Position numbers and translations under genes: made by a program | Origin: Rubrivivax sp. | Lineage (GTDB): Bacteria; Pseudomonadota; Gammaproteobacteria; Burkholderiales; Burkholderiaceae_C | Length of the DNA stretch: 64,000 bases | Assembly: GCA_022842595.1 (NCBI GenBank) | Contig: JALHPF010000032.1 | Span: forward strand, 1-64,000 | Reading direction: 5' to 3' | The notes under the pieces: model-generated | Database searches by the model: none | What the model was told of the DNA's origin: nothing | What the model saw: the letters and a program-made list of their open reading frames with translations, nothing else | Part shown: positions 1 to 64,000 of the stretch, one piece after another | How the letters are laid out: every line of letters begins with the position of its first letter | Numbering within the stretch: position 1 is the first letter of the stretch

Positions 1-135
1 AGGCTCATGGGCGGCCGAAGGCGGGGGACATGAGCGGAAGGGGCCACCCGGCTCGCCCAGCCCAGGGACCCACATCGACAGCCGAAGGGGTCCGAGCGAA
101 CGACCGCAACGGGCCGAAAACCGACGTCACCAGAA

Positions 136-165
136 AACAAAAAACCCGCCAGCGGCGGGTTTTTC
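136..165. terminator. Bidirectional intrinsic terminator beyond rpmG
   Basis: A 7-bp perfect stem (ACCCGCC / GGCGGGT, loop AGC) is flanked by an A-run on the left and a T-run on the right. On the minus strand it therefore ends in a T-tract just after rpmG, and on the plus strand it also has a T-run. Positions 1-135 upstream of it hold no gene I can support. Confidence 0.85.
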
Positions 166-183
166 ATCGGGAGGCCTGTTGCC

Positions 184-354
184 TCACTTCAGCTTGATTT
201 CCTTGTACAGCACGTGCTTGCGTGCCTTCGGATCGAACTTCAGGAATTCCAGCTTCTGGGGCGTGGTCTTCTTGTTCTTGCTGGTGGTGTAGAAATGGCC
301 GGTACCCGCAGTGGATTCCAGCTTGATCTTTTCGCGTCCGCCTTTGCTCGCCAT
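184..354 (-). CDS. rpmG: 50S ribosomal protein L33
   Basis: This 56-residue basic protein is a component of the large ribosomal subunit. The translation begins [20 protein letters not shown] and ends YKEIKLK, which is the bacterial L33 pattern with the TTSKNK segment in the middle. It lacks the CxxC pairs of the zinc-binding L33 form, so it is the zinc-independent type. It lies 23 bp downstream of rpmB on the same strand, the usual rpmB-rpmG operon, and is followed by a strong terminator. The ATG start is fixed by the conserved N-terminus. Confidence 0.97.
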
Positions 355-377
355 GGTGTGCTCCTAGTGTGACGGGA

Positions 378-611
378 TCAGATTTCGTGGCGGGCGCGGA
401 GGTCGGCCACGACCACGTCGATGCCCTTCTTGTCGATCAGGCGCAAGGCAGCGTTGCTCACGCGCAGACGCACCCAGCGGTTCTCGGTCTCGACCCAGAA
501 GCGGCGGTACTGCAGGTTGGGCAACCAACGACGCTTGGTCTTGTTGTTGGCGTGCGAGACGTTGTTGCCCACCATGGGGCCCTTGCCGGTAACTTGACAG
601 ACGCGTGCCAT
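378..611 (-). CDS. rpmB: 50S ribosomal protein L28
   Basis: This is the 77-residue large-subunit ribosomal protein L28. The start is placed at the ATG giving [20 protein letters not shown], the invariant N-terminus of L28. An in-frame ATG ten codons upstream would add a non-conserved extension and is rejected. The middle carries the [11 protein letters not shown] motif typical of the family. It is first in the rpmB-rpmG operon, so a promoter should lie in the 612-752 gap shared with the end of trxB. I saw no decisive promoter boxes there. Confidence 0.97.
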
Positions 612-752
612 GACGCTCTCCTGGGGATGCTGCAAGAACACACCCGCTGGAGCGTTCTTGGGTTAGGTTGGACGACTGCCGCAGTCGCGTGACTTGCGGC
701 AAAGCCCGCGAGTATAGCGCGCTTCTGGCGATGTTTCGTCCGGCTGCGCTCG

Positions 753-1775
<1,023 letters not shown>

Positions 1776-1924
1776 TCAGGGGCAGATCGGGTTGCTTGGG
1801 ATCCGCCGCAAGTCCCCCAATCGGCACAATAGCGCGATTCTTGCAGACCCGGCCTGGCAACGGCCGCTGCATGAACAGCCTGGCAACGGGCATACAAAAA
1901 GGCAACAACAAGAGGAGCCTGTCG

Positions 1925-2593
1925 ATGTCGATGCTGTCCAACCTGGATCTGATCCGCCGTGTACCCCTGTTCTCGATGCTCACCGCCGAACAGGCCCAGG
2001 CCATCGCCGACAGCGTTGTAAAGCGGCGTTTCCGTCGCGGAGAACTGGTGGTGGAACAGGGCCGCAAGAGCAATGCACTGTTCATCCTGCTGAACGGCCG
2101 TGCCCGGGTCCTGACGGCCGACACACGCGGTCGTGAAGTCATCCTGGCGGTGCTGGAAAGCGGCGACTACGTCGGCGAGATGAGTCTCATCGACAACGAA
2201 CCCCATTCGGCGACGGTGCGCGCCGAAATCCAGACCGACATGCTCGTGCTCGCTCGCGCCGATTTCGCTCGCTGCCTGCCCGAGAACAGCACGCTCAGCT
2301 ACGGCATCATGCGCGGCCTCGTCAAGCGCCTGCGCAATGCCGACCGGCAGATCGAGTCGCTGGCTCTACTCGACGTCTACGGCCGCGTCGCCCGCACGCT
2401 GCTGGACATGGCCGAAGAGGTGGAAGGTGTCAAGACCATTCGCCACAAGGTCAGCCGCCAGGACATGGCCAAGGTGGTGGGTGCCTCGCGCGAGATGGTC
2501 AGCCGGGTGATGAAGGACCTGGAAGAGCGTGGCGTGATCGAGACCCAGGACAACGGCTGGGTCGTCATCAAGGAACGGCTGCAAAACGACTGA
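1925..2593 (+). CDS. CRP/FNR-family transcriptional regulator
   Basis: This 222-residue regulator has an N-terminal cyclic-nucleotide-binding beta-roll (about 20-120), a dimerisation helix and a C-terminal winged helix (VSRQDMAKVVGASREMVSRV, about 175-195). It lacks the N-terminal cysteines of FNR, so it is not an Fe-S oxygen sensor. In the effector pocket the Gly-Glu pair is kept (YVGEMSL), but the segment where CRP has Arg-Ser reads PHSATV, so the phosphate-binding arginine is replaced by histidine. Whether cAMP is the ligand is therefore open. The start was set at ATG 1925 because AGGAG lies seven bases upstream. An open frame extends further upstream but looks non-coding. Confidence 0.9.
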   Translation: MSMLSNLDLIRRVPLFSMLTAEQAQAIADSVVKRRFRRGELVVEQGRKSNALFILLNGRARVLTADTRGREVILAVLESGDYVGEMSLIDNEPHSATVRAEIQTDMLVLARADFARCLPENSTLSYGIMRGLVKRLRNADRQIESLALLDVYGRVARTLLDMAEEVEGVKTIRHKVSRQDMAKVVGASREMVSRVMKDLEERGVIETQDNGWVVIKERLQND

Positions 2594-2637
2594 CCTCGGG
2601 CGCCCGGGCGACACGGCCCGCAGCGCTGAGCTTCGGC

Positions 2638-2643
2638 CACAAT
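2638..2643 (+). promoter_or_regulatory. Putative -10 element giving a leaderless ftsK message
   Basis: CACAAT ends seven bases before the ftsK ATG, so transcription would start at or next to the start codon. No Shine-Dalgarno site precedes the gene. No convincing -35 box is visible, so this is tentative. Confidence 0.3.
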
Positions 2644-2650
2644 CGTCGCC

Positions 2651-5017
2651 ATGAGTTTTCCGCTGGGTGCCATGCGCGGCGAGGGCTTCGCGCCTGCGCC
2701 AGAAACAAATGCCCTCGGGTCGCCGCCCTTGTGGCGCCGTCAGGTCGGCCTGGTGGCTGCAGCCATCGGCTGGCTGCTGTTCACCCTGGCGATGCTCAGC
2801 CACAGCCCGGCCGACCCGGGCTTCACGACATCGGGCACCGGCGAAAGCATCCGTAACCAGGTCGGCCTGCTCGGGGCTCGGGTGGCCGATCTGTCGTATT
2901 TCCTGCTGGGCTTTTCGGCCTGGTGGCTGGTGCCGGTGGGGCTGCGCGCCTGGCTCGGCGGCCTGGCTCGGCTGCTGCGCCCCGCCGATGACGCCACCCC
3001 CCCGGCCCCGGCCCCGGCCTGGCCGCGCTGGGCTTTCTGGCTGGGGCTGGCGCTGCTGCTGGGGGCCAGCACGGCACTGGAATGGACGCGCCTGTATCGC
3101 TGGGAAACGCTGTTGCCTGGGCATGCCGGTGGCGTGCTCGGTCATCTGCTGGGCCCGCTGTCGATGCGCTGGCTGGGCTTTGCTGGCTCGGGCGTGTTGT
3201 GGATCGCCCTGCTCGTCATCGGCATGGGACTGGCGCTCCGCTTTTCCTGGGTAGCCTTGGCCGACACCATCGGTGAAAGGCTCGACCGCCTGCGCGAACG
3301 CCGCCAGGGCCAGATCGAACAACAGGAAGACCGCCGCATCGGCGAGCAGGCCTTGCGCGAGCGCGAGCTGGAGGTCGATGAACTGCGCGCCGACGCCGAC
3401 GATGCACCCTTGCATGCGCCCATCGTCATCGCATCGGCGGCACCCGAGATCCAGCCGTCGCAACGTGTCATCAAGGAACGGCAGAAGCCGCTGTTTGCCG
3501 AACTCGTGCAGACCCGGCTGCCTCAGGTGGACCTGCTGGACGGCGTGGACACCGCCCGCAATCGCGAGCAGACCGTCACCCCCGAGTCACTGGAGATGAC
3601 GAGCCGGCTGATCGAAAAGAAGCTGAAGGACTTCGGCGTCGAAGTGCGCGTGGTGGCGGCTTCACCTGGCCCCGTGATCACGCGTTACGAGATCGAGCCC
3701 GCCACGGGTGTGAAGGGCGGGCAGGTGGTGAACCTGGCGAAGGACCTGGCGCGTTCGCTGTCGCTGGTGAGCATCCGCGTCGTCGAGGTGATCCCGGGCA
3801 AGAACACCATGGCCCTGGAACTGCCCAACGCACGCCGCCAGACCATCAGGCTGAGCGAGATCCTGGGTTCCGACGTCTACAACCAGGCTGCGTCGATGCT
3901 GACGATGGGACTGGGCAAGGACATCGTCGGCAACCCGGTGGTGGCCGACCTGGCGAAGATGCCTCACTGCCTGGTGGCCGGCACCACCGGTTCGGGCAAG
4001 AGCGTGGGCATCAACGCGATGATCCTGAGCCTGCTCTACAAGGCCGAGGCGCGCGATGTACGGCTCATCCTCATCGACCCGAAGATGCTCGAGATGAGCG
4101 TCTACGAAGGCATCCCGCACCTGCTGGCGCCCGTGGTCACCGACATGAAGCAGGCCGCCAACGCCCTGAACTGGGCAGTGGGCGAGATGGAACGCCGTTA
4201 CAAGCTGATGAGCAAGCTGGGCGTACGCAACCTGGGTGGCTACAACAAGAAGATCGGCGAAAGCGAGGAGCGCGGCGAAAAGATCGGCAACCCTTTCAGT
4301 CTGACGCCCGACGCGCCCGAACCGCTGGAGCGGCTGCCGCATGTGGTGATCGTGATCGACGAACTTGCCGACCTGATGATGGTGGTGGGCAAGAAGATCG
4401 AGGAACTCATCGCCCGCCTGGCGCAGAAGGCGCGTGCCGCCGGAATTCACCTGATCCTGGCGACGCAGCGGCCCAGCGTCGACGTGATCACGGGCCTGAT
4501 CAAGGCCAACATCCCGACGCGCCTGAGCTTCCAGGTCAGCAGCAAGATCGACAGCCGCACGATCCTGGACCAGATGGGCGCCGAAGCGCTGCTGGGTCAG
4601 GGCGACATGCTCTACCTGACGCCCGGTGGCGGCCTGCCGGTGCGGGTGCACGGCGCTTTCGTCAGCGACGAAGAGGTGCATCGTGTCGTCAGCTACCTGA
4701 AGACCCAGGGCGAGCCCAACTACATCGAAGGCATCCTCGAAGGCGGCACCCTTGAAGGCGGCGAGGCCGATGCCGCACTGGGGGGTGGTGGCGGTGGCGA
4801 CATCGGCCCTGGCGGCGAAAGCAACGCGCTGTACGACCAGGCCGTTGCCATCGTGCTGCAGCACCGCAAGGCCAGCATCTCGCTGGTGCAGCGCCACCTG
4901 CGCATCGGCTACAACCGGGCCGCGAGGTTGCTGGAACAAATGGAGCTGCAGGGAGTCGTATCAGGCATGGGGCACAACGGCAACCGGGACATCCTTGTCC
5001 CGAAACGAGACGAATGA
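2651..5017 (+). CDS. ftsK: DNA translocase FtsK
   Basis: This 788-residue septal DNA pump moves chromosome termini and activates XerCD at dif. Order seen: four hydrophobic membrane segments in the first ~190 residues, a short charged linker with a coiled-coil-like stretch (about 215-260), the alpha/beta motor with Walker A GTTGSGKS (about 442-449) and Walker [11 protein letters not shown], and a C-terminal gamma winged-helix domain ([20 protein letters not shown]) that reads KOPS sites. It is much shorter than E. coli FtsK because the Pro/Gln-rich linker is nearly absent, which is usual in this group. It is the first gene of ftsK-lolA-rarA and overlaps lolA by four bases (ATGA). Confidence 0.97.
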
Positions 5018-5679
5018 ACTTCACTTTCAAGCCTGTCCGGTCCTGGAGCCCGGCCCTGGGCCTTTCGCTCAGCCTATCCCTCAGCCTCTTTCTCGGCCTG
5101 ATGGCCAGCTCTGGCCTGGCCCATGCCGACGCCGTGGGCACGCTGCGTGAGTTCGTGCGCGACGTGAAGTCGGGCAAGGCCGCCTTCACGCAAACGGTGA
5201 CCGCTGCCGATGGCGTGCGCAAGAAAACGTCCAGCGGCGACTTCGAATTCGTGCGGCCGGACCGCTTCCGGTTTGCCTATACCAAGCCGTTCGAACAACT
5301 CATCGTGGCCGACGGCCAGAAGGTCTGGATCTTCGACACCGACCTGAACCAGGCCAGCTCGCGGGCCATTGGCAAGGCGCTGGGGGCTACGCCGGCAGCG
5401 CTGCTGGCTGGTGCATCGCTGGAAGCCGATTTCGTGCTGAGCAACGCGCCTGCGGCCGATGGCCTGGAGTGGGCGCTGGCCACGCCGAAGGCCAAGGACG
5501 GTGCGTTCCAGAGCATGCGCGTGGGCTTCAAGGGCCGGGAGCTCGCAGCGGTCGAGATCCTCGACAGCTTCGGCCAGCGGTCGCTGCTGCGCTTCGCAGC
5601 CTTTGCGCCGAACGCCGTGATTGCCGCCGACCGCTTCCGTTTCGTGCCGCCGGCCGGCGCCGACGTCATCGAACAGTAG
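5014..5679 (+). CDS. lolA: Outer-membrane lipoprotein carrier protein LolA
   Basis: This 221-residue periplasmic chaperone carries lipoproteins from LolCDE to LolB at the outer membrane. It opens with a signal peptide (hydrophobic stretch to about residue 37, ending LAHADA). The mature part has LolA signatures: [38 protein letters not shown] and [11 protein letters not shown]. It is translationally coupled to ftsK by an ATGA overlap and lies 12 bp before rarA. The ftsK-lolA-rarA order is conserved in beta- and gammaproteobacteria. The window contains several lipoproteins that would be clients. Confidence 0.95.
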
Positions 5680-5691
5680 CTTCCCGCGCCC

Positions 5692-7014
5692 ATGCAGGAC
5701 AGCCTGTTCGAGGGCGAGCCGCCGTCGCCGGGCGGCCTGCCGCCCCTGGCCGAACGGCTGCGGCCGAAGCAGTTGCAGGACGTGGTGGGGCAGCGCCACC
5801 TGCTGGCGCCAGGGCGGCCGCTGCATCTGGCCTTCAGTACACGGCGGCTGCCGTCGATCATCCTCTGGGGCCCACCGGGCGTCGGCAAGACCACGCTGGC
5901 GCGGCTGCTGGCCGGTGCCACCGAGGCGCACTTCATCACCCTGTCGGCCGTGCTCGCGGGTGTGAAGGACATCCGCGAAGCGGTCGAGCAGGCGCGCGCG
6001 TTGCAGCAGGCCGGCCGCGCGACGGTGGTCTTCGTCGACGAGGTGCACCGCTTCAACAAGGCGCAGCAGGACGCGTTCCTGCCGCATGTCGAGTCGGGGC
6101 TGTTCAGCTTCATCGGTGCGACCACCGAGAACCCGTCGTTCGAGGTCAATGCCGCACTCCTGTCGCGGGCCAGCGTGCATGTGCTGCAGTCGCTGGCCGA
6201 CGATGAATTGGCCGAACTGCTGACCCGTGGCCAGGCCCTGCTGGCGGCGCCGCCCTTGAGCGCAGGCGCACGCACGCAGCTGCTGGCCCACGCCGACGGC
6301 GACGCCCGGCGTTTGCTCAACGCCTACGAGAACCTGGTGGCAGCGCATCCTGGCGCCGCGGAGCTCGACGAAACCCGGCTCGAGCAGACCCTGGGCCAGA
6401 TGCTCAGGCGCAGCGACAAGGGCGGCGATGTCTTCTACGACCAGATCTCGGCGCTGCACAAGTCGGTGCGCGGCAGCGACCCCGACGGCACGCTGTACTG
6501 GCTGGCGCGCATGCTCGACGGTGGCATGGACCCGCGCTACATGGCCCGCCGCCTGGTCCGCATGGCCTGTGAAGACATCGGTCTGGCCGACCCCCGTGCG
6601 CTACGCCTGGCACTGGACGCGGCCGAGGTCTACGAACGGCTGGGTTCACCCGAAGGCGAACTCGCCCTGGCCGAGGCCGCGGTGTTCCTGGCCATGGCGC
6701 CAAAGTCCAACGCGGTCTACACGGCCTGGAACAGCGTGCGCGCCTTGGTGCAGGGCGACGGCACACGGCCCGTGCCGGCACACCTGCGCAATGCGCCGAC
6801 GCGGCTGATGAAGGACCTGGGGCACGGCGCCGGCTACCGTTATGCGCACGACGAGCCCGGCGCGTTTGCCGCTGGTGTCGACTATCTCCCTGAAGGCTTG
6901 ACCGGCCGCCAGTTCTACGAACCCGCGCCCCGCGGGCTCGAACTGCGCATCGGCGAGCGCCTGACGGAACTGCGCGCGCTGAATGCCGAAGCCAAGGGTT
7001 CGGGCCGGGGGTAG
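5692..7014 (+). CDS. rarA: Replication-associated recombination protein A (AAA+ ATPase)
   Basis: This 440-residue AAA+ protein of the RarA/MgsA/WRNIP1 family acts at stalled replication forks. Walker A is GPPGVGKTT (about residue 60), Walker B is VVFVDEVHRFNKAQQD, followed by sensor-1 IGATTENPSFEVN. The C-terminal half has the family's tetramerisation region (KSVRGSDPDGTLYWLARMLDGG) and the MAPKSNAVY motif. Length and gene order after lolA are typical. The N-terminus carries a QDSLF motif resembling a beta-clamp-binding peptide. This is an inference from sequence only. Confidence 0.95.
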   Translation: MQDSLFEGEPPSPGGLPPLAERLRPKQLQDVVGQRHLLAPGRPLHLAFSTRRLPSIILWGPPGVGKTTLARLLAGATEAHFITLSAVLAGVKDIREAVEQARALQQAGRATVVFVDEVHRFNKAQQDAFLPHVESGLFSFIGATTENPSFEVNAALLSRASVHVLQSLADDELAELLTRGQALLAAPPLSAGARTQLLAHADGDARRLLNAYENLVAAHPGAAELDETRLEQTLGQMLRRSDKGGDVFYDQISALHKSVRGSDPDGTLYWLARMLDGGMDPRYMARRLVRMACEDIGLADPRALRLALDAAEVYERLGSPEGELALAEAAVFLAMAPKSNAVYTAWNSVRALVQGDGTRPVPAHLRNAPTRLMKDLGHGAGYRYAHDEPGAFAAGVDYLPEGLTGRQFYEPAPRGLELRIGERLTELRALNAEAKGSGRG

Positions 7015-7137
7015 GTAAGTCCCACAACGGCTGGTCGAGGGCGCCGCCTAGAATCGCGCCGCACGGAAGGCCGGCCAGCTTCTTGCATGGCCTGTGCCTG
7101 CAGACAAGCACGCAGTGACTCAGGAGCCTTCTTCTCG

Positions 7138-8061
7138 ATGGAAACATTCTTCCAGCAGATCATCAACGGTCTGGTGCTCGGCAGCATGTATGCCCTGGTG
7201 GCCTTGGGTTACACCATGGTCTACGGCATCATCAACCTCATCAACTTCGCACACGGCGAGGTGCTGATGGTTGGCGCCCTGGTCAGCTGGACCGTCGTCA
7301 CGGCCATGGCCGAAAGCGGCATCCCTGGCTGGTTCCTGATGCTGATCTCGGTGGCCTGTGCCATCACGGTCTGCGCGGCGCTGAACTTCAGCATCGAGAA
7401 GCTGGCCTACCGGCCGCTGCGCAATGCTCCGAGGCTGGCACCCCTGATCACGGCCATGGGCATGAGCCTGCTGCTGCAGACGCTGGCCATGATCATCTGG
7501 AAGCCCAACCCCAAGCCCTACCCGCTGCTGCTGCCCACCGAGCCCATCAATCTGGGCGGGCCCGTCATCAGCGTCACGCAGTGCCTGATCCTGGGCCTGA
7601 CGGCGGTCATCCTGGCTGGGTTGATGTACCTGGTGAACAAGACCAAGCTCGGCCGCGCCATGCGCGCAACCGCCGAGAACCCGCGTGTGGCCGCCCTGAT
7701 GGGCGTGAAGCCCGACATGGTGATCTCGGCCACCTTCGTCATCGGCGCGGCTCTGGCCGCGGTGGCCGGCATCATGTGGGCGGCCAACTACGGCACGGTC
7801 CAGCATTCGATGGGCTTCCTGCCGGGCCTCAAGGCCTTCACCGCGGCGGTGCTGGGCGGTATCGGCAACCTGGCTGGTGCGGTCGTGGGCGGCATCCTGC
7901 TGGGGCTGGTGGAAGCGCTCGGCGCCGGCTACCTGGGTGCGCTGACAGGTGGAATCCTGGGCAGCCACTACGCCGACATCTTTGCCTTCGTCGCACTCAT
8001 CCTGGTGCTGACGCTGCGGCCGCAGGGGCTGCTGGGCGAACGTGTGGCCGACCGGGCCTGA
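7138..8061 (+). CDS. livH: Branched-chain amino acid ABC transporter, permease LivH
   Basis: This 307-residue inner-membrane permease with about eight hydrophobic segments is one half of the LivHM channel. The start METFFQQIINGLVLGSMYAL matches LivH N-termini, and AGGAGC precedes it at a workable distance. An in-frame ATG at 7087 would add 17 non-hydrophobic residues and is rejected. The motif GRAMRATAENPRVAALMGV, the cytoplasmic loop that docks onto the ATPase, is present. A TAGAAT box at 7049-7054 may be the -10 of the liv operon promoter. Confidence 0.95.
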   Translation: METFFQQIINGLVLGSMYALVALGYTMVYGIINLINFAHGEVLMVGALVSWTVVTAMAESGIPGWFLMLISVACAITVCAALNFSIEKLAYRPLRNAPRLAPLITAMGMSLLLQTLAMIIWKPNPKPYPLLLPTEPINLGGPVISVTQCLILGLTAVILAGLMYLVNKTKLGRAMRATAENPRVAALMGVKPDMVISATFVIGAALAAVAGIMWAANYGTVQHSMGFLPGLKAFTAAVLGGIGNLAGAVVGGILLGLVEALGAGYLGALTGGILGSHYADIFAFVALILVLTLRPQGLLGERVADRA

Positions 8062-8071
8062 GGCACAGACC

Positions 8072-9175
8072 ATGCAGAACAAGATCATCGTCTTCGTGTT
8101 GTGCGCCATCGGCCTGATGGCACTGCCGCTGCTCATGCAGGCCGGTGGCCTGGGTGCCGGCTGGGTGCGCATCCTGGCGCTGGCCATGCTGTACGTGCTG
8201 CTGGCCCTGGGCCTGAACATCGTGGTGGGCTATGCCGGTCTTCTCGATCTGGGCTTCGTGGCCTTCTACGCCGTCGGCGCCTACATGTACGCGCTGCTGG
8301 CCAGCCCGCACCTGAGCGAGAACTTCGCCTGGATCGCTGCGGCCTTCCCGAACGGCCTGCACTCACCCATCTGGCTGGTCATTCCGCTGGCCGCAGGCCT
8401 GGCTGCCACCGCCGGGGTGCTGCTGGGGACACCGGTGCTGAAGCTGCGGGGCGACTACCTGGCCATCGTCACGCTGGGTTTCGGCGAAATCATTCGCGTG
8501 TTCATGAACAACCTCGAACACCCGATCAACATCACCAATGGGCCGCGCGGGCTGGACCGTATCGATTCGCTCAGCTTCTTCGGCATGGATTTCGGCAAAC
8601 GCCTGGAGATCGGCGGTTTCGTCATTCCTTCGGTCACGCTGTACTACTACCTGTTCCTGGTGCTGGTCGTCGTCAGCGTCGTCATCTGCCACCGGCTCGA
8701 GCTGAGCCGCATCGGCCGCGCCTGGATGGCCATCCGCGAAGACGAGATCGCCGCCAAGGCCATGGGCATCAACACCCGCAACATGAAGCTGCTGGCCTTC
8801 GGCATGGGTGCCACGTTTGGTGGCGTCGCTGGTGCCATGTTCGCGTCGTTCCAGGGTTTCGTTTCGCCGGAATCGTTCAGCCTGCAGGAAAGCATCATGA
8901 TCGTGGCCATGGTGGTGCTGGGCGGCATGGGCCACTTGCCAGGCGTGATCCTGGGCGCGGTGCTGCTGGCCGCCTTGCCCGAGGTGCTGCGTTATGTGGC
9001 CGGGCCGCTGCAACAGATGACCGACGGCCGCCTCGACGCGTCGATCCTGCGCCAGCTGCTCATCGCCCTGGCCATGATCTCGATCATGCTGCTGCGCCCA
9101 CGCGGCCTGTGGCCGGCGCGTGAGCACGGCAAGGCTGCGGCAGCGCCCGTGGCAGCGAGCGGGAGCAAGGCATGA
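8072..9175 (+). CDS. livM: Branched-chain amino acid ABC transporter, permease LivM
   Basis: This 367-residue second permease of the Liv importer carries the signature NIVVGYAGLLDLGFVAFYAVGAY near the N-terminus and the coupling-loop motif RAWMAIREDEIAAKAMGIN. It begins ten bases after livH. The ATG at 8072 is chosen over an upstream GTG-type start that would overlap livH and break the hydrophobic N-terminus. Its TGA overlaps the livG ATG by four bases, which indicates translational coupling in a livHMGF operon. Confidence 0.95.
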   Translation: MQNKIIVFVLCAIGLMALPLLMQAGGLGAGWVRILALAMLYVLLALGLNIVVGYAGLLDLGFVAFYAVGAYMYALLASPHLSENFAWIAAAFPNGLHSPIWLVIPLAAGLAATAGVLLGTPVLKLRGDYLAIVTLGFGEIIRVFMNNLEHPINITNGPRGLDRIDSLSFFGMDFGKRLEIGGFVIPSVTLYYYLFLVLVVVSVVICHRLELSRIGRAWMAIREDEIAAKAMGINTRNMKLLAFGMGATFGGVAGAMFASFQGFVSPESFSLQESIMIVAMVVLGGMGHLPGVILGAVLLAALPEVLRYVAGPLQQMTDGRLDASILRQLLIALAMISIMLLRPRGLWPAREHGKAAAAPVAASGSKA

Positions 9176-9939
9176 GCACAGTCCTGCATGTCCAGGGCGT
9201 CAGCAAGCGTTTCGGCGGCCTGCAGGCGTTGTCGGATGTCGGCCTCAAGATCGAGTCGGGGCAGGTCTATGGCCTGATCGGCCCCAACGGTGCCGGCAAG
9301 ACCACCTTCTTCAACGTCATCACCGGCTTGTACACGCCCGACAGCGGCAGCTTCGAACTTGGCGGCCAGCCCTACAAGCCCAGTGCCGTGCACGAAGTGG
9401 CCAAGCAGGGGATCGCGCGGACCTTCCAGAACATCCGCCTGTTTGCCGAGATGACGGCGCTGGAAAACGTGATGGTGGGCCGCCATGTGCGCACGAAGTC
9501 GGGGCTGCTGGGCGCCGTCTTTCGCACCCCTGGCTTCAAGGCCGAAGAAGCCGCCATCGCCCAGCGCGCCCAGGAATTGCTGGACTACGTGGGCATCGGT
9601 CGCTACGCTGATTTTCGCGCCCGCACGCTGAGCTACGGCGACCAGCGCCGCTTGGAGATCGCCCGCGCTCTGGCCACCGACCCCAAGTTGATTGCCCTGG
9701 ACGAGCCGGCTGCCGGCATGAACGCCACCGAAAAGGTGGTGCTGCGTGAGCTGATCGACCGCATCCGCAAGGATGGCCGCACGATCCTGCTCATCGAGCA
9801 CGACGTGAAGCTGGTGATGGGCCTGTGCGACCGCATGACCGTGCTCGACTACGGCAAGCAGATCGCCGAAGGCACGCCGGCGGAAGTCGTGAAGAACGAA
9901 AAGGTGATCGAGGCCTATCTGGGCGCCGGTCAGCATTGA
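9172..9939 (+). CDS. livG: Branched-chain amino acid ABC transporter, ATPase LivG
   Basis: This 255-residue ABC ATPase has Walker A GPNGAGKTT (about 39-47), signature LSYGDQRRLEIARAL and Walker B LIALDEPAAGMN, followed by the LivG-specific EHDVKLVMGLCDR segment. It pairs with LivF to power LivHM. It overlaps livM by ATGA and is followed 21 bp later by livF. Confidence 0.95.
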   Translation: MSTVLHVQGVSKRFGGLQALSDVGLKIESGQVYGLIGPNGAGKTTFFNVITGLYTPDSGSFELGGQPYKPSAVHEVAKQGIARTFQNIRLFAEMTALENVMVGRHVRTKSGLLGAVFRTPGFKAEEAAIAQRAQELLDYVGIGRYADFRARTLSYGDQRRLEIARALATDPKLIALDEPAAGMNATEKVVLRELIDRIRKDGRTILLIEHDVKLVMGLCDRMTVLDYGKQIAEGTPAEVVKNEKVIEAYLGAGQH

Positions 9940-9960
9940 ATCGACCCCGGAAAGCAAGCG

Positions 9961-10674
9961 ATGGCAGCATGCATGTTGAGAGTCTCGGGTCTGAAGGTCG
10001 CCTACGGCGGCATCCAGGCCGTCAAGGGGGTCAGCTTCGAGGTTTTCGAAGGTGAGCTCGTCAGCCTGATCGGTGCCAACGGTGCCGGCAAGACGACGAC
10101 GCTGAAAGCGGTCACCGGCACGCAGGCGGTGGCCGACGGCACGATCGAATACCTGGGCCGTTCGATCAAGGGGCAGGGTGCCTGGGACATGGTCCGCCAG
10201 GGCCTGGTGATGGTGCCGGAAGGCCGCGGCACCTTCACGCGCATGACGATCACCGAAAACCTGCAGATGGGCGCCTTCGTCCGCAACGACAACGAGATCG
10301 ACGCCGACATCGACAAGGTCTTCGAGCTCTTTCCGCGCCTGAAGGAACGCCGCGCCCAGCTCGCCGGCACCATGAGCGGCGGTGAACAGCAGATGCTGGC
10401 GATGGGCCGCGCGCTCATGGCCCGCCCGAAGGTGCTGCTGCTCGACGAACCCAGCATGGGCCTGAGCCCGATCATGGTCGACAAGATCTTCGAGGTCGTG
10501 AACGACATCCACAAGCGTGGCACCACGGTGCTGCTGGTCGAGCAGAACGCCAGCCGCGCCCTGGGCCTGGCCAACCGCGGCTACGTGATGGACTCCGGCG
10601 AGATCACGATGAGCGGCGAGGCCAAGGCCCTGCTCAACGACCCGAAGGTGCGGGCGGCCTACCTGGGCGAGTAA
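9961..10674 (+). CDS. livF: Branched-chain amino acid ABC transporter, ATPase LivF
   Basis: This 237-residue ABC ATPase has Walker A GANGAGKTTT, signature MSGGEQQMLAMGRALM and Walker B LLLDEPSMGLSP. It ends with KVRAAYLGE, the usual LivF C-terminus. GGAAAG lies a few bases before ATG 9961. It is the last gene of livHMGF. No LivJ/LivK periplasmic binding protein gene lies in or beside the operon within this window, so it must be supplied from elsewhere. Confidence 0.95.
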   Translation: MAACMLRVSGLKVAYGGIQAVKGVSFEVFEGELVSLIGANGAGKTTTLKAVTGTQAVADGTIEYLGRSIKGQGAWDMVRQGLVMVPEGRGTFTRMTITENLQMGAFVRNDNEIDADIDKVFELFPRLKERRAQLAGTMSGGEQQMLAMGRALMARPKVLLLDEPSMGLSPIMVDKIFEVVNDIHKRGTTVLLVEQNASRALGLANRGYVMDSGEITMSGEAKALLNDPKVRAAYLGE

Positions 10675-10690
10675 ACCATCACGCGTCGAG

Positions 10691-10718
10691 CCCCGGCCCC
10701 GTTTCGGGGGCCTTGGGG
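10691..10718 (+). terminator. GC-rich hairpin after the liv operon
   Basis: A CCCCGGCCCC arm faces GGGGGCC-TTGGGG across a GTTTC loop, with a small internal mismatch. It lies 16 bp after livF. There is no T-tract, so it is a candidate terminator only. Confidence 0.45.
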
Positions 10719-10814
10719 ACGACAGGCTAGGTGGCTATCATCCGTTCGTTTGGTTACGAGCACCTTCTTTGGGAGAGGGCTGCATCGCTTGGCAACCACC
10801 ACTGGGAGAACAGC

Positions 10815-11819
10815 ATGGCCCCTCGCACTTCGATTCACTCGTCGAACCCCCTGGCAGCGGCCACCGAAGCCGGCACGGGTGCGCGCATGCTGCGCCTGGC
10901 CGCACTGTCTGCGGCCGTGGCAGGCCTGGCCGGCTGCATGGCCACCGCGCCGAAGATGGGCGAGAACAAAGGCACGGTCACCGGCGCGGCGGGTGGTGCG
11001 ACCACTGACAACGCCAACAGCGCGCTCGAGAAGTGCACCGAGAGCCTGGGCACGCTGGCCATGGAAGAGGACGTCAATGCGCCCTGGTACTTCCAGCTGC
11101 GCGAATACCAGCTTGGCTCCACGCTGCCGGTGCTGCGGATGATGATCCAGCAGAGCAACTGTTTTGTCGTGGTCGAGCGCGGCCGCGCCATGAACAACAT
11201 GATGCGTGAACGTGAACTGCAGCAGAGCGGCGAAATGCGCGGAGGCAGCAGCTTCGGCCAGGGACAGATGGTCGCGGCCGACTACACGATGAGCCCGAGC
11301 ATCCAGTTCTCGGGCAAAACCGGCGGCGCTGCCGCGGGCATCGCATCGGGCTTCGGCGTGATCGGCGCGGTGGCCGGCGCAGTGGCCGGCAGCATGAGCA
11401 AGAACGAAGCATCGACGACGCTGCTGCTCGTCGACAACCGTTCCGGCGTGCAGATCTCGGCGGCCGAAGGCACGGCGGGGAACATGGACTTCGGTATCTT
11501 CGGCGCGGCTTTTGGTAGCGGCCTGGGCGCTGGCGGCGGTGGCTATGCCAAGACCCCTCAAGGCAAGGTCATCGTGACGGCCTTCGCCGATTCGTACAAC
11601 CAGATGATCAAGGCCCTGCGCAACTACAAGGCGCAGACCGTCAAGGGTGGCCTCGGCACCGGCGGCAGGCTCGGCGTGGACGGCAACCAGACCGGTGCAC
11701 CCACCTCAGCCCCGCGTGCGGCCACGCCTGCCCCTGCGCCTGCGCCAGCCACCAAGGCGCCGGCACCTGCCGCTCGCCGTGCTGCGCCCGCCCCGGCACC
11801 AGCACCCAAGCCGAAGTGA
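10815..11819 (+). CDS. CsgG/HfaB-like outer-membrane lipoprotein
   Basis: This 334-residue predicted lipoprotein belongs to the CsgG family. The N-terminal hydrophobic run ends in a lipobox LAGC (Cys near residue 40). The body has CsgG-like features: strands around VNAPWYFQLREYQL, PVLRMMIQQSNCFVVVERGRAMNNMMRERELQQ, VAADYTMSPSIQFS, a glycine/alanine-rich hairpin region and LLLVDNRSGVQISAAEG. The last ~50 residues are Ala/Pro-rich and look disordered. CsgG itself is the curli secretion pore, but no curli genes are adjacent, so the substrate is unknown. The start ATG 10815 has GGGAGA upstream. A frame continuing upstream is unlikely to be translated. Confidence 0.8.
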   Translation: MAPRTSIHSSNPLAAATEAGTGARMLRLAALSAAVAGLAGCMATAPKMGENKGTVTGAAGGATTDNANSALEKCTESLGTLAMEEDVNAPWYFQLREYQLGSTLPVLRMMIQQSNCFVVVERGRAMNNMMRERELQQSGEMRGGSSFGQGQMVAADYTMSPSIQFSGKTGGAAAGIASGFGVIGAVAGAVAGSMSKNEASTTLLLVDNRSGVQISAAEGTAGNMDFGIFGAAFGSGLGAGGGGYAKTPQGKVIVTAFADSYNQMIKALRNYKAQTVKGGLGTGGRLGVDGNQTGAPTSAPRAATPAPAPAPATKAPAPAARRAAPAPAPAPKPK

Positions 11820-11854
11820 TCCTCAAGGGCCGAGGCCCCTGAGGCCTGGCCTGC

Positions 11855-12895
11855 TCAGGCAGGCGAGACCTTGTCGGCTTCGGACGTGAAGGCGTCGGCG
11901 TAGAACTCTTCGCGTGGCAAGCCGCATTGCGCGACGAAATCGCGCTCGGCCGATTCCACCATCACCGGGGCGCCGCAGGCATACACCTGCAGCCCCGACA
12001 GGTCGGGAAAGTCCTGCATCACCGCCTGATGCACGAAACCCGTGCGGCCGTGCCAATCGTCTTCGGGCGCCGCTTCCGACACCACCGGCACGTAGCGCAG
12101 ATTGGTCATCTCGGTTGCGGCCTGCAACGCCCAGTCGTGCAGGTACAGGTCGGCAGGGCGCCGCGCGCCCCAGTACAGCACTGCAGGCCGCGTGATGGCC
12201 TTGTGTTGCATGTGTTCGATGATGGCCTTGATCGGCGCAAAGCCCGTGCCGCTGGCCAGAAGCACCAAGGGCTTGACCGACTCCTCACGCAGGAAGAAGC
12301 TGCCGAAGGGGCCTTCCATGCGCAGGATGTCCTTTTCCTTCATCGCGCCGAAGACATGGTCGGTGAAGCGCCCGCCAGGCATGTGGCGCACATGCAGTTC
12401 GATCGCCGGCGGGCTGCCCAGCAGATGCGGCGCATTGGCCATGCTGTAGCTGCGCCGCGCGCCGCCCTGCAGGATGAATTCGACATACTGGCCGGCGCGG
12501 TACTGAAGGTTCTGGTTGGCTGGCAGCTGCAGCCGAAGCACGGCCACGTCGGCGCTCGGCCGGGTGATGCTGAGCACGCGGCTGGGCAGCTTCAGCACCG
12601 GGTATTCGCCGGCGCCGGGCACGCTGCGGGCTTCCACCACGCAGTCGGTCTGCGGCGTGGCGCAACAGGTGAGGATGTAGCCTGCCTCTTCTTCAGCCAC
12701 CGACAGGGCCTTCAGCTGATGGGCGCCGTGGATCACGCGGCCTTCGAGCAAACGGCTCTTGCAGGAGCCGCAAGCGCCATCACGGCAGCCGTAGGGCAGG
12801 CCGATGCCCTGGCGGATGGCGGCCGGCAGGATGGCCTCGTCGCGCGCGACATCGAAGCTGCGCTGGGCGGGTTGCAGAGTGATCGTGAAGCTCAT
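11855..12895 (-). CDS. 2Fe-2S ferredoxin / FAD-NAD(P)H oxidoreductase
   Basis: This 346-residue electron-transfer flavoprotein has three parts. The N-terminal plant-type ferredoxin has a Cys-x4-Cys-x2-Cys cluster (CRDGACGSC) plus a fourth Cys in LTCCATP. An FAD-binding barrel follows (RAGQYVEF, RRSYSMANAP), then a C-terminal NAD-binding domain (LASGTGFAPIKAIIEH, YACGAPVMVESA). The architecture matches CDP-6-deoxy-hexulose-3-dehydrase reductase (AscD/E3) and oxygenase reductase components, with which such genes are commonly annotated. No dehydratase or oxygenase partner is adjacent, so the acceptor is unknown. The start MSFTITLQPAQRS is chosen because the ferredoxin fold begins there. The longer upstream frame is spurious. 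The gene is divergent from the epimerase-like gene at 12981. Confidence 0.88.
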   Translation of the reverse strand: MSFTITLQPAQRSFDVARDEAILPAAIRQGIGLPYGCRDGACGSCKSRLLEGRVIHGAHQLKALSVAEEEAGYILTCCATPQTDCVVEARSVPGAGEYPVLKLPSRVLSITRPSADVAVLRLQLPANQNLQYRAGQYVEFILQGGARRSYSMANAPHLLGSPPAIELHVRHMPGGRFTDHVFGAMKEKDILRMEGPFGSFFLREESVKPLVLLASGTGFAPIKAIIEHMQHKAITRPAVLYWGARRPADLYLHDWALQAATEMTNLRYVPVVSEAAPEDDWHGRTGFVHQAVMQDFPDLSGLQVYACGAPVMVESAERDFVAQCGLPREEFYADAFTSEADKVSPA

Positions 12896-12980
12896 GGTGG
12901 CGTGCGTAAACTGGTATGCCGATTGTGCCCGCCCATCCCGGCGGCGACTGCCGACCCATCCCATGCCCCATGCTGCCTGC

Positions 12981-13871
12981 ATGTCCAAGCCCTTCACCCT
13001 GTTGATCATCGGCTGCGGCGACGTCGGCATGCGCGTTCTGCGGCTCGTGCGCCCGCGCTGGCGTGTGCTGGCCCTGACGTCCAGCCCTGCCCGCATGGCC
13101 GAACTGCGCCGTGCTGGCGCAGTGCCGGTGCTGGGCAACCTGGACGAGCCGGCGAGCCTGCCGCGCCTGTCGGGCCTGGCCCGACTGGCCCAGGCCGTGC
13201 TGCACCTGGCCCCGCCGCCCTCGCATGGCGCAGGCGACCCGCGCACCGCCGCCTTGTTGCAGGCCCTGCTGCGCAGCGGTGCCAGCCCGCAACGGCTGGT
13301 CTATGGCAGCACGACTGGCGTCTACGGGGACTGCGCGGGCGCGGCTTTCGACGAGACACGCCCTGTCGCCCCAGCCACCGACCGTGCCCGCCGCCGCGTC
13401 GCTGCCGAAACCCTGGTGCGTGACTACGGCCGCCTCAGCGGGGCGCGGGTCAGCGTGCTGCGCATCCCGGGCATTTACGCCGCCGACCGCGCCGGTGGCC
13501 ACCCGCGCGAGCGGCTGTTGCGCGGCACGCCCGTTCTGGTACCGGGTGACGATGTCTACACCAACCACATCCATGCCGACGACCTGGCACGGGCCTGCGT
13601 GGCCGCGATCCAGCGCGGCCTGCCGCAGCGCGTGGTGCATGCCTGCGACGACACCGAACTGACGATGGGTGGCTACTTCGACCTGGCCGCCGATCTCTGC
13701 GGCCTGCCGCGCCCGCCGCGCATCACCCGGGCGCAGGCCAGGGACCAGTTGAGCCCGATGCTGCTCAGCTTCATGAGCGAATCGCGCCGCCTCGGCAACC
13801 AGCGGCTCAAACGCGAGCTGGGTTTGCGCCTGCTTTATCCCACCGTGCTCGAAGGCCTGCGCGGCACCTGA
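12981..13871 (+). CDS. NAD-dependent epimerase/dehydratase-like (extended SDR) protein
   Basis: This 296-residue Rossmann-fold protein resembles the YeeZ-type subgroup of extended short-chain dehydrogenases. The nucleotide motif LIIGCGDVGMRVLRL is at the N-terminus. A strand-4 segment reads RLVYGSTTGVYGD, with Ser/Thr and Tyr in place for an SDR-type active site, but the usual YxxxK lysine is not obvious, so catalysis is uncertain. NHIHADDLARAC matches the conserved SDR region near the C-terminus. The substrate is unknown. Start ATG 12981 is preferred. An ATG six codons upstream (12963) is possible. Confidence 0.8.
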   Translation: MSKPFTLLIIGCGDVGMRVLRLVRPRWRVLALTSSPARMAELRRAGAVPVLGNLDEPASLPRLSGLARLAQAVLHLAPPPSHGAGDPRTAALLQALLRSGASPQRLVYGSTTGVYGDCAGAAFDETRPVAPATDRARRRVAAETLVRDYGRLSGARVSVLRIPGIYAADRAGGHPRERLLRGTPVLVPGDDVYTNHIHADDLARACVAAIQRGLPQRVVHACDDTELTMGGYFDLAADLCGLPRPPRITRAQARDQLSPMLLSFMSESRRLGNQRLKRELGLRLLYPTVLEGLRGT

Positions 13872-13877
13872 GCAGTG

Positions 13878-14936
13878 TCAGATGCCTTCTGAACGGCGCA
13901 GTGTCCAGGCGCGGTCCACGGCGTGCACGATGACCGCCATCGACCGGCCTTCGCGCTGGATGTCCAGGCGCACGTCGCGCTCTGGGGGCTGGGTGGCCCA
14001 CAGCGTCTTCCACAGCATGGCCAGCGCGGCCACGGGCTGGCCGTCGATGGCGACGATGCGGTCACCACGTTGCAGACCGGCGACGTCGGCGGGGCTGTCG
14101 TCGGCGACCCGCATCACGCGCACCTCGCCATCGGCCTCCACGCAGTTCACTCCCAGCCAGGCACGCAGGCTGGCGCGCGACCGGCCTTGCTCCAGCAGTT
14201 CGGCCAGTACCGGCTTGAGCAGGTCGACGGGCACGAACAGATTGCCGGGCTGTTGCGGCGTGCCGGGTTCGGCAGCGTCGGCCACCATGAGCGAACCCAC
14301 GCCGACCAGTTCACCCTGACTGTTGAAGAGCCCTGCGCCGGCGTGGTCGCGACGCGGCGGCGCGGTGAAGAGGGCAGCGTCGAGGTGGTATTCCCAGTAG
14401 GCCGAGAACGGGCGGCGGCTGGCGAGCGCGGCCATCCCCACTTCGCCACGTTCGCCGCCGCTGGCGACGAGCAGGGGTTCGCGCAGGCTCGGGCGGGTGG
14501 CTTCGCCCAGTGGCGCGGGCTCCAGGCCCAGCGGGGCCAGCGCCTGCACCAGGCCCAGGCCGGTGGCCAGGTCGTAGGCCACCACCCGGGCTGGAATGCG
14601 GCGCCCGTCGTGGGTGCTGAGCTCGACCTGGTCGGCTTCGAGGACCAGGTAGCCGATGGTCAGCACCAGGCCGTCGCGGCCGATGAGCACGCCCGAGCCT
14701 GCACGTTCGCGGCCCAGCGTGGCCAGCGACCGCGCGTCGGCCAGCGCCTGGGTGCGCAGGCCGAGCACACTTTCGCTGGCCCGCTGCAGGGCCCGTGACT
14801 GGGTCTCGATGGCACTCGGCTGGGCCCTGTCGGCCGCAAGTGCAGGTGTGAATGCGGACGTCAGTGCCGGTGCCGCAGAGAATGCCGCCAGCACGGCAGA
14901 CGCACAGAACTTCAGACCTGGTTTCTGCTTGGGCAT
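13878..14936 (-). CDS. Trypsin-fold protein with PDZ domain, catalytic triad lost
   Basis: This 352-residue exported protein has a signal peptide (to about residue 35, ALAAD), a DegP/HtrA-like protease fold (about 45-235) and a C-terminal PDZ domain (about 255-340, RVADDSPADVAGLQRGDRIVAIDGQPV). Aligned with DegP by eye, all three catalytic positions are substituted: His to Tyr96 (VLTIGYLV for the NNHVV motif), Asp to Gly126 (DLATGLGL for DPRSDIAL) and Ser to Ala199 (DHAGAG for GNSGGA). The scaffold motifs around them are kept, so it looks like a maintained pseudoprotease that binds peptides rather than a broken gene. It ends seven bases from the convergent epimerase-like gene. Confidence 0.8.
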   Translation of the reverse strand: MPKQKPGLKFCASAVLAAFSAAPALTSAFTPALAADRAQPSAIETQSRALQRASESVLGLRTQALADARSLATLGRERAGSGVLIGRDGLVLTIGYLVLEADQVELSTHDGRRIPARVVAYDLATGLGLVQALAPLGLEPAPLGEATRPSLREPLLVASGGERGEVGMAALASRRPFSAYWEYHLDAALFTAPPRRDHAGAGLFNSQGELVGVGSLMVADAAEPGTPQQPGNLFVPVDLLKPVLAELLEQGRSRASLRAWLGVNCVEADGEVRVMRVADDSPADVAGLQRGDRIVAIDGQPVAALAMLWKTLWATQPPERDVRLDIQREGRSMAVIVHAVDRAWTLRRSEGI

Positions 14937-15038
14937 GGCGCGGGCTCCTGGCGGCGGTAAAGCCAAGTCCGCAGCATGAAACGTTCCCGCAGCCCTGGCG
15001 CCGGCAGGGGCATTGCCCCTGGTGACCGCGCCTGGCGG

Positions 15039-15629
15039 TCAGCGCCTGTTCGAACCGAACGGCGGCTGCTTGCGCCAGTAGCGGATCATCAGATAGCCGC
15101 CCACCATGCCGCCGAGATGGGCGAAGTGCGCCACCCCGCTGCGGTCGATGTAACCCAGCACCAGTTCGATGGCCCCGAACACGATCACGAAGGTGCGTGC
15201 CTTCATCGGGATGGGCGGGAACAGCGGCATGATGATGCGGTCGGGGAACAGCATGCCGAAGGCCAGCAGCAGCGCGAAGAGGCCGCCCGAGGCGCCCACT
15301 GTCGGCGCCATCGAGCCCGTCATGGCCGTGACTGCCAGCTGCGCGACGGCGGCCGCCAGGACGCCGGCAATCAGGAAGTGGATGTAGCGCTTGGGGCCCC
15401 AGAGCCGTTCCAGTTCGGAGCCGAACATCCACAGCCCGAGCATGTTGAAGAACAGATGGAACATGCCGCCGTGCAGCAGGCCATAGGTCAGCATCTGCCA
15501 GGGTGCAAACAGCCCTGTCGACAAGGGCCAGAGTGCCAGCCACCGGTCTAGGGGAAGAATGAACTGCAGGCAGAAGACCGCCGTGCAGATCAACATGATG
15601 GCTTTGGTAACGGGCGGCAGCGGCGGCAT
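15039..15629 (-). CDS. Rhomboid family intramembrane serine protease
   Basis: This 196-residue protein with six hydrophobic segments cleaves membrane proteins within the bilayer. The rhomboid dyad is intact: Ser114 in GASGG and His171 in HLGGMVGG. The HxxxN-type motif HGGMFHLFFNMLGLWMFG is on the second membrane segment. The size fits the compact six-helix bacterial class. It lies immediately downstream (minus strand) of tRNA-Leu. Natural substrates cannot be read from context. Confidence 0.92.
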   Translation of the reverse strand: MPPLPPVTKAIMLICTAVFCLQFILPLDRWLALWPLSTGLFAPWQMLTYGLLHGGMFHLFFNMLGLWMFGSELERLWGPKRYIHFLIAGVLAAAVAQLAVTAMTGSMAPTVGASGGLFALLLAFGMLFPDRIIMPLFPPIPMKARTFVIVFGAIELVLGYIDRSGVAHFAHLGGMVGGYLMIRYWRKQPPFGSNRR

Positions 15630-15696
15630 CGATGGGGGGCGAGGGGCCCGACAGGTCAGGCGGGTCTGGCGTGTTGCAGGCTTGGATCGCCGGCTG

Positions 15697-15781
15697 TGGT
15701 GCCCGCGGCCAGACTCGAACTGGCACGCCTTGCGGCGGCGGATTTTGAATCCGCTACGTCTACCGATTTCGTCACGCGGGC
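15697..15781 (-). tRNA. tRNA-Leu (anticodon CAA)
   Basis: This 85-nt tRNA has an encoded 3' CCA. The acceptor stem pairs GCCCGCG with CGCGGGC, the anticodon stem GCGGA/TCCGC frames the loop TTCAAAA with anticodon CAA, a long variable arm (class II) follows, and the T arm has GTTCGAGTC. The D arm reads AAATCGGTAGACG as in leucine tRNAs. It decodes UUG. Confidence 0.96.
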
Positions 15782-15864
15782 AATGGCCCCGAGGCCTTCA
15801 CCGCGGGGAGCGCAGTATCGCATGGGCCCGCATCCCGCCCATGCCGCGGCACGGGCGGCGCTGC

Positions 15865-15870
15865 CACAAT
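15865..15870 (+). promoter_or_regulatory. Putative -10 element giving a leaderless cysM message
   Basis: CACAAT ends six bases before the cysM ATG and no Shine-Dalgarno site is present. The -35 box is not clear. Confidence 0.3.
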
Positions 15871-15876
15871 GCGCGC

Positions 15877-16779
15877 ATGCAGAACTATCCGACGCTGGAA
15901 GACGCCATCGGCCGCACTCCGCTTGTGCGCATGCAGCGCGTGGCCGCAGAGGCCGAACGCCGCGGCAACGTGGTGCTGGGCAAGCTGGAAGGCAACAACC
16001 CGGCCGGCTCGGTGAAAGACCGACCGGCCATCGGCATGATCCGCGGCGCCGAGGCGCGCGGCGAGATACGCCCCGGTGACACCCTGATCGAGGCCACCTC
16101 GGGCAACACCGGCATCGCGCTGGCCATGGCCGCGGCGATCCGCGGCTACCGCATGGTGCTGATCATGCCGGAGGACCTGTCGATCGAGCGTGCCCAGACG
16201 ATGAAGGCCTTCGGAGCCGAACTCGTGCTGACACCACGCTCGGGCGGCATGGAATACGCCCGCGACCTGGCCGAGCAGATGCAGCGCGATGGCAAGGGCA
16301 GGGTGCTCGACCAGTTTGCCAACGCCGACAACCCGCAGGCTCATTTCGACGCCACCGGCCCCGAGATCTGGCAGGACACCCAGGGCCGCGTCACGCACTT
16401 CGTCAGTGCCATGGGCACCACCGGCACCATCACGGGCGTATCTCGCTACCTGAAGGCGCAGAACCCCGCCGTGCGCATCGTCGGTGCCCAGCCCAGCGAA
16501 GGCTCGCGCATCCCTGGCATCCGCAAGTGGCCCGAGGATTACCTGCCGAAGATCTACGACGCCAGCCGCGTCGACGAACTGATGCTCGTGACCCAGGCCG
16601 ACGCCGAGGACATGGCGCGCCGCCTGGCGCGCGAGGAAGGGCTGTTCTGCGGCCCGTCGGCCGCGGGCGCCTGCTGGGCAGCGCTGCAATTGGCGCGTAC
16701 GCTGGAAAACGCCACGATCGTCTTCATCGTCTGCGACCGCGGCGACCGCTATCTGTCGACCGGGATCTTTCCCGCGTGA
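15877..16779 (+). CDS. cysM: Cysteine synthase B (O-acetylserine sulfhydrylase)
   Basis: This 300-residue PLP enzyme makes cysteine from O-acetylserine and sulfide (CysM can also use thiosulfate). The PLP lysine is in NNPAGSVKDRPA (about residue 46), the phosphate-binding loop is SGNTGIALAM, and the GTTGTITG glycine loop is present. The size and the CysM-type C-terminal motif CDRGDRYLSTG support CysM over CysK. The stop codon overlaps a GTG start for the Nudix gene, so the two are probably co-transcribed. The true N-terminus is MQNYPTLEDAIG. The open frame upstream runs through tRNA-Leu and is not coding. Confidence 0.95.
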   Translation: MQNYPTLEDAIGRTPLVRMQRVAAEAERRGNVVLGKLEGNNPAGSVKDRPAIGMIRGAEARGEIRPGDTLIEATSGNTGIALAMAAAIRGYRMVLIMPEDLSIERAQTMKAFGAELVLTPRSGGMEYARDLAEQMQRDGKGRVLDQFANADNPQAHFDATGPEIWQDTQGRVTHFVSAMGTTGTITGVSRYLKAQNPAVRIVGAQPSEGSRIPGIRKWPEDYLPKIYDASRVDELMLVTQADAEDMARRLAREEGLFCGPSAAGACWAALQLARTLENATIVFIVCDRGDRYLSTGIFPA

Positions 16780-17312
16780 GCGCAGGCCAGGAGCCGCGTT
16801 TCTGCCTGGCCTGCGGCATGGCGCTGCAGTCCCTGGTGCGCGAAGAAGACGGCGGCCCCAAGGCCCGACTGCGCTGCCCCGCCTGCGGCTGGACGCACTG
16901 GAACAACCCGACGCCCGTGCTGGCGGCGGTGGTGGAATGCACCGACCGCGGCGGCCAGGTGCTGCTGGCGCGCAATGCCGCCTGGCCGGGCCGCATGTTC
17001 GCGCTGATCACGGGCTTCATGGAAGCCGGTGAATCGGCCGAAGCCGGCATAGCCCGCGAAGTGCTCGAGGAAACCGCGCTCGTCGCCGAATCCGTCGCGC
17101 TCATCGGCGTCTACGAATTCCAGCGCATGAACCAGGTGATCATTGCCTACCACGTGCGTGCGGCGGGTGAGGTTCGGCTGTCGCCCGAGCTGGCGGAATA
17201 CAAGCTGTTCGACCCGCCCGACCTGCGCTGCTGGCAGGCGGGCACCGGCCACGCGCTGGCCGACTGGCTGCGAGGCCGTGGCATCGAACCGCAATTCATC
17301 GAGCGCGCCTAA
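16776..17312 (+). CDS. Nudix hydrolase with N-terminal zinc ribbon
   Basis: This 178-residue protein has two parts. First is a short zinc ribbon with two Cys-x2-Cys pairs (CLAC, CPAC). Second is a Nudix domain whose box is complete (GFMEAGESAEAGIAREVLEE, fitting G-x5-E-x7-R-E-x2-E-E). The architecture is NudC-like (NADH pyrophosphatase), but it is shorter and the SQPWPFPxS NudC signature is not seen, so the substrate is open. The start is taken as GTG 16776, overlapping the cysM stop. The first ATG (16818) would remove the first zinc-binding pair, which argues for the GTG. Confidence 0.82.
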   Translation: MSAGQEPRFCLACGMALQSLVREEDGGPKARLRCPACGWTHWNNPTPVLAAVVECTDRGGQVLLARNAAWPGRMFALITGFMEAGESAEAGIAREVLEETALVAESVALIGVYEFQRMNQVIIAYHVRAAGEVRLSPELAEYKLFDPPDLRCWQAGTGHALADWLRGRGIEPQFIERA

Positions 17313-17315
17313 AAT
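17310..17315 (+). promoter_or_regulatory. Putative -10 element giving a leaderless tusA-like message
   Basis: TAAAAT, partly inside the end of the Nudix gene, is followed by seven bases and then ATG. No Shine-Dalgarno site is present. Confidence 0.3.
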
Positions 17316-17322
17316 CGGCGCC

Positions 17323-17550
17323 ATGGACACACCCAAAGAGCTCGACGCCCGCGGCCTGAATTGCCCGCTGCCCATCCTGAAGGCCAAGAAGGCCCTGGCC
17401 GACATGGTGGCCGGTGAGACGCTTCGCATCGTTTCCACCGACCCCGGTTCGACCCGCGACTTCCAGGCCTTTGCGCGGCAGACCGGCAATGAACTCGTCG
17501 AACAGACGACCAGCGGCAGCGACTTCATCCACATCCTCCGCAGGAGGTGA
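17323..17550 (+). CDS. TusA/SirA-family sulfur carrier protein
   Basis: This 75-residue protein has the diagnostic LDARGLNCPLPILKAKKAL motif, whose cysteine (about residue 15) carries persulfide. The family moves sulfur for tRNA thiolation, molybdenum cofactor or other pathways. It follows cysM and Nudix, which suits a sulfur-metabolism theme, but it has its own likely start signal. The C-terminus SGSDFIHILRRR is typical of the family. It need not be the tRNA-specific TusA. Confidence 0.88.
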   Translation: MDTPKELDARGLNCPLPILKAKKALADMVAGETLRIVSTDPGSTRDFQAFARQTGNELVEQTTSGSDFIHILRRR

Positions 17551-17560
17551 GGCCCCGCAA

Positions 17561-17576
17561 GCTCGCTGGTGCGAGC
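17561..17576. terminator. Short hairpin between convergent tusA-like gene and galU
   Basis: GCTCGC-TGGT-GCGAGC forms a six-bp stem with a four-base loop ten bases after the tusA-like stop. There is no T-run. Weak candidate. Confidence 0.3.
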
Positions 17577-17614
17577 GACCCCCGGGAGCCGGTGCCGCGG
17601 CGGGACGCTTGTGA

Positions 17615-18481
17615 CTAAAGCTCCAGGCTTCTGAGGTAGTCGCGGAAGCCGGGGCCGAGCTGCTTGTGCTTGAGCGCGAGTTCGACGTTGGCTTCGAGGA
17701 AACCTTCCTTGCTGCCGCAGTCGTAGCGCTTGCCTTCGTAGCGGTAGGCGAACACCTTCTCGCGGCGCAGCAGTGAAGCAATGCCGTCGGTGAGCTGGAT
17801 TTCACCGCCCACCCCGCGTGGCTGGGTGGCAATCTCGTGGAACACGCCCGGTGTCAGGATGTAGCGGCCGGCCACACCCAGGCGTGACGGCGCCTCTTCC
17901 GGCGAGGGCTTCTCGACGATGCGGTGCACGTCGATCAGCCGGTCGTTGACTTCGGTGCCGGCCACGATGCCGTAGCGGCGTGTGTGCTCCGCCGGCACTT
18001 CCTGCACCGCCAGGATCGACGCCCGCCACTCGCTGTACTGGTCGACCATCTGCTTCAGAACAGGCGGGTCGCCCACCATCAGGTCGTCGGCCAGCAGCAC
18101 GGCAAAGGGCTGATTGCCCACCAGGCGCTGCCCGCACAGCACCGCGTGGCCCAGGCCCAGCGCCTGCGGCTGGCGCACGTAGATGCACTCCATGTCATCG
18201 GGCTTGACACTGCGCACCACGTCCAGCAACTCGTGCTTGGCGGCCTTCTCGAGCGCCACCTCGAGCTCGTAGGTCATGTCGAAGTGGTCTTCGATCGGCC
18301 GCTTGTGGCGGCCGGTGACGAAGATCATCTCGCGCACGCCGGCGGCATAGGCTTCCTCGACGGCATACTGGATCAGCGGCTTGTCGACGACGGGCAACAT
18401 CTCCTTGGGCTGCGCCTTGGTGGCAGGCAGGAAACGGGTGCCGAGGCCGGCGACAGGGAAGATTGCCTTGTGAACTAGCAT
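17615..18481 (-). CDS. galU: UTP-glucose-1-phosphate uridylyltransferase
   Basis: This 288-residue nucleotidyltransferase makes UDP-glucose for exopolysaccharide, LPS and trehalose pathways. The N-terminal motif [22 protein letters not shown] is the GalU signature, followed by [11 protein letters not shown], the [13 protein letters not shown] loop and [17 protein letters not shown] is chosen as the start. The open frame upstream runs antisense to the divergent gene at 18593. No polysaccharide cluster is adjacent. Confidence 0.96.
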
Positions 18482-18592
18482 GGGGCCCTTCGTTTGTGGG
18501 GTTCTCCCCGGCATTCTGTCATGCACCCCTGCAGGATCCCCCGAGCGCCCTGCGACCTCCGAGACGAGTTTCACCCTACTGCGCAACTTCTG

Positions 18593-19612
18593 ATGGACGT
18601 GCTGGTCGTTGAGCCTTTCGACGCTGACGTGCTTGCCTGGTTGAGCGCCCGCCACGCCGTTCGCTATGCGCCAGAACTCGCCCAGCAGCCGCTGGCCTTC
18701 CGCGACGCGCTGGCCGGTGTGCGGGCGCTCGTGGTGCCGCCATCCGTGGCGCTGGATGCTGTGGCCCTGCGCCATGCCCGGCAGCTCAAGCTGGTGGCGC
18801 GGATGTCGGTGGGCGCTGAGAACATCGACCTCGACGCCTGCGCCCGTGCCGGCATCGAGGTGGTGCGCCCGGCCAGCGCCAGCGCGCTGGCCGAAGCCGA
18901 GTTTGCCGTCGGCGCCTTGTTGCAGCTGCTGCGGCGGGTACCGATCGTCAGTGCCGAAGGCCTGCTCGTGGGGCGCGAACTCGGCGGGTCCACCGTGGGC
19001 ATCGTCGGCCTGGTGCCGGCGTCGCGACCGCTGGCCAACCTGCTGGGCGCATTCGGCGCCACGGTGCTGGGTTACGACCCTGCCATCCACAGCAGCGACG
19101 CCGCCTGGCAGCGTGCCGGCATCCCGCCCGTGGGTCTGCGTGAACTGCTGCAGGGCTGCGAGTCGGTGGTCGTGCTGCTTGACTTCTATCCGCGTTACAC
19201 CGGCCTCTTCAGCGAACGCCTGTTCGAGGAATGCAAGGCCGACATGGTGCTGGTCAGCCTGGGCTACTCGGCGCTGTTCGACGCCCGCGCGCTGGCGCGG
19301 GCGCTGAACGGCGGACGCCTGGCCGCCGCCTGGCTGGATAGCGTGGAGCCTGGTCTGCTGGAAGCCGGCAAGCCGCTGAGCCACATCGACACGCTGCAGG
19401 TCACGCCGCGTGTGGCCGCAACCACCCGCGAGTCACGTTCACGCAGCGCCTGGGCCGTGGCGCGGCGCATCGACACGCTGCTGAAGGCAGCGAACCAGCG
19501 GGGCGCCGGCGCGCCCGCAGCCGCGGGCGCGGCGCAGGTCGACGGCGAAGCGGCTACGCAGCCGCAGTCAGACGCGCCTGCTGGTCCTGCAGGCGAGCCA
19601 CGGTCTGCCTGA
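18593..19612 (+). CDS. Degenerate D-2-hydroxyacid dehydrogenase-like protein
   Basis: This 339-residue protein has the two-domain fold of D-isomer-specific 2-hydroxyacid dehydrogenases but with altered key positions. The NAD motif G-x-G-x-x-G reads GIVGLVPAS, so the second and third glycines are gone. The catalytic Arg segment (ARG in active enzymes) reads GYS. The catalytic His of TPH reads TPR. The fold-defining parts ([45 protein letters not shown]) are preserved. The last ~45 residues are Ala/Gly-rich. It overlaps the 3' end of the convergent valS by 59 bp. A binding or regulatory role, or catalysis by a different mechanism, is possible. Confidence 0.75.
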
Positions 19613-22448
19613 AGTCGGCCAGGCGCGCACGTTCCTGCTCAACCACGGCAGGCTTGGCACGGGCCACGAAGCTCTCGTTGCCGAGCTTGCTTTCGGCCTT
19701 GCCGATTTCGCCCAGCAGCCGCGTGATTTCCTTGCCCAGGCGCGCGGTCTCCGCGGCCACGTCCACCTGCACATGCAGTGCCAGGCGCAGCGGCCCGGCC
19801 ACCGCCACGGGGGCGGCCTGGGTGGCCTGGGCAAAGGCGGCTTCGTCGTCGATGATCCGCACTTCCGACAGCCTGGCCAGCGCCTGCAGCAACGGCGTGG
19901 CCGCCTGCACGAAGCCGGCTTCGCCGAAGGTCAGCAGTGGCACACGTTCACCCGGCGGCAGGCCCATTTCGCTGCGCAGGCGGCGGCTTTCGGCCACGAC
20001 CGCCTTGAGCTGGCCAACCCAGGCATCGGCCGCGGGGTCGACCTTTTCCAGCTGTGCCTGCGGGTAGGCCGCGGTGACGATGCTGACCTCGCTGCCGGCC
20101 GGCTTGCGGCCGGCGACCACGGCCACCGTCTCCCACAGCTCGGCGGTGATGAAGGGCGCCACCGGGTGCATCAGCCGCAGCACCGTTTCCAGCGTGCGGA
20201 TGAGCGTGCGCCGTGTCGCGCGTGCCCGTGCCTCGTCGCCATCCTGCGTGGCCTGGGCGATCTGCACCTTGGCGATTTCCAGGTACCAGTCGCAGTATTC
20301 GTCCCACACGAACGTGTAGATCGCGCTTGCCACGTTGTCCAGCCGGTAGTCGGCAAACCCGCGGGCCACCGCGTCTTCGACGCGCTGCAGTTCGCCGGTG
20401 ATCCAGCGGTCGGCCAGGCTGAACTGCATGTAGCCGTGGAAGGGCCCCGCAGGTCGCGTTTCGCGACCTGTGTCGTCGAAGGCCGGCGGCGCACATTCGG
20501 CCTTGGTGTGCTCCTTCAGCCCGCAGTCCTGGCCTTCGCAGTTCATCAGCACGAAGCGCGTGGCGTTCCAGAGCTTGTTGCAGAAGTTGCGGTAGCCCTC
20601 GCAGCGCTTGGTGTCGAAGTTGATGTTGCGGCCCAGGCTGGCGTAGCTGGCCATGGTGAAGCGCAGGGCGTCGGCGCCGAAGGCAGGAATGCCCAGCGGG
20701 AATTCCTTCTCCGTTTCCTTGCGCACGCGCGGCGCGGTCTCGGGCTTGCGCAGGCCGGTGCTGCGCTTGTCCAGCAGGGGCCCGAGTTCGATGCCGTCGA
20801 TCAGGTCGACCGGGTCGAGGACGTTGCCTTCGCTCTTGCTCATCTTGTGGCCCTGCGCGTCACGCACGAGGCCGTGGATGTAGACGTCCCGGAACGGCAC
20901 CTTGCCGGTGAAATGCGTCGTCATCATGATCATCCGGGCCACCCAGAAGAAGATGATGTCGAAGCCGGTGACGAGCACGGTGCTGGGCAGGAACAGGTCC
21001 TGTTCGACGGTCTTGGCGGGCCAGCCCAGCGTGCTGAAGGGCACCAGGGCGCTGCTGTACCAGGTGTCGAGCACGTCCTCGTCACGCTTGAGCGCACCGG
21101 TGTAGCCGGCGGCCGCAGCGCGCTGGCGGGCTTCTTCCTCGGAACGCGCCACGAACAGTTCACCGCCCGTGCCGTACCAGGCCGGGATCTGGTGGCCCCA
21201 CCACAGCTGGCGGCTGATGCACCAGTCCTGCAGGTTGTGCATCCAGTGGTTGTAGGTGTTCACCCATTGCTCGGGCACGAAGCGCACCTGGCCGCTGTCG
21301 ACGGCGTGGATGGCCTTCTCGGCGATGCTCGTGCCGTCGGCGCCGGCCTTGTTCACGGCCACGAACCACTGGTCGGTGAGCATCGGCTCCACCACCTGCC
21401 CGGTGCGCGCGCAGCGCGGCACCGTCAGCCTGTGCTTCTTGGTTTCCACCAGCAGGCCGGCGGCGTCGAGGTCGGCGACGATGCGCTTGCGCGCGACGAA
21501 GCGGTCGAGACCGCGGTAGGCCTCGGGGGCGTTGTCGTTGATCTTCGCGTCGAGGTCGAGCACACCGACCACCGGCAGGCCGTGGCGCTGGCCCACCGCG
21601 TAGTCGTTGGCGTCATGGGCAGGCGTCACCTTCACCACACCGGTGCCGAACTCGCGGTCCACATAGGCGTCGGCGATCACCGGAATCAGCTTGCCGACCA
21701 GCGGCAGGCGCACCTGCTTGCCGACCAGCGCGCTGTAGCGCTCGTCCTCGGGGTGCACCATCACGGCCACGTCGCCCAGCATCGTCTCGGGCCGGGTGGT
21801 GGCCACCACCAGCTGGCCGCTGCCGTCTTCGAGCGGGTAGGCGATGTGCCAGAGGAAGCCATCTTCCTCTTCGCTTTCCACCTCCAGGTCGGACACGGCG
21901 CTCTTCAGCTCCGGGTCCCAGCTGACCAGGCGCTGGCCGCGGTAGATCAGGCCTTCGTCGAACAGGCGCACGAAGGTCTCGGTGACGGTGGCCGAGAGGC
22001 GCTCGTCCATCGTGAAGTACTCGCGGCTCCAGTCGACGCTGTCGCCCATGCGGCGCATCTGGTTCGTGATGGTGGCCCCGCTCGTGGCCTTCCAGTCCCA
22101 CACCTGGGCGACGAAGTTCTTGCGCCCGAGGTCGTGGCGGCTCTGGCCCTTGTCCTGCAGCTGCCGTTCCACGACGATCTGCGTGGCAATGCCGGCGTGG
22201 TCGGTGCCCGGCACCCACAGCGTGTTGTACCCGCGCATGCGGTGGTAGCGCGTCAGGCTGTCCATGATCGTCTGGTTGAACGCATGGCCCATGTGCAGCG
22301 TGCCGGTGACGTTCGGCGGCGGCAGCTGGATGCTGAACGAAGGCTTGGCCGGGTCCAGCGTGGGTGCGTGCTGACCGCCGGCTTCCCAGACCGGGCCCCA
22401 GCGGCGTTCGATGGCGGCGGGTTCGAAGGACTTGGCAAGCTCGGTCAT
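19554..22448 (-). CDS. valS: Valyl-tRNA synthetase
   Basis: This 964-residue class I synthetase has HIGH motif [15 protein letters not shown] (about residue 50), a large CP1 editing domain, KMSKSEGN motif (about 540), an anticodon-binding helical domain ([13 protein letters not shown]) and a C-terminal coiled-coil arm (about 890-960) typical of ValRS. Length is as expected. It is convergent and overlapping with the 2-hydroxyacid-dehydrogenase-like gene. The start [17 protein letters not shown] is the natural N-terminus. Confidence 0.97.
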
Positions 22449-22531
22449 GGCAATGGCTGGTGTGGCAGGGGAATGGCGATCGACGAAAGACAGGGGCGGA
22501 ACGATATGCTCGAATTGTAGGTGTCCACCCC

Positions 22532-23896
22532 ATGAAGCTCCTTCCTCGTCGCCTGCCCGCCGCCCGCATCCTGGCCTGCACCGCAGCCCTGTTGCTTGCG
22601 GCCTGCGGCGGCGGCGACGGTAGCGGTGGCGACCCAGGCGCGGCGCAGGGCAGCGACTGCACGGTCGAAGCGCAGAAGTCCTGGCTGGCCGGTTACATGG
22701 ACGAGTGGTACTTCTGGAATCGCCTGGCGCCGCGGCCTGAGCCAGCGGCCTTCGCCAGCGTCGACGGCTTCTTCGCGGCGCTGAAGTACACCGGCTCCGA
22801 CCCGGCCTTTCCAGCCGACCGCTGGAGCGGCAGCCAGTCCACCGCGTCGTACGAGCGCTTCTTCGGCGACGGCCAGACGCTGGGCTACGGCGTGTCGGTC
22901 GCCGGCATCGAAGTCACGGGTCAAGCCGGTCGGCCGCTGTACGTGCGCCATGTCGAGCCCCTGTCGCCGGCGGGCGCGGCCGGCATCCAGCGGGGTGACG
23001 AAGTGCTGGCGCTGAACGGTCGTGCCGTGCCCGGCCTGATCGCTGCCAACGACTTTGCCGCGCTCAGCGCCAGTGCCGCGGGCGACGTGCTCAGGCTGCA
23101 GCTGCGTTCGCTCGACGGGCGTGAGCGCAGCGTCGAGCTCACGGCCGCCGTGCATGCGCTGACGCCCGTGGCCCACGACACGGTGCTCACCAGCCCCGGC
23201 GGCCGGCGGCTGGGCTACGTGTTCGTCAAGGACATGCTCGAACAGGCCAATGCGCCGCTGCAGGCCGCCTTCACGCGCCTGCGCAACGCCGGCGCCGAGA
23301 CCGTCGTGCTCGACCTGCGCTACAACGGCGGCGGCCTGGTCTCGGTGGGGGCAAGCCTGGCGTCCTATCTGGCCGGCAACCGTGGCCAGGGCCAGGTCTA
23401 TGCCAGCCTGCTGTACAACGAGCGACGCGCTGGCAGCAACAACAGCCGCTTCAGCTTCAGCCCGCAGGCCCAGGCGGTGCCGGCGAGCCGGGTCTACGTA
23501 CTCACCGGCCCGCGCACCTGCTCAGCCAGCGAGCAGGTCATCAACGGCCTGCGCGGTGTCGGGGTCGACGTTGTCACCATCGGCAGCACCACCTGTGGCA
23601 AGCCCGTGGGTTTCCTGCCGGCGGCGCGCTGCGGCACGACCTTCAGCGTGGTGAACTTCGAGAGCGTCAATGCGCGCGGCGAAGGCCGCTACTTCGACGG
23701 CTTCGCGGCCAGCTGTCGTGTCGACGAAGACTTCCGCCAAGCCCTGGGCAGCGCCGGCGACCCCTTGCTCGCAGCCGCGCAACGGCATGCCGACACCGGT
23801 GCCTGCCCGGCTTCCGCAACCTCGGCGTCGGACGCCCGAACCCGGCCGCTGAGCACCCGCGACGGCACCGAAGGGCCCGGCATGCTGGGACGTTGA
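22532..23896 (+). CDS. S41-family (C-terminal-processing-like) peptidase, lipoprotein
   Basis: This 454-residue predicted lipoprotein has a lipobox LLLAAC (Cys about 25) followed by a Gly-rich spacer. A PDZ-like domain lies at about 125-210 ([24 protein letters not shown]). The S41 domain has [11 protein letters not shown], the nucleophile in [10 protein letters not shown] and a lysine in [12 protein letters not shown], so the Ser-Lys dyad appears intact. Lipidation and the PDZ suggest a periplasm-facing membrane-anchored protease. Extra cysteines (TTCGK, ARCGT, ASCRV) could form disulfides. The gene is divergent from valS. Confidence 0.86.
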
Positions 23897-23936
23897 TCGG
23901 CCCGCTGACCGGCCCGCGGACTGGCGGGCGGCGGCG

Positions 23937-24914
23937 TCACATGAACAGGTGTTCACCGGCGTTTTCGCCGCCCAGCACGACGTAGTTCACCTTGCGCAGG
24001 TCGCCGAGCACGCGGCCGCCGGCATAGCTGATGCTGCTCTGCACGTCTTCGCGCATCTCGCGCAGGGTGTCGGCCAGATGACCCTTGATGGGTTCGAGGA
24101 TGCGCTTGCCTTCGACATGCTTGTACTCGCCCTTGTTGAAGTCGGAAGCCGAACCGTAGTACTCCTTGTAGCGGCGGCCATCCACTTCCACCGTGGCGCC
24201 GGGTGACTCCTCGTGCCCGGCGAAGAGCGAACCGACCATCACCATGGCCGCGCCGAAGCGCACGCTCTTGGCAATGTCGCCATGGTGGCGGATGCCGCCG
24301 TCGGCAATGATCGGCTTGGTGGCCACGCGCGCGCACCACTTCAGCGCGCTCAGTTGCCAGCCGCCGGTGCCAAAGCCCGTCTTCAGCTTGGTGATGCAGA
24401 CCTTGCCTGGGCCCACACCCACCTTCGTGGCGTCGGCGCCCCAGTTCTCGAGTTCGATCACGGCTTCGGGCGTGGCCACGTTGCCGGCAATCACGAAGGC
24501 CTGCGGCAGCCGCGTCTTGATGTGTTCGATGGCCCGCCGCACGCTGTCGGCATGGCCATGGGCGATGTCGATGGTGACGTAGTCGGCGCCCAGCCCGGTG
24601 GCTGCCAGCGTGTCGATGACGGCGAAGTCGGCCGGTTTCACGCCGGATGAGATCGAAACGAACAGATTCTTCTCGCGCATGCGCCGTGCATAGGCCACGG
24701 CGTCGAGGTCGAAGCGGTGCATGACGTAGAAGAAGTCGCTGGCCGCCAGCGTCTCGCTGATGGCCTCGTCGATGACCGTCTTCATGTTTGCCGGCACCAC
24801 CGGCAAGGCGAAGCGCCGGCCGCCGAACATCACCGAAGCGTCGCACTCGCTGCGACTGTCGACCACGCACTTGCGCGGCAGCAGCAGGATGTTGTCGTAG
24901 TCGAAGATTTCCAT
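23937..24914 (-). CDS. guaC: GMP reductase
   Basis: This 325-residue NADPH enzyme converts GMP to IMP in purine salvage. The TIM barrel shows [10 protein letters not shown] at the N-terminus, the IMP/GMP-binding loop [17 protein letters not shown] with the catalytic Cys near residue 171, [16 protein letters not shown], and the GuaC-type flap [19 protein letters not shown]. It lacks the CBS domains of IMP dehydrogenase, which fixes the assignment. Start MEIFDYDN is preferred to an upstream start adding 12 residues. A TATGCT box about 40 bp upstream may be its -10. Confidence 0.93.
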
Positions 24915-24997
24915 GCGGGCGGTCCGATCGAGCGGGTTCGGTGGCTGCAAAGCATAGCTGCGCCTTGGGGCCTGGCTGGTGGTAGCCTGCGCGCACC

Positions 24998-28738
<3,741 letters not shown>

Positions 28739-28854
28739 CGAGCCCTTTCGGCCCAGGGCGCGCAGCCAGCCGAGCACCCACCCCGGGCCTGGCATCGAAG
28801 GCAGGCCGCGCACCCGGCGCCGCCACAGGTCGGCCAAGCTGCCGGCACGGCCCT

Positions 28855-28884
28855 TTGGGCGCGGCCCGTGGCGGCTCCTAGAAT
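28855..28884 (+). promoter_or_regulatory. Putative promoter giving a leaderless uvrD message
   Basis: TTGGGC (28855-28860) and TAGAAT (28879-28884) are 18 bp apart. The -10 box ends six bases before the uvrD ATG, so the transcript would begin at the start codon. Confidence 0.4.
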
Positions 28885-28890
28885 CCGTCG

Positions 28891-31263
28891 ATGCAAGCGC
28901 ACCACGGCGAAACCCACCCCTCTTCCGGCGACCCGTCGCCCCAGACATCGCCCTTGCTCAGGGGCCTGAATCCAGAACAGATGGCAGCGGTGACGCTGCC
29001 TGCGGTGTCTTCGCTGATCCTGGCTGGCGCCGGTTCGGGCAAGACGCGGGTGCTGACGACACGCATCGCCTGGCTGATGCAGACCGGGCAGGTGTCGCCC
29101 GGGGGCGTGCTGGCGGTCACCTTCACCAACAAGGCCGCCAAGGAAATGCTCACGCGGCTGGGGGCGATGCTGCCGGTGCCCGTGCGCGGCATGTGGATCG
29201 GCACCTTCCACGGTTTGTGCAACCGCTTCCTGCGTGCGCACTGGAAGATGGCGGCCCTGCCGCAGGGCTTCCAGATCCTGGACAGCAGCGATTCACAAAG
29301 TGCCGTCAAGCGCGTGATCAAGGCCATGCACCTGGACGAGGAACGTTTCGTTCCGAAGCAGGTGGGCTGGTTCATCGCCGGCAGCAAGGAAGACGGCCTG
29401 CGCCCCAAGGACGTGGAGGTGCGCGACGAACAGACGCGCAAGCTGGTCGAGATCTACCAGGCCTACGAAGACCAGTGCCAGCGCGAAGGCGTGGTCGACT
29501 TCGCCGAACTGCTCTTGAGAACTTATGAGCTGCTGCGCGACAACGACCTGCTGCGCCAACACTACCAGCAGCGCTTCCGCCACCTGCTGGTGGACGAGTT
29601 CCAGGACACCAACAAGCTGCAGTACGCCTGGCTGAAGATGCTGGCGCCGCCGGGCTCGACCCAGTCGGTTCTGGCCGTGGGCGACGACGACCAGAGCATC
29701 TACGCCTTCCGCGGCGCACGGGTGGGCAACATGGCCGACTTCGAGCGTGAGTACCGCGTCCAGCGCGTCGTCAAGCTGGAGCAGAACTACCGCAGCTACG
29801 GCAACATCCTCGACGCAGCGAACGAGCTGATCAGCCGCAACACGCAGCGCCTGGGCAAGAACCTGCGCACCGACGCCGGCCCGGGTGAACCGGTGCGGGT
29901 GTTCGAGTCGACCAGCGACTTCGCCGAGGCGCAGTGGTTCCTGGAAGAGGCGCAACAGCTGCACCGTGGCGGCATGCCGCGCAGCGAGATCGCGCTGCTG
30001 TACCGCAGCAATGCGCAGAGCCGCATCATCGAAAGCGCGCTGTTCAACGCCGGCATTCCCTACCGCGTCTACGGCGGCCTGCGCTTTTTCGAGCGGGCCG
30101 AGATCAAGCATGCGCTGGCCTACCTGCGGCTGATCGAGAACCCGAACGACGACACCAGCTTCCTGCGCGTGGTGAACTTCCCCACGCGCGGCATCGGCGC
30201 GCGCAGCATCGAGAGCCTGCAGGACGCAGCGCGCTCTTCGGGCCGCAGCCTTTACCAGAGCGTGGGCGCGGTGGCGGGCAAGGCCGGGGGCAACCTGCAA
30301 GGCTTCGTCAAGCTGATCGAGATGCTGCGCGACGGCACGAAGGGCCTGACGCTGCGCGAGATCATCGACCAGGTGCTGCAGCACAGCGGCCTGCTCGAGT
30401 TCTACAAGACCGACAAGGAAGGCCAGGACCGGGTCGAGAACCTGCAGGAACTGGTCAACGCCGCCGAAAGCTTCGTCACCCAGGAAGGCTTCGGCAAGGA
30501 CGCCGTGGCGCTGCCGGTGGACGAACAGGGTGCGGCGGCAGGCGGCGGCCCGGCGCCGGCACCCGATGCCGAGACGGGCGAGATCATGTCACCGCTGGCG
30601 GCCTTCCTCACCCATGCGAGCCTCGAGGCCGGTGACAACCAGGCGCAGGCTGGCGCCGACGCCATCCAGTTGATGACCGTGCATTCGGCCAAGGGCCTGG
30701 AATTCGACGCGGTGTTCATCACCGGCATCGAGGAAGGCCTGTTCCCGCACGAACAGAGCCTGAACGACGCCGATGGCGTGGAAGAGGAACGGCGGCTGAT
30801 GTACGTGGCGATCACGCGTGCCCGCAAGCGCCTGTACCTGAGCTTCAGCCAGACGCGCATGCTGCACGGCCAGACACGCTACAACGTCAAGAGCCGCTTC
30901 ATCGACGAGCTGCCCGAAAGCGCACTGAAGTGGATCACCCCGCGCAACCAGGGCTTCGGCTCGGGTTTCTCGCGCGACTACCAGCAGGCCTGGCAGCGCG
31001 GCAGCGGGCTGGGCAGCATCATCGGCGCCGGGCGCGTGGAGCCGCGCGTCAACGTGAACACGCCGCTGCCCGCGGCGATGGCCGCAGCCCAGACCGTGGC
31101 CGGCTTTCGCACCGGCCAGACGGTGTTCCACACCAAGTTCGGCGAAGGCGTGATCACGACGCTGGAAGGGCAGGGTGCCGACGCCCGCGCCCAGGTGCAG
31201 TTCGGTCGCCACGGCAGCAAGTGGCTGGCGCTCGCGATTGCGAAGCTGACACCGGTGGATTGA
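28891..31263 (+). CDS. uvrD: UvrD/PcrA-type ATP-dependent DNA helicase
   Basis: This 790-residue superfamily 1A 3'-5' helicase acts in nucleotide excision and mismatch repair. Motifs read in order: Q-motif LNPEQMAAVT, I AGAGSGKT, Ia AVTFTNKAA, Ib GTFHGLCNRFL, II VDEFQDTN, III AVGDDDQSIYAFRGA, IV LLYRSNAQSR, V MTVHSAKGLEF and VI RRLMYVAITRAR. The C-terminal tail (VFHTKFGEGVI) matches the PcrA/UvrD Tudor-like domain. No RBS is visible before the ATG. Confidence 0.94.
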   Translation: MQAHHGETHPSSGDPSPQTSPLLRGLNPEQMAAVTLPAVSSLILAGAGSGKTRVLTTRIAWLMQTGQVSPGGVLAVTFTNKAAKEMLTRLGAMLPVPVRGMWIGTFHGLCNRFLRAHWKMAALPQGFQILDSSDSQSAVKRVIKAMHLDEERFVPKQVGWFIAGSKEDGLRPKDVEVRDEQTRKLVEIYQAYEDQCQREGVVDFAELLLRTYELLRDNDLLRQHYQQRFRHLLVDEFQDTNKLQYAWLKMLAPPGSTQSVLAVGDDDQSIYAFRGARVGNMADFEREYRVQRVVKLEQNYRSYGNILDAANELISRNTQRLGKNLRTDAGPGEPVRVFESTSDFAEAQWFLEEAQQLHRGGMPRSEIALLYRSNAQSRIIESALFNAGIPYRVYGGLRFFERAEIKHALAYLRLIENPNDDTSFLRVVNFPTRGIGARSIESLQDAARSSGRSLYQSVGAVAGKAGGNLQGFVKLIEMLRDGTKGLTLREIIDQVLQHSGLLEFYKTDKEGQDRVENLQELVNAAESFVTQEGFGKDAVALPVDEQGAAAGGGPAPAPDAETGEIMSPLAAFLTHASLEAGDNQAQAGADAIQLMTVHSAKGLEFDAVFITGIEEGLFPHEQSLNDADGVEEERRLMYVAITRARKRLYLSFSQTRMLHGQTRYNVKSRFIDELPESALKWITPRNQGFGSGFSRDYQQAWQRGSGLGSIIGAGRVEPRVNVNTPLPAAMAAAQTVAGFRTGQTVFHTKFGEGVITTLEGQGADARAQVQFGRHGSKWLALAIAKLTPVD

Positions 31264-31284
31264 TGCGGCCCGGCCGGCGCCGCG

Positions 31285-31830
31285 TCAGAAGGCCTTGACC
31301 TCCAGCGCCACCAGTTGCTGAACCCATCGCGCCGTGCGTACTTCGCCGGTGTTGACCAACTGCAGCGGCCCCACACGTTCCGGCAGCTGCGTGCCGTCAG
31401 AGCGGGCCCAGGTCACCAGCAGGGGCGGGTGTTCGAAATGCGGGTCGGCTAGCGCCAGACCGAAGACACCCAGGTAGCCATCGGCCCCGCGCGCCACCAG
31501 AGCGCGGCCCACGACCTGCTGCACGCCCAGCTTGCGCGACAGGTCCAGGCCGGTCAGCCGCAACAGCGTGGTCACGGACACCCCCTTCACCTCGAAGCTG
31601 CTGCCGTCACGGCGCCGCGCGGTGCCGGTTTCGGGCGGCATGGCCTGCAGCTCGGCCAGGCTGAAGCTGCGCGCCGTGCCATCGGCCAGGACGACATGGA
31701 TGGACACCCCGGCGCCTGTCTCGGCAGGCCGCGGGCCCTGGGCCGTGGCCAACCGGGGCATGCCAGTCAGCGCCAAGCTCAGACCCAGCAGTTGTCGCCT
31801 GGGCAGGCACCCGGGCAGTGTTTTCGGCAT
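31285..31830 (-). CDS. Small exported protein of the sulfite-oxidase molybdopterin-binding fold
   Basis: This 181-residue protein has an N-terminal signal containing a twin arginine (PRRQLLGLSLAL). The rest resembles the small molybdopterin-binding-domain proteins related to sulfite oxidase/YedY (FSLAELQAMP, FEVKGVSVTTLLRLTGLD, VVGRALVARGADGYLGVFGLALADP). The mature part has no cysteine, so the Mo-ligating Cys of true sulfite oxidases is absent and the protein may only share the fold. It is divergent from the metal-type ABC operon. The 226-bp gap holds a motif shared with two other Mo/W-type promoters. Confidence 0.72.
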   Translation of the reverse strand: MPKTLPGCLPRRQLLGLSLALTGMPRLATAQGPRPAETGAGVSIHVVLADGTARSFSLAELQAMPPETGTARRRDGSSFEVKGVSVTTLLRLTGLDLSRKLGVQQVVGRALVARGADGYLGVFGLALADPHFEHPPLLVTWARSDGTQLPERVGPLQLVNTGEVRTARWVQQLVALEVKAF

Positions 31831-31917
31831 TCGGCTCGTCCTCGCCCCAGGAAAGCCGTGGCGCAGCGCCGCAGATTGTTCCGGCCGGGGCTTGGCCCGC
31901 CTAGAAGGGGCATGTCC

Positions 31918-31940
31918 TTATGAAGGCCTGTGCATATCGC
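31918..31940 (+). promoter_or_regulatory. Shared 23-bp operator-like motif, copy 1
   Basis: TTATGA-N9-CATATCGC lies between the divergent sulfite-oxidase-fold gene (88 bp to its start) and the ABC operon (117 bp to its GTG). The same pattern, same spacing and same orientation to the downstream gene are found at 39028-39050 and 62799-62821. The TATG/CATA halves form an imperfect dyad, as expected for a dimeric regulator. Confidence 0.65.
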
Positions 31941-32056
31941 GTCGGGCAGTGGCGCCCACAATAATTGCGCGCTGTTGCCGCTCGGTCCAACGGGCGCCGT
32001 GCTTCGGGGCTCGCCAGCGGTCACCCGGCCCCCGAACCCTTGGTCCACCCGAACCC

Positions 32057-33085
32057 GTGATCCATCGTCGTCGTTTTGTCGCAGGTCTCGGCGCAGCCAC
32101 ATTGGCTGCCCCAGCCCTGGCTCAGGAAGCCCCCCTGGTCGATGGCGCCGGCCGCAAGCTGGTCATTCCGCGACGCGTCGAACGGGTGATGCCCGCCGGC
32201 ACCCCGGCGGCCATCAAGGTCTACACCCTGGCCCCAGAGACGCTGATCGGCTGGCCACGCGCCAACCCTGCCGAGGAGCTGGAATTCCTGCTGCCCGGCA
32301 TCGCCCGGCGCCCCACGGTCGGCTGGATCACGAGCCGGGGCAACGCCGCCAATCTCGAGGCCGTGCTGGCCGAGCGGCCCGACCTCATCGTCGACAGCGG
32401 CTCGCTGCGGCCGACCTATGTCGAACTGGCCGAACGGGTGCAGGCGCAGACCGGCGTTCCCTACGCGCTGCTGGACGGCAGCTTCAGTGCCATTGCCAAC
32501 AGCTACGCGGTGCTGGGTGCGCTGCTCGGCCGCCAGGCCCGCGCCGCCGAACTGGGTCGCTATGCCCAGGACAGCCTGCGCACCATCAGTGCGCGGGTGG
32601 CGACGGTTCCGATGGCGCAACGGCCGCGCGTCTATTACGCGCGCGGGCCGGCTGGCCTTGAAACCGGGCTCGGCGGTTCGATCAACATAGAGATCCTGGA
32701 GTTCATGGGCCTGCCCGTGGTCAGCGCCGGGCTGCGTGGCGGCATGAGCACCGTGTCCATCGAGCAGGTGCTGCAGTGGAACCCCGAGGTCATCGTCACC
32801 ATCGACCCGGGCTTCGCGGCCACGGTGCGTGACAACCCCTTGTGGAGGAGCGTGCGTGCCGTGCAGGCGGGCCGGGTGCACCTGGCCCCGAAGTCGCCGT
32901 TCAACTGGTTCGACTTCCCGCCCGGCGTGAACCGCTTGCCCGGGCTGTGGTGGCTGGGCAAGTTGATGTTCCCGGCGCTGTTCGCGGAGGACCTGCGGAC
33001 GATCACCCGCGACTTCAACCGCCTCTTCTACGGCGTCAGCCTCAGCGACGAGCAGCTCGGCCGGGTCTTGGCCGGGCGCGGCTGA
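32057..33085 (+). CDS. Periplasmic binding protein of a FecCD/BtuCD-type ABC importer (MolA-like)
   Basis: This 342-residue class III (Peripla_BP_2, helical-backbone) binding protein begins with a signal peptide whose n-region RRRF resembles a Tat motif (HRRRFVAGLG, cut after ALAQ). Family features include VMPAGTPAAIKVYTLAPE, GRNANLEAVLAERPDLIV-like wording (GNAANLEAVLAERPDLIVDSG) and QVLQWNPEVIVTID near the end. Such proteins carry siderophores, haem, cobalamin or, in Haemophilus MolA, molybdate/tungstate. The neighbouring MOT1 gene favours an oxyanion. The start is GTG 32057, because the signal peptide begins there. The ATG-initiated open frame upstream covers the divergent gene. Confidence 0.85.
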   Translation: MIHRRRFVAGLGAATLAAPALAQEAPLVDGAGRKLVIPRRVERVMPAGTPAAIKVYTLAPETLIGWPRANPAEELEFLLPGIARRPTVGWITSRGNAANLEAVLAERPDLIVDSGSLRPTYVELAERVQAQTGVPYALLDGSFSAIANSYAVLGALLGRQARAAELGRYAQDSLRTISARVATVPMAQRPRVYYARGPAGLETGLGGSINIEILEFMGLPVVSAGLRGGMSTVSIEQVLQWNPEVIVTIDPGFAATVRDNPLWRSVRAVQAGRVHLAPKSPFNWFDFPPGVNRLPGLWWLGKLMFPALFAEDLRTITRDFNRLFYGVSLSDEQLGRVLAGRG

Positions 33086-33088
33086 GGC

Positions 33089-34114
33089 ATGCCGCGGTCG
33101 GCGCTACCCGGCACTCTGCTGGCGCTGGGGGTCCTGCTGGCCGGGGTGGCCGTGGCCTTCCTGTTCGGGCGCTTTCCCGTTTCGCTGGCCGACGTGGCGC
33201 GGGTGCTCTGGGCGCAGCTGGGCGGGCCGCCCTCGGGGCTGCCGCAGGCGGTGGAGGCGGTGGTCTGGCAGGTGCGCACGCCGCGGGTGGTGGCGGCCGT
33301 GGCCGTGGGCGCGGCCCTGTCGGTGGCCGGCGCGGCCTTCCAGGGGCTGTTTCGCAACCCGCTCGTGTCGCCCGACATCCTGGGCGCTTCGGCCGGGGCC
33401 GCGCTGGGCGCCGTGCTCGGCATCTATTTTTCGCTGGGCCTGCTGGGCATCCAGGCGGCGGCGTTCGTCGGCGGCCTGCTGGCGGTGGCGCTCGTGTATG
33501 CGCTGGGCGGCATGGTGCGCGGCGGTGAGGCCGTGCTCACGCTGCTGCTCACCGGCATCGTCATCGGCGCGCTGCTGGGCGCCGGCATCGGCCTGATGAA
33601 ATACCTGGCCGACCCCTACGACCAGCTGCCCGCGATGACCTTCTGGCTGCTGGGCAGCCTGTCGCGCACCAGCGGTGCCGACCTGCTGCCGCTGCTGGCC
33701 CCCGTGGTGGCGGGCACGGCCGTGCTGCTGGCGCTGCGCTGGAAGATGAACGTGATGTCGCTGCCCGACGAAGAGGCGCGTGCACTCGGCGCGCCGACCA
33801 CGCTGCTGCGTGTGGCCATCGTTGCCGCAGCCACGCTCGTCACCTCGGCCAGCGTCGCCACCGCCGGCATCGTCGGCTGGGTGGGGCTGGTGGTGCCTCA
33901 TCTGGCGCGATTTCTGGTCGGGCCGTCGTTTGCACGGCTGCTGCCGGCCACGGCCTTGCTGGGCGGCGGCTTCGTGCTCTTCATCGACACGCTGGCGCGC
34001 ACCATGGCGCCCGTGGAAGTGCCGCTGGGCGTGCTCACGGCCGTGGTTGGCACGCCGTTTTTCATCGGCCTGCTGCGCAGCAGCCAGCGCGGCGCGCGCC
34101 GGGACTGGTCGTGA
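33089..34114 (+). CDS. FecCD/BtuC-family ABC permease (MolB-like)
   Basis: This 341-residue inner-membrane permease with about nine to ten hydrophobic segments carries the FecCD signature RTPRVVAAVAVGAALSVAGAAFQGLFRNPLVSPDILG-type region (RTPRVVAAVAVGAAL, FRNPLVSPDILGAS). The cytoplasmic coupling region is ARALGAPTTLLRV. WVGLVVPHLARFLVG and the C-terminal TAVVGTPFFIGLL complete the family pattern. It begins three bases after the binding-protein stop, and its TGA overlaps the GTG of the ATPase gene. It is a type II importer permease, the fold of BtuC and Haemophilus MolB. Confidence 0.92.
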   Translation: MPRSALPGTLLALGVLLAGVAVAFLFGRFPVSLADVARVLWAQLGGPPSGLPQAVEAVVWQVRTPRVVAAVAVGAALSVAGAAFQGLFRNPLVSPDILGASAGAALGAVLGIYFSLGLLGIQAAAFVGGLLAVALVYALGGMVRGGEAVLTLLLTGIVIGALLGAGIGLMKYLADPYDQLPAMTFWLLGSLSRTSGADLLPLLAPVVAGTAVLLALRWKMNVMSLPDEEARALGAPTTLLRVAIVAAATLVTSASVATAGIVGWVGLVVPHLARFLVGPSFARLLPATALLGGGFVLFIDTLARTMAPVEVPLGVLTAVVGTPFFIGLLRSSQRGARRDWS

Positions 34115-34878
34115 CGCTGCAGGCCCTGCAGCTGGCGGTGGGCTACCCGGGCCACGCGGTGGGCAGCGGCTTCGACCTGAGCCTGCCACCGGGCCAGGTG
34201 CTGGCCTTGCTCGGCCCGAACGGCGGTGGCAAGACCACGTTGCTGAAGACCCTGCTCGGCCTGCTTCCGGCGCTGGGCGGCGAAGTGCACATCGACGGCC
34301 AGCCGCTGCGCAGCTTCAGCCCGGCGCAGCGCGCGCGTCAGCTGGCCTACGTGCCGCAAAGCCATGCCGGCGCCTTCGCATTCACCGTAGCCGACCTGGT
34401 GCTGATGGGCCGCACGGCGCATGGCACGCTGTTTTCGGCGCCCACGGCGCGCGACCACGCCGCGGCCCGCGCGGCTATCGAACGGCTGGGCATCGGCCAT
34501 CTGGCCGAGCGCCCGGCCACGATGGTGTCGGGGGGTGAACGGCAGCTGGCACTGGTGGCCCGGGCGCTGGCGCAGGAGGCCCGTTTCGTGGTGCTGGACG
34601 AGCCCACGGCGGCCCTGGACTTCGGCAACCAGGGCAAGGTGATGCGCGAGATCCGCGGCCTGGCTGCTGCCGGGCTGGGAGTGCTGTTCACCACCCACGA
34701 TCCGAACCACGCGCTGCGCTTTGCCGACCAGGCGATGCTGATCCGCCAGGGCCGCACGCTGGCCCAGGGACCGGTGGCCGAGGTCATCAGCCAGGCGCTG
34801 CTGGTGCAGTTGTACGACGCGCCCGTGGACCGCATTCAGGCCCCCGACGGCGGCCAGCCGGCGTTTCTGCCGGCTTGA
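34111..34878 (+). CDS. ABC ATPase of the FecCD-type importer (MolC/FecE-like)
   Basis: This 255-residue ATPase has Walker A GPNGGGKTT (about 30-38), signature VSGGERQLALVARALAQ and Walker B FVVLDEPTAALDF. YVPQSHAGAFAFTVADLVLMGR is typical of FecE/BtuD/MolC ATPases. It starts with GTG in a GTGA overlap with the permease stop, so it is translationally coupled. The MOT1-type gene follows 16 bp later. Confidence 0.93.
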   Translation: MTLQALQLAVGYPGHAVGSGFDLSLPPGQVLALLGPNGGGKTTLLKTLLGLLPALGGEVHIDGQPLRSFSPAQRARQLAYVPQSHAGAFAFTVADLVLMGRTAHGTLFSAPTARDHAAARAAIERLGIGHLAERPATMVSGGERQLALVARALAQEARFVVLDEPTAALDFGNQGKVMREIRGLAAAGLGVLFTTHDPNHALRFADQAMLIRQGRTLAQGPVAEVISQALLVQLYDAPVDRIQAPDGGQPAFLPA

Positions 34879-34893
34879 GCCCGGGCCGAACCC

Positions 34894-36078
34894 TTGCCCG
34901 ACGTCTTGTCTGAAGCGCCAACCCCGCACACGCCGCCAGGCAACCACTATGGCTTGCGCGAGTGGGCCGGCGCCTGCGGCGACCTGGGCACGCTGCTGCC
35001 CTTCGTGCTGGCCTACCTGACCGTGCTGAGGCTCGACCCCTTCGGCGTGCTTTTCGGTTTCGGCGTCTCGATGATCGCCTGCGGCCTGCTCTACAAGACG
35101 CCGATTCCGGTACAGCCGATGAAGGCCATCGGCGCCGTGGCGGTGGGCACGTCGGCGCAGGCCGTGGCGCTGACCCCCGGCGTCATTCAAGGCGCCTGCC
35201 TGGTCACCGCACTGATCTGGCTGCTGCTGGGGGCCACGGGCGTGGCACGCCGAATCGGCGGCTGGGTCAGCACGCCGGTGGCCCAGGGCGTGGTGCTGGG
35301 GCTGGCCCTGGCCCTGGCGTGGCAGGGCCTGCAGCTGATGCGCGAGGCCTGGCTGCTGGCCGCGACCGGTCTGGCGACGGCCTGGCTTCTGGCGCGCGCC
35401 ACGCGGCTGCCGGGCATCTTGGCGCTGCTGCTGCTGGGGCTGGCCTGGACAACCTGGCACAAGCCCGATGCCTGGGCCGCGCTGGGAACGCTGGGCCTGC
35501 AGCTGCGCGGGCCGAGTCTGGCGCCTTCGCTGCCGACGACACAGGAGCTGCTGCTGGGCGCCGTGCTGCTGGCCTTGCCGCAGGCGCCGCTGACCCTGGG
35601 CAACGCCATCATCGGCATCCGTGCCGAGAACAACCGGCTGTTTCCCGAGCGCCCGGTCAGTGAACGCCGGCTGGCCCTGTCCACTGGCGGGATCAACCTG
35701 TTCGGTGCCGCTGTCGGCGCGGTGCCCATGTGCCATGGCGCCGGCGGCATGGCCGCGCACGTGGCCTTCGGCGCCCGCACCGGGGGTGCCGTGGTCATTC
35801 TCGGCGGCGTGCTTCTGGTGCTGGCGCTGGGCTTCAGCCATGGGGTGATGCAGCTCTTCAGCCTGGTGCCGCCCGCGCTGCTGGGCGCCGTGTTGCTGAT
35901 CACTGCCGCCCAGCTGGGGCTGGGCCAGCTGCGCCTGGGGCGCGATACCCGGGCCTGGACGGTACTGGCCTTGACCGCGGCCGTCAGCGTCTGGCAGGTG
36001 GCCGCAGGCCTGGCGCTGGGTGTGGTCTTGCAGTGGCTGCTGCTGCGCCAGCGCCCAGGTGATTCGAGTGTGCCGTGA
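34894..36078 (+). CDS. MOT1-type sulfate/molybdate permease
   Basis: This membrane protein of about 394 residues has ten or so hydrophobic segments and belongs to the MOT1/SulP-related family. Diagnostic stretches are GDLGTLLPFVLAY at the first membrane segment and PIPVQPMKAIGAVAVGTSA in the second. LTLGNAIIGIRAEN and GAVPMCHGAGGMAAHVAFGARTG complete the pattern. MOT1 is the high-affinity molybdate transporter of plants and algae, and bacterial members are annotated as sulfate/molybdate transporters. It is fourth in the ABC operon, giving two inner-membrane routes in one transcript. No ATG fits before the first membrane segment, so translation probably starts at TTG 34894 or a nearby non-ATG codon. 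Confidence 0.83.
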   Translation: MPDVLSEAPTPHTPPGNHYGLREWAGACGDLGTLLPFVLAYLTVLRLDPFGVLFGFGVSMIACGLLYKTPIPVQPMKAIGAVAVGTSAQAVALTPGVIQGACLVTALIWLLLGATGVARRIGGWVSTPVAQGVVLGLALALAWQGLQLMREAWLLAATGLATAWLLARATRLPGILALLLLGLAWTTWHKPDAWAALGTLGLQLRGPSLAPSLPTTQELLLGAVLLALPQAPLTLGNAIIGIRAENNRLFPERPVSERRLALSTGGINLFGAAVGAVPMCHGAGGMAAHVAFGARTGGAVVILGGVLLVLALGFSHGVMQLFSLVPPALLGAVLLITAAQLGLGQLRLGRDTRAWTVLALTAAVSVWQVAAGLALGVVLQWLLLRQRPGDSSVP

Positions 36079-36109
36079 GCACCGTGAGCACCGTGAGCGC
36101 CGTGAATGC
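36074..36109 (+). repeat. Four tandem 9-bp units at the MOT1 stop codon
   Basis: CGTGAGCAC occurs twice exactly, then CGTGAGCGC and CGTGAATGC, with no gaps. The MOT1 stop TGA lies in the first unit and the array ends seven bases from the convergent methyltransferase stop. Slippage here would alter the MOT1 tail only slightly. Confidence 0.75.
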
Positions 36110-36115
36110 CAGGCT

Positions 36116-36949
36116 TCAGTGTGCAGCCACATCCCAGCCGATGAAGGCCCAGCGCATCGGTGCCCCGCCGCCCTGGGCGCGTTCGGGATTGGCGTCGTAC
36201 CAGCTGCGCAGGCGGTTCTTGGCCGCATCATCCAGGGGCCCGGTCGACCAGGCCAGGCGCTGCACGAAGTCGTCGAAACCCGTGCTGTGAGCCAGGCGGC
36301 TGGGCGTCAGGATGTAGTCCAGCCTGGCGTGCACGCCCATGCGGCGCAGCATGCCCAGCACGAGCAGCAGGTCTGGAACCTCGGGTACGGAGCCGTGCTG
36401 CGCCCCGAGCACATCGAGAATCTCCCGCGCCACGAAGAAACCGTCGGCGGGGTAGCTGAAGTAGGCGCGCAGACGCGTGTGCCGCGCCATCTTGTGCAGC
36501 GCGGCCTCTAGGTCGTCGACGGTGGTAGAGCGTGAGGCGATGGCCACGTCGCACACCGGCACGTCGTCCCAGTCGTCTTCCCAGGCGCGGTGCAGGGCGC
36601 GGATATTGTCAAGCCCTGCGGCGGCGGCCTGCGACTGCAGCGCTTCGAGCATGCGCGGGCTGTGGTCCAGCGCGGTGACTTCGGCGACCCGCTGCGCCAG
36701 GGGCAGGGCCAGGGTGCCCGGGCCGCAGCCGATGTCCAGCACGCTGTTCACGCCGTTCAGGTCGAGCCGGCCCAGGAAGTCGTCGACGTAGCTGCTGCGG
36801 TCGCCGCGTGCGCCCTGGCTGCGGGCGTAGTCGGCAGCGCGGCTGTCCCAGGCGCTGGCCGGCTTGGGCACCAGCCGGTGCCGCCGCATGTGTTCGCGGT
36901 ACAAAGCCGCGAAGTCGATCTCGTCCAGTGACTGCGCGTCAGAAGGCAT
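36116..36949 (-). CDS. Class I SAM-dependent methyltransferase
   Basis: This 277-residue protein has a Rossmann methyltransferase core: motif I VLDIGCGPGTLALPLAQ (about 85-101), motif II region VTALDHSPRMLEAL, then the motif III/IV region CDVAIASRSTTVDD. The N-terminus (FAALYREHMRRHRLVPKPASAWDSRAADYA) has a form I recognise from methyltransferases next to metal-type transport genes. The substrate is unknown. It overlaps the end of the TonB-dependent receptor by 11 bp, so it is co-transcribed with it. An ATG three codons earlier (36958) is an alternative start. A role in modifying a metallophore or cofactor is conceivable but unproven. Confidence 0.82.
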   Translation of the reverse strand: MPSDAQSLDEIDFAALYREHMRRHRLVPKPASAWDSRAADYARSQGARGDRSSYVDDFLGRLDLNGVNSVLDIGCGPGTLALPLAQRVAEVTALDHSPRMLEALQSQAAAAGLDNIRALHRAWEDDWDDVPVCDVAIASRSTTVDDLEAALHKMARHTRLRAYFSYPADGFFVAREILDVLGAQHGSVPEVPDLLLVLGMLRRMGVHARLDYILTPSRLAHSTGFDDFVQRLAWSTGPLDDAAKNRLRSWYDANPERAQGGGAPMRWAFIGWDVAAH

Positions 36950-38948
36950 GCCGGGCATTGACAGTCCAGGTGCGGCCTGCCGACGGGAAGCCGTCGTCGA
37001 GCGCGTAGTTCTTGTCCGCGAGATTGTCGCCACCCACATCCAGGCTCAGGCCCGGCAGCGGGCTCCAGCTGACCCTGAGCCCGGCCACGGTGTAGCCCGG
37101 CAGCGCCACGGTGTTGGACGCCCAGCGCGAACTGTTGTGCTCCAGCGTGGCCTGAAGGGCCCACTGCGCCGAGGGCTGCACGCGTGCAAAGACGAACAGC
37201 TTGCGGTCGGGCACGCTCAGCACGCGCAGGCTGGGGTCGGAGATGTTCTTCTGCTGCAGCAGCGTCAGGTTGCCACCCAGTTCCAGCCAGGCCATCGGCT
37301 GGCTGCGCAGGCCCAGTTCGGCGCCTTCGACGCGGGCCCGGCCCACATTGCGCACCTGGCAAGGCGTGGCCGCGCTGCACGAGGTGCCGGCACCGATGAA
37401 GACCGACTGGATCTTGTCGTCGACACGGCTGGCGAACACCGCAGCCTCGACCGCCAGGCCCTTCAGGGGCTGGCCGACATAGCCGAATTCCAGGTTCAGC
37501 GAACGCTCGGCGCCCAGCGCCGGGTTTTCGACGAAGCTGCCCAGGCGCTGCGAATAGCGGTCCTTGATGGTCGGCAGGCGGGTCTTGCGTGCCAGCGTGC
37601 CGTAGACGCGGCTGCTGCCCGAGAGTTCGTGGAACAGGCCGGCCTGCAGGTTGGTGGCTCGCGTGGATGCGGGCAGGCCGTAGGCGCTGCTGCTGCTGAA
37701 TACCGCATCGGGCTTCAGCTGATGGCGGGCGCCGCCCAGTGACAGCTGCCATTGTTCGCCCAGGTTGATCAGGTCCTCGATGCCCAGCGAGCGCAGGCTG
37801 TCCTCGAACAATGCGCCGCGCACGGCGTTGGCGTCGACCTCCTCGTGCCGGTCACTACGCTGCTGGAGCACGGCGCGCAGCACATGGCCGGCGAAGCGGC
37901 GCGACTCCACTTCCACGGCGCCGCCGCGCGTGCGGTCATGGTAGATGCTGCGGCCGGTGGCCACGCTGCCCTGGCCGCTGGTGCGCAGCGTGGTGTAGCT
38001 GGCGTTGGTATAGCTCGTCACCTCGTTGTCGAAGCTGTCGGCATACAGGCGCAGCTTGACGGTTTCTGCCGCACCCAAGGCCGTGGTCGACACGAAGTAG
38101 AGGCTTTCCTTGTCCCAGAAGGGCCAGCGCCAGTAGCGCACGCCCGTCGTGCCGGTGGTGGGCGGCTGGCCCTTGCGGCCGTCCTGCTTGTAGTAGGCCA
38201 GCGCGTATTCGTCGGTGGTGTTCGGCGTCAGTCCCAGCTTCAGCGACAGCTTGCTGTCGCGGCGGTCGCTGTTGTTGCGCAGGCCGCCGTCTTCGGTAGC
38301 GGTGGGTACGAAGTCGCCCGACAGTGGGAAGCCGTCGGCCTGCCGGTGCGACAGCCCGGCTTGCGCGTACCACATGCCTTGGCGGGTGCCGAGGTTGACC
38401 GCAGCGCTTCGGTCCTTCCCGCTGCCGACACCGAGTGAAACGTCGCCCTCCAGCGCGCGGCTGGGCTTGCGCGTGACGACGTTGATGGCGCCGCCCAACG
38501 CGTTCGGGCCATAGGCGATGGAACTGAAGCCCTTGGCCACCTGGATGGCGGCGATGTCCTGCGTGCCGAAACGATTGAAGTCGACATAGCCGTCATAGGG
38601 CACGTACACAGGCACACCGTCGACGAACAGCGGCACCTGGCGCGCGTCGAAGCCGCGCAGGAACACCAGCAATTCGTTGCGCGAGTTGTTCGACAACGTC
38701 ACGCCCGGCAGCAGGTTCACGGCATCGCCCACGGTCTCGCGGCCGAAGCGCTGCATGTCGCGCCGCGTCACAAGCGAAGCGGCCTGGTCCTGCGGCATCT
38801 CGCCGACCTGGGCGCGTGTGCCGGTGACGGTGACAGTGCCCAGAGCGAAGGCGCCGTCCTGCGCCAGGGCGGGCGATGCGGTGAATGTTGTGCAGCTGGC
38901 GCAGGCGAGCGCCAGGGCGTGGCAACGTGAAGGGAGTGTTTTTGTCAT
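36939..38948 (-). CDS. TonB-dependent outer-membrane receptor
   Basis: This 669-residue receptor has a signal peptide (cut near ALAQDG), a plug domain and a 22-strand barrel. The plug shows a TonB-box-like GTVTVTGTR, GDAVNLLPGVTLSNNSRNELLVFLRGFDARQVPLFVDGVPVY and FSSIAYGPNALGGAINVVTRKP. The barrel ends in Phe (RHAF), as required for Bam insertion. The receptor class resembles siderophore and vitamin B12 receptors. Its ligand cannot be read directly. Its setting opposite a FecCD-type importer plus MOT1, and an operator-like motif shared with a tungstate-binding-protein gene, point to a molybdate/tungstate species or a chelate. Start MTKTLPSRCHAL follows from the signal peptide. Confidence 0.92.
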   Translation of the reverse strand: MTKTLPSRCHALALACASCTTFTASPALAQDGAFALGTVTVTGTRAQVGEMPQDQAASLVTRRDMQRFGRETVGDAVNLLPGVTLSNNSRNELLVFLRGFDARQVPLFVDGVPVYVPYDGYVDFNRFGTQDIAAIQVAKGFSSIAYGPNALGGAINVVTRKPSRALEGDVSLGVGSGKDRSAAVNLGTRQGMWYAQAGLSHRQADGFPLSGDFVPTATEDGGLRNNSDRRDSKLSLKLGLTPNTTDEYALAYYKQDGRKGQPPTTGTTGVRYWRWPFWDKESLYFVSTTALGAAETVKLRLYADSFDNEVTSYTNASYTTLRTSGQGSVATGRSIYHDRTRGGAVEVESRRFAGHVLRAVLQQRSDRHEEVDANAVRGALFEDSLRSLGIEDLINLGEQWQLSLGGARHQLKPDAVFSSSSAYGLPASTRATNLQAGLFHELSGSSRVYGTLARKTRLPTIKDRYSQRLGSFVENPALGAERSLNLEFGYVGQPLKGLAVEAAVFASRVDDKIQSVFIGAGTSCSAATPCQVRNVGRARVEGAELGLRSQPMAWLELGGNLTLLQQKNISDPSLRVLSVPDRKLFVFARVQPSAQWALQATLEHNSSRWASNTVALPGYTVAGLRVSWSPLPGLSLDVGGDNLADKNYALDDGFPSAGRTWTVNARHAF

Positions 38949-39027
38949 CGGAAGGTCGGTTGCACGCGCAAGCCGCACAGGGAGGTCCTGCGGGCCGCCG
39001 CGAGGCTATGTGACCGGTCTGCGGCGT

Positions 39028-39050
39028 GCAATATGAACAAGCTTGCATAG
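39028..39050 (-). promoter_or_regulatory. Shared 23-bp operator-like motif, copy 2
   Basis: Read on the minus strand it is CTATGC-N9-CATATTGC, 80-102 bp upstream of the TonB-dependent receptor start. It has the same spacing and orientation as copies at 31918 and 62799. It lies in the 115-bp gap between the receptor gene and the DUF779 gene. Confidence 0.65.
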
Positions 39051-39063
39051 CGCCGCCCGGCAC

Positions 39064-39468
39064 TCAGCCCGGCGGGTGTGGCGCCGTCGATGGCTGGAGT
39101 GACTGCGACGACAGGACCGCAGCCTCCTCGTCTGTCCACAAGCGCAGCCGCACCACGAAGTGCCGGCCCGTGCCGTCTTCCAGCGAAAAAGTGCCGGCGT
39201 CGCCAGGCGCCACGTCGAGCGTGATCTGGGTGCCGCCGAGGTACTCGCATTGCGCGCGGCTGGCGTGGAAGGGAACGCCGTCGATGTCGCCGAGTTGGCG
39301 GTCGTCGGCCGTCAGGGGCATTTCGCCCGGGGCGAAGCACATCGGGGTGCTTCCTTCGCAGCAGCCGTGCGACTGGTAGAAGTAGATGCTGCCATGCGCA
39401 GTGCGCAGGCGGTCGACCAGTTCGCGCGCTGCGGGGGTGGCGATCACGCGGGGAATCATCGTGTGCAT
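39064..39468 (-). CDS. DUF779 family protein
   Basis: This 134-residue protein of unknown function matches the DUF779 pattern: SIYFYQSHGCCEGSTPMCF and ITLDVAPGDAGTFSLEDGTGRHFVVRLRLW. The family is repeatedly found directly after NAD-dependent aldehyde dehydrogenase genes, as here (51 bp after the aldehyde dehydrogenase stop). Adjacent cysteines (GCCEG) could bind metal or act in redox chemistry. Met1 or Met4 (39459) may be the start. Confidence 0.85.
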   Translation of the reverse strand: MHTMIPRVIATPAARELVDRLRTAHGSIYFYQSHGCCEGSTPMCFAPGEMPLTADDRQLGDIDGVPFHASRAQCEYLGGTQITLDVAPGDAGTFSLEDGTGRHFVVRLRLWTDEEAAVLSSQSLQPSTAPHPPG

Positions 39469-39476
39469 GAGTGAGA

Positions 39477-39500
39477 GCCGGCGTGCCGCAGCACGCCGGC
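39477..39500. other. Perfect 10-bp hairpin between aldehyde dehydrogenase and DUF779 genes
   Basis: GCCGGCGTGC-CGCA-GCACGCCGGC is an uninterrupted palindromic stem with a tetraloop, lying eight bases from the DUF779 start. It has no T-run on the minus strand. It could be a processing/stability element, an attenuator or an occlusion of the DUF779 start region. Confidence 0.6.
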
Positions 39501-39518
39501 CCGGCCGGCTTCAGTCGA

Positions 39519-41039
<1,521 letters not shown>

Positions 41040-41286
41040 GGGTGACTTCCGATGGCATGAGCGAACTGGGGGTGCACGTGGTCTCGCGTTGAGGCCGCTG
41101 GCATCGAGTCGACAGCGCATACAGCACGTGTCTTGCGGTCATCATTGACCATCCCGATGCGTTCAACCCATTGGGGCATTCACCTTGGATAGCGATTGCA
41201 TAGGTGTCCCAGGCTGTGCCATTTCGGCGCAGTCGACAGACCGGTTTCGCGGCAATGAGCGCCGCGATCGGCGATGTCCGCGGGCC

Positions 41287-42108
41287 TTACTGCGGCTCGT
41301 TCGCCGCTGCGCTGACTGAGCTGGCCCCGCCGAAGCTGTCGTTGAAGGTGAACAGCAGCGAGATGTAGAACACGGTCGACAGGAACAGCCCGGCCGGCAC
41401 GCTGACCAGGCTGGCCAGTTGGCTCATGCCCAGCAGCCCGAACACCAGGGCTGAGCCGACACCCACGCCCAGCACCAGGGCCACCCAGGTGGCCATGTAG
41501 GCCAGCAAGGCGCCCTTGCTGCGCCACACCGCCAGCGCGCTGGAAAACAGCGCCTGTGCCACGCCCTGGCCACCCCAATGCACCAGCGCCGGTGCGTGCC
41601 AGTAGGGTACCGAAAGCGCCGTCCCCAGGCCCACGCCGAGCAGAGTCGCCATGGCCACGCCAGGCTCGTTGAACAGCGCCTGCATCTCGGCCTGGGTGCT
41701 GTCGCCGCGCGCCATCAGTGCCTGCAGGCGTTGCAGCGCGTTGTCACTGACGGCGTCACACAGCAAGAGGATGAGCGCAGCGCAGACGCCGTAACCCACG
41801 CACAGGATCAGCAGAGACTGCCGCCGCTTCGCGTCGCCCTGCAGCGGTTCGATGAACTGCCGTGGCGACACCGGGCCGTCGAGCAGGGCCGACTGGCTGG
41901 CCACCATGAAGCCCAGCGACAGCAGCGGCAGCAGCATCATCTGCAGCACACCGCCCAGCACCGGCACCAGGCTGGCGATGACGGCCGCAAACAGGAAGGC
42001 CATGAACATCAGCGCAAACGGCAGCGGCCGGCGCTTGAACAGGCGGAAGGCATCGACCACCCAGCGCGGGCCACGAGCGGGTTCAACGGATTTCAGTAGC
42101 AGGGACAT
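41287..42108 (-). CDS. BPSS1780-family integral membrane protein
   Basis: This 273-residue protein has about six hydrophobic segments and a conserved N-terminus (GPRWVVDAFRLFKRRPLPFALMFM) typical of the BPSS1780 membrane family of Burkholderiales. The function is unknown. It ends in a soluble tail rich in Ser/Ala. It lies seven bases after thrB on the same strand, suggesting DUF2782-thrB-BPSS1780 co-transcription. Confidence 0.82.
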   Translation of the reverse strand: MSLLLKSVEPARGPRWVVDAFRLFKRRPLPFALMFMAFLFAAVIASLVPVLGGVLQMMLLPLLSLGFMVASQSALLDGPVSPRQFIEPLQGDAKRRQSLLILCVGYGVCAALILLLCDAVSDNALQRLQALMARGDSTQAEMQALFNEPGVAMATLLGVGLGTALSVPYWHAPALVHWGGQGVAQALFSSALAVWRSKGALLAYMATWVALVLGVGVGSALVFGLLGMSQLASLVSVPAGLFLSTVFYISLLFTFNDSFGGASSVSAAANEPQ

Positions 42109-42115
42109 TGGCGCA

Positions 42116-43087
42116 TCAGCTTGTTCTGGGGTGCCAGGGTTCGGCGATGCGGAAGTTCAGCACGCGTTCGAAGTGGGTCGGGTCCTTGGGCTGCAGCAAG
42201 GCAGCGTCGCGCGGCAGGTGCCAGTCCCACAGGCGCGAGATCCAGAAACGCAGCGCGGCGGCGCGCAACTGCGCCGGCAAGAGCCGGACTTCGGCCGCAC
42301 TCAGCGGGCGCACCGACTCGTAGGCTGCGACGAAGGCGGTGGCGCGGTCGTCGCAGGGGCGGCCGCTGGCGGGGTCGGCGCACCAGTCGTTCAGGCACAC
42401 GGCCACGTCGAACAGCAGGGCGTCGGTGCCGGCGAAGTAGAAGTCGAAGAAGCCGCACAGCCGGTCGGGGCCGGCGGTGTCGTCGAACATCACGTTGTCG
42501 CGGAACAGGTCGGCGTGGATCGGCCCCTGCGGCAGCGCCTTACCGGCCGGTGACGCCGCCACCTGCTGCTGGAAGGCCAGTTCGTCGGCCAGCAGCCGGG
42601 CCTGGGCCGGCTGCAGGTGCGGCAGCACCACGGGCACGGTCTCGGTCCACCAGGCCAGGCCGCGCAGGTGCGGCTGGGCGCCTTCGAAGCTGGTGCCGGC
42701 CAGGTGCATGCGCGCCAGCATCTCGCCCACCTGCGCGCAATGCGGTGCGTCCGGGGCCAGCCGGTGGCTGCCGGGCAGGCGTGTCACCACCGCGGCCGGC
42801 TTGCCGCCGGCGCTGTGCACGAGCTCGCCCTGGGCGTCGGGCTGCGGCGCAGGCACCGGGATGCCGTGCGCGGCCAGGTGCTGCATCAGCTTCAGGTAGT
42901 AGGGCAGCTGTTCGCGCGGCAGGCGTTCGAACAGCGTCAGCACCCATTGCCCGCGCACCGTGGTGGCGAAGTAGTTGGTGTTCTCGATGCCCGAGCGGAT
43001 GCCCTGCAGGTCGGTCAGTTCGCCCAGGCCCAGGCGCTGCAGCAGGGCGTCGGCCTCGGCGAAGGCGACTTCGGTGTAGACCGCCAT
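42116..43087 (-). CDS. thrB: Homoserine kinase (APH-fold, type II ThrB)
   Basis: This 323-residue kinase phosphorylates homoserine in threonine biosynthesis. It belongs to the aminoglycoside-phosphotransferase fold, with Brenner motif GPIHADLFRDNVMFD (catalytic Asp) and DFYFAGTDALLFDVAVCLNDWC. The N-terminus MAVYTEVAFAEADALLQRLGLGEL with GIENTNYF is the ThrB type II signature. It starts four bases after the DUF2782 stop. The longer upstream frame is spurious. Confidence 0.94.
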   Translation of the reverse strand: MAVYTEVAFAEADALLQRLGLGELTDLQGIRSGIENTNYFATTVRGQWVLTLFERLPREQLPYYLKLMQHLAAHGIPVPAPQPDAQGELVHSAGGKPAAVVTRLPGSHRLAPDAPHCAQVGEMLARMHLAGTSFEGAQPHLRGLAWWTETVPVVLPHLQPAQARLLADELAFQQQVAASPAGKALPQGPIHADLFRDNVMFDDTAGPDRLCGFFDFYFAGTDALLFDVAVCLNDWCADPASGRPCDDRATAFVAAYESVRPLSAAEVRLLPAQLRAAALRFWISRLWDWHLPRDAALLQPKDPTHFERVLNFRIAEPWHPRTS

Positions 43088-43091
43088 CGCC

Positions 43092-43463
43092 CTAGAAGCG
43101 GAACACCGACCAGGCACGCTGCCCGGCGGCGTCGCTCTTCTGCGACGGGTCGCGGCCACCGGGGCCGACGATGATCTCGTAGTCCTGCCCCGTGAGCTTG
43201 CTGCGCACGGTGACCCGCTGCACCTGGCCTCGTACCAGCGTTTCCTCGATGCGCACGCGGTCGTCCTCGATCACGCGGGTGGTGGACGCCGGTTCGGCCT
43301 TGCCGGCAGCGGACGCCGCCGGCCCGGCGGGGCTGGCGGACTGGGGTGCCACCGCGGCCGGGTTCGGCGGGGCCGCGGCCGGCGACTGCGCAGCAACGGC
43401 GGCCGCCAGCGTCGACAAGACGACGGCCAGCACGGAGCGCAGGGGCGATTTCATGGCCTTCAT
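43092..43463 (-). CDS. DUF2782 periplasmic protein
   Basis: This protein of about 123 residues has a signal peptide (VLAVVLSTLAAAVAAQ), an Ala/Pro-rich linker and a conserved C-terminal half (VIEDDRVRIEETLVRGQVQRVTVRSK, YEIIVGP, AWSVFRF) characteristic of DUF2782. The family sits between polA and thrB in many proteobacteria, as here, divergent from polA. The function is unknown. Starts at Met 43463 or 43454 are both possible. Confidence 0.85.
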   Translation of the reverse strand: MKAMKSPLRSVLAVVLSTLAAAVAAQSPAAAPPNPAAVAPQSASPAGPAASAAGKAEPASTTRVIEDDRVRIEETLVRGQVQRVTVRSKLTGQDYEIIVGPGGRDPSQKSDAAGQRAWSVFRF

Positions 43464-43505
43464 TCTACGCAGCCGCCCGCGCGCAAGCCCCCACGCCGCC
43501 CGCGC

Positions 43506-43511
43506 CACAAT
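43506..43511 (+). promoter_or_regulatory. Putative -10 element giving a leaderless polA message
   Basis: CACAAT ends seven bases before ATG 43519 and no Shine-Dalgarno site is present. The arrangement repeats that at ftsK, cysM and the tusA-like gene. Confidence 0.3.
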
Positions 43512-43518
43512 GCCCGGC

Positions 43519-46272
43519 ATGAGCGAAAAGATCATGCTGCTGGTCGACGGTTCCAGCTACCTCTACCGTGCCTACCACGCGATGCCCGACCTGCGCGGCC
43601 CCGACGGCGTGCCCACCGGCGCCGTGCACGGCATGGTGGCGATGATGAAACGGCTGCGAGAGCAGATTCCCGCCGAACACGCGGTGTGCGTGTTCGACGC
43701 CAAGGGCCGCACCTTCCGCGACGACTGGTATGCCGACTACAAGGCCCAGCGCGCGCCGATGCCTGAACCCCTGGTGCAGCAGATCGAGCCCATCCACGAG
43801 GTCGTGCGCCTGCTCGGCTGGCCGGTGCTGGAAGTGCCCGGCATCGAGGCCGACGACGCCATCGGGACGCTGGCACGGGTGGCTGCGGCCAGCGGCCACC
43901 AGGTCGTCATCAGCACCGGCGACAAGGACCTGGCGCAGCTCGTCACGCCGCAGGTGACCCTGATCAACACCATGTCGAACGAGAAGCTTGACGTGGCAGG
44001 CGTGCTGGCTAAGTTCGGCGTGCCGCCCGAGCGCATCGTGGACTTCCTCACACTGGTCGGCGACACGGTCGACAACGTACCCGGTGTCGACAAGGTGGGC
44101 CCGAAGACGGCGGCGAAGTGGATCGCCGAACACGGCTCGCTCGACGGCGTCATCCAGGCGGCCGAAGGCATCAAGGGCACTGCCGGCGAGAACCTGCGCA
44201 AGGCGCTGGAATGGCTGCCCACCGGCCGCAAGCTGGTGACCGTGGTCACCGACTGCGACCTGGCCGGCCACGTGCCGCAATGGCCCTCGCTCGATGCCCT
44301 GGCCCTGCAGCCGGTGGACCAGGCCGGCCTTCTCGCCTTCTACGAGCGCTTCGGCTTCAAGACCTGGAAGCGTGAACTGGAAGGCGCGCTTGGCAACGCG
44401 CCCGGCTCCGGACCGTCCACCGCCAGCACGGCTGCCTCGCCGGCCGCCGTGGCAGCCGTGGTTTTGCCCCGCGAGTACGAAGCGATCAGCACCTGGGCGC
44501 ACTTCGACACCTGGCTGCAGCGCCTGCAGCAGGCCGACCTGGCGGCGATCGACACCGAGACCGACTCGCTCGACGGCATGCGCGCGCGCATCGTCGGCAT
44601 CAGCTTCGCACTGGAGCCCGGCCGCGCGGCCTATGTGCCGCTGACGCACGACTACCCCGATGCCCCCGAACAGCTGCCACTGGCCGAAGTGCTGGCGAAG
44701 CTGAAACCCTGGCTGGAAGACGCCAGCCGGCCGAAGCTGGGCCAGAACATCAAGTACGACCTGCATGTCTTCGCCAACCATGGCATCACCGTGCGCGGCT
44801 ACCTGCATGACACGATGCTGGAAAGTTATGTGCTGGAAGCCCACAAGCCACACGGGCTGGAAAGCCTGGCCGACCGCCACCTCGGCCGGCGCGGGCTGAG
44901 CTACGAAGACCTGTGCGGCAAGGGTGCCAACCAGATTCCGTTTGCGCAGGTGGACGTCGCCAAGGCGGCTGAATACAGCGGCGAAGACAGCGAGATGGCG
45001 GTCCAGGTCCACCGCAAGCTCTGGCCCGAGGTCGAGGCCGACGCCGGCCTGCGATTCGTCTACGAGAAGATCGAGATGCCGGTCAGCGTGATACTGCAGC
45101 GCGTCGAACGCCATGGCGTGTTGATCGACGCTGCAGTTCTTGCCAGGCAAAGCCACCAGCTGGCCGAACGCATGATGGCGCTGGAGCAGGAGGCCACCAC
45201 GCTCGCCGGCCAGCCCTTCAACATGGGCAGCCCGAAGCAGATCGGCGACATCCTGTTCACCAAGCTCGGACTTCCGGTGAAGAAGAAGACGGCCACTGGC
45301 GCACCCAGCACCGACGAGGAAGTGCTGGCCGAACTGGCCGCCGACTACCCGCTGCCGGCGCGCATCCTGGAACACCGGTCCTTGAGCAAGCTCAAGGGCA
45401 CCTACACCGACAAGCTGCCGCTGATGGTGAACCCGGCCACCGGCCGCGTGCACACCAACTACGCGCAGGCGGTGGCGGTGACGGGCCGGCTTTCCAGCAA
45501 CGACCCGAACCTGCAGAACATTCCGATCCGCACGCCCGAAGGCCGGCGTGTGCGCGAGGCCTTCATCGCCCCGCCAGGCCATGTGCTGATGAGCGCCGAC
45601 TATTCGCAGATCGAACTGCGCATCATGGCCCACATCAGCGAAGACTCGAACCTGCTGCGTGCCTTCGCCGAAGGCATCGACGTGCACAAGGCCACCGCTT
45701 CCGAAGTCTTCGGCGTGGCCGTGGGCGAGGTCAGCAGCGAGCAGCGGCGCTATGCCAAGGTCATCAACTTCGGACTGATCTACGGCATGGGAGCGTTCGG
45801 CCTGGCCAGCAACCTGGGCATCGAGCAGAAGGCGGCGAAGGACTACATCGACAGGTACTTCGCGCGCTTCGCAGGTGTCAAGCGCTACATGGACGAGACC
45901 CGTGTGTCAGCGCGTGAAAAGGGTTATGTCGAAACCGTGTTCGGCCGCCGGCTGTGGCTGCCCGAGATCAATTCCGGCAACGGCCCGCGCAAGGCCGGCG
46001 CCGAGCGCCAGGCCATCAACGCACCGATGCAGGGCACCGCGGCCGACCTCATCAAGCTGGCGATGATCGCCGTGCAGCAGGCGCTCGACGACGAGCAGCG
46101 GGCCACCCGCATGGTGATGCAGGTGCACGACGAACTCGTGCTGGAAGTACCCGAGGCCGAGCTCGACTGGGCCAGGGAAGCGATTCCGCGCCTGATGGCG
46201 GGCGTGGCAGCACTGAAGGTGCCACTGCTGGCGGAAGTGGGCGTGGGGCCGAACTGGGACGAGGCGCACTGA
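43519..46272 (+). CDS. polA: DNA polymerase I
   Basis: This 917-residue repair and Okazaki-fragment polymerase has three domains. The 5'-3' exonuclease (1 to about 290) has LLVDGSSYLYRAYHA, EADDAIGTLA and TGDKDLAQLV. The 3'-5' proofreading domain (about 330-510) keeps the acidic IDTETDSLD motif, so it should be active. The polymerase domain (about 540-917) has motif A SADYSQIELRIMAH, the O-helix RRYAKVINFGLIYGMG and motif C VMQVHDELVLE. The start MSEKIMLLVDG is used. An ATG three codons upstream is equally in frame. Confidence 0.97.
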   Translation: MSEKIMLLVDGSSYLYRAYHAMPDLRGPDGVPTGAVHGMVAMMKRLREQIPAEHAVCVFDAKGRTFRDDWYADYKAQRAPMPEPLVQQIEPIHEVVRLLGWPVLEVPGIEADDAIGTLARVAAASGHQVVISTGDKDLAQLVTPQVTLINTMSNEKLDVAGVLAKFGVPPERIVDFLTLVGDTVDNVPGVDKVGPKTAAKWIAEHGSLDGVIQAAEGIKGTAGENLRKALEWLPTGRKLVTVVTDCDLAGHVPQWPSLDALALQPVDQAGLLAFYERFGFKTWKRELEGALGNAPGSGPSTASTAASPAAVAAVVLPREYEAISTWAHFDTWLQRLQQADLAAIDTETDSLDGMRARIVGISFALEPGRAAYVPLTHDYPDAPEQLPLAEVLAKLKPWLEDASRPKLGQNIKYDLHVFANHGITVRGYLHDTMLESYVLEAHKPHGLESLADRHLGRRGLSYEDLCGKGANQIPFAQVDVAKAAEYSGEDSEMAVQVHRKLWPEVEADAGLRFVYEKIEMPVSVILQRVERHGVLIDAAVLARQSHQLAERMMALEQEATTLAGQPFNMGSPKQIGDILFTKLGLPVKKKTATGAPSTDEEVLAELAADYPLPARILEHRSLSKLKGTYTDKLPLMVNPATGRVHTNYAQAVAVTGRLSSNDPNLQNIPIRTPEGRRVREAFIAPPGHVLMSADYSQIELRIMAHISEDSNLLRAFAEGIDVHKATASEVFGVAVGEVSSEQRRYAKVINFGLIYGMGAFGLASNLGIEQKAAKDYIDRYFARFAGVKRYMDETRVSAREKGYVETVFGRRLWLPEINSGNGPRKAGAERQAINAPMQGTAADLIKLAMIAVQQALDDEQRATRMVMQVHDELVLEVPEAELDWAREAIPRLMAGVAALKVPLLAEVGVGPNWDEAH

Positions 46273-46332
46273 GAACCGGGAAGAGCCGCGCCGGGCCTCC
46301 GGCCGGAGCGCTGACGGCCCGCTACGACCCGA

Positions 46333-46355
46333 CCTGGGGCCGGGACGGCCCCAGG
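46333..46355. terminator. Hairpin between convergent polA and repeat lipoprotein gene
   Basis: CCTGGGGCC-GGGAC-GGCCCCAGG is a perfect nine-bp stem. It is symmetric, so it could serve both converging genes. No T-run follows, so rho-independent function is uncertain. Confidence 0.5.
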
Positions 46356-46371
46356 AAGGATGAGGATCGCG

Positions 46372-48834
46372 TCAGGGATTGACCATCACCGACACGTCGT
46401 CGATGAACACTCTGGCCTGTCCGTAGTCGCAGGGCAGGGGCTGGTTCTGCTGGTTGACGCCGCAGTTGCCGGCAGGCTGCACGCCGGTCGGGCCGACTGC
46501 CAGTGTCATCTCCAGGAAGATGGCCGAGGTGTTGGCCGGGATGGCCGGTCCGGTCAGCGAAATCTGCGACCAGGTGTTGGTATTGATCTGGCCCTGGAAC
46601 TGCGGGTTGACGACCGGATTCAGGATGTTGCCCGTGGCGTCCAGATAACGCAGCGAGAAGTTGACATTGCCGGTGAAGCTGGCGTTGCCTCGGGCCCAGA
46701 ACCTCAGCGTCGTGGTTCGGCCCACGTACAGGCCCAGGATCGACGGCAGGCCGCCGTCTTCGATGGAGTTGGCCGCCAGGCCCGAACCTGCCATGCCTGG
46801 ATCGGGAACGGCCAGGACCGCCGAATGCGAGCCCGACCGGGAGGTCGTGCTCGACCGCGTGGCCGGCACGATCCCGACACCACGCCAGCCCTGGGCAAAC
46901 TGGCCGCCGACGGTGGGGTCGGCCTCGAATCCGCCATTGGCCACCAATTCCGCCGCGACGAAGACAGGCAAGACACTGAAGGTCACCGACACCGAGGCGG
47001 CAGGCGCAACGGTCGAGCTGCCCGCCTGGCTGGCGGTGACTGTACAGCTGCCTGCGGCCACCAGCGTCAAGCTCGTGCCGCTGACCGTGCATACGGATGC
47101 CGGGCTGGCCGAGAAGCTCACCGGCAGACCGGCACTGGACGTGGCGACCAGTGGTGCAGTCGGCCTGCCCAGCGTCTGCGGGCCGGGCGAGGCGAAGCTG
47201 ATGGTCTGGCTGGCTCCAGTCACCGTGAAGGTGCGGCTGAGCGAAACCGGCGCAAACGTGCCGTTGCCCGCCTGCGTGGCCACGATCGTGCAGCTGCCTG
47301 CTGCAACCAGCGTCAAGCTCGTGCCGCTGACCGTGCATACCGTGGGTGTGGTGGACGTGAACGTGATCGGCAGGCCTGACGAAGCGGCGGCCGACAGCGG
47401 GGCTGGTGTATTGCCCAGCAATTGACTGCCCGGAGAAATGAAGAGCAAGGTCTGCGTGGCCTGCGGCACTGCTGCCACGGTCAGCGTACGGCTGACCGGC
47501 ACGGCCGCAGTGAAGCTGGAATCGCCGGCCTGGCTGGCGACGACCGTGCATGTGCCCGCGCTCAGCAGGTTGAGCGCGCTGCCACTGACGGTGCACACCG
47601 CTGGCGTGCTCGACGCAAAGCTCACCGCCAGACCTGAACTGGCCGTGGCGGCCAGGGCGACGGGCGTGCTGCCCACGGTGCCGGTCGCCGCCAGACTGAA
47701 GTTGATGGTCTGCGACTGCGCGGCCGGCGCCACCGTGAAGGACCGTGTCACCACCGGCGCGGCAGCCACGTTGGCATTGCCTGGCTGGCTGGCGTTCAGC
47801 GTGCAGGTGCCGGCGGCGACGAGGCCGAGCGCGCTGCCGTTGACCGTGCACACCGCGGGGGTGCTCGAGCTCAGCGTCACCGGCAGACCCGAGCTCGCCG
47901 TGGCCGACAGCACAGCGGCTGGCGTGCCCAGGGTCTGGGTGCCAGGCGCGGTGAAGCTGATGGTCTGTGCAGCCGGGGCAATGGTGAATGAGTTCAGCAC
48001 TGCGCTGGCTGCGGCGAAGCTGGCGTTGCCAGGCTGGCTGGCCGCGACCGTGCAGGTGCCGGCCGCCAGCAGATTCACGGCCGCACCATTGACGATGCAA
48101 ACCGCGGGTGTCGAGCTGGCAAAGGCCACCGGCAAGCCCGAGCTTGCCGTTGCCACCAGCACCGGCACGCTGGTGCCGAGCACCTGGGTGCCTGGCGCGG
48201 GGAAGGAAATGTTCTGTGCGGCCATTTGCGCGGCGACGACGAAGCTCTGTGGCACCTGAGACGCCGCGGCGAAATTGCTGTTGCCCGCCTGGCTCGCGAC
48301 CACCGTGCAGTTGCCAGCGGCCAGCAAGGCCAGGGTCGTGCCGGTGACGCTGCACACCGTCGGCGTGCTGGACGTGAAGGCAACGGGCAGGCCGGCACTG
48401 GAGTTGGCCATCAGAGCCGCCGGTGTCATGCCCAGGGTCTGGTTGCCCGGGGAGACGAAAGTGATGGTCTGGGCGCCGGCAGTGACCAGGAAGGAATTGA
48501 CGACCGGGTTCGCTGCCGCGAAGCTGGTGTTGCCGGACTGGCTGGCGGTGATCGTGCAGGTGCCCAGGCCGAGCAAGGCCACGCTGGCGTTGGAAACGGT
48601 ACACACCGTCGGGGTCGAGCTGGCAAGAGTGACGGCCAGTCCCGAGCTTGCGCTGGCCACGAGAGCCACAGGCGTGGCGCTGAAGGCGCGGTTGGGAAGG
48701 GAAGCGAAACTCAGTGCCTGCGGCGCGGGCGGGCTTGCAACAGGTGCGGGGTCGCCACCACCACATGCACCCAGCAGCGCAGCCAGCGCCGGTGCAAATG
48801 CTGCAAACTTGGCTCGTTGGGCGAATGAGTTCAT
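46372..48834 (-). CDS. Surface lipoprotein with seven Ig-like repeats and a C-terminal binding module
   Basis: This 820-residue predicted lipoprotein has lipobox LLGAC (Cys24), a short Pro-rich spacer, and seven tandem ~84-residue beta-sandwich repeats (about 39-628). Each repeat carries a paired-cysteine pattern VCTV...GTCTV and the phrase ASSGLPV. A C-terminal module of ~192 residues (about 629-820) follows. That module (NGGFE, SLRYL, GNIL, AIFLE, FIDDVS) is homologous to the whole mature PEP-CTERM protein next door. The layout suggests a stalk that projects a carbohydrate- or surface-binding module from the cell. No catalytic motif is visible. It lies at the edge of the beta-1,3-glucan locus, but I found no LacI-type operator at its start. 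Confidence 0.82.
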   Translation of the reverse strand: MNSFAQRAKFAAFAPALAALLGACGGGDPAPVASPPAPQALSFASLPNRAFSATPVALVASASSGLAVTLASSTPTVCTVSNASVALLGLGTCTITASQSGNTSFAAANPVVNSFLVTAGAQTITFVSPGNQTLGMTPAALMANSSAGLPVAFTSSTPTVCSVTGTTLALLAAGNCTVVASQAGNSNFAAASQVPQSFVVAAQMAAQNISFPAPGTQVLGTSVPVLVATASSGLPVAFASSTPAVCIVNGAAVNLLAAGTCTVAASQPGNASFAAASAVLNSFTIAPAAQTISFTAPGTQTLGTPAAVLSATASSGLPVTLSSSTPAVCTVNGSALGLVAAGTCTLNASQPGNANVAAAPVVTRSFTVAPAAQSQTINFSLAATGTVGSTPVALAATASSGLAVSFASSTPAVCTVSGSALNLLSAGTCTVVASQAGDSSFTAAVPVSRTLTVAAVPQATQTLLFISPGSQLLGNTPAPLSAAASSGLPITFTSTTPTVCTVSGTSLTLVAAGSCTIVATQAGNGTFAPVSLSRTFTVTGASQTISFASPGPQTLGRPTAPLVATSSAGLPVSFSASPASVCTVSGTSLTLVAAGSCTVTASQAGSSTVAPAASVSVTFSVLPVFVAAELVANGGFEADPTVGGQFAQGWRGVGIVPATRSSTTSRSGSHSAVLAVPDPGMAGSGLAANSIEDGGLPSILGLYVGRTTTLRFWARGNASFTGNVNFSLRYLDATGNILNPVVNPQFQGQINTNTWSQISLTGPAIPANTSAIFLEMTLAVGPTGVQPAGNCGVNQQNQPLPCDYGQARVFIDDVSVMVNP
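46951..48720 (-). repeat. Seven tandem ~252-bp coding repeats
   Basis: These positions encode the seven Ig-like units of the lipoprotein. Units are diverged at the amino-acid level, yet share the core ATASSGLPVxFxSSTPxVCTV and GTCTVxASQxGN. The boundaries are approximate. Confidence 0.8.
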
Positions 48835-49046
48835 GGCGGGTCTCTCAGAGGTGGCGCAGGACGGTCCCACGTGGGACAGGGTCTAGGGCGCTGGAACGGA
48901 GCGTGGTGGCGGGAGCTCTACCCGGGCGATACGTCTCAGGCGCTCGAGGCGGCATCTGCAGCCACCGAGGTCCACCCTGGTCTGGCGCTTCGGGCCAGCG
49001 AGTCGTTCGCGCGGAAGTGGCATGCCCCCGCTGAGTTGTCGAATCA

Positions 49047-49074
49047 GGCCGCGGTGGGGTCGTCCACCGCGGCC
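49047..49074 (-). terminator. Strong 11-bp hairpin after the PEP-CTERM gene
   Basis: GGCCGCGGTGG pairs perfectly with CCACCGCGGCC across a six-base loop, 66 bp downstream of the PEP-CTERM stop (minus strand). No T-run is present. The rest of the 48835-49139 gap holds only the leader of the repeat lipoprotein gene. I see no other gene in it. Confidence 0.5.
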
Positions 49075-49139
49075 CGAGGGTCGGGCCACAGGCGTGCCAT
49101 TGCGCGCCATGGGCCGGAGCCATCGTCAGCCGTGGGTCT

Positions 49140-49823
49140 TCAGGCAGCCGCAGCGCGACGGCGGCTGGCGAACGCGCCCATGCCCGCCAGGCCCAAGAGC
49201 ATCAGCGCGTAGGTGCCAGGTTCGGGAACCAGGGAAACGTCGTCGATCTTGAACGCGGCCAGACGGCCACCGCCAGCGGCGCTGAACTCGAGGAATGCCG
49301 CGGTCGCGCCCATGGGCACGGTGATCGGGCTGCCCGTGATCAAGGTCCAGGTGCTGCTGTTGATCTGGTTCTGGAAGTTCACGCTGCCGGTGTTGAACAG
49401 GATGTTGCCGATGTCGTTGAGATACCGCAGCGAGTAACTCATGTTGTAGAAGCTCAGGCTGTCGGGCACGTCGGCCTTGGCCCAGAAGCTCAGGGTCAGG
49501 ACCTGGCCTGGCACCAGGTTGCCCAGGCCGCCGCTGTCTTTCGAGTTCTGCAGCATCACGCCGGCGTTGTCGGGGCTGGTCTGGTTCACCCGCGCCGAGA
49601 AAGAACCGGTGCGTGCGTCGGACGACCGCGAATAGCCCTGCGCGGCATCCAGCCAGCCCTGGGCATTGGTCGGGTCCACGAGGGGCACGGGACCATTCGC
49701 GCCCGGCACCGTGGTTTGGCCGATCTCGAAGCCGCCGTTGAACAAACGGTTTTGCGCCTGTGCCGCGCCGGCTGCGAGTGCCAGCACCGTGACGGCGAGG
49801 ATGGGTAGTGATTTGAAAGCCAT
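49140..49823 (-). CDS. PEP-CTERM sorting-domain protein with CBM-like module
   Basis: This 227-residue exported protein has a signal peptide (cut near AQAQN), a beta-sandwich module (FNGGFE, GYSRSSDARTGSFSARVNQ, LTLSFWAKADVPDS, SYSLRYLNDIGNILFN, AAFLEFS, FKIDDVSLVP) and a C-terminal PEP-CTERM tag: VPEPGTYALMLLGLAGMGAF followed by RRR. The tag is processed by exosortase and is linked to exopolysaccharide-producing bacteria. The module is homologous to the last 192 residues of the neighbouring repeat lipoprotein. CAGGAG precedes the ATG. A LacI-type palindrome 150 bp upstream places it in the glucan regulon. Confidence 0.88.
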   Translation of the reverse strand: MAFKSLPILAVTVLALAAGAAQAQNRLFNGGFEIGQTTVPGANGPVPLVDPTNAQGWLDAAQGYSRSSDARTGSFSARVNQTSPDNAGVMLQNSKDSGGLGNLVPGQVLTLSFWAKADVPDSLSFYNMSYSLRYLNDIGNILFNTGSVNFQNQINSSTWTLITGSPITVPMGATAAFLEFSAAGGGRLAAFKIDDVSLVPEPGTYALMLLGLAGMGAFASRRRAAAA

Positions 49824-49972
49824 GTCTGCTTGCTCCTGAACAGATTCCCATCGAGCCTCTGGCAACCTCAGACCACCTTCGGTGCCGGATCGATGTGTGA
49901 CGGGCGGCAGACCACTCGGTCGGTGACAGCGTTTTCCCGGCGCTGCAAACCTGCTACCCACGAAGTGAATTG

Positions 49973-49986
49973 TGAAAGCGCTTTCA
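49973..49986 (-). promoter_or_regulatory. LacI-type operator 1 (PEP-CTERM gene)
   Basis: TGAAAGCGCTTTCA is a perfect 14-bp palindrome. On the minus strand a CACAAT box follows directly, so it would overlap a promoter whose leader runs about 140 nt to the PEP-CTERM gene. The 49824-50234 gap holds no gene that I can support, only this site and the GH17 terminator region. Confidence 0.85.
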
Positions 49987-50058
49987 GCCGACCACGATGG
50001 GAGTTACCCGATGAAGCTCCGGGTCTCGGACCCTGCGTCTAGGGGGGGTCTCGACAAA

Positions 50059-50079
50059 GGCCCTTCGGAACCGAAGGCC
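50059..50079 (-). terminator. Hairpin downstream of GH17 gene
   Basis: GGCCCTTCGG-AA-CCGAAGGCC folds into a stem of about nine pairs with one bulge, 156 bp beyond the GH17 stop. A further GC-rich palindrome (GGCCGGCCCGGCCGG) lies closer, near 50198. Neither has a T-tract. Confidence 0.35.
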
Positions 50080-50234
50080 AGGCCGCTGTCGGCGCCATCA
50101 AGGCCATCGCCACGGCTGAAGAAAGCGATTCCCGCGTTCCGAGGAGCGGGAGCGGATCTGCTCCCTGGCTGGACGGGAGAAAGCGGATTCACGCTGGCCG
50201 GCCCGGCCGGCACTGCGCGCGAACCCGCCTTCGA

Positions 50235-52022
50235 CTACCTGGACCAGAACACGTTGTCGATGAACACCCGGGTCGTGTCGCCCCTGGCGGTATTGCCCGA
50301 ACGTTCGTAGATGTCGGCAACCACCAGGGCGTTCGTCACTCGCCGCAGGTCGAAGTTGTTGCCTGGCGCGGTGAAGGCACTGATCGGGATCGAGACCCGG
50401 CGCCACGTGCCGTCGTTGATGTAGCCATAACCATCGGCGTTGGTGTTGCTGGCGACGACAAAGACCGCGCCGGCCTGCGCCGTGCCGAAGCCGAACATCA
50501 GTTTCCCAGGGTAGGTCGTCTTGATGCTGAAGTTCAGGCGCCCGCCGGCCTGGAACTGGCTCAGGTCGGTCCGCACCGGGGCACTGACGTTGAGCACGCC
50601 CCAGCCATAGTCCCGGCCCGTCACGGTGCTCGGCGCCGGGCCGATTTCAAGGAAACGGCTGCCTTCGGCCGCGCCAGCGGCATCATTGCCTTCGCCAACG
50701 AAGGCATTGGGTGGGGTGTCGAAACCGAACCACTGCACACTTGTTGCCACGGCCTCGCCAGCCGCTTCGATATCGGCATAGACGCGGTAGCGGTTGGCGC
50801 TGATGACCGGGGTGATCACGGTCGGGGCAAAGGTGGCGTCGGCGGCAGTGAAGCGTCCGCTGTCCCACTGACTCATGGGGAACAGGTTCTGGACCACGTA
50901 CTTGGCCTGGCGCTGGACGTTGAACAGGCCCCAGTTGTCTTCGTTGTAGCCCTGCACCTGGAACACTTTCCAAGGCTCGTCGAAGGCCGAGAAGTAGTAG
51001 ACGTTGAGCGGCCCGTCCGGTGTCCTGGCCTTGTCGGCCCAGGCCAGCAGCCGGTCGTAGTACATCTTCTGGTTGACCGGGTGGTGCAGGTAGGTGAGGT
51101 TGCCGGTCTGCACGGTCTGCCAGCCGGTTTCACCGATGACGATGGGCATGGCGGCCAGGCCCTGGCCGTCCAGGTACTTGCGTGCGCAGCTGTAGTTCTG
51201 CTTGGCAAAGGCCAGGGCCGCGTCCATCATGGCTTCGGCACGGCGGGCTTCGGGCACGGACTGTTGTTCCGAGTCCCAGGGGTCGGGGTAGGCGGCAATA
51301 TCCGCCTGCAGGATCGGATAGACGTGGATCGACGCGTAGTCGATGAGGTTGGTGATGGAAGGCGGCAGACCTTCGCCGTTGCGGCCACGCAGGCCGCAGT
51401 AGCCGTCCCAGTATTCGCCCGTGGTGATGGGCTGGGTGACGCTGGCGCGAACCGAGGCGATGTAGTTGGCCATCTGCTGCAGCGTCACGGTGCCGAAGGT
51501 GATGGTTTCGTTGCCCACGGCCACGCCGATGACGATGTCCTTGAACTCGTTGGCCAGTTGCACGCCGGCCGACACTTCCGCGGCGTTCAGCGCCAGGTTC
51601 CTGGCCTGTTCAGCGCCGCTGCCGAAGGTGGGGTAGAGCTTGATGCCCACCTGCACCTTCATGTTGATGCGGTTGTCGCGAATGGCCTGCAGCGTCAGCC
51701 GCGCATAGGGCAGCGAGCTGTCGAACATGCGGATCAGCGTGAAGCCGCCTTGGGCCAGCAGCCCCAGGTCTTGCAGCACGTTGTCGCGCGTGACGACCTG
51801 GGCAGCGAGGTCGGGGTTGGCGCCGCGGAACGGCGAGTAGGCCACCGCCTTGCGGGTGCCGAAGTCCGCGGGCAGCGCGCGCATGCCGCCGGGCTGGTTG
51901 GCCGGCACCGTGCCGCCACCGCCGCAGGCCGCCAGAACCAGGGCCAAGGTCAATGCCAAAGAGGCCGCGGCTGCCGAGGGAATCAGGCGCGCACGGGCAA
52001 GGAAGTCTTGAGCTGATGACAT
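50235..52022 (-). CDS. GH17 beta-1,3-glucanase lipoprotein with C-terminal ExoP-like domain
   Basis: This 595-residue predicted lipoprotein has lipobox LVLAAC (Cys33). A glycoside hydrolase family 17 TIM barrel spans about 55-385, with acid/base Glu172 in VGNETITFG and nucleophile Glu298 in VIGETGWQT. Further GH17 features are AYSPFRG, TLIRMFDS and YYFSAFDEPWK. The last ~200 residues form a beta-rich ExoP/CBM-like domain ending FIDNVFWSR. GH17 enzymes cleave beta-1,3-glucans such as laminarin. Surface anchoring suggests trimming of oligosaccharides at the cell. It is co-transcribed with the porin gene ten bases upstream. Start ATG 52022 is preferred to a GTG three codons earlier. Confidence 0.9.
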   Translation of the reverse strand: MSSAQDFLARARLIPSAAAASLALTLALVLAACGGGGTVPANQPGGMRALPADFGTRKAVAYSPFRGANPDLAAQVVTRDNVLQDLGLLAQGGFTLIRMFDSSLPYARLTLQAIRDNRINMKVQVGIKLYPTFGSGAEQARNLALNAAEVSAGVQLANEFKDIVIGVAVGNETITFGTVTLQQMANYIASVRASVTQPITTGEYWDGYCGLRGRNGEGLPPSITNLIDYASIHVYPILQADIAAYPDPWDSEQQSVPEARRAEAMMDAALAFAKQNYSCARKYLDGQGLAAMPIVIGETGWQTVQTGNLTYLHHPVNQKMYYDRLLAWADKARTPDGPLNVYYFSAFDEPWKVFQVQGYNEDNWGLFNVQRQAKYVVQNLFPMSQWDSGRFTAADATFAPTVITPVISANRYRVYADIEAAGEAVATSVQWFGFDTPPNAFVGEGNDAAGAAEGSRFLEIGPAPSTVTGRDYGWGVLNVSAPVRTDLSQFQAGGRLNFSIKTTYPGKLMFGFGTAQAGAVFVVASNTNADGYGYINDGTWRRVSIPISAFTAPGNNFDLRRVTNALVVADIYERSGNTARGDTTRVFIDNVFWSR

Positions 52023-52032
52023 GTTGTGCACT

Positions 52033-53484
52033 TCAGAACGAGTAGGTCACGCCAGCCGAAACCCCGTTGCTGTACCGGCTGACCCGGGAATCGCCACCGC
52101 CGGAGTTGTTGTCGGGCGCCGAGCGCGGCCCCAGCGTGCAGCTGCCGATCTCGCGGTTCTGCGGGTCATTGCAGCCCCAGGCTTGCGGCTGTTGTCCGTA
52201 GGCCGATGCGTTCACGCCTGCAGAGACCACCCAGCCATTGCCGAAGCTGTAGCCGCCGCCGAGGGTGACCCGGATCAGGGAATTGCCCTGTCCCCGCGGG
52301 CTGGGGTTGCTGGTGCGGCCCTTGCTCAGGTAGACCACGCCCGTGCTCGCGCTCCACGGGCCCTTGACGTAGCGCACGCCGGCGGTCCAGTCGTAGGTGC
52401 GTACCGGGTAGCCCGGGCTCGCCACACCGTTGGCGTCCTTGCCGAAGAAGTCGGCATTGAAGAAATTGTTGTAGCGGCACTGGCCGTCGATGAAGTCGAT
52501 GCACACCGCGTAGGCGCCGCTCCAGCGGTTGTAGCGGACGCCGGCGCCGACTTCGATGTTCGACGTGACCGGGTAGCGTGCCATCAGCATGGCCATGCTC
52601 TGCCCCGAGCCGCCGATCTTCGCGTCGTATTGGGCGTCGTAGAACACGCCGGTGAAAGGGGCGTGGCCCCAGGACACGGGCGGGCCGTTGCGGGCATCCT
52701 GGAACATCGCGTCGAGCTTCAGGTCGCCGCGGTAGTAGCGGGCCCAGAGCTCGATGAAGCGTGGCTTGTTCTTCTTGAATGCCGTGTCGCCCTGGTCCCA
52801 GGTGACTTCGAGGACCAGGTCGCCGTCGTAGACATCCAGCGTGCGCGCGGTGTAGCGCACCGCCCGGGTGTTGAGGCCATAGCCGGCGCCGGTGGACGCC
52901 CAGGTGTCGCCGCCGCCGAAGTCGCCACCAAAGGGGTAGTCGGCAAAGCTCCAGGCCCGAGTGGGGAAGGCGCCGACACGAAGGCTGCCGTAGTCTTCGT
53001 GGCTGAGGGCGATGTTCCTTTCGTACCATACGCCTGGGATGTCGATCTTGCCGTCGCGCCAGCGTTGGCTGAGCAGGCCCTGGAGCTTGAAGCCGCGCGG
53101 CAGGTCGAACTTGGCACCCAGGTAGGGCTGGGCGAGCGTGATGTGGCCGTTGCGGGTGCCGTACTCGCGACCGACGACCAGCGCGTCGGCCCAGGGCCGT
53201 TCGCGGTTTTCGCCGGGAAACAGCTGGCAGGCCGACGACCCCGCCTCGCCCACCGTGCTGAGGGTGTTGACCGGGCCGCCGCCGCAGATCTTGCTGGCGC
53301 GGCTGACTTCCACCTTCGCGAACCCGTTCAGGCTGAACGGACCGAAGTCGATGGCCTGGCCGACCGGCGAAAACACCAGCGCGCCGATCACCAGGCCGGC
53401 GCGCAGGCCGCGCTGGCCCAGGGCGCCAACCGAAGGTGCCAGCTTCTGCAGTGCCGAGGGGGCCACTTTGGGTTCGATGTGCAT
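52033..53484 (-). CDS. Outer-membrane beta-barrel porin of the glucan locus
   Basis: This 483-residue protein has a long N-terminal region with a hydrophobic export signal (VIGALVFSPVGQAI) and then alternating beta-strand pattern throughout (FGPFSLNGFAKVEV, YLGAKFDLPRGFKLQGLLSQRW, GVRYNRWSGAY, VTLGGGYSFGNGWVVSAGVN). It ends SAGVTYSF with the terminal Phe needed for barrel assembly. No TonB box or plug is present, so it is a passive channel, presumably for laminari-oligosaccharides. It is first in an operon with GH17, with a LacI-type operator 35 bp before its start. I do not recognise a named family. Confidence 0.8.
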   Translation of the reverse strand: MHIEPKVAPSALQKLAPSVGALGQRGLRAGLVIGALVFSPVGQAIDFGPFSLNGFAKVEVSRASKICGGGPVNTLSTVGEAGSSACQLFPGENRERPWADALVVGREYGTRNGHITLAQPYLGAKFDLPRGFKLQGLLSQRWRDGKIDIPGVWYERNIALSHEDYGSLRVGAFPTRAWSFADYPFGGDFGGGDTWASTGAGYGLNTRAVRYTARTLDVYDGDLVLEVTWDQGDTAFKKNKPRFIELWARYYRGDLKLDAMFQDARNGPPVSWGHAPFTGVFYDAQYDAKIGGSGQSMAMLMARYPVTSNIEVGAGVRYNRWSGAYAVCIDFIDGQCRYNNFFNADFFGKDANGVASPGYPVRTYDWTAGVRYVKGPWSASTGVVYLSKGRTSNPSPRGQGNSLIRVTLGGGYSFGNGWVVSAGVNASAYGQQPQAWGCNDPQNREIGSCTLGPRSAPDNNSGGGDSRVSRYSNGVSAGVTYSF

Positions 53485-53518
53485 GAGGTGGGGCGCCGGA
53501 GATGTCTCTGATCTTGTG

Positions 53519-53532
53519 TGAAACCGCTTTCA
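53519..53532 (-). promoter_or_regulatory. LacI-type operator 2 (porin-GH17 operon)
   Basis: TGAAACCGCTTTCA, which reads TGAAAGCGGTTTCA on the minus strand, is identical to operator 3. It lies 35-48 bp before the porin start, and a CAAGAT -10-like box follows immediately on the minus strand. Confidence 0.85.
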
Positions 53533-53674
53533 GAAGCGTAGCGGATGACGTCTTGAGCCGTCAACCTTGGTAACCCCCGTGTTTTCCCCTCGGAGGGCTT
53601 CCCGCAGGCCTGTCCCGCCGCCGGCTCCGGCCGGCATCAGCCCAAGTCTGCTGCGGGTAAACCTAAGTGCGCCA

Positions 53675-53688
53675 TGAAAGCGGTTTCA
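53675..53688 (+). promoter_or_regulatory. LacI-type operator 3 (GH81 gene)
   Basis: TGAAAGCGGTTTCA is directly followed by TATGAT (53690-53695), a good -10 box. The site therefore fills the promoter spacer and a bound repressor would block polymerase. It is 73-86 bp upstream of the GH81 start. Confidence 0.87.
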
Positions 53689-53760
53689 CTATGATTTCCG
53701 TTGGGGGTTTCAAGCCCGTTCAGCACAGCTGCGCCCTGGTGTGTCAAGGAGGTAGGCAAC

Positions 53761-56049
53761 ATGAAGTTCATCTCGGGCCTCGGGCTCGCCTTGTCGATGG
53801 CTCTGGGCTTCGCGCTGGGTGCAGCGGCGCAACCGTTGGCCCTGGGTTCAGGCACCTATTACCTGGCGCCGAAGGCCGGCGACAAGCCGCCGCCGCGTGC
53901 CAACAACCGCACCGAGTCCATGCAGCGGCAGGCAGCGCCGACGAACCAGTGGTACTCGTCGATGATGTTTGCGGCCAAGCCCGAGCCGCTGTTCGCCCAC
54001 CCGCTGACGGTCAAGGCCACGCCAGCGGGCTTCGAGATGGCGCTGGCGTCCAAGGAAATCGTGCCGACCGAGCGCCGCGACGTCGAGGTGCATTACCCGC
54101 ATCGCGACCCCATCGTCTTTTCGCCCCTGGCGTTCGAGATCGAGCCGGCCAAGCTGGCGCGCATTTCCGACTGGGCCATCGACATCTCGATGGCGCGGGG
54201 CGGGGATGAACTGCTGGCCACCGTTTCCCATGCCAGCCCCTATGTCTATTTCAGGTTGTCGCGTGGCGACATGCGCCTGCGCCTGCCTGTCGCGGCAGAG
54301 CGTGTCGACAGTGGCGGCGACGCGCGGGTATTGGTGCTGAACCTCAAAGGCAAGGCCTATGCCGTGTTCGGCCCCACCGGTGCGCGGTTCGAGCCAGTGT
54401 CGCCCACCGAATGGACGCTGCGCATGCCGGCAGGCAGCGGCTACTTTTCGGCCGCAGCCCTGCCGGACACCCAGGCCGCCACGGTGCAGCTCTTCAGCCG
54501 GCACGCCTATGTCTTCGTCAAGGACACACAGGCGAGCTGGCGCTACGACCAGGCGGCCAGCAAGGTCCACACCACGTACAAGCTCAGCACCCAGGTCATG
54601 GAAGGGTCGGACAACGGCCCCTTGATCGGCCTGTACCCGCACCACTGGTTCAGGAACGCCGCAGTGGCCGACAAGCTGGGGCCGGCCTTCGACAGCATCC
54701 GCGGCAAGATCAGGCTGCTGGCAGCGGCGGAATTCAAGACGGAACTCACCTACCAGGGCTTCGTGCCGCACTGGCCGGGCTTGAAGGAAGGGCCGCGCCT
54801 GGAACAGCTGGCAGACCTGCTCAAGGCGGACGTGCGCAAACGCCGCGAACTCATCCCAGGCCGCGAGAACAACGACAACTGGCGCACCAGCATCTACTGG
54901 CAGGGCAAGGGCCTGACACGCGCGACGCAGCTTGCGGCAGTGGCCGAGCAGCAGGGCGACCTGGAAAGCCGCGACCAGCTGCTGCGCCTGGTGAAGGAGC
55001 GCATGGAGTTCTTCTTCAGCGGCCCGCGCAAGAGCTACTTCCATCTGAACAAGGAACTGGGCACGGTCGTCAGCTACCCCGACGAGTTCTTCGCAGTCGA
55101 GCAGATGAACGACCACCATTTCCATTACGGCTACTGGATCCGGGCGGCAGCCGAAGTCGCCCTGCGCGACCCGGCCTGGATCGCCCCCGACAAGTGGGGC
55201 GGGATGGTCGAGATGCTGATCGCCGACATCGCCACCACACGGCGTGGCGCCGCCGACTTTCCCTACCTGCGCAACTTCGATACCTTCGAAGGCCACTCCT
55301 GGGCTTCGGGTCTGGGCGACGGAGGCTTCGGCAACAACCAGGAGTCTTCGTCAGAGGCGCTCAACGCCTGGGCCGGTCTGATCCTGTGGGGCGAAGTCAC
55401 CGGCAACCGCGAACTGCGCGACCTCGGCATCTACCTCTACACCACCGAGGCCAATGCCATTCATCACTACTGGTTCGACGTGCACGGCCTGGTGTTCCCG
55501 CCCGAATACAAGGACGTGGAGGTGAGCATGGTCTTCGGCGGCAAGTACGCGCACAACACCTGGTGGACCGACGAGCCGCGCCAGATCAAGGGCATCAACC
55601 TGCTGCCGATGGCGCCTTTTTCCACCTACCTGGGCCTGGACCCCGAGTACGTCAAGCGCAACGTCGGCACGCTGCCGGAGGACTCGAAGAAGTACATCGC
55701 TCGCGGCAAGAACTACAACGATTTCCCCAAGGACGGGTGGCAGGACATCTTTGCCAAGTACCAGGCGCTGGCCGATCCGGCGGCGGCCCTGGCATCCTGG
55801 GACCGGTTCGGCAGCGTCGAACTCGGCGAGACACGAACCCACACCCTGCACTGGATGCTGAGCCTGCAGGCCATGGGTCGGCCCGACTTCACGGTGACGG
55901 CCGACACGCCCTTGTACGCCGTGTTCCGCCGTACCGATGGCAAGCGCAGCTACCTCGCGTTCAACGCCACGAAGACGCCGCTGCAGGTGCGCTTCAGCGA
56001 CGGCCAGCAGTTGACAGTGGCCCCTGGCGCACTGGCGCGTCTTCCCTGA
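53761..56049 (+). CDS. GH81 endo-beta-1,3-glucanase
   Basis: This 762-residue secreted enzyme has a signal peptide (cut near AAAQP) and a full-length GH81 catalytic region. Family signatures are APTNQWYSSMMF near the N-terminus, NDHHFHYGYWIRAAA (about 449-463), SWASGLGDGGFGNNQESSSEALNAW (catalytic Glu near 527-531) and YTTEANAIHHYW. GH81 endo-acts on long beta-1,3-glucans, so it should start the breakdown that GH17 completes. The start MKFISGLGLAL has AAGGAGG upstream. It is transcribed divergently from the porin-GH17 operon, with LacI-type operators on both sides of the shared gap. Confidence 0.94.
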   Translation: MKFISGLGLALSMALGFALGAAAQPLALGSGTYYLAPKAGDKPPPRANNRTESMQRQAAPTNQWYSSMMFAAKPEPLFAHPLTVKATPAGFEMALASKEIVPTERRDVEVHYPHRDPIVFSPLAFEIEPAKLARISDWAIDISMARGGDELLATVSHASPYVYFRLSRGDMRLRLPVAAERVDSGGDARVLVLNLKGKAYAVFGPTGARFEPVSPTEWTLRMPAGSGYFSAAALPDTQAATVQLFSRHAYVFVKDTQASWRYDQAASKVHTTYKLSTQVMEGSDNGPLIGLYPHHWFRNAAVADKLGPAFDSIRGKIRLLAAAEFKTELTYQGFVPHWPGLKEGPRLEQLADLLKADVRKRRELIPGRENNDNWRTSIYWQGKGLTRATQLAAVAEQQGDLESRDQLLRLVKERMEFFFSGPRKSYFHLNKELGTVVSYPDEFFAVEQMNDHHFHYGYWIRAAAEVALRDPAWIAPDKWGGMVEMLIADIATTRRGAADFPYLRNFDTFEGHSWASGLGDGGFGNNQESSSEALNAWAGLILWGEVTGNRELRDLGIYLYTTEANAIHHYWFDVHGLVFPPEYKDVEVSMVFGGKYAHNTWWTDEPRQIKGINLLPMAPFSTYLGLDPEYVKRNVGTLPEDSKKYIARGKNYNDFPKDGWQDIFAKYQALADPAAALASWDRFGSVELGETRTHTLHWMLSLQAMGRPDFTVTADTPLYAVFRRTDGKRSYLAFNATKTPLQVRFSDGQQLTVAPGALARLP

Positions 56050-56119
56050 GCGGCAGGGCAGGGCACGAGGCTTGTGTGGCAAAGCGTCTGAGGGAAAGCG
56101 ATAGTGGCCCGCACATTGC

Positions 56120-56162
56120 CAAGCGCTTTGCCTCGACCTATGCTCATGTGAAAGCGCTTTCA
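56120..56162 (+). promoter_or_regulatory. LacI-type operator 4 with a degenerate upstream partner
   Basis: TGAAAGCGCTTTCA at 56149-56162 is identical to operator 1. A partial copy, CAAGCGCTTTG (56120-56130), is centred about 30 bp upstream, close to three helical turns. The pair lies 111 bp or more before the four-module lipoprotein gene. Confidence 0.8.
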
Positions 56163-56272
56163 GCCGCTTCTTTCATTGCTTTTCCCATTGCTCTTTTCGT
56201 TGGGGAATTCAGGTCATTCGCTGCGCGCGACCGCCTTCCGCCTCGACCCGCCACGTTCCGAAAGTTGCCGCC

Positions 56273-58609
56273 ATGAGCCAGTTGCCCAAAGTCTCGCCCT
56301 TGTCTGCTGCCGCGCTTGCAGCCTTCGTCCTGCTCGGGGGTTGTGGTGGTGGCGACGCTGAACCTCCGCCGAACCGCGTGGCGGCCGTCGTGCCGACGCC
56401 CGCACCAGCACCACCGCCGACGGCTGCGCCTGCTCCGGCGCCCACGCCGGCACCTGCCCCCGTGCCCGCGCCGGCGCCCACCCCCAGCCCGGCACCGGCC
56501 CCTGCGCCTGCCCCTACCCTGGACGGCACCTTGCTCGTGTCCTTCGACGAAGCCATCCCGGTCTTCACGGGCATGGGTGCGTACGGCGGTGCGCTGCCGA
56601 CTGTCGAGGTCGGGCCGGCTGGAGGCACGGGCAATGTCCTCAGGATCCTGAAGCCGGTCAGCCCCGACACCTGGGGCGGCACCTTCTTCAACGTCCAGGC
56701 CATTCCCTTCACCGCGACCCGCAAGGCACTGACCGCGCGGGTCTACTCGACCCGTGCCAACGCGATCATCCGGCTGAAGGTGGAAGGTGCCGCCGGCACG
56801 GCCAGCGTCGAAGTGGCCGGCGCTCCGGCGCTGGCGGCCAACGCCTGGACCACGGTGACCTGGGACCTCGGGGGTGTGGACCCGGCCAGAACCTACACCG
56901 TGGTGGCCATCACGCCTGACCAGGAGGTGGTGACCTCGGGCCAGTCCTACTTCTTCGACAACCTGACCCTGGCTCCGGCCTCCGCGCCCGCGCCTGCGCC
57001 TGCGCCCGGCGTTGCCTTCGTCAACTTCGACGAATCCGTGCCGGCGTTCTCGGCCCTGGGCGCCTACGGTGGCGCGCTGCCCACCGTCGAAGCTGCCCCG
57101 GCCGGCGGCAGCGGCAATGCCCTGAAGATCCTGAAACCCGTGTCGCCGAACACCTGGGGCGGCACCTTCTTCACGACGGCGGCCATTCCCTTCACCGCCA
57201 CCAACAAGTTGATCACCGCCCGGGTCTATTCCAGCCGCGCCGGTGCCGTCATCAAGTTCAAGGTCGAGGTGCCGGGCGGCTCGAGTGTCGAGGTCACCAG
57301 CACACCCACGGGAAGCGCGAACACCTGGTCCACCGTGAGCTGGGACTTCAGCGCAGTCAACCTGAGCAACGCCTACAAGATCATTGCCATCACGCCTGAC
57401 GACACCCTGGTCACCAACGGTCAGGTGTACTGGTTCGACGACATCACGGTGGCCGCCAACAGCACGGCGGCGCCACCACCGGCTTCGAACCCCATCACCA
57501 TCGCCACGCTCGACGAGCCGACGGCTTCTGTCGTGGGCTTCGAAGGCTGCTGGGACTCCACGCTGGTCAACGACCCGGCGGGCGGAACGAACAAGGTGGC
57601 GCGCGTGCTCAAGCCTGGCAGCGGTGTGCCGTTCTATTGCGGCACCACGGTGGTCACGGTCGCCAACGGCGGCTTCCCGCGCATTCCGTTCAGCGCCACC
57701 GCCACCACGGTCACGGCCCGGGTCTGGTCACCCGATGTCGGCATCAAGGTGCGGATGAAGGTCGAGGACATTGCCGATGGCACCAAGTCGGTCGAGACCG
57801 AAGCCACCACCACCGCAGTCGGTTGGCAGACACTGAGCTTCGACTTTGCCAACGCGGCTGCTGGCACGCCCGTGCTGAACCTGACGCACACCCACAACAA
57901 GATCTCGCTGTTCTTCAACTTCGGTGTCAACGGCAGCGGCAAGACCTACTACTTCGACGACATCGCCTTCGTCACCGGCACGGGCACCAATCCCACGCTG
58001 GTGAGCTTCGACGAGCGCAGCTTCGACAACACCCAGTCGCAGCCTGCTGTCTTGAGCGGTTTTGGCGGTGCCGAGAATTCCACGGTCGTCGGCTACGCAG
58101 ACGTCGGTGTACCGGCCGACGGCACCAAGACCGGCAAGCTGGCCAAGGTGGTGAAGAACGCCGGCGAGGTCTGGGCCGGGACCTCGGTGCAGCGCAAGCC
58201 GAACGATGCCGTGCCCACCATTCCGTTTGCTGCGGGTCGCACGAAGATGAGCATGCGCGTCTACAGCGCCTACCCCGGGATGCGGGTGCGAATGAAAGTG
58301 GAGCAGGCCGGTCGCCCCGACTTCAACAGCGAGATCGATGCCTTTACGAGCCTGGCCAACACCTGGGAAACGCTGGTTTTCGACTTCGGACCGAACAGCA
58401 AGCATTTCGTGCCCAGCGGCCCGGGCCCGAACGGCTACATCACCGACCCCGCGAGCCCGGCGTACCGGCCGACTTCACAGCTCGATGTCAGCAAGACCTT
58501 CAACAAGGTCAATGTGTTCTTCGACTACGGGCTGGGGGATGCCGGCTACGACGCCATGCCGGGCACACGCGTGTACTACTTCGACGACATCAAGTTCGTC
58601 GGTTTCTAG
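56273..58609 (+). CDS. Lipoprotein with four tandem carbohydrate-binding-like modules
   Basis: This 778-residue predicted lipoprotein has lipobox LLGGC (Cys24). A Pro/Ala low-complexity linker (about 35-82) precedes four beta-sandwich modules of ~150-200 residues each, each ending in a YFFDNLTL / YWFDDITV / YYFDDIAF / YYFDDIKF strand. Modules 1 and 2 are close repeats (GAYGGALPTVE, GGTFF, AIPFTAT, TARVYS). Modules 3 and 4 are more diverged. The folds look like CBM/galactose-binding domains and no catalytic site is apparent. In the glucan locus, with its own LacI-type operator, it is a plausible surface glucan-capturing protein, an analogue of SusD/SusE in a genome segment with no SusC/SusD pair. 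Confidence 0.82.
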   Translation: MSQLPKVSPLSAAALAAFVLLGGCGGGDAEPPPNRVAAVVPTPAPAPPPTAAPAPAPTPAPAPVPAPAPTPSPAPAPAPAPTLDGTLLVSFDEAIPVFTGMGAYGGALPTVEVGPAGGTGNVLRILKPVSPDTWGGTFFNVQAIPFTATRKALTARVYSTRANAIIRLKVEGAAGTASVEVAGAPALAANAWTTVTWDLGGVDPARTYTVVAITPDQEVVTSGQSYFFDNLTLAPASAPAPAPAPGVAFVNFDESVPAFSALGAYGGALPTVEAAPAGGSGNALKILKPVSPNTWGGTFFTTAAIPFTATNKLITARVYSSRAGAVIKFKVEVPGGSSVEVTSTPTGSANTWSTVSWDFSAVNLSNAYKIIAITPDDTLVTNGQVYWFDDITVAANSTAAPPPASNPITIATLDEPTASVVGFEGCWDSTLVNDPAGGTNKVARVLKPGSGVPFYCGTTVVTVANGGFPRIPFSATATTVTARVWSPDVGIKVRMKVEDIADGTKSVETEATTTAVGWQTLSFDFANAAAGTPVLNLTHTHNKISLFFNFGVNGSGKTYYFDDIAFVTGTGTNPTLVSFDERSFDNTQSQPAVLSGFGGAENSTVVGYADVGVPADGTKTGKLAKVVKNAGEVWAGTSVQRKPNDAVPTIPFAAGRTKMSMRVYSAYPGMRVRMKVEQAGRPDFNSEIDAFTSLANTWETLVFDFGPNSKHFVPSGPGPNGYITDPASPAYRPTSQLDVSKTFNKVNVFFDYGLGDAGYDAMPGTRVYYFDDIKFVGF

Positions 58610-58732
58610 TCGCCGGCGGGGTGGGTCGGCGCGACGGGCGGCCAGGGGGACAGGCAGTGTGCGAAGGCTCAGGCACAGACAATGCTTGAAGACCGCGTTC
58701 AGCCTGATGCTCGGGCTTTACACTTGCTCGCA

Positions 58733-59815
58733 ATGGACAAAATCGCGTGTGCTCCACCGCCGCTATCGCCGTCTCAAGCAGCGTCCCCTCAGTCTGAAGC
58801 TCCCGTCCCATCCGGCAACCCGGTCACCATCGGCATGGTGGCGCAAGCCGCCGGGGTTTCGGCAAGCACGGTCTCACGCGTGCTCAACGGCACCGCCGTG
58901 GTGAATGAGGAAAAGAAGCAAGCCATCGATGCCGCCATCGCCCGGCTCGGCTTCGTGCCCAACCCGGCTGCACGGGGTCTGGCGGGCGGACGGACCTTCA
59001 GTGTGGGTGTCGTCACGCAGGCCCTGGACAGCCCGTTTTACGGCGCGGCCATGCGTGGCATCGAAGAAGCTTTGCTGCCGCGAGGTCTCAGTCCCTTGTT
59101 TGTCAGCGGGCACTGGAATGCCGTCACTGAAGCACGGTGCATCAGTGTGCTGCAGGCTCGTCGTGTCGACGGCATCATCGTCCTGACCGGGCGGCTGACC
59201 GACGAGGCCTTGAAGAACTATGCGGTCACGCAGCCTGTGGTCGTGCTGGGCCGCAGCCTGAAGGCGCCGCACCTGTATGCCTTGAGTTTCGACAACTTCC
59301 TGGGCGGCAGGTTGGCCACCGAGCATCTGATCCAGCTCGGCCACAGGCGCATCGCCTTCATCGCCGGGGACGCCGACCACCCCGATGCCAACGAACGCCT
59401 GCGCGGCTACCGCGCCGCGCTCGAAGCCGCGTCGATCCCTTTCGACGAGGGCCTGGTGGTGCCCGGCGAATACCACGAACTGAGCGGCTTGCTGGCGGTG
59501 GACCGCCTGCTGGCCACCCACCAGCGTTTCACCGCGATCTTCGCCGCCAACGACCAGATGGCGGTCGGGGCGGCCCTGGCCTGTCAACGGCGATCGCTGC
59601 GTGTACCGGAAGACATCTCGATCGTCGGGTTCGACGATCTGCCGACGTCCCAGTACGCGATTCCGCCGCTGACTTCCGTCGAGCAGCCCGCCTACGAACT
59701 GGGCCGGCTGTCTGCCATGGCCATGCTGCAACTTCTGGCAGACGCCGAACCCACCGAAGTGGTGCCCGGCCCCCGGCTGGTCGCCCGTGAATCCAGCAGG
59801 CGCCTGAAGGGCTGA
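58733..59815 (+). CDS. LacI-family transcriptional regulator of the glucan locus
   Basis: This 360-residue regulator has a LacI helix-turn-helix (VTIGMVAQAAGVSASTVSRVLNG, about 31-53) after a ~30-residue Pro/Ser extension. The hinge follows (LGFVPNPAARGLAGGRT), then a periplasmic-binding-protein-like effector domain (GVVTQALDSPFYGAAMRGIE, RRIAFIAGDADHPD, TAIFAANDQMAVGAAL, ISIVGFDDLPTSQY). It is the only LacI-type gene near four LacI-type palindromes, so it is the obvious reader. The inducer is probably a laminari-oligosaccharide. Start ATG 58733 is used. An in-frame ATG 17 codons upstream is less likely. Confidence 0.92.
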   Translation: MDKIACAPPPLSPSQAASPQSEAPVPSGNPVTIGMVAQAAGVSASTVSRVLNGTAVVNEEKKQAIDAAIARLGFVPNPAARGLAGGRTFSVGVVTQALDSPFYGAAMRGIEEALLPRGLSPLFVSGHWNAVTEARCISVLQARRVDGIIVLTGRLTDEALKNYAVTQPVVVLGRSLKAPHLYALSFDNFLGGRLATEHLIQLGHRRIAFIAGDADHPDANERLRGYRAALEAASIPFDEGLVVPGEYHELSGLLAVDRLLATHQRFTAIFAANDQMAVGAALACQRRSLRVPEDISIVGFDDLPTSQYAIPPLTSVEQPAYELGRLSAMAMLQLLADAEPTEVVPGPRLVARESSRRLKG

Positions 59816-59890
59816 ACGGCTGCAGGGCTGAAGCACCTGCGGCGAGCGTCGGCCCGCGGTCAGGGCTGAAGTCGGGTCCGGAGCTCGTGG

Positions 59891-61126
59891 TCAGGCGGGC
59901 CCAGCGTCTTCAACTTCCCCGCTGCTACTCCCTGCGGGACCTTGCGCAAACGCAGGGTGACCGTGCGCTGCCAGCGCTCTGCCACGGGTTCCGGCTCGCT
60001 TTGCCGACCTGTAATGCCACCAGGGCAATGCACGCGTCAGCGACAGCACCACGCCTGGCCGCTGCACACCGTAGCCTGGCAGCCGCGCCAGCGCCTGCAT
60101 CCAGGCGGTGCTGGCCAGCACTTCGCGCAGCGCCTGTACCGCGGGCAGTTCGAGCGCTGGCTTCAGACACACCAGGAAGTAGTCCTCTTCGGCCAGCGGC
60201 CAGAAGTCCAGGCCGAAGCTCCGCGCCGCGGCTTCGATGCCCAGCCCGGCGTCGGCCTTGCCGGCGGCCACGGCCGCGGCCACGGCCACGTGGGTGTGCT
60301 CGACGCGCGTGCCCTGGCCGTCGAAGTGGGTGGCGTCCAGGCTGGCGGCCTGAAGCAGGTGGTCCAGCAGCAGCCGCGTGCCCGAGCCGGGCTGGCGATT
60401 GACGAAGCGGCCCTGGCCGCGGGCCAGCGCCGGCAGCACATCGGCAGGCGCCAGGCCATGGAAGGGGCTGTCGGGCCCGCGGCGGAACATCAGGCCCTGG
60501 CACCGCCAGTGGCTGCCGATGAGCTTGTGCGTACCGGGCTTGAGCAGCGGCCGCAGCGTGCGGGCAAAGCGGCCGGAACCCGCAGCTTCGTCGCCCAGCC
60601 GCGGCACATGGAACCCGGCCAGCGTGCAGCGGCCCTCCAGCAGGCTGCGCAAGGCCTCTTCGCTGCCCGCAAAGCGCAGCGCCAGGTGCACGCTGCCCCG
60701 GGCCTCGGCCAGCGCCTGCAGTTGCGGCAAGCCCAGGTCGTGGCTGGCGGCGATGTCCAGCAGCGGCACCCCGGTGTCTTCGGCCAGCGCAAACACGCGG
60801 TTCAGTTCCGTTCGCAGGGCTTCCACGTGCGGCGTCATGCGCGTGCGGGCCTGCCGTTCGGCCCAGACCAGGCGTTCGGCGAAGGGTGTCAGCCGCGCAT
60901 GCCGGCCCTTGGCCCACAGCACCAGCGGCTGGCCGAGCACGTCTTCCCAATGCTTCAGCGAACCCCAGACATGGCGGTACGACTGCCCGAGCGCGCTGGC
61001 CGCCTGGCTGATGCTGCCTTGCTGCTGCAGCGCCGAGAGCAGGTCGAACAGCGGGTTCTCGATCTCTGCGCCCTGCTGCCCCAGGTTTTCGAAGGTGTAG
61101 CGAAGGTGAATGCCGCGTGGCGTCAT
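59891..61126 (-). CDS. ModE-type HTH regulator fused to a binding-protein-like domain
   Basis: This protein has about 411 residues. The N-terminal winged helix (about 15-95; LLSALQQQGSISQAASALGQSYRHVWGSLKHWEDVLGQPLV) is of the ModE/LysR type. The Mop/TOBE molybdate domains of ModE are replaced by a type 2 periplasmic-binding-protein-like domain (about 100-345; FVNRQPGSGTRLLLDHLL, AAAVAAGKADAGLGIEAAA). A ~45-residue tail looks disordered. It is last in the tupA operon and probably senses molybdate, tungstate or a pterin derivative. The start is ATG 61126. GTG 61144, overlapping the previous stop as GTGA, is an alternative. It is the best candidate reader of the shared 23-bp motif. Confidence 0.85.
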   Translation of the reverse strand: MTPRGIHLRYTFENLGQQGAEIENPLFDLLSALQQQGSISQAASALGQSYRHVWGSLKHWEDVLGQPLVLWAKGRHARLTPFAERLVWAERQARTRMTPHVEALRTELNRVFALAEDTGVPLLDIAASHDLGLPQLQALAEARGSVHLALRFAGSEEALRSLLEGRCTLAGFHVPRLGDEAAGSGRFARTLRPLLKPGTHKLIGSHWRCQGLMFRRGPDSPFHGLAPADVLPALARGQGRFVNRQPGSGTRLLLDHLLQAASLDATHFDGQGTRVEHTHVAVAAAVAAGKADAGLGIEAAARSFGLDFWPLAEEDYFLVCLKPALELPAVQALREVLASTAWMQALARLPGYGVQRPGVVLSLTRALPWWHYRSAKRAGTRGRALAAHGHPAFAQGPAGSSSGEVEDAGPA

Positions 61127-61140
61127 GGGGCCGGAGTCTC

Positions 61141-61878
61141 TCACCCTGGGCTGCTGAAGCCATGGTCGCGCAGCACGGCCTGGCCCGGGCTGCCCAGCAG
61201 CATGGCGGCGAAAGCTGCGCCGCCGGCGGGCTCGGGCTCCAGCACGACGAGCCCGTAGCGGACGTCCACGGCCAAGGCGTCAGGCAGGTCCAGAAGGCGC
61301 AGCGCCGGAAAGTCGGCGCAGGCCCGGACTGCGTTGCTGCGGTAGGTGATGAAGACATCGGCCTGCCCGGCCTGCAGCAGGCTGCCGTAGCGGCTGCGTC
61401 CGTCACCCTCTTCAGTCTTTTCACCGCGGCCCGTCAACTGCAGTGCCCTGGTCTTCAGCACCGCGGCGCTGCCGGCCGGGGCGCTGCCGCTGGCTTCGAT
61501 GTGGTCGAACAGCTGCCAGGCATAGTCGCCTGAAGGGTCGGCGCCCGGTGTGCTGGTGCCGATGCGCACGTCGGCGTCCAGCAGCCGGCTGGCCAGCCCC
61601 TGGCCGCGCAGGTCGAACCCCGGCGCGACCAGCAGGCAAAGACGGTTGCGCGCGAAGGGCGACACCGTGTGCGCCCTGCCGGTGCTCACCAGCGCCTGCG
61701 GATGATCGAGGTTGGCAGAAGCGAACAGGCTGCTCGGCTCGCCAGCTTGCAGCCTGTCCCTCAGCAGCCCGGCCGCGCCGAAGCACAGCGTCAGCGGGCG
61801 CCTGAATTCACGCTCGAAACAGGCCCCCAGCACCGTGAACGCCGCACGCAGGCTGCCCGCGGCATGGACGGTGGTCAT
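61141..61878 (-). CDS. ModA-like binding protein without a signal peptide
   Basis: This protein has about 245 residues and the ModA fold pattern: VHAAGSLRAAFTVLGACFE at the N-terminus, then FGAAGLLRDRLQAGEPSSLFASAN and a mid-protein DVFITYRSNAV. ModA proteins are periplasmic, but here the first beta-strand begins at residue 3 and no signal peptide precedes it. An alternative GTG start at 61914 (GTGA overlap with tupA) adds only a polar Gly/Pro segment. It would therefore stay in the cytoplasm unless exported differently. A role as an intracellular oxyanion buffer or partner of the downstream ModE-like regulator is an inference. Confidence 0.78.
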   Translation of the reverse strand: MTTVHAAGSLRAAFTVLGACFEREFRRPLTLCFGAAGLLRDRLQAGEPSSLFASANLDHPQALVSTGRAHTVSPFARNRLCLLVAPGFDLRGQGLASRLLDADVRIGTSTPGADPSGDYAWQLFDHIEASGSAPAGSAAVLKTRALQLTGRGEKTEEGDGRSRYGSLLQAGQADVFITYRSNAVRACADFPALRLLDLPDALAVDVRYGLVVLEPEPAGGAAFAAMLLGSPGQAVLRDHGFSSPG

Positions 61879-61910
61879 GCCCCAGGGGCCAGCGCCGGGC
61901 TGGCCGCCGG

Positions 61911-62735
61911 TCACGAACCCGCGTTCGGGAAGAACAATTGCTCGCCGCCGATCTTGTAGCTGGCGATCGCAGCTTGCCCGGCCGGCGACACGACCCAGTC
62001 GGCGAAGGCCTGGGCCATGTCCTTCTTCACGTGCGGGTGCTTCGCGGGGTTGACGACCATCACGCCATATTGGTTGAACAGGCGCTTGTCGCCTTCGACC
62101 AGGATGGCCAGGTCGGCGCGGTTCTTGAAGTTCAGCCAGGTGCCGCGGTCGGCCAGCACATAGGCGCCCGTGGAACTGGCGATGTTCAGCGCCGGGCCCA
62201 TGCCGCAGCCGCATTCCTTGTAGCCGGCGGGCTTGGCGGTGGCGATGTCGACGTTGGCGGCCTTCCAGTAGCGCAGTTCGGCGGCGTGGGTGCCACTCTT
62301 GTCGCCGCGCGAAATGAAGCTGTTGCTGCCGCTGGCCAGCTTGGCCAGCGCGGCGGTGACGTCCTTGCCACGCACGCCGGCCGGGTCGGATTTCGGGCCA
62401 ATGAGCACGAAGTCGTTGTACATCACCGCCCGCCGTGCGGTGGAAAAACCTTCGGCCACGAACTTCTCTTCGGCCACCTGGTCGTGCACGAAGACGATGT
62501 CGGCGTCACCGCGGCGGCCGGTGTCCAGCGCCTGCCCGGTGCCCACGGCGACCACGCGCACGTCGATGCCGGTGGCCTGCTTGAAAGCCGGCAGCAGGTG
62601 GGTGAACAGGCCGGATTGTTCGGTCGACGTGGTCGAGGCCATGACGATGAACTTGTCCTGGGCCTGGGCCAGGGTAACGGGCAGGCCGAGGGCCAGGGCG
62701 AGGCTCAGGACGTGGAACAGTCGACGCAACAACAT
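61911..62735 (-). CDS. tupA: Tungstate-type ABC binding protein (TupA-like)
   Basis: This 274-residue periplasmic binding protein has a signal peptide (LALALGLPVTLAQAQD). TupA signatures follow: MASTTSTEQSGLFTHLLPAF, VVAVGTGQALDTGRRGDADIVFVHD, the ligand-binding FISRGDKSGTHAAELRYW and YVLADRGTWLNF. TupA binds tungstate with very high affinity, and related proteins bind molybdate. It is first in a three-gene operon with a ModA-like protein and a ModE-like regulator. TupB (permease) and TupC (ATPase) genes, normally adjacent, are absent here. The start is fixed by the signal peptide. The shared 23-bp motif lies 64-86 bp upstream. Confidence 0.9.
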   Translation of the reverse strand: MLLRRLFHVLSLALALGLPVTLAQAQDKFIVMASTTSTEQSGLFTHLLPAFKQATGIDVRVVAVGTGQALDTGRRGDADIVFVHDQVAEEKFVAEGFSTARRAVMYNDFVLIGPKSDPAGVRGKDVTAALAKLASGSNSFISRGDKSGTHAAELRYWKAANVDIATAKPAGYKECGCGMGPALNIASSTGAYVLADRGTWLNFKNRADLAILVEGDKRLFNQYGVMVVNPAKHPHVKKDMAQAFADWVVSPAGQAAIASYKIGGEQLFFPNAGS

Positions 62736-62798
62736 GGTGGGTTCGTGGCAGGCAAGCGGGCTGGGAAGCCTGGATTGTTCCCGGCCATGCATCCAGGC

Positions 62799-62821
62799 GC
62801 GATATGTCGGTCAATGCATAG
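62799..62821 (-). promoter_or_regulatory. Shared 23-bp operator-like motif, copy 3
   Basis: On the minus strand it reads CTATGC-N9-CATATCGC, 64-86 bp before tupA. It matches the copy before the TonB-dependent receptor at all but one fixed position and the copy before the ABC operon at all but two. Confidence 0.65.
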
Positions 62822-62866
62822 GTTCGCGGGGCTCGTCAATGCCGTGAAGCTGAATCGCGGCTTGGC

Positions 62867-62907
62867 TTGACCCCGGTCAACAAGTGAAATCACCTGAAGC
62901 CTTCAGG
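62867..62907. promoter_or_regulatory. Two palindromes in the tupA / antiporter divergent gap
   Basis: TTGACC-CC-GGTCAA (62867-62880) and CCTGAA-GCC-TTCAGG (62893-62907) are both perfect. They lie upstream of the antiporter gene and could be operators or small hairpins. No protein partner is evident. Confidence 0.4.
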
Positions 62908-62933
62908 GGATGCATTCATTCAAGAATTCTCCG

Positions 62934-64000
62934 ATGCAAGGCCCCTTCTTCGAGATCTCCGCGCTGCTGCTGATCTGCGCGCTGGCCGGTGCCGTCTTCG
63001 TCCGGCTGCGCCAGCCGGTGCTGGTGGCCTATATCGTCGTGGGCATTGCCGTCGGCCCGGCCGGCATCGGGCTGGTGACGGCGCACGACCAGATCGACCT
63101 GCTGGCCCAGGTGGGGGTGGCGGTGCTGTTGTTCGCGGTCGGCCTGAAGCTGGACCTGCAGCACGTCCGCCACATCGGCCCGGTGGCGCTGGCCACGGGG
63201 CTGGGCCAGCTGGCCTTCACCAGCGTCATCGGCTTCGGCCTCGTGCTGGCGCTGGGCAAGACGCCGATGGAGTCGCTGTATGTCGCCGTGGCGCTGACGT
63301 TTTCCAGCACCATCATCATCGTCAAGCTGCTGTCGGACAAGCGCGAACTCGACAGCCTGCACGGCCGCATCGCGGTGGGCTTCCTGATCGTGCAGGACCT
63401 GGCCGTCGTCGTGGCGATGATGACGATGAGCGCCATGCGCGGCAGCGGTGACGCCGGTGCCGATGCAAGTTGGCTCGCAGTGGTCGGTTCGCTGGCCTGG
63501 CGCCTGGCGGCCGCGGCCGCGGCCCTGTTCGTGCTGATGCGCTGGCTGCTGCCCCCGGTGGTGGCGGCGATGGCCCGTTCGCAGGAGCTGCTGCTGGTGT
63601 TTGCCATCGCCTGGGGTGTGTCGCTGGCATCGCTGGGCGAGTGGGCCGGCTTCAGCAAGGAAGCGGGCGCCTTCCTGGCCGGCTTCTCGCTGGCGTCCAC
63701 GCCCTACCGAGAGGCGATGAACGCCCGCCTGACCGGCATCCGCGACTTCCTGCTGCTGTTCTTCTTCATCGACCTGGGCGCGAAGCTCGACTTCTCGACC
63801 CTGGGCGCCGAAGTCGGCCCGGCGCTGGTGCTTTCGCTGTTCGTGCTGGTGGGCAACCCCTTGATCGTGATGGCCATCATGGGCTTCATGGGCTACCGGC
63901 GCCGCACCGGTTTCCTGGCCGGGCTCACGGTGGCGCAGATCAGCGAGTTCTCGATCGTCTTCGTGGCCATGGGCATCACGCTCGGACACGTGGGCGTGCA
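62934..64000 (+). CDS. CPA2-family cation/proton antiporter (KefB/YbaL-like), 3' truncated by window
   Basis: At least 355 residues of a monovalent cation:proton antiporter-2 membrane protein are present, and the frame is still open at the window edge. About ten hydrophobic segments are visible, with family motifs FVRLRQPVLVAYIVVGIAVGP, GVAVLLFAVGLKLDL, TFSSTIIIVKLLSDKRELDS, VGFLIVQDLAVVVAMM and GAFLAGFSLASTPYREAM. A C-terminal TrkA/RCK domain, common in this family, would lie beyond the window. No RBS is obvious. An in-frame ATG at 62910 would add eight residues. Confidence 0.9.
   Translation, partial: MQGPFFEISALLLICALAGAVFVRLRQPVLVAYIVVGIAVGPAGIGLVTAHDQIDLLAQVGVAVLLFAVGLKLDLQHVRHIGPVALATGLGQLAFTSVIGFGLVLALGKTPMESLYVAVALTFSSTIIIVKLLSDKRELDSLHGRIAVGFLIVQDLAVVVAMMTMSAMRGSGDAGADASWLAVVGSLAWRLAAAAAALFVLMRWLLPPVVAAMARSQELLLVFAIAWGVSLASLGEWAGFSKEAGAFLAGFSLASTPYREAMNARLTGIRDFLLLFFFIDLGAKLDFSTLGAEVGPALVLSLFVLVGNPLIVMAIMGFMGYRRRTGFLAGLTVAQISEFSIVFVAMGITLGHVGV

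What the first reader, a model, noticed from the sequence alone, without database searches (positions are those of the whole stretch)
31918..62821. One 23-bp motif in front of three separate oxyanion-type transport units
YTATGM-N9-CATATYGC occurs at 31918-31940, 39028-39050 and 62799-62821. All three copies have nine-base spacers, are identical at TATG, CATAT and GC plus the first spacer A (12 of 23 positions), and point the same way relative to the downstream gene. Those genes are a MolA-like binding protein of a FecCD-type ABC operon, a TonB-dependent receptor and tupA, with the motif ending 117, 80 and 64 bp before the start codons. An AT-rich pattern like this is rare in such GC-rich DNA. 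TATG/CATA is an imperfect dyad that loosely recalls ModE sites. The ModE-like regulator encoded 1.6 kb from copy 3 is the natural reader. Together these define a putative Mo/W regulon that has not been annotated from the genes alone.
Basis: partly seen in the sequence, partly recalled or inferred. Interest (0 to 1): 0.88.

Follow-up and report, generated by a model that had tools for sequence, protein, structure and literature searches.

The report
Shared switch for molybdenum-tungsten uptake genes
A short DNA sequence placed in front of three transport gene sets looks like a real, conserved regulatory switch for taking up molybdenum or tungsten, and one of the genes it marks belongs to a widespread outer-membrane receptor family that may be an unrecognised gateway for these metals.

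Summary
Confirmed and extended. The motif core has exactly three matches in the 5.46-Mb genome, all in this window. It recurs in 29 of 60 genomes of the genus, own included (41 matches; reversed control 1) and, in a stricter form, in 43 of 299 family genomes (47 matches, control 0), mostly before tungstate-transport (tup) genes. In 17 of 30 family loci examined it lies at the junction of tupB and a divergent gene for the ModE-HTH/PBP_like regulator that the window also encodes, overlapping that gene's predicted start. The box keeps the TATG-N10-CATA geometry of a ModE box with other flanks. More surprising is the TonB-dependent receptor: relatives carry canonical ModE boxes in 60 of 77 upstream regions (unrelated receptors 0 of 19), and 33 of 80 lie near a modE homologue. 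This points to TonB-dependent uptake of molybdate/tungstate or a chelate. Against a complete regulon: the genome's own tupBC and tungsten-AOR operons lack the motif. Nothing was tested at the bench.

The parts
31918..31940 (+). motif copy 1 (TTATGAAGGCCTGTGCATATCGC), upstream of the MolA-like operon; 25.2 bits
32057..33085 (+). MolA-like class III substrate-binding protein (PF01497); related to H. influenzae HI_1472 (3psa, E 2.3e-12), closest solved chain 4pag (E 1.2e-40)
33089..34114 (+). FecCD-type ABC permease
34111..34878 (+). ABC transporter ATPase
34894..36078 (+). MFS_MOT1 molybdate-transporter-family protein (PF16983, 137.7 bits, cut-off 30), last gene of the MolA-like operon (start codon not settled)
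36116..37039 (-). SAM-dependent methyltransferase overlapping the TBDR 3' end; a homologue within the held flanks of the TBDR in 8 of 80 genome-contig loci
36939..38948 (-). TonB-dependent receptor of the Mo/W-linked family (plug + barrel); model mean pLDDT 87.1
39028..39050 (-). motif copy 2 (CTATGCAAGCTTGTTCATATTGC), upstream of the TBDR; 22.7 bits (18.0 when read on the other strand)
59891..61126 (-). candidate reader: HTH_1 (weak ModE-type match) plus PBP_like (PF12727) one-component regulator, no TOBE match; model mean pLDDT 86.5, LysR-type regulators are its best fold matches
61141..61929 (-). ModA-like substrate-binding protein (PF13531; start inferred)
61911..62735 (-). TupA, tungstate-binding protein (solved relatives 3lr1 E 4e-71, 5my5 E 8.4e-71)
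62799..62821 (-). motif copy 3 (CTATGCATTGACCGACATATCGC), upstream of tupA-modA-like-regulator; 32.8 bits (this copy was among the 35 sites of the matrix, copies 1 and 2 were not)

Best explanation
The three boxes are operator sites of one Mo/W-acquisition regulon. The consensus, C-TATGCA-N7-ACATATCGC, is a variant of the ModE box: same TATG-N10-CATA spacing, different flanks. It is most likely bound by a dimer of the ModE-HTH/PBP_like one-component regulator encoded at 59891-61126, or by its paralogue on contig C74. The PBP_like domain would sense tungstate or molybdate (or a cofactor form) in the cytoplasm and, when metal is plentiful, switch off the metal-scavenging genes: TupA, the ModA-like protein and the regulator itself; the MolA-FecCD-ATPase-MOT1 operon; and the TBDR with its methyltransferase. 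The TBDR would bring scarce molybdate/tungstate, perhaps chelated, across the outer membrane for the MolA and TupA routes. Shown by computation: the sites, their conservation, the genes, co-occurrence with the regulator, and canonical ModE boxes at TBDR relatives. Inferred: direct binding, the ligand, the sign of control, and the TBDR's substrate.
For: Only 3 exact genome matches, all before these units. 41 matches in 29 of 60 genus genomes, own included, against 1 for the reversed control; 47 in 43 of 299 family genomes against 0 (own copies 2 and 3 among them, copy 1 does not fit that stricter pattern). Targets: of 41 genus matches, 22 have tupA downstream on the same strand, 3 a TBDR, 3 a ModA-like gene, 1 molA (tallied); of 30 family loci examined (of 47 matches), 24 tupB and 2 tupA. 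A regulator homologue is divergent at the box in 17 of 30 family loci (16 with the default filter). Co-occurrence in 60 genus genomes (both/motif only/other only/neither): exact motif x regulator 25/4/11/20, p=7e-5; exact motif x tupA 28/1/17/14, p=2e-4; with 5 relaxed sites added, motif x regulator 30/4/6/20, p=5e-7; motif x ModE (E < 1e-20) 23/11/16/10, p=0.79; within tup+ genomes motif x regulator 29/4/2/10, p=1.7e-5. G003, G018 and G025 (94, 99 and 96% complete) have motif and regulator but no full-length ModE match. In the window the regulator lies behind copy 3 in the tupA gene string. TBDR relatives: ModE box (11-12 of 12) in 60 of 77 upstreams against 39 of 1540 random pieces and 0 of 19 unrelated TBDRs.
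Against: The genome's own tupBC (C7) and tungsten-AOR (C19) stretches have no site (best matrix score 2.9 in each). 6 regulator-positive genus genomes have no motif found (G002, G004, G024, G041, which also lack a tupA match, and G020, G051); 4 motif-positive ones (G009, G011, G034, G057; incomplete or fragmented assemblies) show no regulator match of 50% or more. In the family loci with a divergent regulator, the box's CTATGCA half overlaps the regulator's predicted start codon (in 16 of 17), so coding constraint may add to the conservation of that half there. Copies 1 and 2 match a degenerate ModE pattern at one mismatch, so ModE could also bind them, although that search is near background (20 matches against 10 reversed). 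Three family loci (L325-327) have the box between an aldehyde dehydrogenase gene and a sigma-54-activator-like gene. 11 of 41 genus matches had no target by my queries. Genomes are related, so Fisher p values overstate independence. No binding or expression data.
Confidence: 0.75

Rival explanations
1. The boxes are read by the genome's canonical ModE (encoded with modABC on contig C2) and are just weak ModE sites.
For: Same TATG-N10-CATA geometry; copies 1 and 2 match CGNTATRN-N8-NYATANCG at one mismatch; in other genera the same TBDR family carries canonical ModE boxes.
Against: In 60 genus genomes the box does not track ModE (p=0.79) but tracks the PBP-type regulator; G003, G018 and G025 have the box but no full-length ModE match; the own modABC keeps a perfect canonical box, distinct in its flanks; copy 3 is not among the matches within one mismatch of the ModE pattern.
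Confidence: 0.15
2. The C74 paralogue (59% identical), not the window's regulator, is the main reader, with the window copy specialised for another task.
For: The C74 protein falls in the larger of the two genus clades (14 rows against 6 in the tree), whose members account for most regulator-positive genomes.
Against: In G003, which has the box at all three units, the only match above 50% is the window-type protein; the window regulator lies behind box copy 3.
Confidence: 0.3
3. The TBDR and MolA-FecCD units import something else (iron siderophore, corrinoid), and Mo/W control is indirect.
For: Plug-and-barrel fold is about equally near BtuB, Cir, OprC and PqqU; FecCD transporters usually carry siderophores or B12 (general knowledge).
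Against: ModE boxes at 60 of 77 relatives, none of 19 unrelated TBDRs; modE, modABC or molABC homologues among the neighbours; MOT1 ends the operon and the MolA-like protein is related to H. influenzae HI_1472, whose product is reported to bind molybdate and tungstate (PMC4031551, passages).
Confidence: 0.2
4. The pattern is a chance AT-rich match or a dispersed repeat.
For: Four genus matches (L079, L084 x2, L086) are a different near-palindrome at which my queries found no Mo/W genes.
Against: 41:1 and 47:0 against reversed controls; placement before tup genes; positions left free by the pattern are also conserved (C5 0.80, A6 0.69, A14 0.64, C20 0.88, pseudocounts included).
Confidence: 0.02

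Closest known systems
ModE box / ModE regulon of Proteobacteria (E. coli consensus ATCGNTATATA-N6-TATATANCGAT as quoted in PMC545781, passages seen)
   Same: Dyad with TATG-N10-CATA geometry as in the own modABC box, placed before molybdate/tungstate transport genes; regulator with a weakly ModE-type HTH
   Different: Flanks CTATG/CATATCGC instead of CGTTATG/CATAACG; the box follows a PBP-domain regulator rather than the TOBE-domain ModE across the genus
ModE protein (HTH + TOBE/MOP)
   Same: N-terminal HTH weakly matches TIGR00637 (42.7 bits)
   Different: Sensor half is PBP_like PF12727 and the model is LysR-like overall, no TOBE match; the curated ModE score (98.5) is not reached
TunR of sulfate reducers (recalled, no paper on it read)
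   Same: Recalled as a tungstate-responsive regulator of Mo/W transport genes
   Different: Recalled as an integrase-like DNA-binding domain with a MOP-type sensor; here a ModE/LysR HTH with PBP_like sensor
TupABC tungstate transporter
   Same: TupA in the window; tup operons elsewhere in the genus and family carry the box
   Different: In this genome tupA sits with a ModA-like gene and the regulator, apart from tupBC (C7)
H. influenzae MolBC-A (PMC4031551, passages seen)
   Same: MolA-type SBP with FecCD-type permease and ATPase
   Different: Here followed by a MOT1-family carrier and placed next to a TonB receptor and methyltransferase; TonB has no mention in that paper
P. aeruginosa ModA-IcmP outer-membrane molybdate delivery (mentioned in PMC11734730, passages seen)
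   Same: An outer-membrane step in molybdate acquisition already in print
   Different: Described there as ModA secreted by H2-T6SS and binding IcmP; no TonB-dependent receptor or ModE box is part of that mention
TonB-dependent transporters OprC, BtuB, PqqU, Cir
   Same: Plug and barrel fold (query-normalised TM-scores of about 0.7-0.78)
   Different: 16-19% identity; ModE-type control and Mo/W neighbours; substrate unknown

Membership tests
Canonical ModE box | CGNTATRN-N8-NYATANCG dyad | tested here: not met
   No window copy matches exactly; copies 1 and 2 match at one mismatch, copy 3 is not listed. The own modABC box matches exactly.
Canonical ModE box | TATG-N10-CATA spacing | tested here: met
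   All three copies and the modABC box
ModE regulator | ModE-type N-terminal HTH | tested here: inconclusive
   TIGR00637 42.7 bits over residues 26-87, below the cut-off 98.5; HTH_1 35.7 bits, above its cut-off 26.6
ModE regulator | C-terminal TOBE/MOP molybdate-binding domains | tested here: not met
   PBP_like 151.4 bits at 138-337; no TOBE match at E 0.001
TonB-dependent transporter | Plug plus beta-barrel | tested here: met
   PF07715 72.9 bits, PF00593 102.5 bits; model and PDB fold matches
TonB-dependent transporter | TonB box and energised transport of a named substrate | not tested
   Residues 1-35 and 42-54 are low confidence in the model; no experiment
TupA | Sequence relationship to solved tungstate-binding TupA | tested here: met
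   3lr1 E 4e-71, 5my5 E 8.4e-71
TupA | NCBIfam equivalog cut-off NF041772 | tested here: not met
   226.2 bits, cut-off 400
MolA | Relationship to HI_1472 MolA | tested here: met
   3psa E 2.3e-12 over residues 156-329; 4pag and 4ovk are nearer
MolA | Molybdate/tungstate binding | not testable with these tools
   No binding data

The most novel reading that the evidence does not exclude
A widespread outer-membrane import route for molybdate/tungstate exists: a ModE-controlled TonB-dependent receptor family in Beta- and Gammaproteobacteria and a few other groups. In many lineages it feeds a MolABC-type or ModABC inner-membrane transporter, and in some it is accompanied by a methyltransferase or a PF00174-like protein, suggesting that the metal arrives as a chelate that must be handled or released. 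In the window's relatives its control has been handed over to a separate tungstate/molybdate-sensing ModE-HTH/PBP regulator with its own variant box.
Probability: 0.45. Interest if true: 0.85.

Novelty: new variant of a known kind. Interest (0 to 1): 0.68.

Why it matters
Molybdate and tungstate are generally pictured as crossing the outer membrane passively (general knowledge; one exception seen in print is ModA/IcmP delivery in P. aeruginosa, mentioned in PMC11734730). A 2024 review of TonB-dependent transporters, PMC11658791, has no word beginning with molybd or tungst in its main text. A receptor family with ModE boxes at 60 of 77 promoters would mean energy-coupled outer-membrane uptake of Mo/W, a directly testable claim. 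The variant box gives a marker for a tungstate/molybdate regulon in a large bacterial family, and a candidate regulator with a different sensor from ModE. In the listings of my ten library searches I saw no paper reporting either. Several listings showed only the top 20 of many papers (20 of 2,915, of 375, of 70, of 61), the library is open-access PMC only, and I looked inside eight papers, so this is not proof of absence.

Tried and rejected
Chance or dispersed repeat: rejected by reversed controls. Canonical ModE as reader: tested by co-occurrence, not supported. Genome scan at up to two mismatches: too noisy, 147 matches against 101 control, and only the first places were listed. Palindrome CTATG-N10-CATAG in the own genome: no exact match; the one-mismatch matches included copies 2 and 3. 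Sigma-70 promoter and terminator scans around the three sites: nothing found, so site position relative to the promoter, and hence repressor or activator, is undecided. AOR promoters: a first script used the wrong half-site spacing; corrected, where 6 of 12 aor upstreams carry CTATGCA-N6-TGCATAG at 13 or more of 14, against 8 of 600 random pieces (one of 13 rows dropped, L167, the same place as L071; the own AOR is among the six without it). Regulator against PDB sequences: no match at E 0.01. First translations of MolA and the TBDR were out of frame by my own coordinate slip; later calls used corrected coordinates. Matrix positions inside the search pattern are fixed by construction; loci L061, L079, L084 and L086 were left out of the matrix, own copies 1 and 2 were not in it, own copy 3 was. 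The five relaxed sites added to the motif set were chosen after seeing the scan; the exact-only figures are. Of the ten tup-positive, regulator-negative genomes without a site, G016 and G021 do not hold the region before tupB in the contig. The clustering took wrong-frame ORFs in some GC-rich loci, so its family counts are rough. ModE-box counts leave out L309, L316 and L320; the control used 19 of 26 loci, all from the window's genus, so composition differs from the test set (the random-piece control does not have that fault).
Full report
OBSERVATION. Shuffles of the window gave a mean of 0.00, the reversed pattern none in the genome. At up to two mismatches it is much less distinct from background (147 against 101). 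A matrix built from 35 genus sites (own copy 3 among them) scores the three copies 25.2, 22.7 and 32.8 bits; apart from reverse readings of copies 1 and 2 (13.4 and 18.0), the next window site is 7.7.

GENES. Unit 1 is a MolA-like SBP, FecCD permease, ATPase and an MFS_MOT1 molybdate-family carrier. The SBP is related to H. influenzae HI_1472 (E 2.3e-12), although 4pag (1.2e-40) and 4ovk (1.3e-15) are closer. Unit 2 is a plug-plus-barrel TonB-dependent receptor overlapping a methyltransferase gene. Unit 3 is TupA (solved relatives 3lr1 and 5my5 at E 4e-71 and 8.4e-71), a ModA-like SBP and an HTH plus PBP_like regulator. TupBC lies elsewhere, on contig C7 (70% identical to a relative's TupB), and the genome has a tungsten-AOR homologue with its ferredoxin on C19 (84%), so tungsten use is plausible.

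CONSERVATION IN THE GENUS. TATG-N10-CATAT-N-GC has 41 matches in 29 of 60 genomes (the own genome with its three included) against 1 in the reversed control. The 38 matches outside the own genome were all fetched as stretches. By tblastn with window proteins, tallied by me, 22 of 41 have tupA downstream on the same strand (own copy 3 included), 1 has tupA on the opposite strand, 3 have a TBDR (own copy 2 included), 3 a ModA-like gene, 1 molA (own copy 1), and 11 had no assignment. Of those 11, L094 lies before a TupB-like ORF with a MoeA-like ORF on the other side, and L079, L084 (two) and L086 are a different near-palindrome (names by eye from the ORF translations). Positions not fixed by the pattern are also conserved: C5 0.80, A6 0.69, A14 0.64, C20 0.88, pseudocounts included. 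In G003 (the contig of L242) all three units carry the box: TBDR 27.4 bits, ModA-like/MolA operon 20.8 bits (relaxed), tupA exact.

CONSERVATION IN THE FAMILY. CTATGCA-N8-CATATYGC has 47 matches in 43 of 299 genomes and 28 of 141 genera, reversed control 0 (four genomes of the window's genus are in the sample, the own one among them, and own copy 1 does not fit this stricter pattern). Thirty of the 47, all outside the genus, were held as loci and examined: 24 precede tupB, 2 tupA, 3 lie at an aldehyde dehydrogenase, 1 has a weak (26%) ModA-like match (the other gene at the three aldehyde dehydrogenase loci was read by eye). In 17 of 30 a homologue of the window's regulator is divergent from tupB at the box (16, where a sequence filter hid L339). 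In 16 of these 17 an in-frame start codon, in most the only one upstream of the match, lies inside the box, so that its CTATGCA half, read in reverse, overlaps the regulator's start by 8 bases (L342 has none). That would suit autoregulation, but it also means that coding constraint may help conserve that half in those loci; the CATATCGC half is outside the coding part.

WHO READS IT. Regulator homologues of 50% identity or more occur in 36 of 60 genus genomes, fragments (G010, G048) counted. Exact motif x regulator: 25 both, 4 motif only, 11 regulator only, 20 neither, p=7e-5; exact motif x tupA 28/1/17/14, p=2e-4. Scanning tup loci with the matrix found relaxed sites just before tupB in five more regulator-positive genomes (G013, G014, G036, G040, G048; 27.0 to 17.2 bits), and nothing above 8.4 bits in ten tup-positive, regulator-negative ones, of which G016 and G021 do not hold the region before tupB. 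With the five added: 30/4/6/20, p=5e-7; within tup-positive genomes 29/4/2/10, p=1.7e-5; with ModE at E < 1e-20, 23/11/16/10, p=0.79. G003, G018 and G025 have box and regulator but only HTH-level matches to ModE, lying in the regulator itself. Relatedness and incomplete assemblies weaken these p values. The own genome also has a 59% paralogue on C74 and a 41% one on C28; the tree of 32 rows puts the window protein and the C74 protein in two sister clades of the genus, 6 and 14 rows, the fork joining them supported at 89, so which of them acts here is open. The model of the regulator (mean pLDDT 86.5) has LysR-type regulators as its best fold matches. Its PBP half also matches, far below the cut-off (135.4 against 534 bits), the C-terminal part of an NCBIfam molybdopterin-biosynthesis model (PRK14498), which fits a Mo/W-related ligand but does not name it.

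RELATION TO ModE. The own modABC-modE operon (contig C2) has CGTTATGT-N8-ACATAACG just before modA, the only exact canonical box in the genome. It shares the TATG-N10-CATA geometry with the window boxes. Half of the ferredoxin-AOR operons examined in the genus (6 of 12) have a symmetric CTATGCA-N6-TGCATAG (13 or more of 14) in the same geometry, against 8 of 600 random pieces; the own one does not. The simplest reading is a ModE-like site family with two flank types for two regulators. Copies 1 and 2 are within one mismatch of the ModE pattern, so some cross-binding is possible, though that search is near background (20 matches against 10 reversed).

THE RECEPTOR FAMILY. An alignment of four TBDRs found 80 loci in genome contigs (the cap), by record titles mainly Beta- and Gammaproteobacteria with a few Acidobacteria and others (L320 is a marginal match, and L242, L244 and L298 appear to be the G003, G013 and G050 contigs, matching in contig length and gene order). 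Within the held flanks, a ModE homologue (over 80 bits) is found in 33 of 80, a MolA-like one (over 80 bits) in 17, a ModA-like one (over 60 bits) in 16, at least one of these in 42. A canonical ModE box of 11-12 of 12 lies in the 420 bp upstream in 60 of 77 usable loci; random 420-bp pieces of the same loci give 39 of 1540, and upstreams of unrelated TBDRs of the window's genus 0 of 19, best score 9. Of the loci under 40% identity most lack the box. A family whose scanned representative matches PF00174 is clustered with 29 loci, mostly directly downstream, and a family whose representative is a di-haem DHOR protein with 12. The TBDR model (mean pLDDT 87.1) has BtuB, Cir, PhuR, OprC and PqqU among its nearest folds, which does not settle the substrate.

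AGAINST. The own tupBC and AOR stretches have no site (best 2.9 bits in each). G020 and G051 have tup and regulator but no site before tupB. No promoter could be placed near the sites. The metal, the sign of control and the receptor substrate are inferred.

LITERATURE. Ten searches of the held library showed me no paper on a TonB-dependent molybdate/tungstate receptor or on this regulator; several listings were capped at 20 of many papers. I saw passages (term searches) of PMC11734730, PMC6147048, PMC11658791, PMC545781, PMC13197769, PMC13328260, PMC7759655 and PMC4031551; the rest only as listings with abstract beginnings. PMC6147048, on Mo utilisation, has no word beginning with TonB, and PMC11658791, on TonB transporters, none beginning with molybd or tungst. 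PMC11734730 mentions a different outer-membrane molybdate route, ModA with IcmP in P. aeruginosa. Subscription papers and regulon databases were not searched, so a prior note of ModE-controlled TonB receptors may exist.

VERDICT.

Noticed in passing
L246, L248, L267, L269, L281 and others (29 loci of the 80): A protein of about 180 aa, in the one representative scanned with an Oxidored_molyb (PF00174) match, clusters with the TBDR, mostly directly downstream; possible periplasmic Mo/W partner.
   Followed up: partly
L278, L283, L287, L296, L313 and others (12 loci): A family whose scanned representative is a di-haem DHOR (PF06537) protein clusters with the TBDR, in most of these loci downstream.
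   Followed up: no
36116-37039 (-): A methyltransferase gene overlapping the TBDR; homologues within the held flanks in 8 of 80 loci.
   Followed up: partly
L322, L323, L328 and others (16 family loci): The variant box overlaps the predicted start codon of the divergent regulator gene, so that its CTATGCA half, in reverse, gives the first codons (Met-His-Arg in most aligned rows).
   Followed up: partly
L325, L326, L327: The box lies between an aldehyde dehydrogenase gene (80-82% identical to window 39519-41120) and a sigma-54-activator-like gene (named by eye); in the window the same dehydrogenase and a DUF779 gene lie just upstream of copy 2.
   Followed up: partly
L079 8001, L084 3155-3180, L086 8001: A near-palindrome TATGTGNAGCTGCACATAYTGC-like site; L079 and L086 share a similar 435-aa ORF nearby. 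It looks unrelated to the Mo/W box.
   Followed up: no
G000:C7 (L361) and G000:C19 (L362): tupBC and a tungsten AOR with ferredoxin are encoded away from tupA and without the box.
   Followed up: yes
L165, L174, L080, L094, L215, L225: Symmetric CTATGCA-N6-TGCATAG boxes (13-14 of 14) upstream of ferredoxin-AOR genes.
   Followed up: yes
50235-59815: GH17, GH81 and CBM35 matches with a LacI-type regulator: probable beta-glucan utilisation cluster next to the regulator gene.
   Followed up: no
42116-43159 (-): APH-type phosphotransferase family gene (PF01636), a broad family; no function assigned.
   Followed up: no
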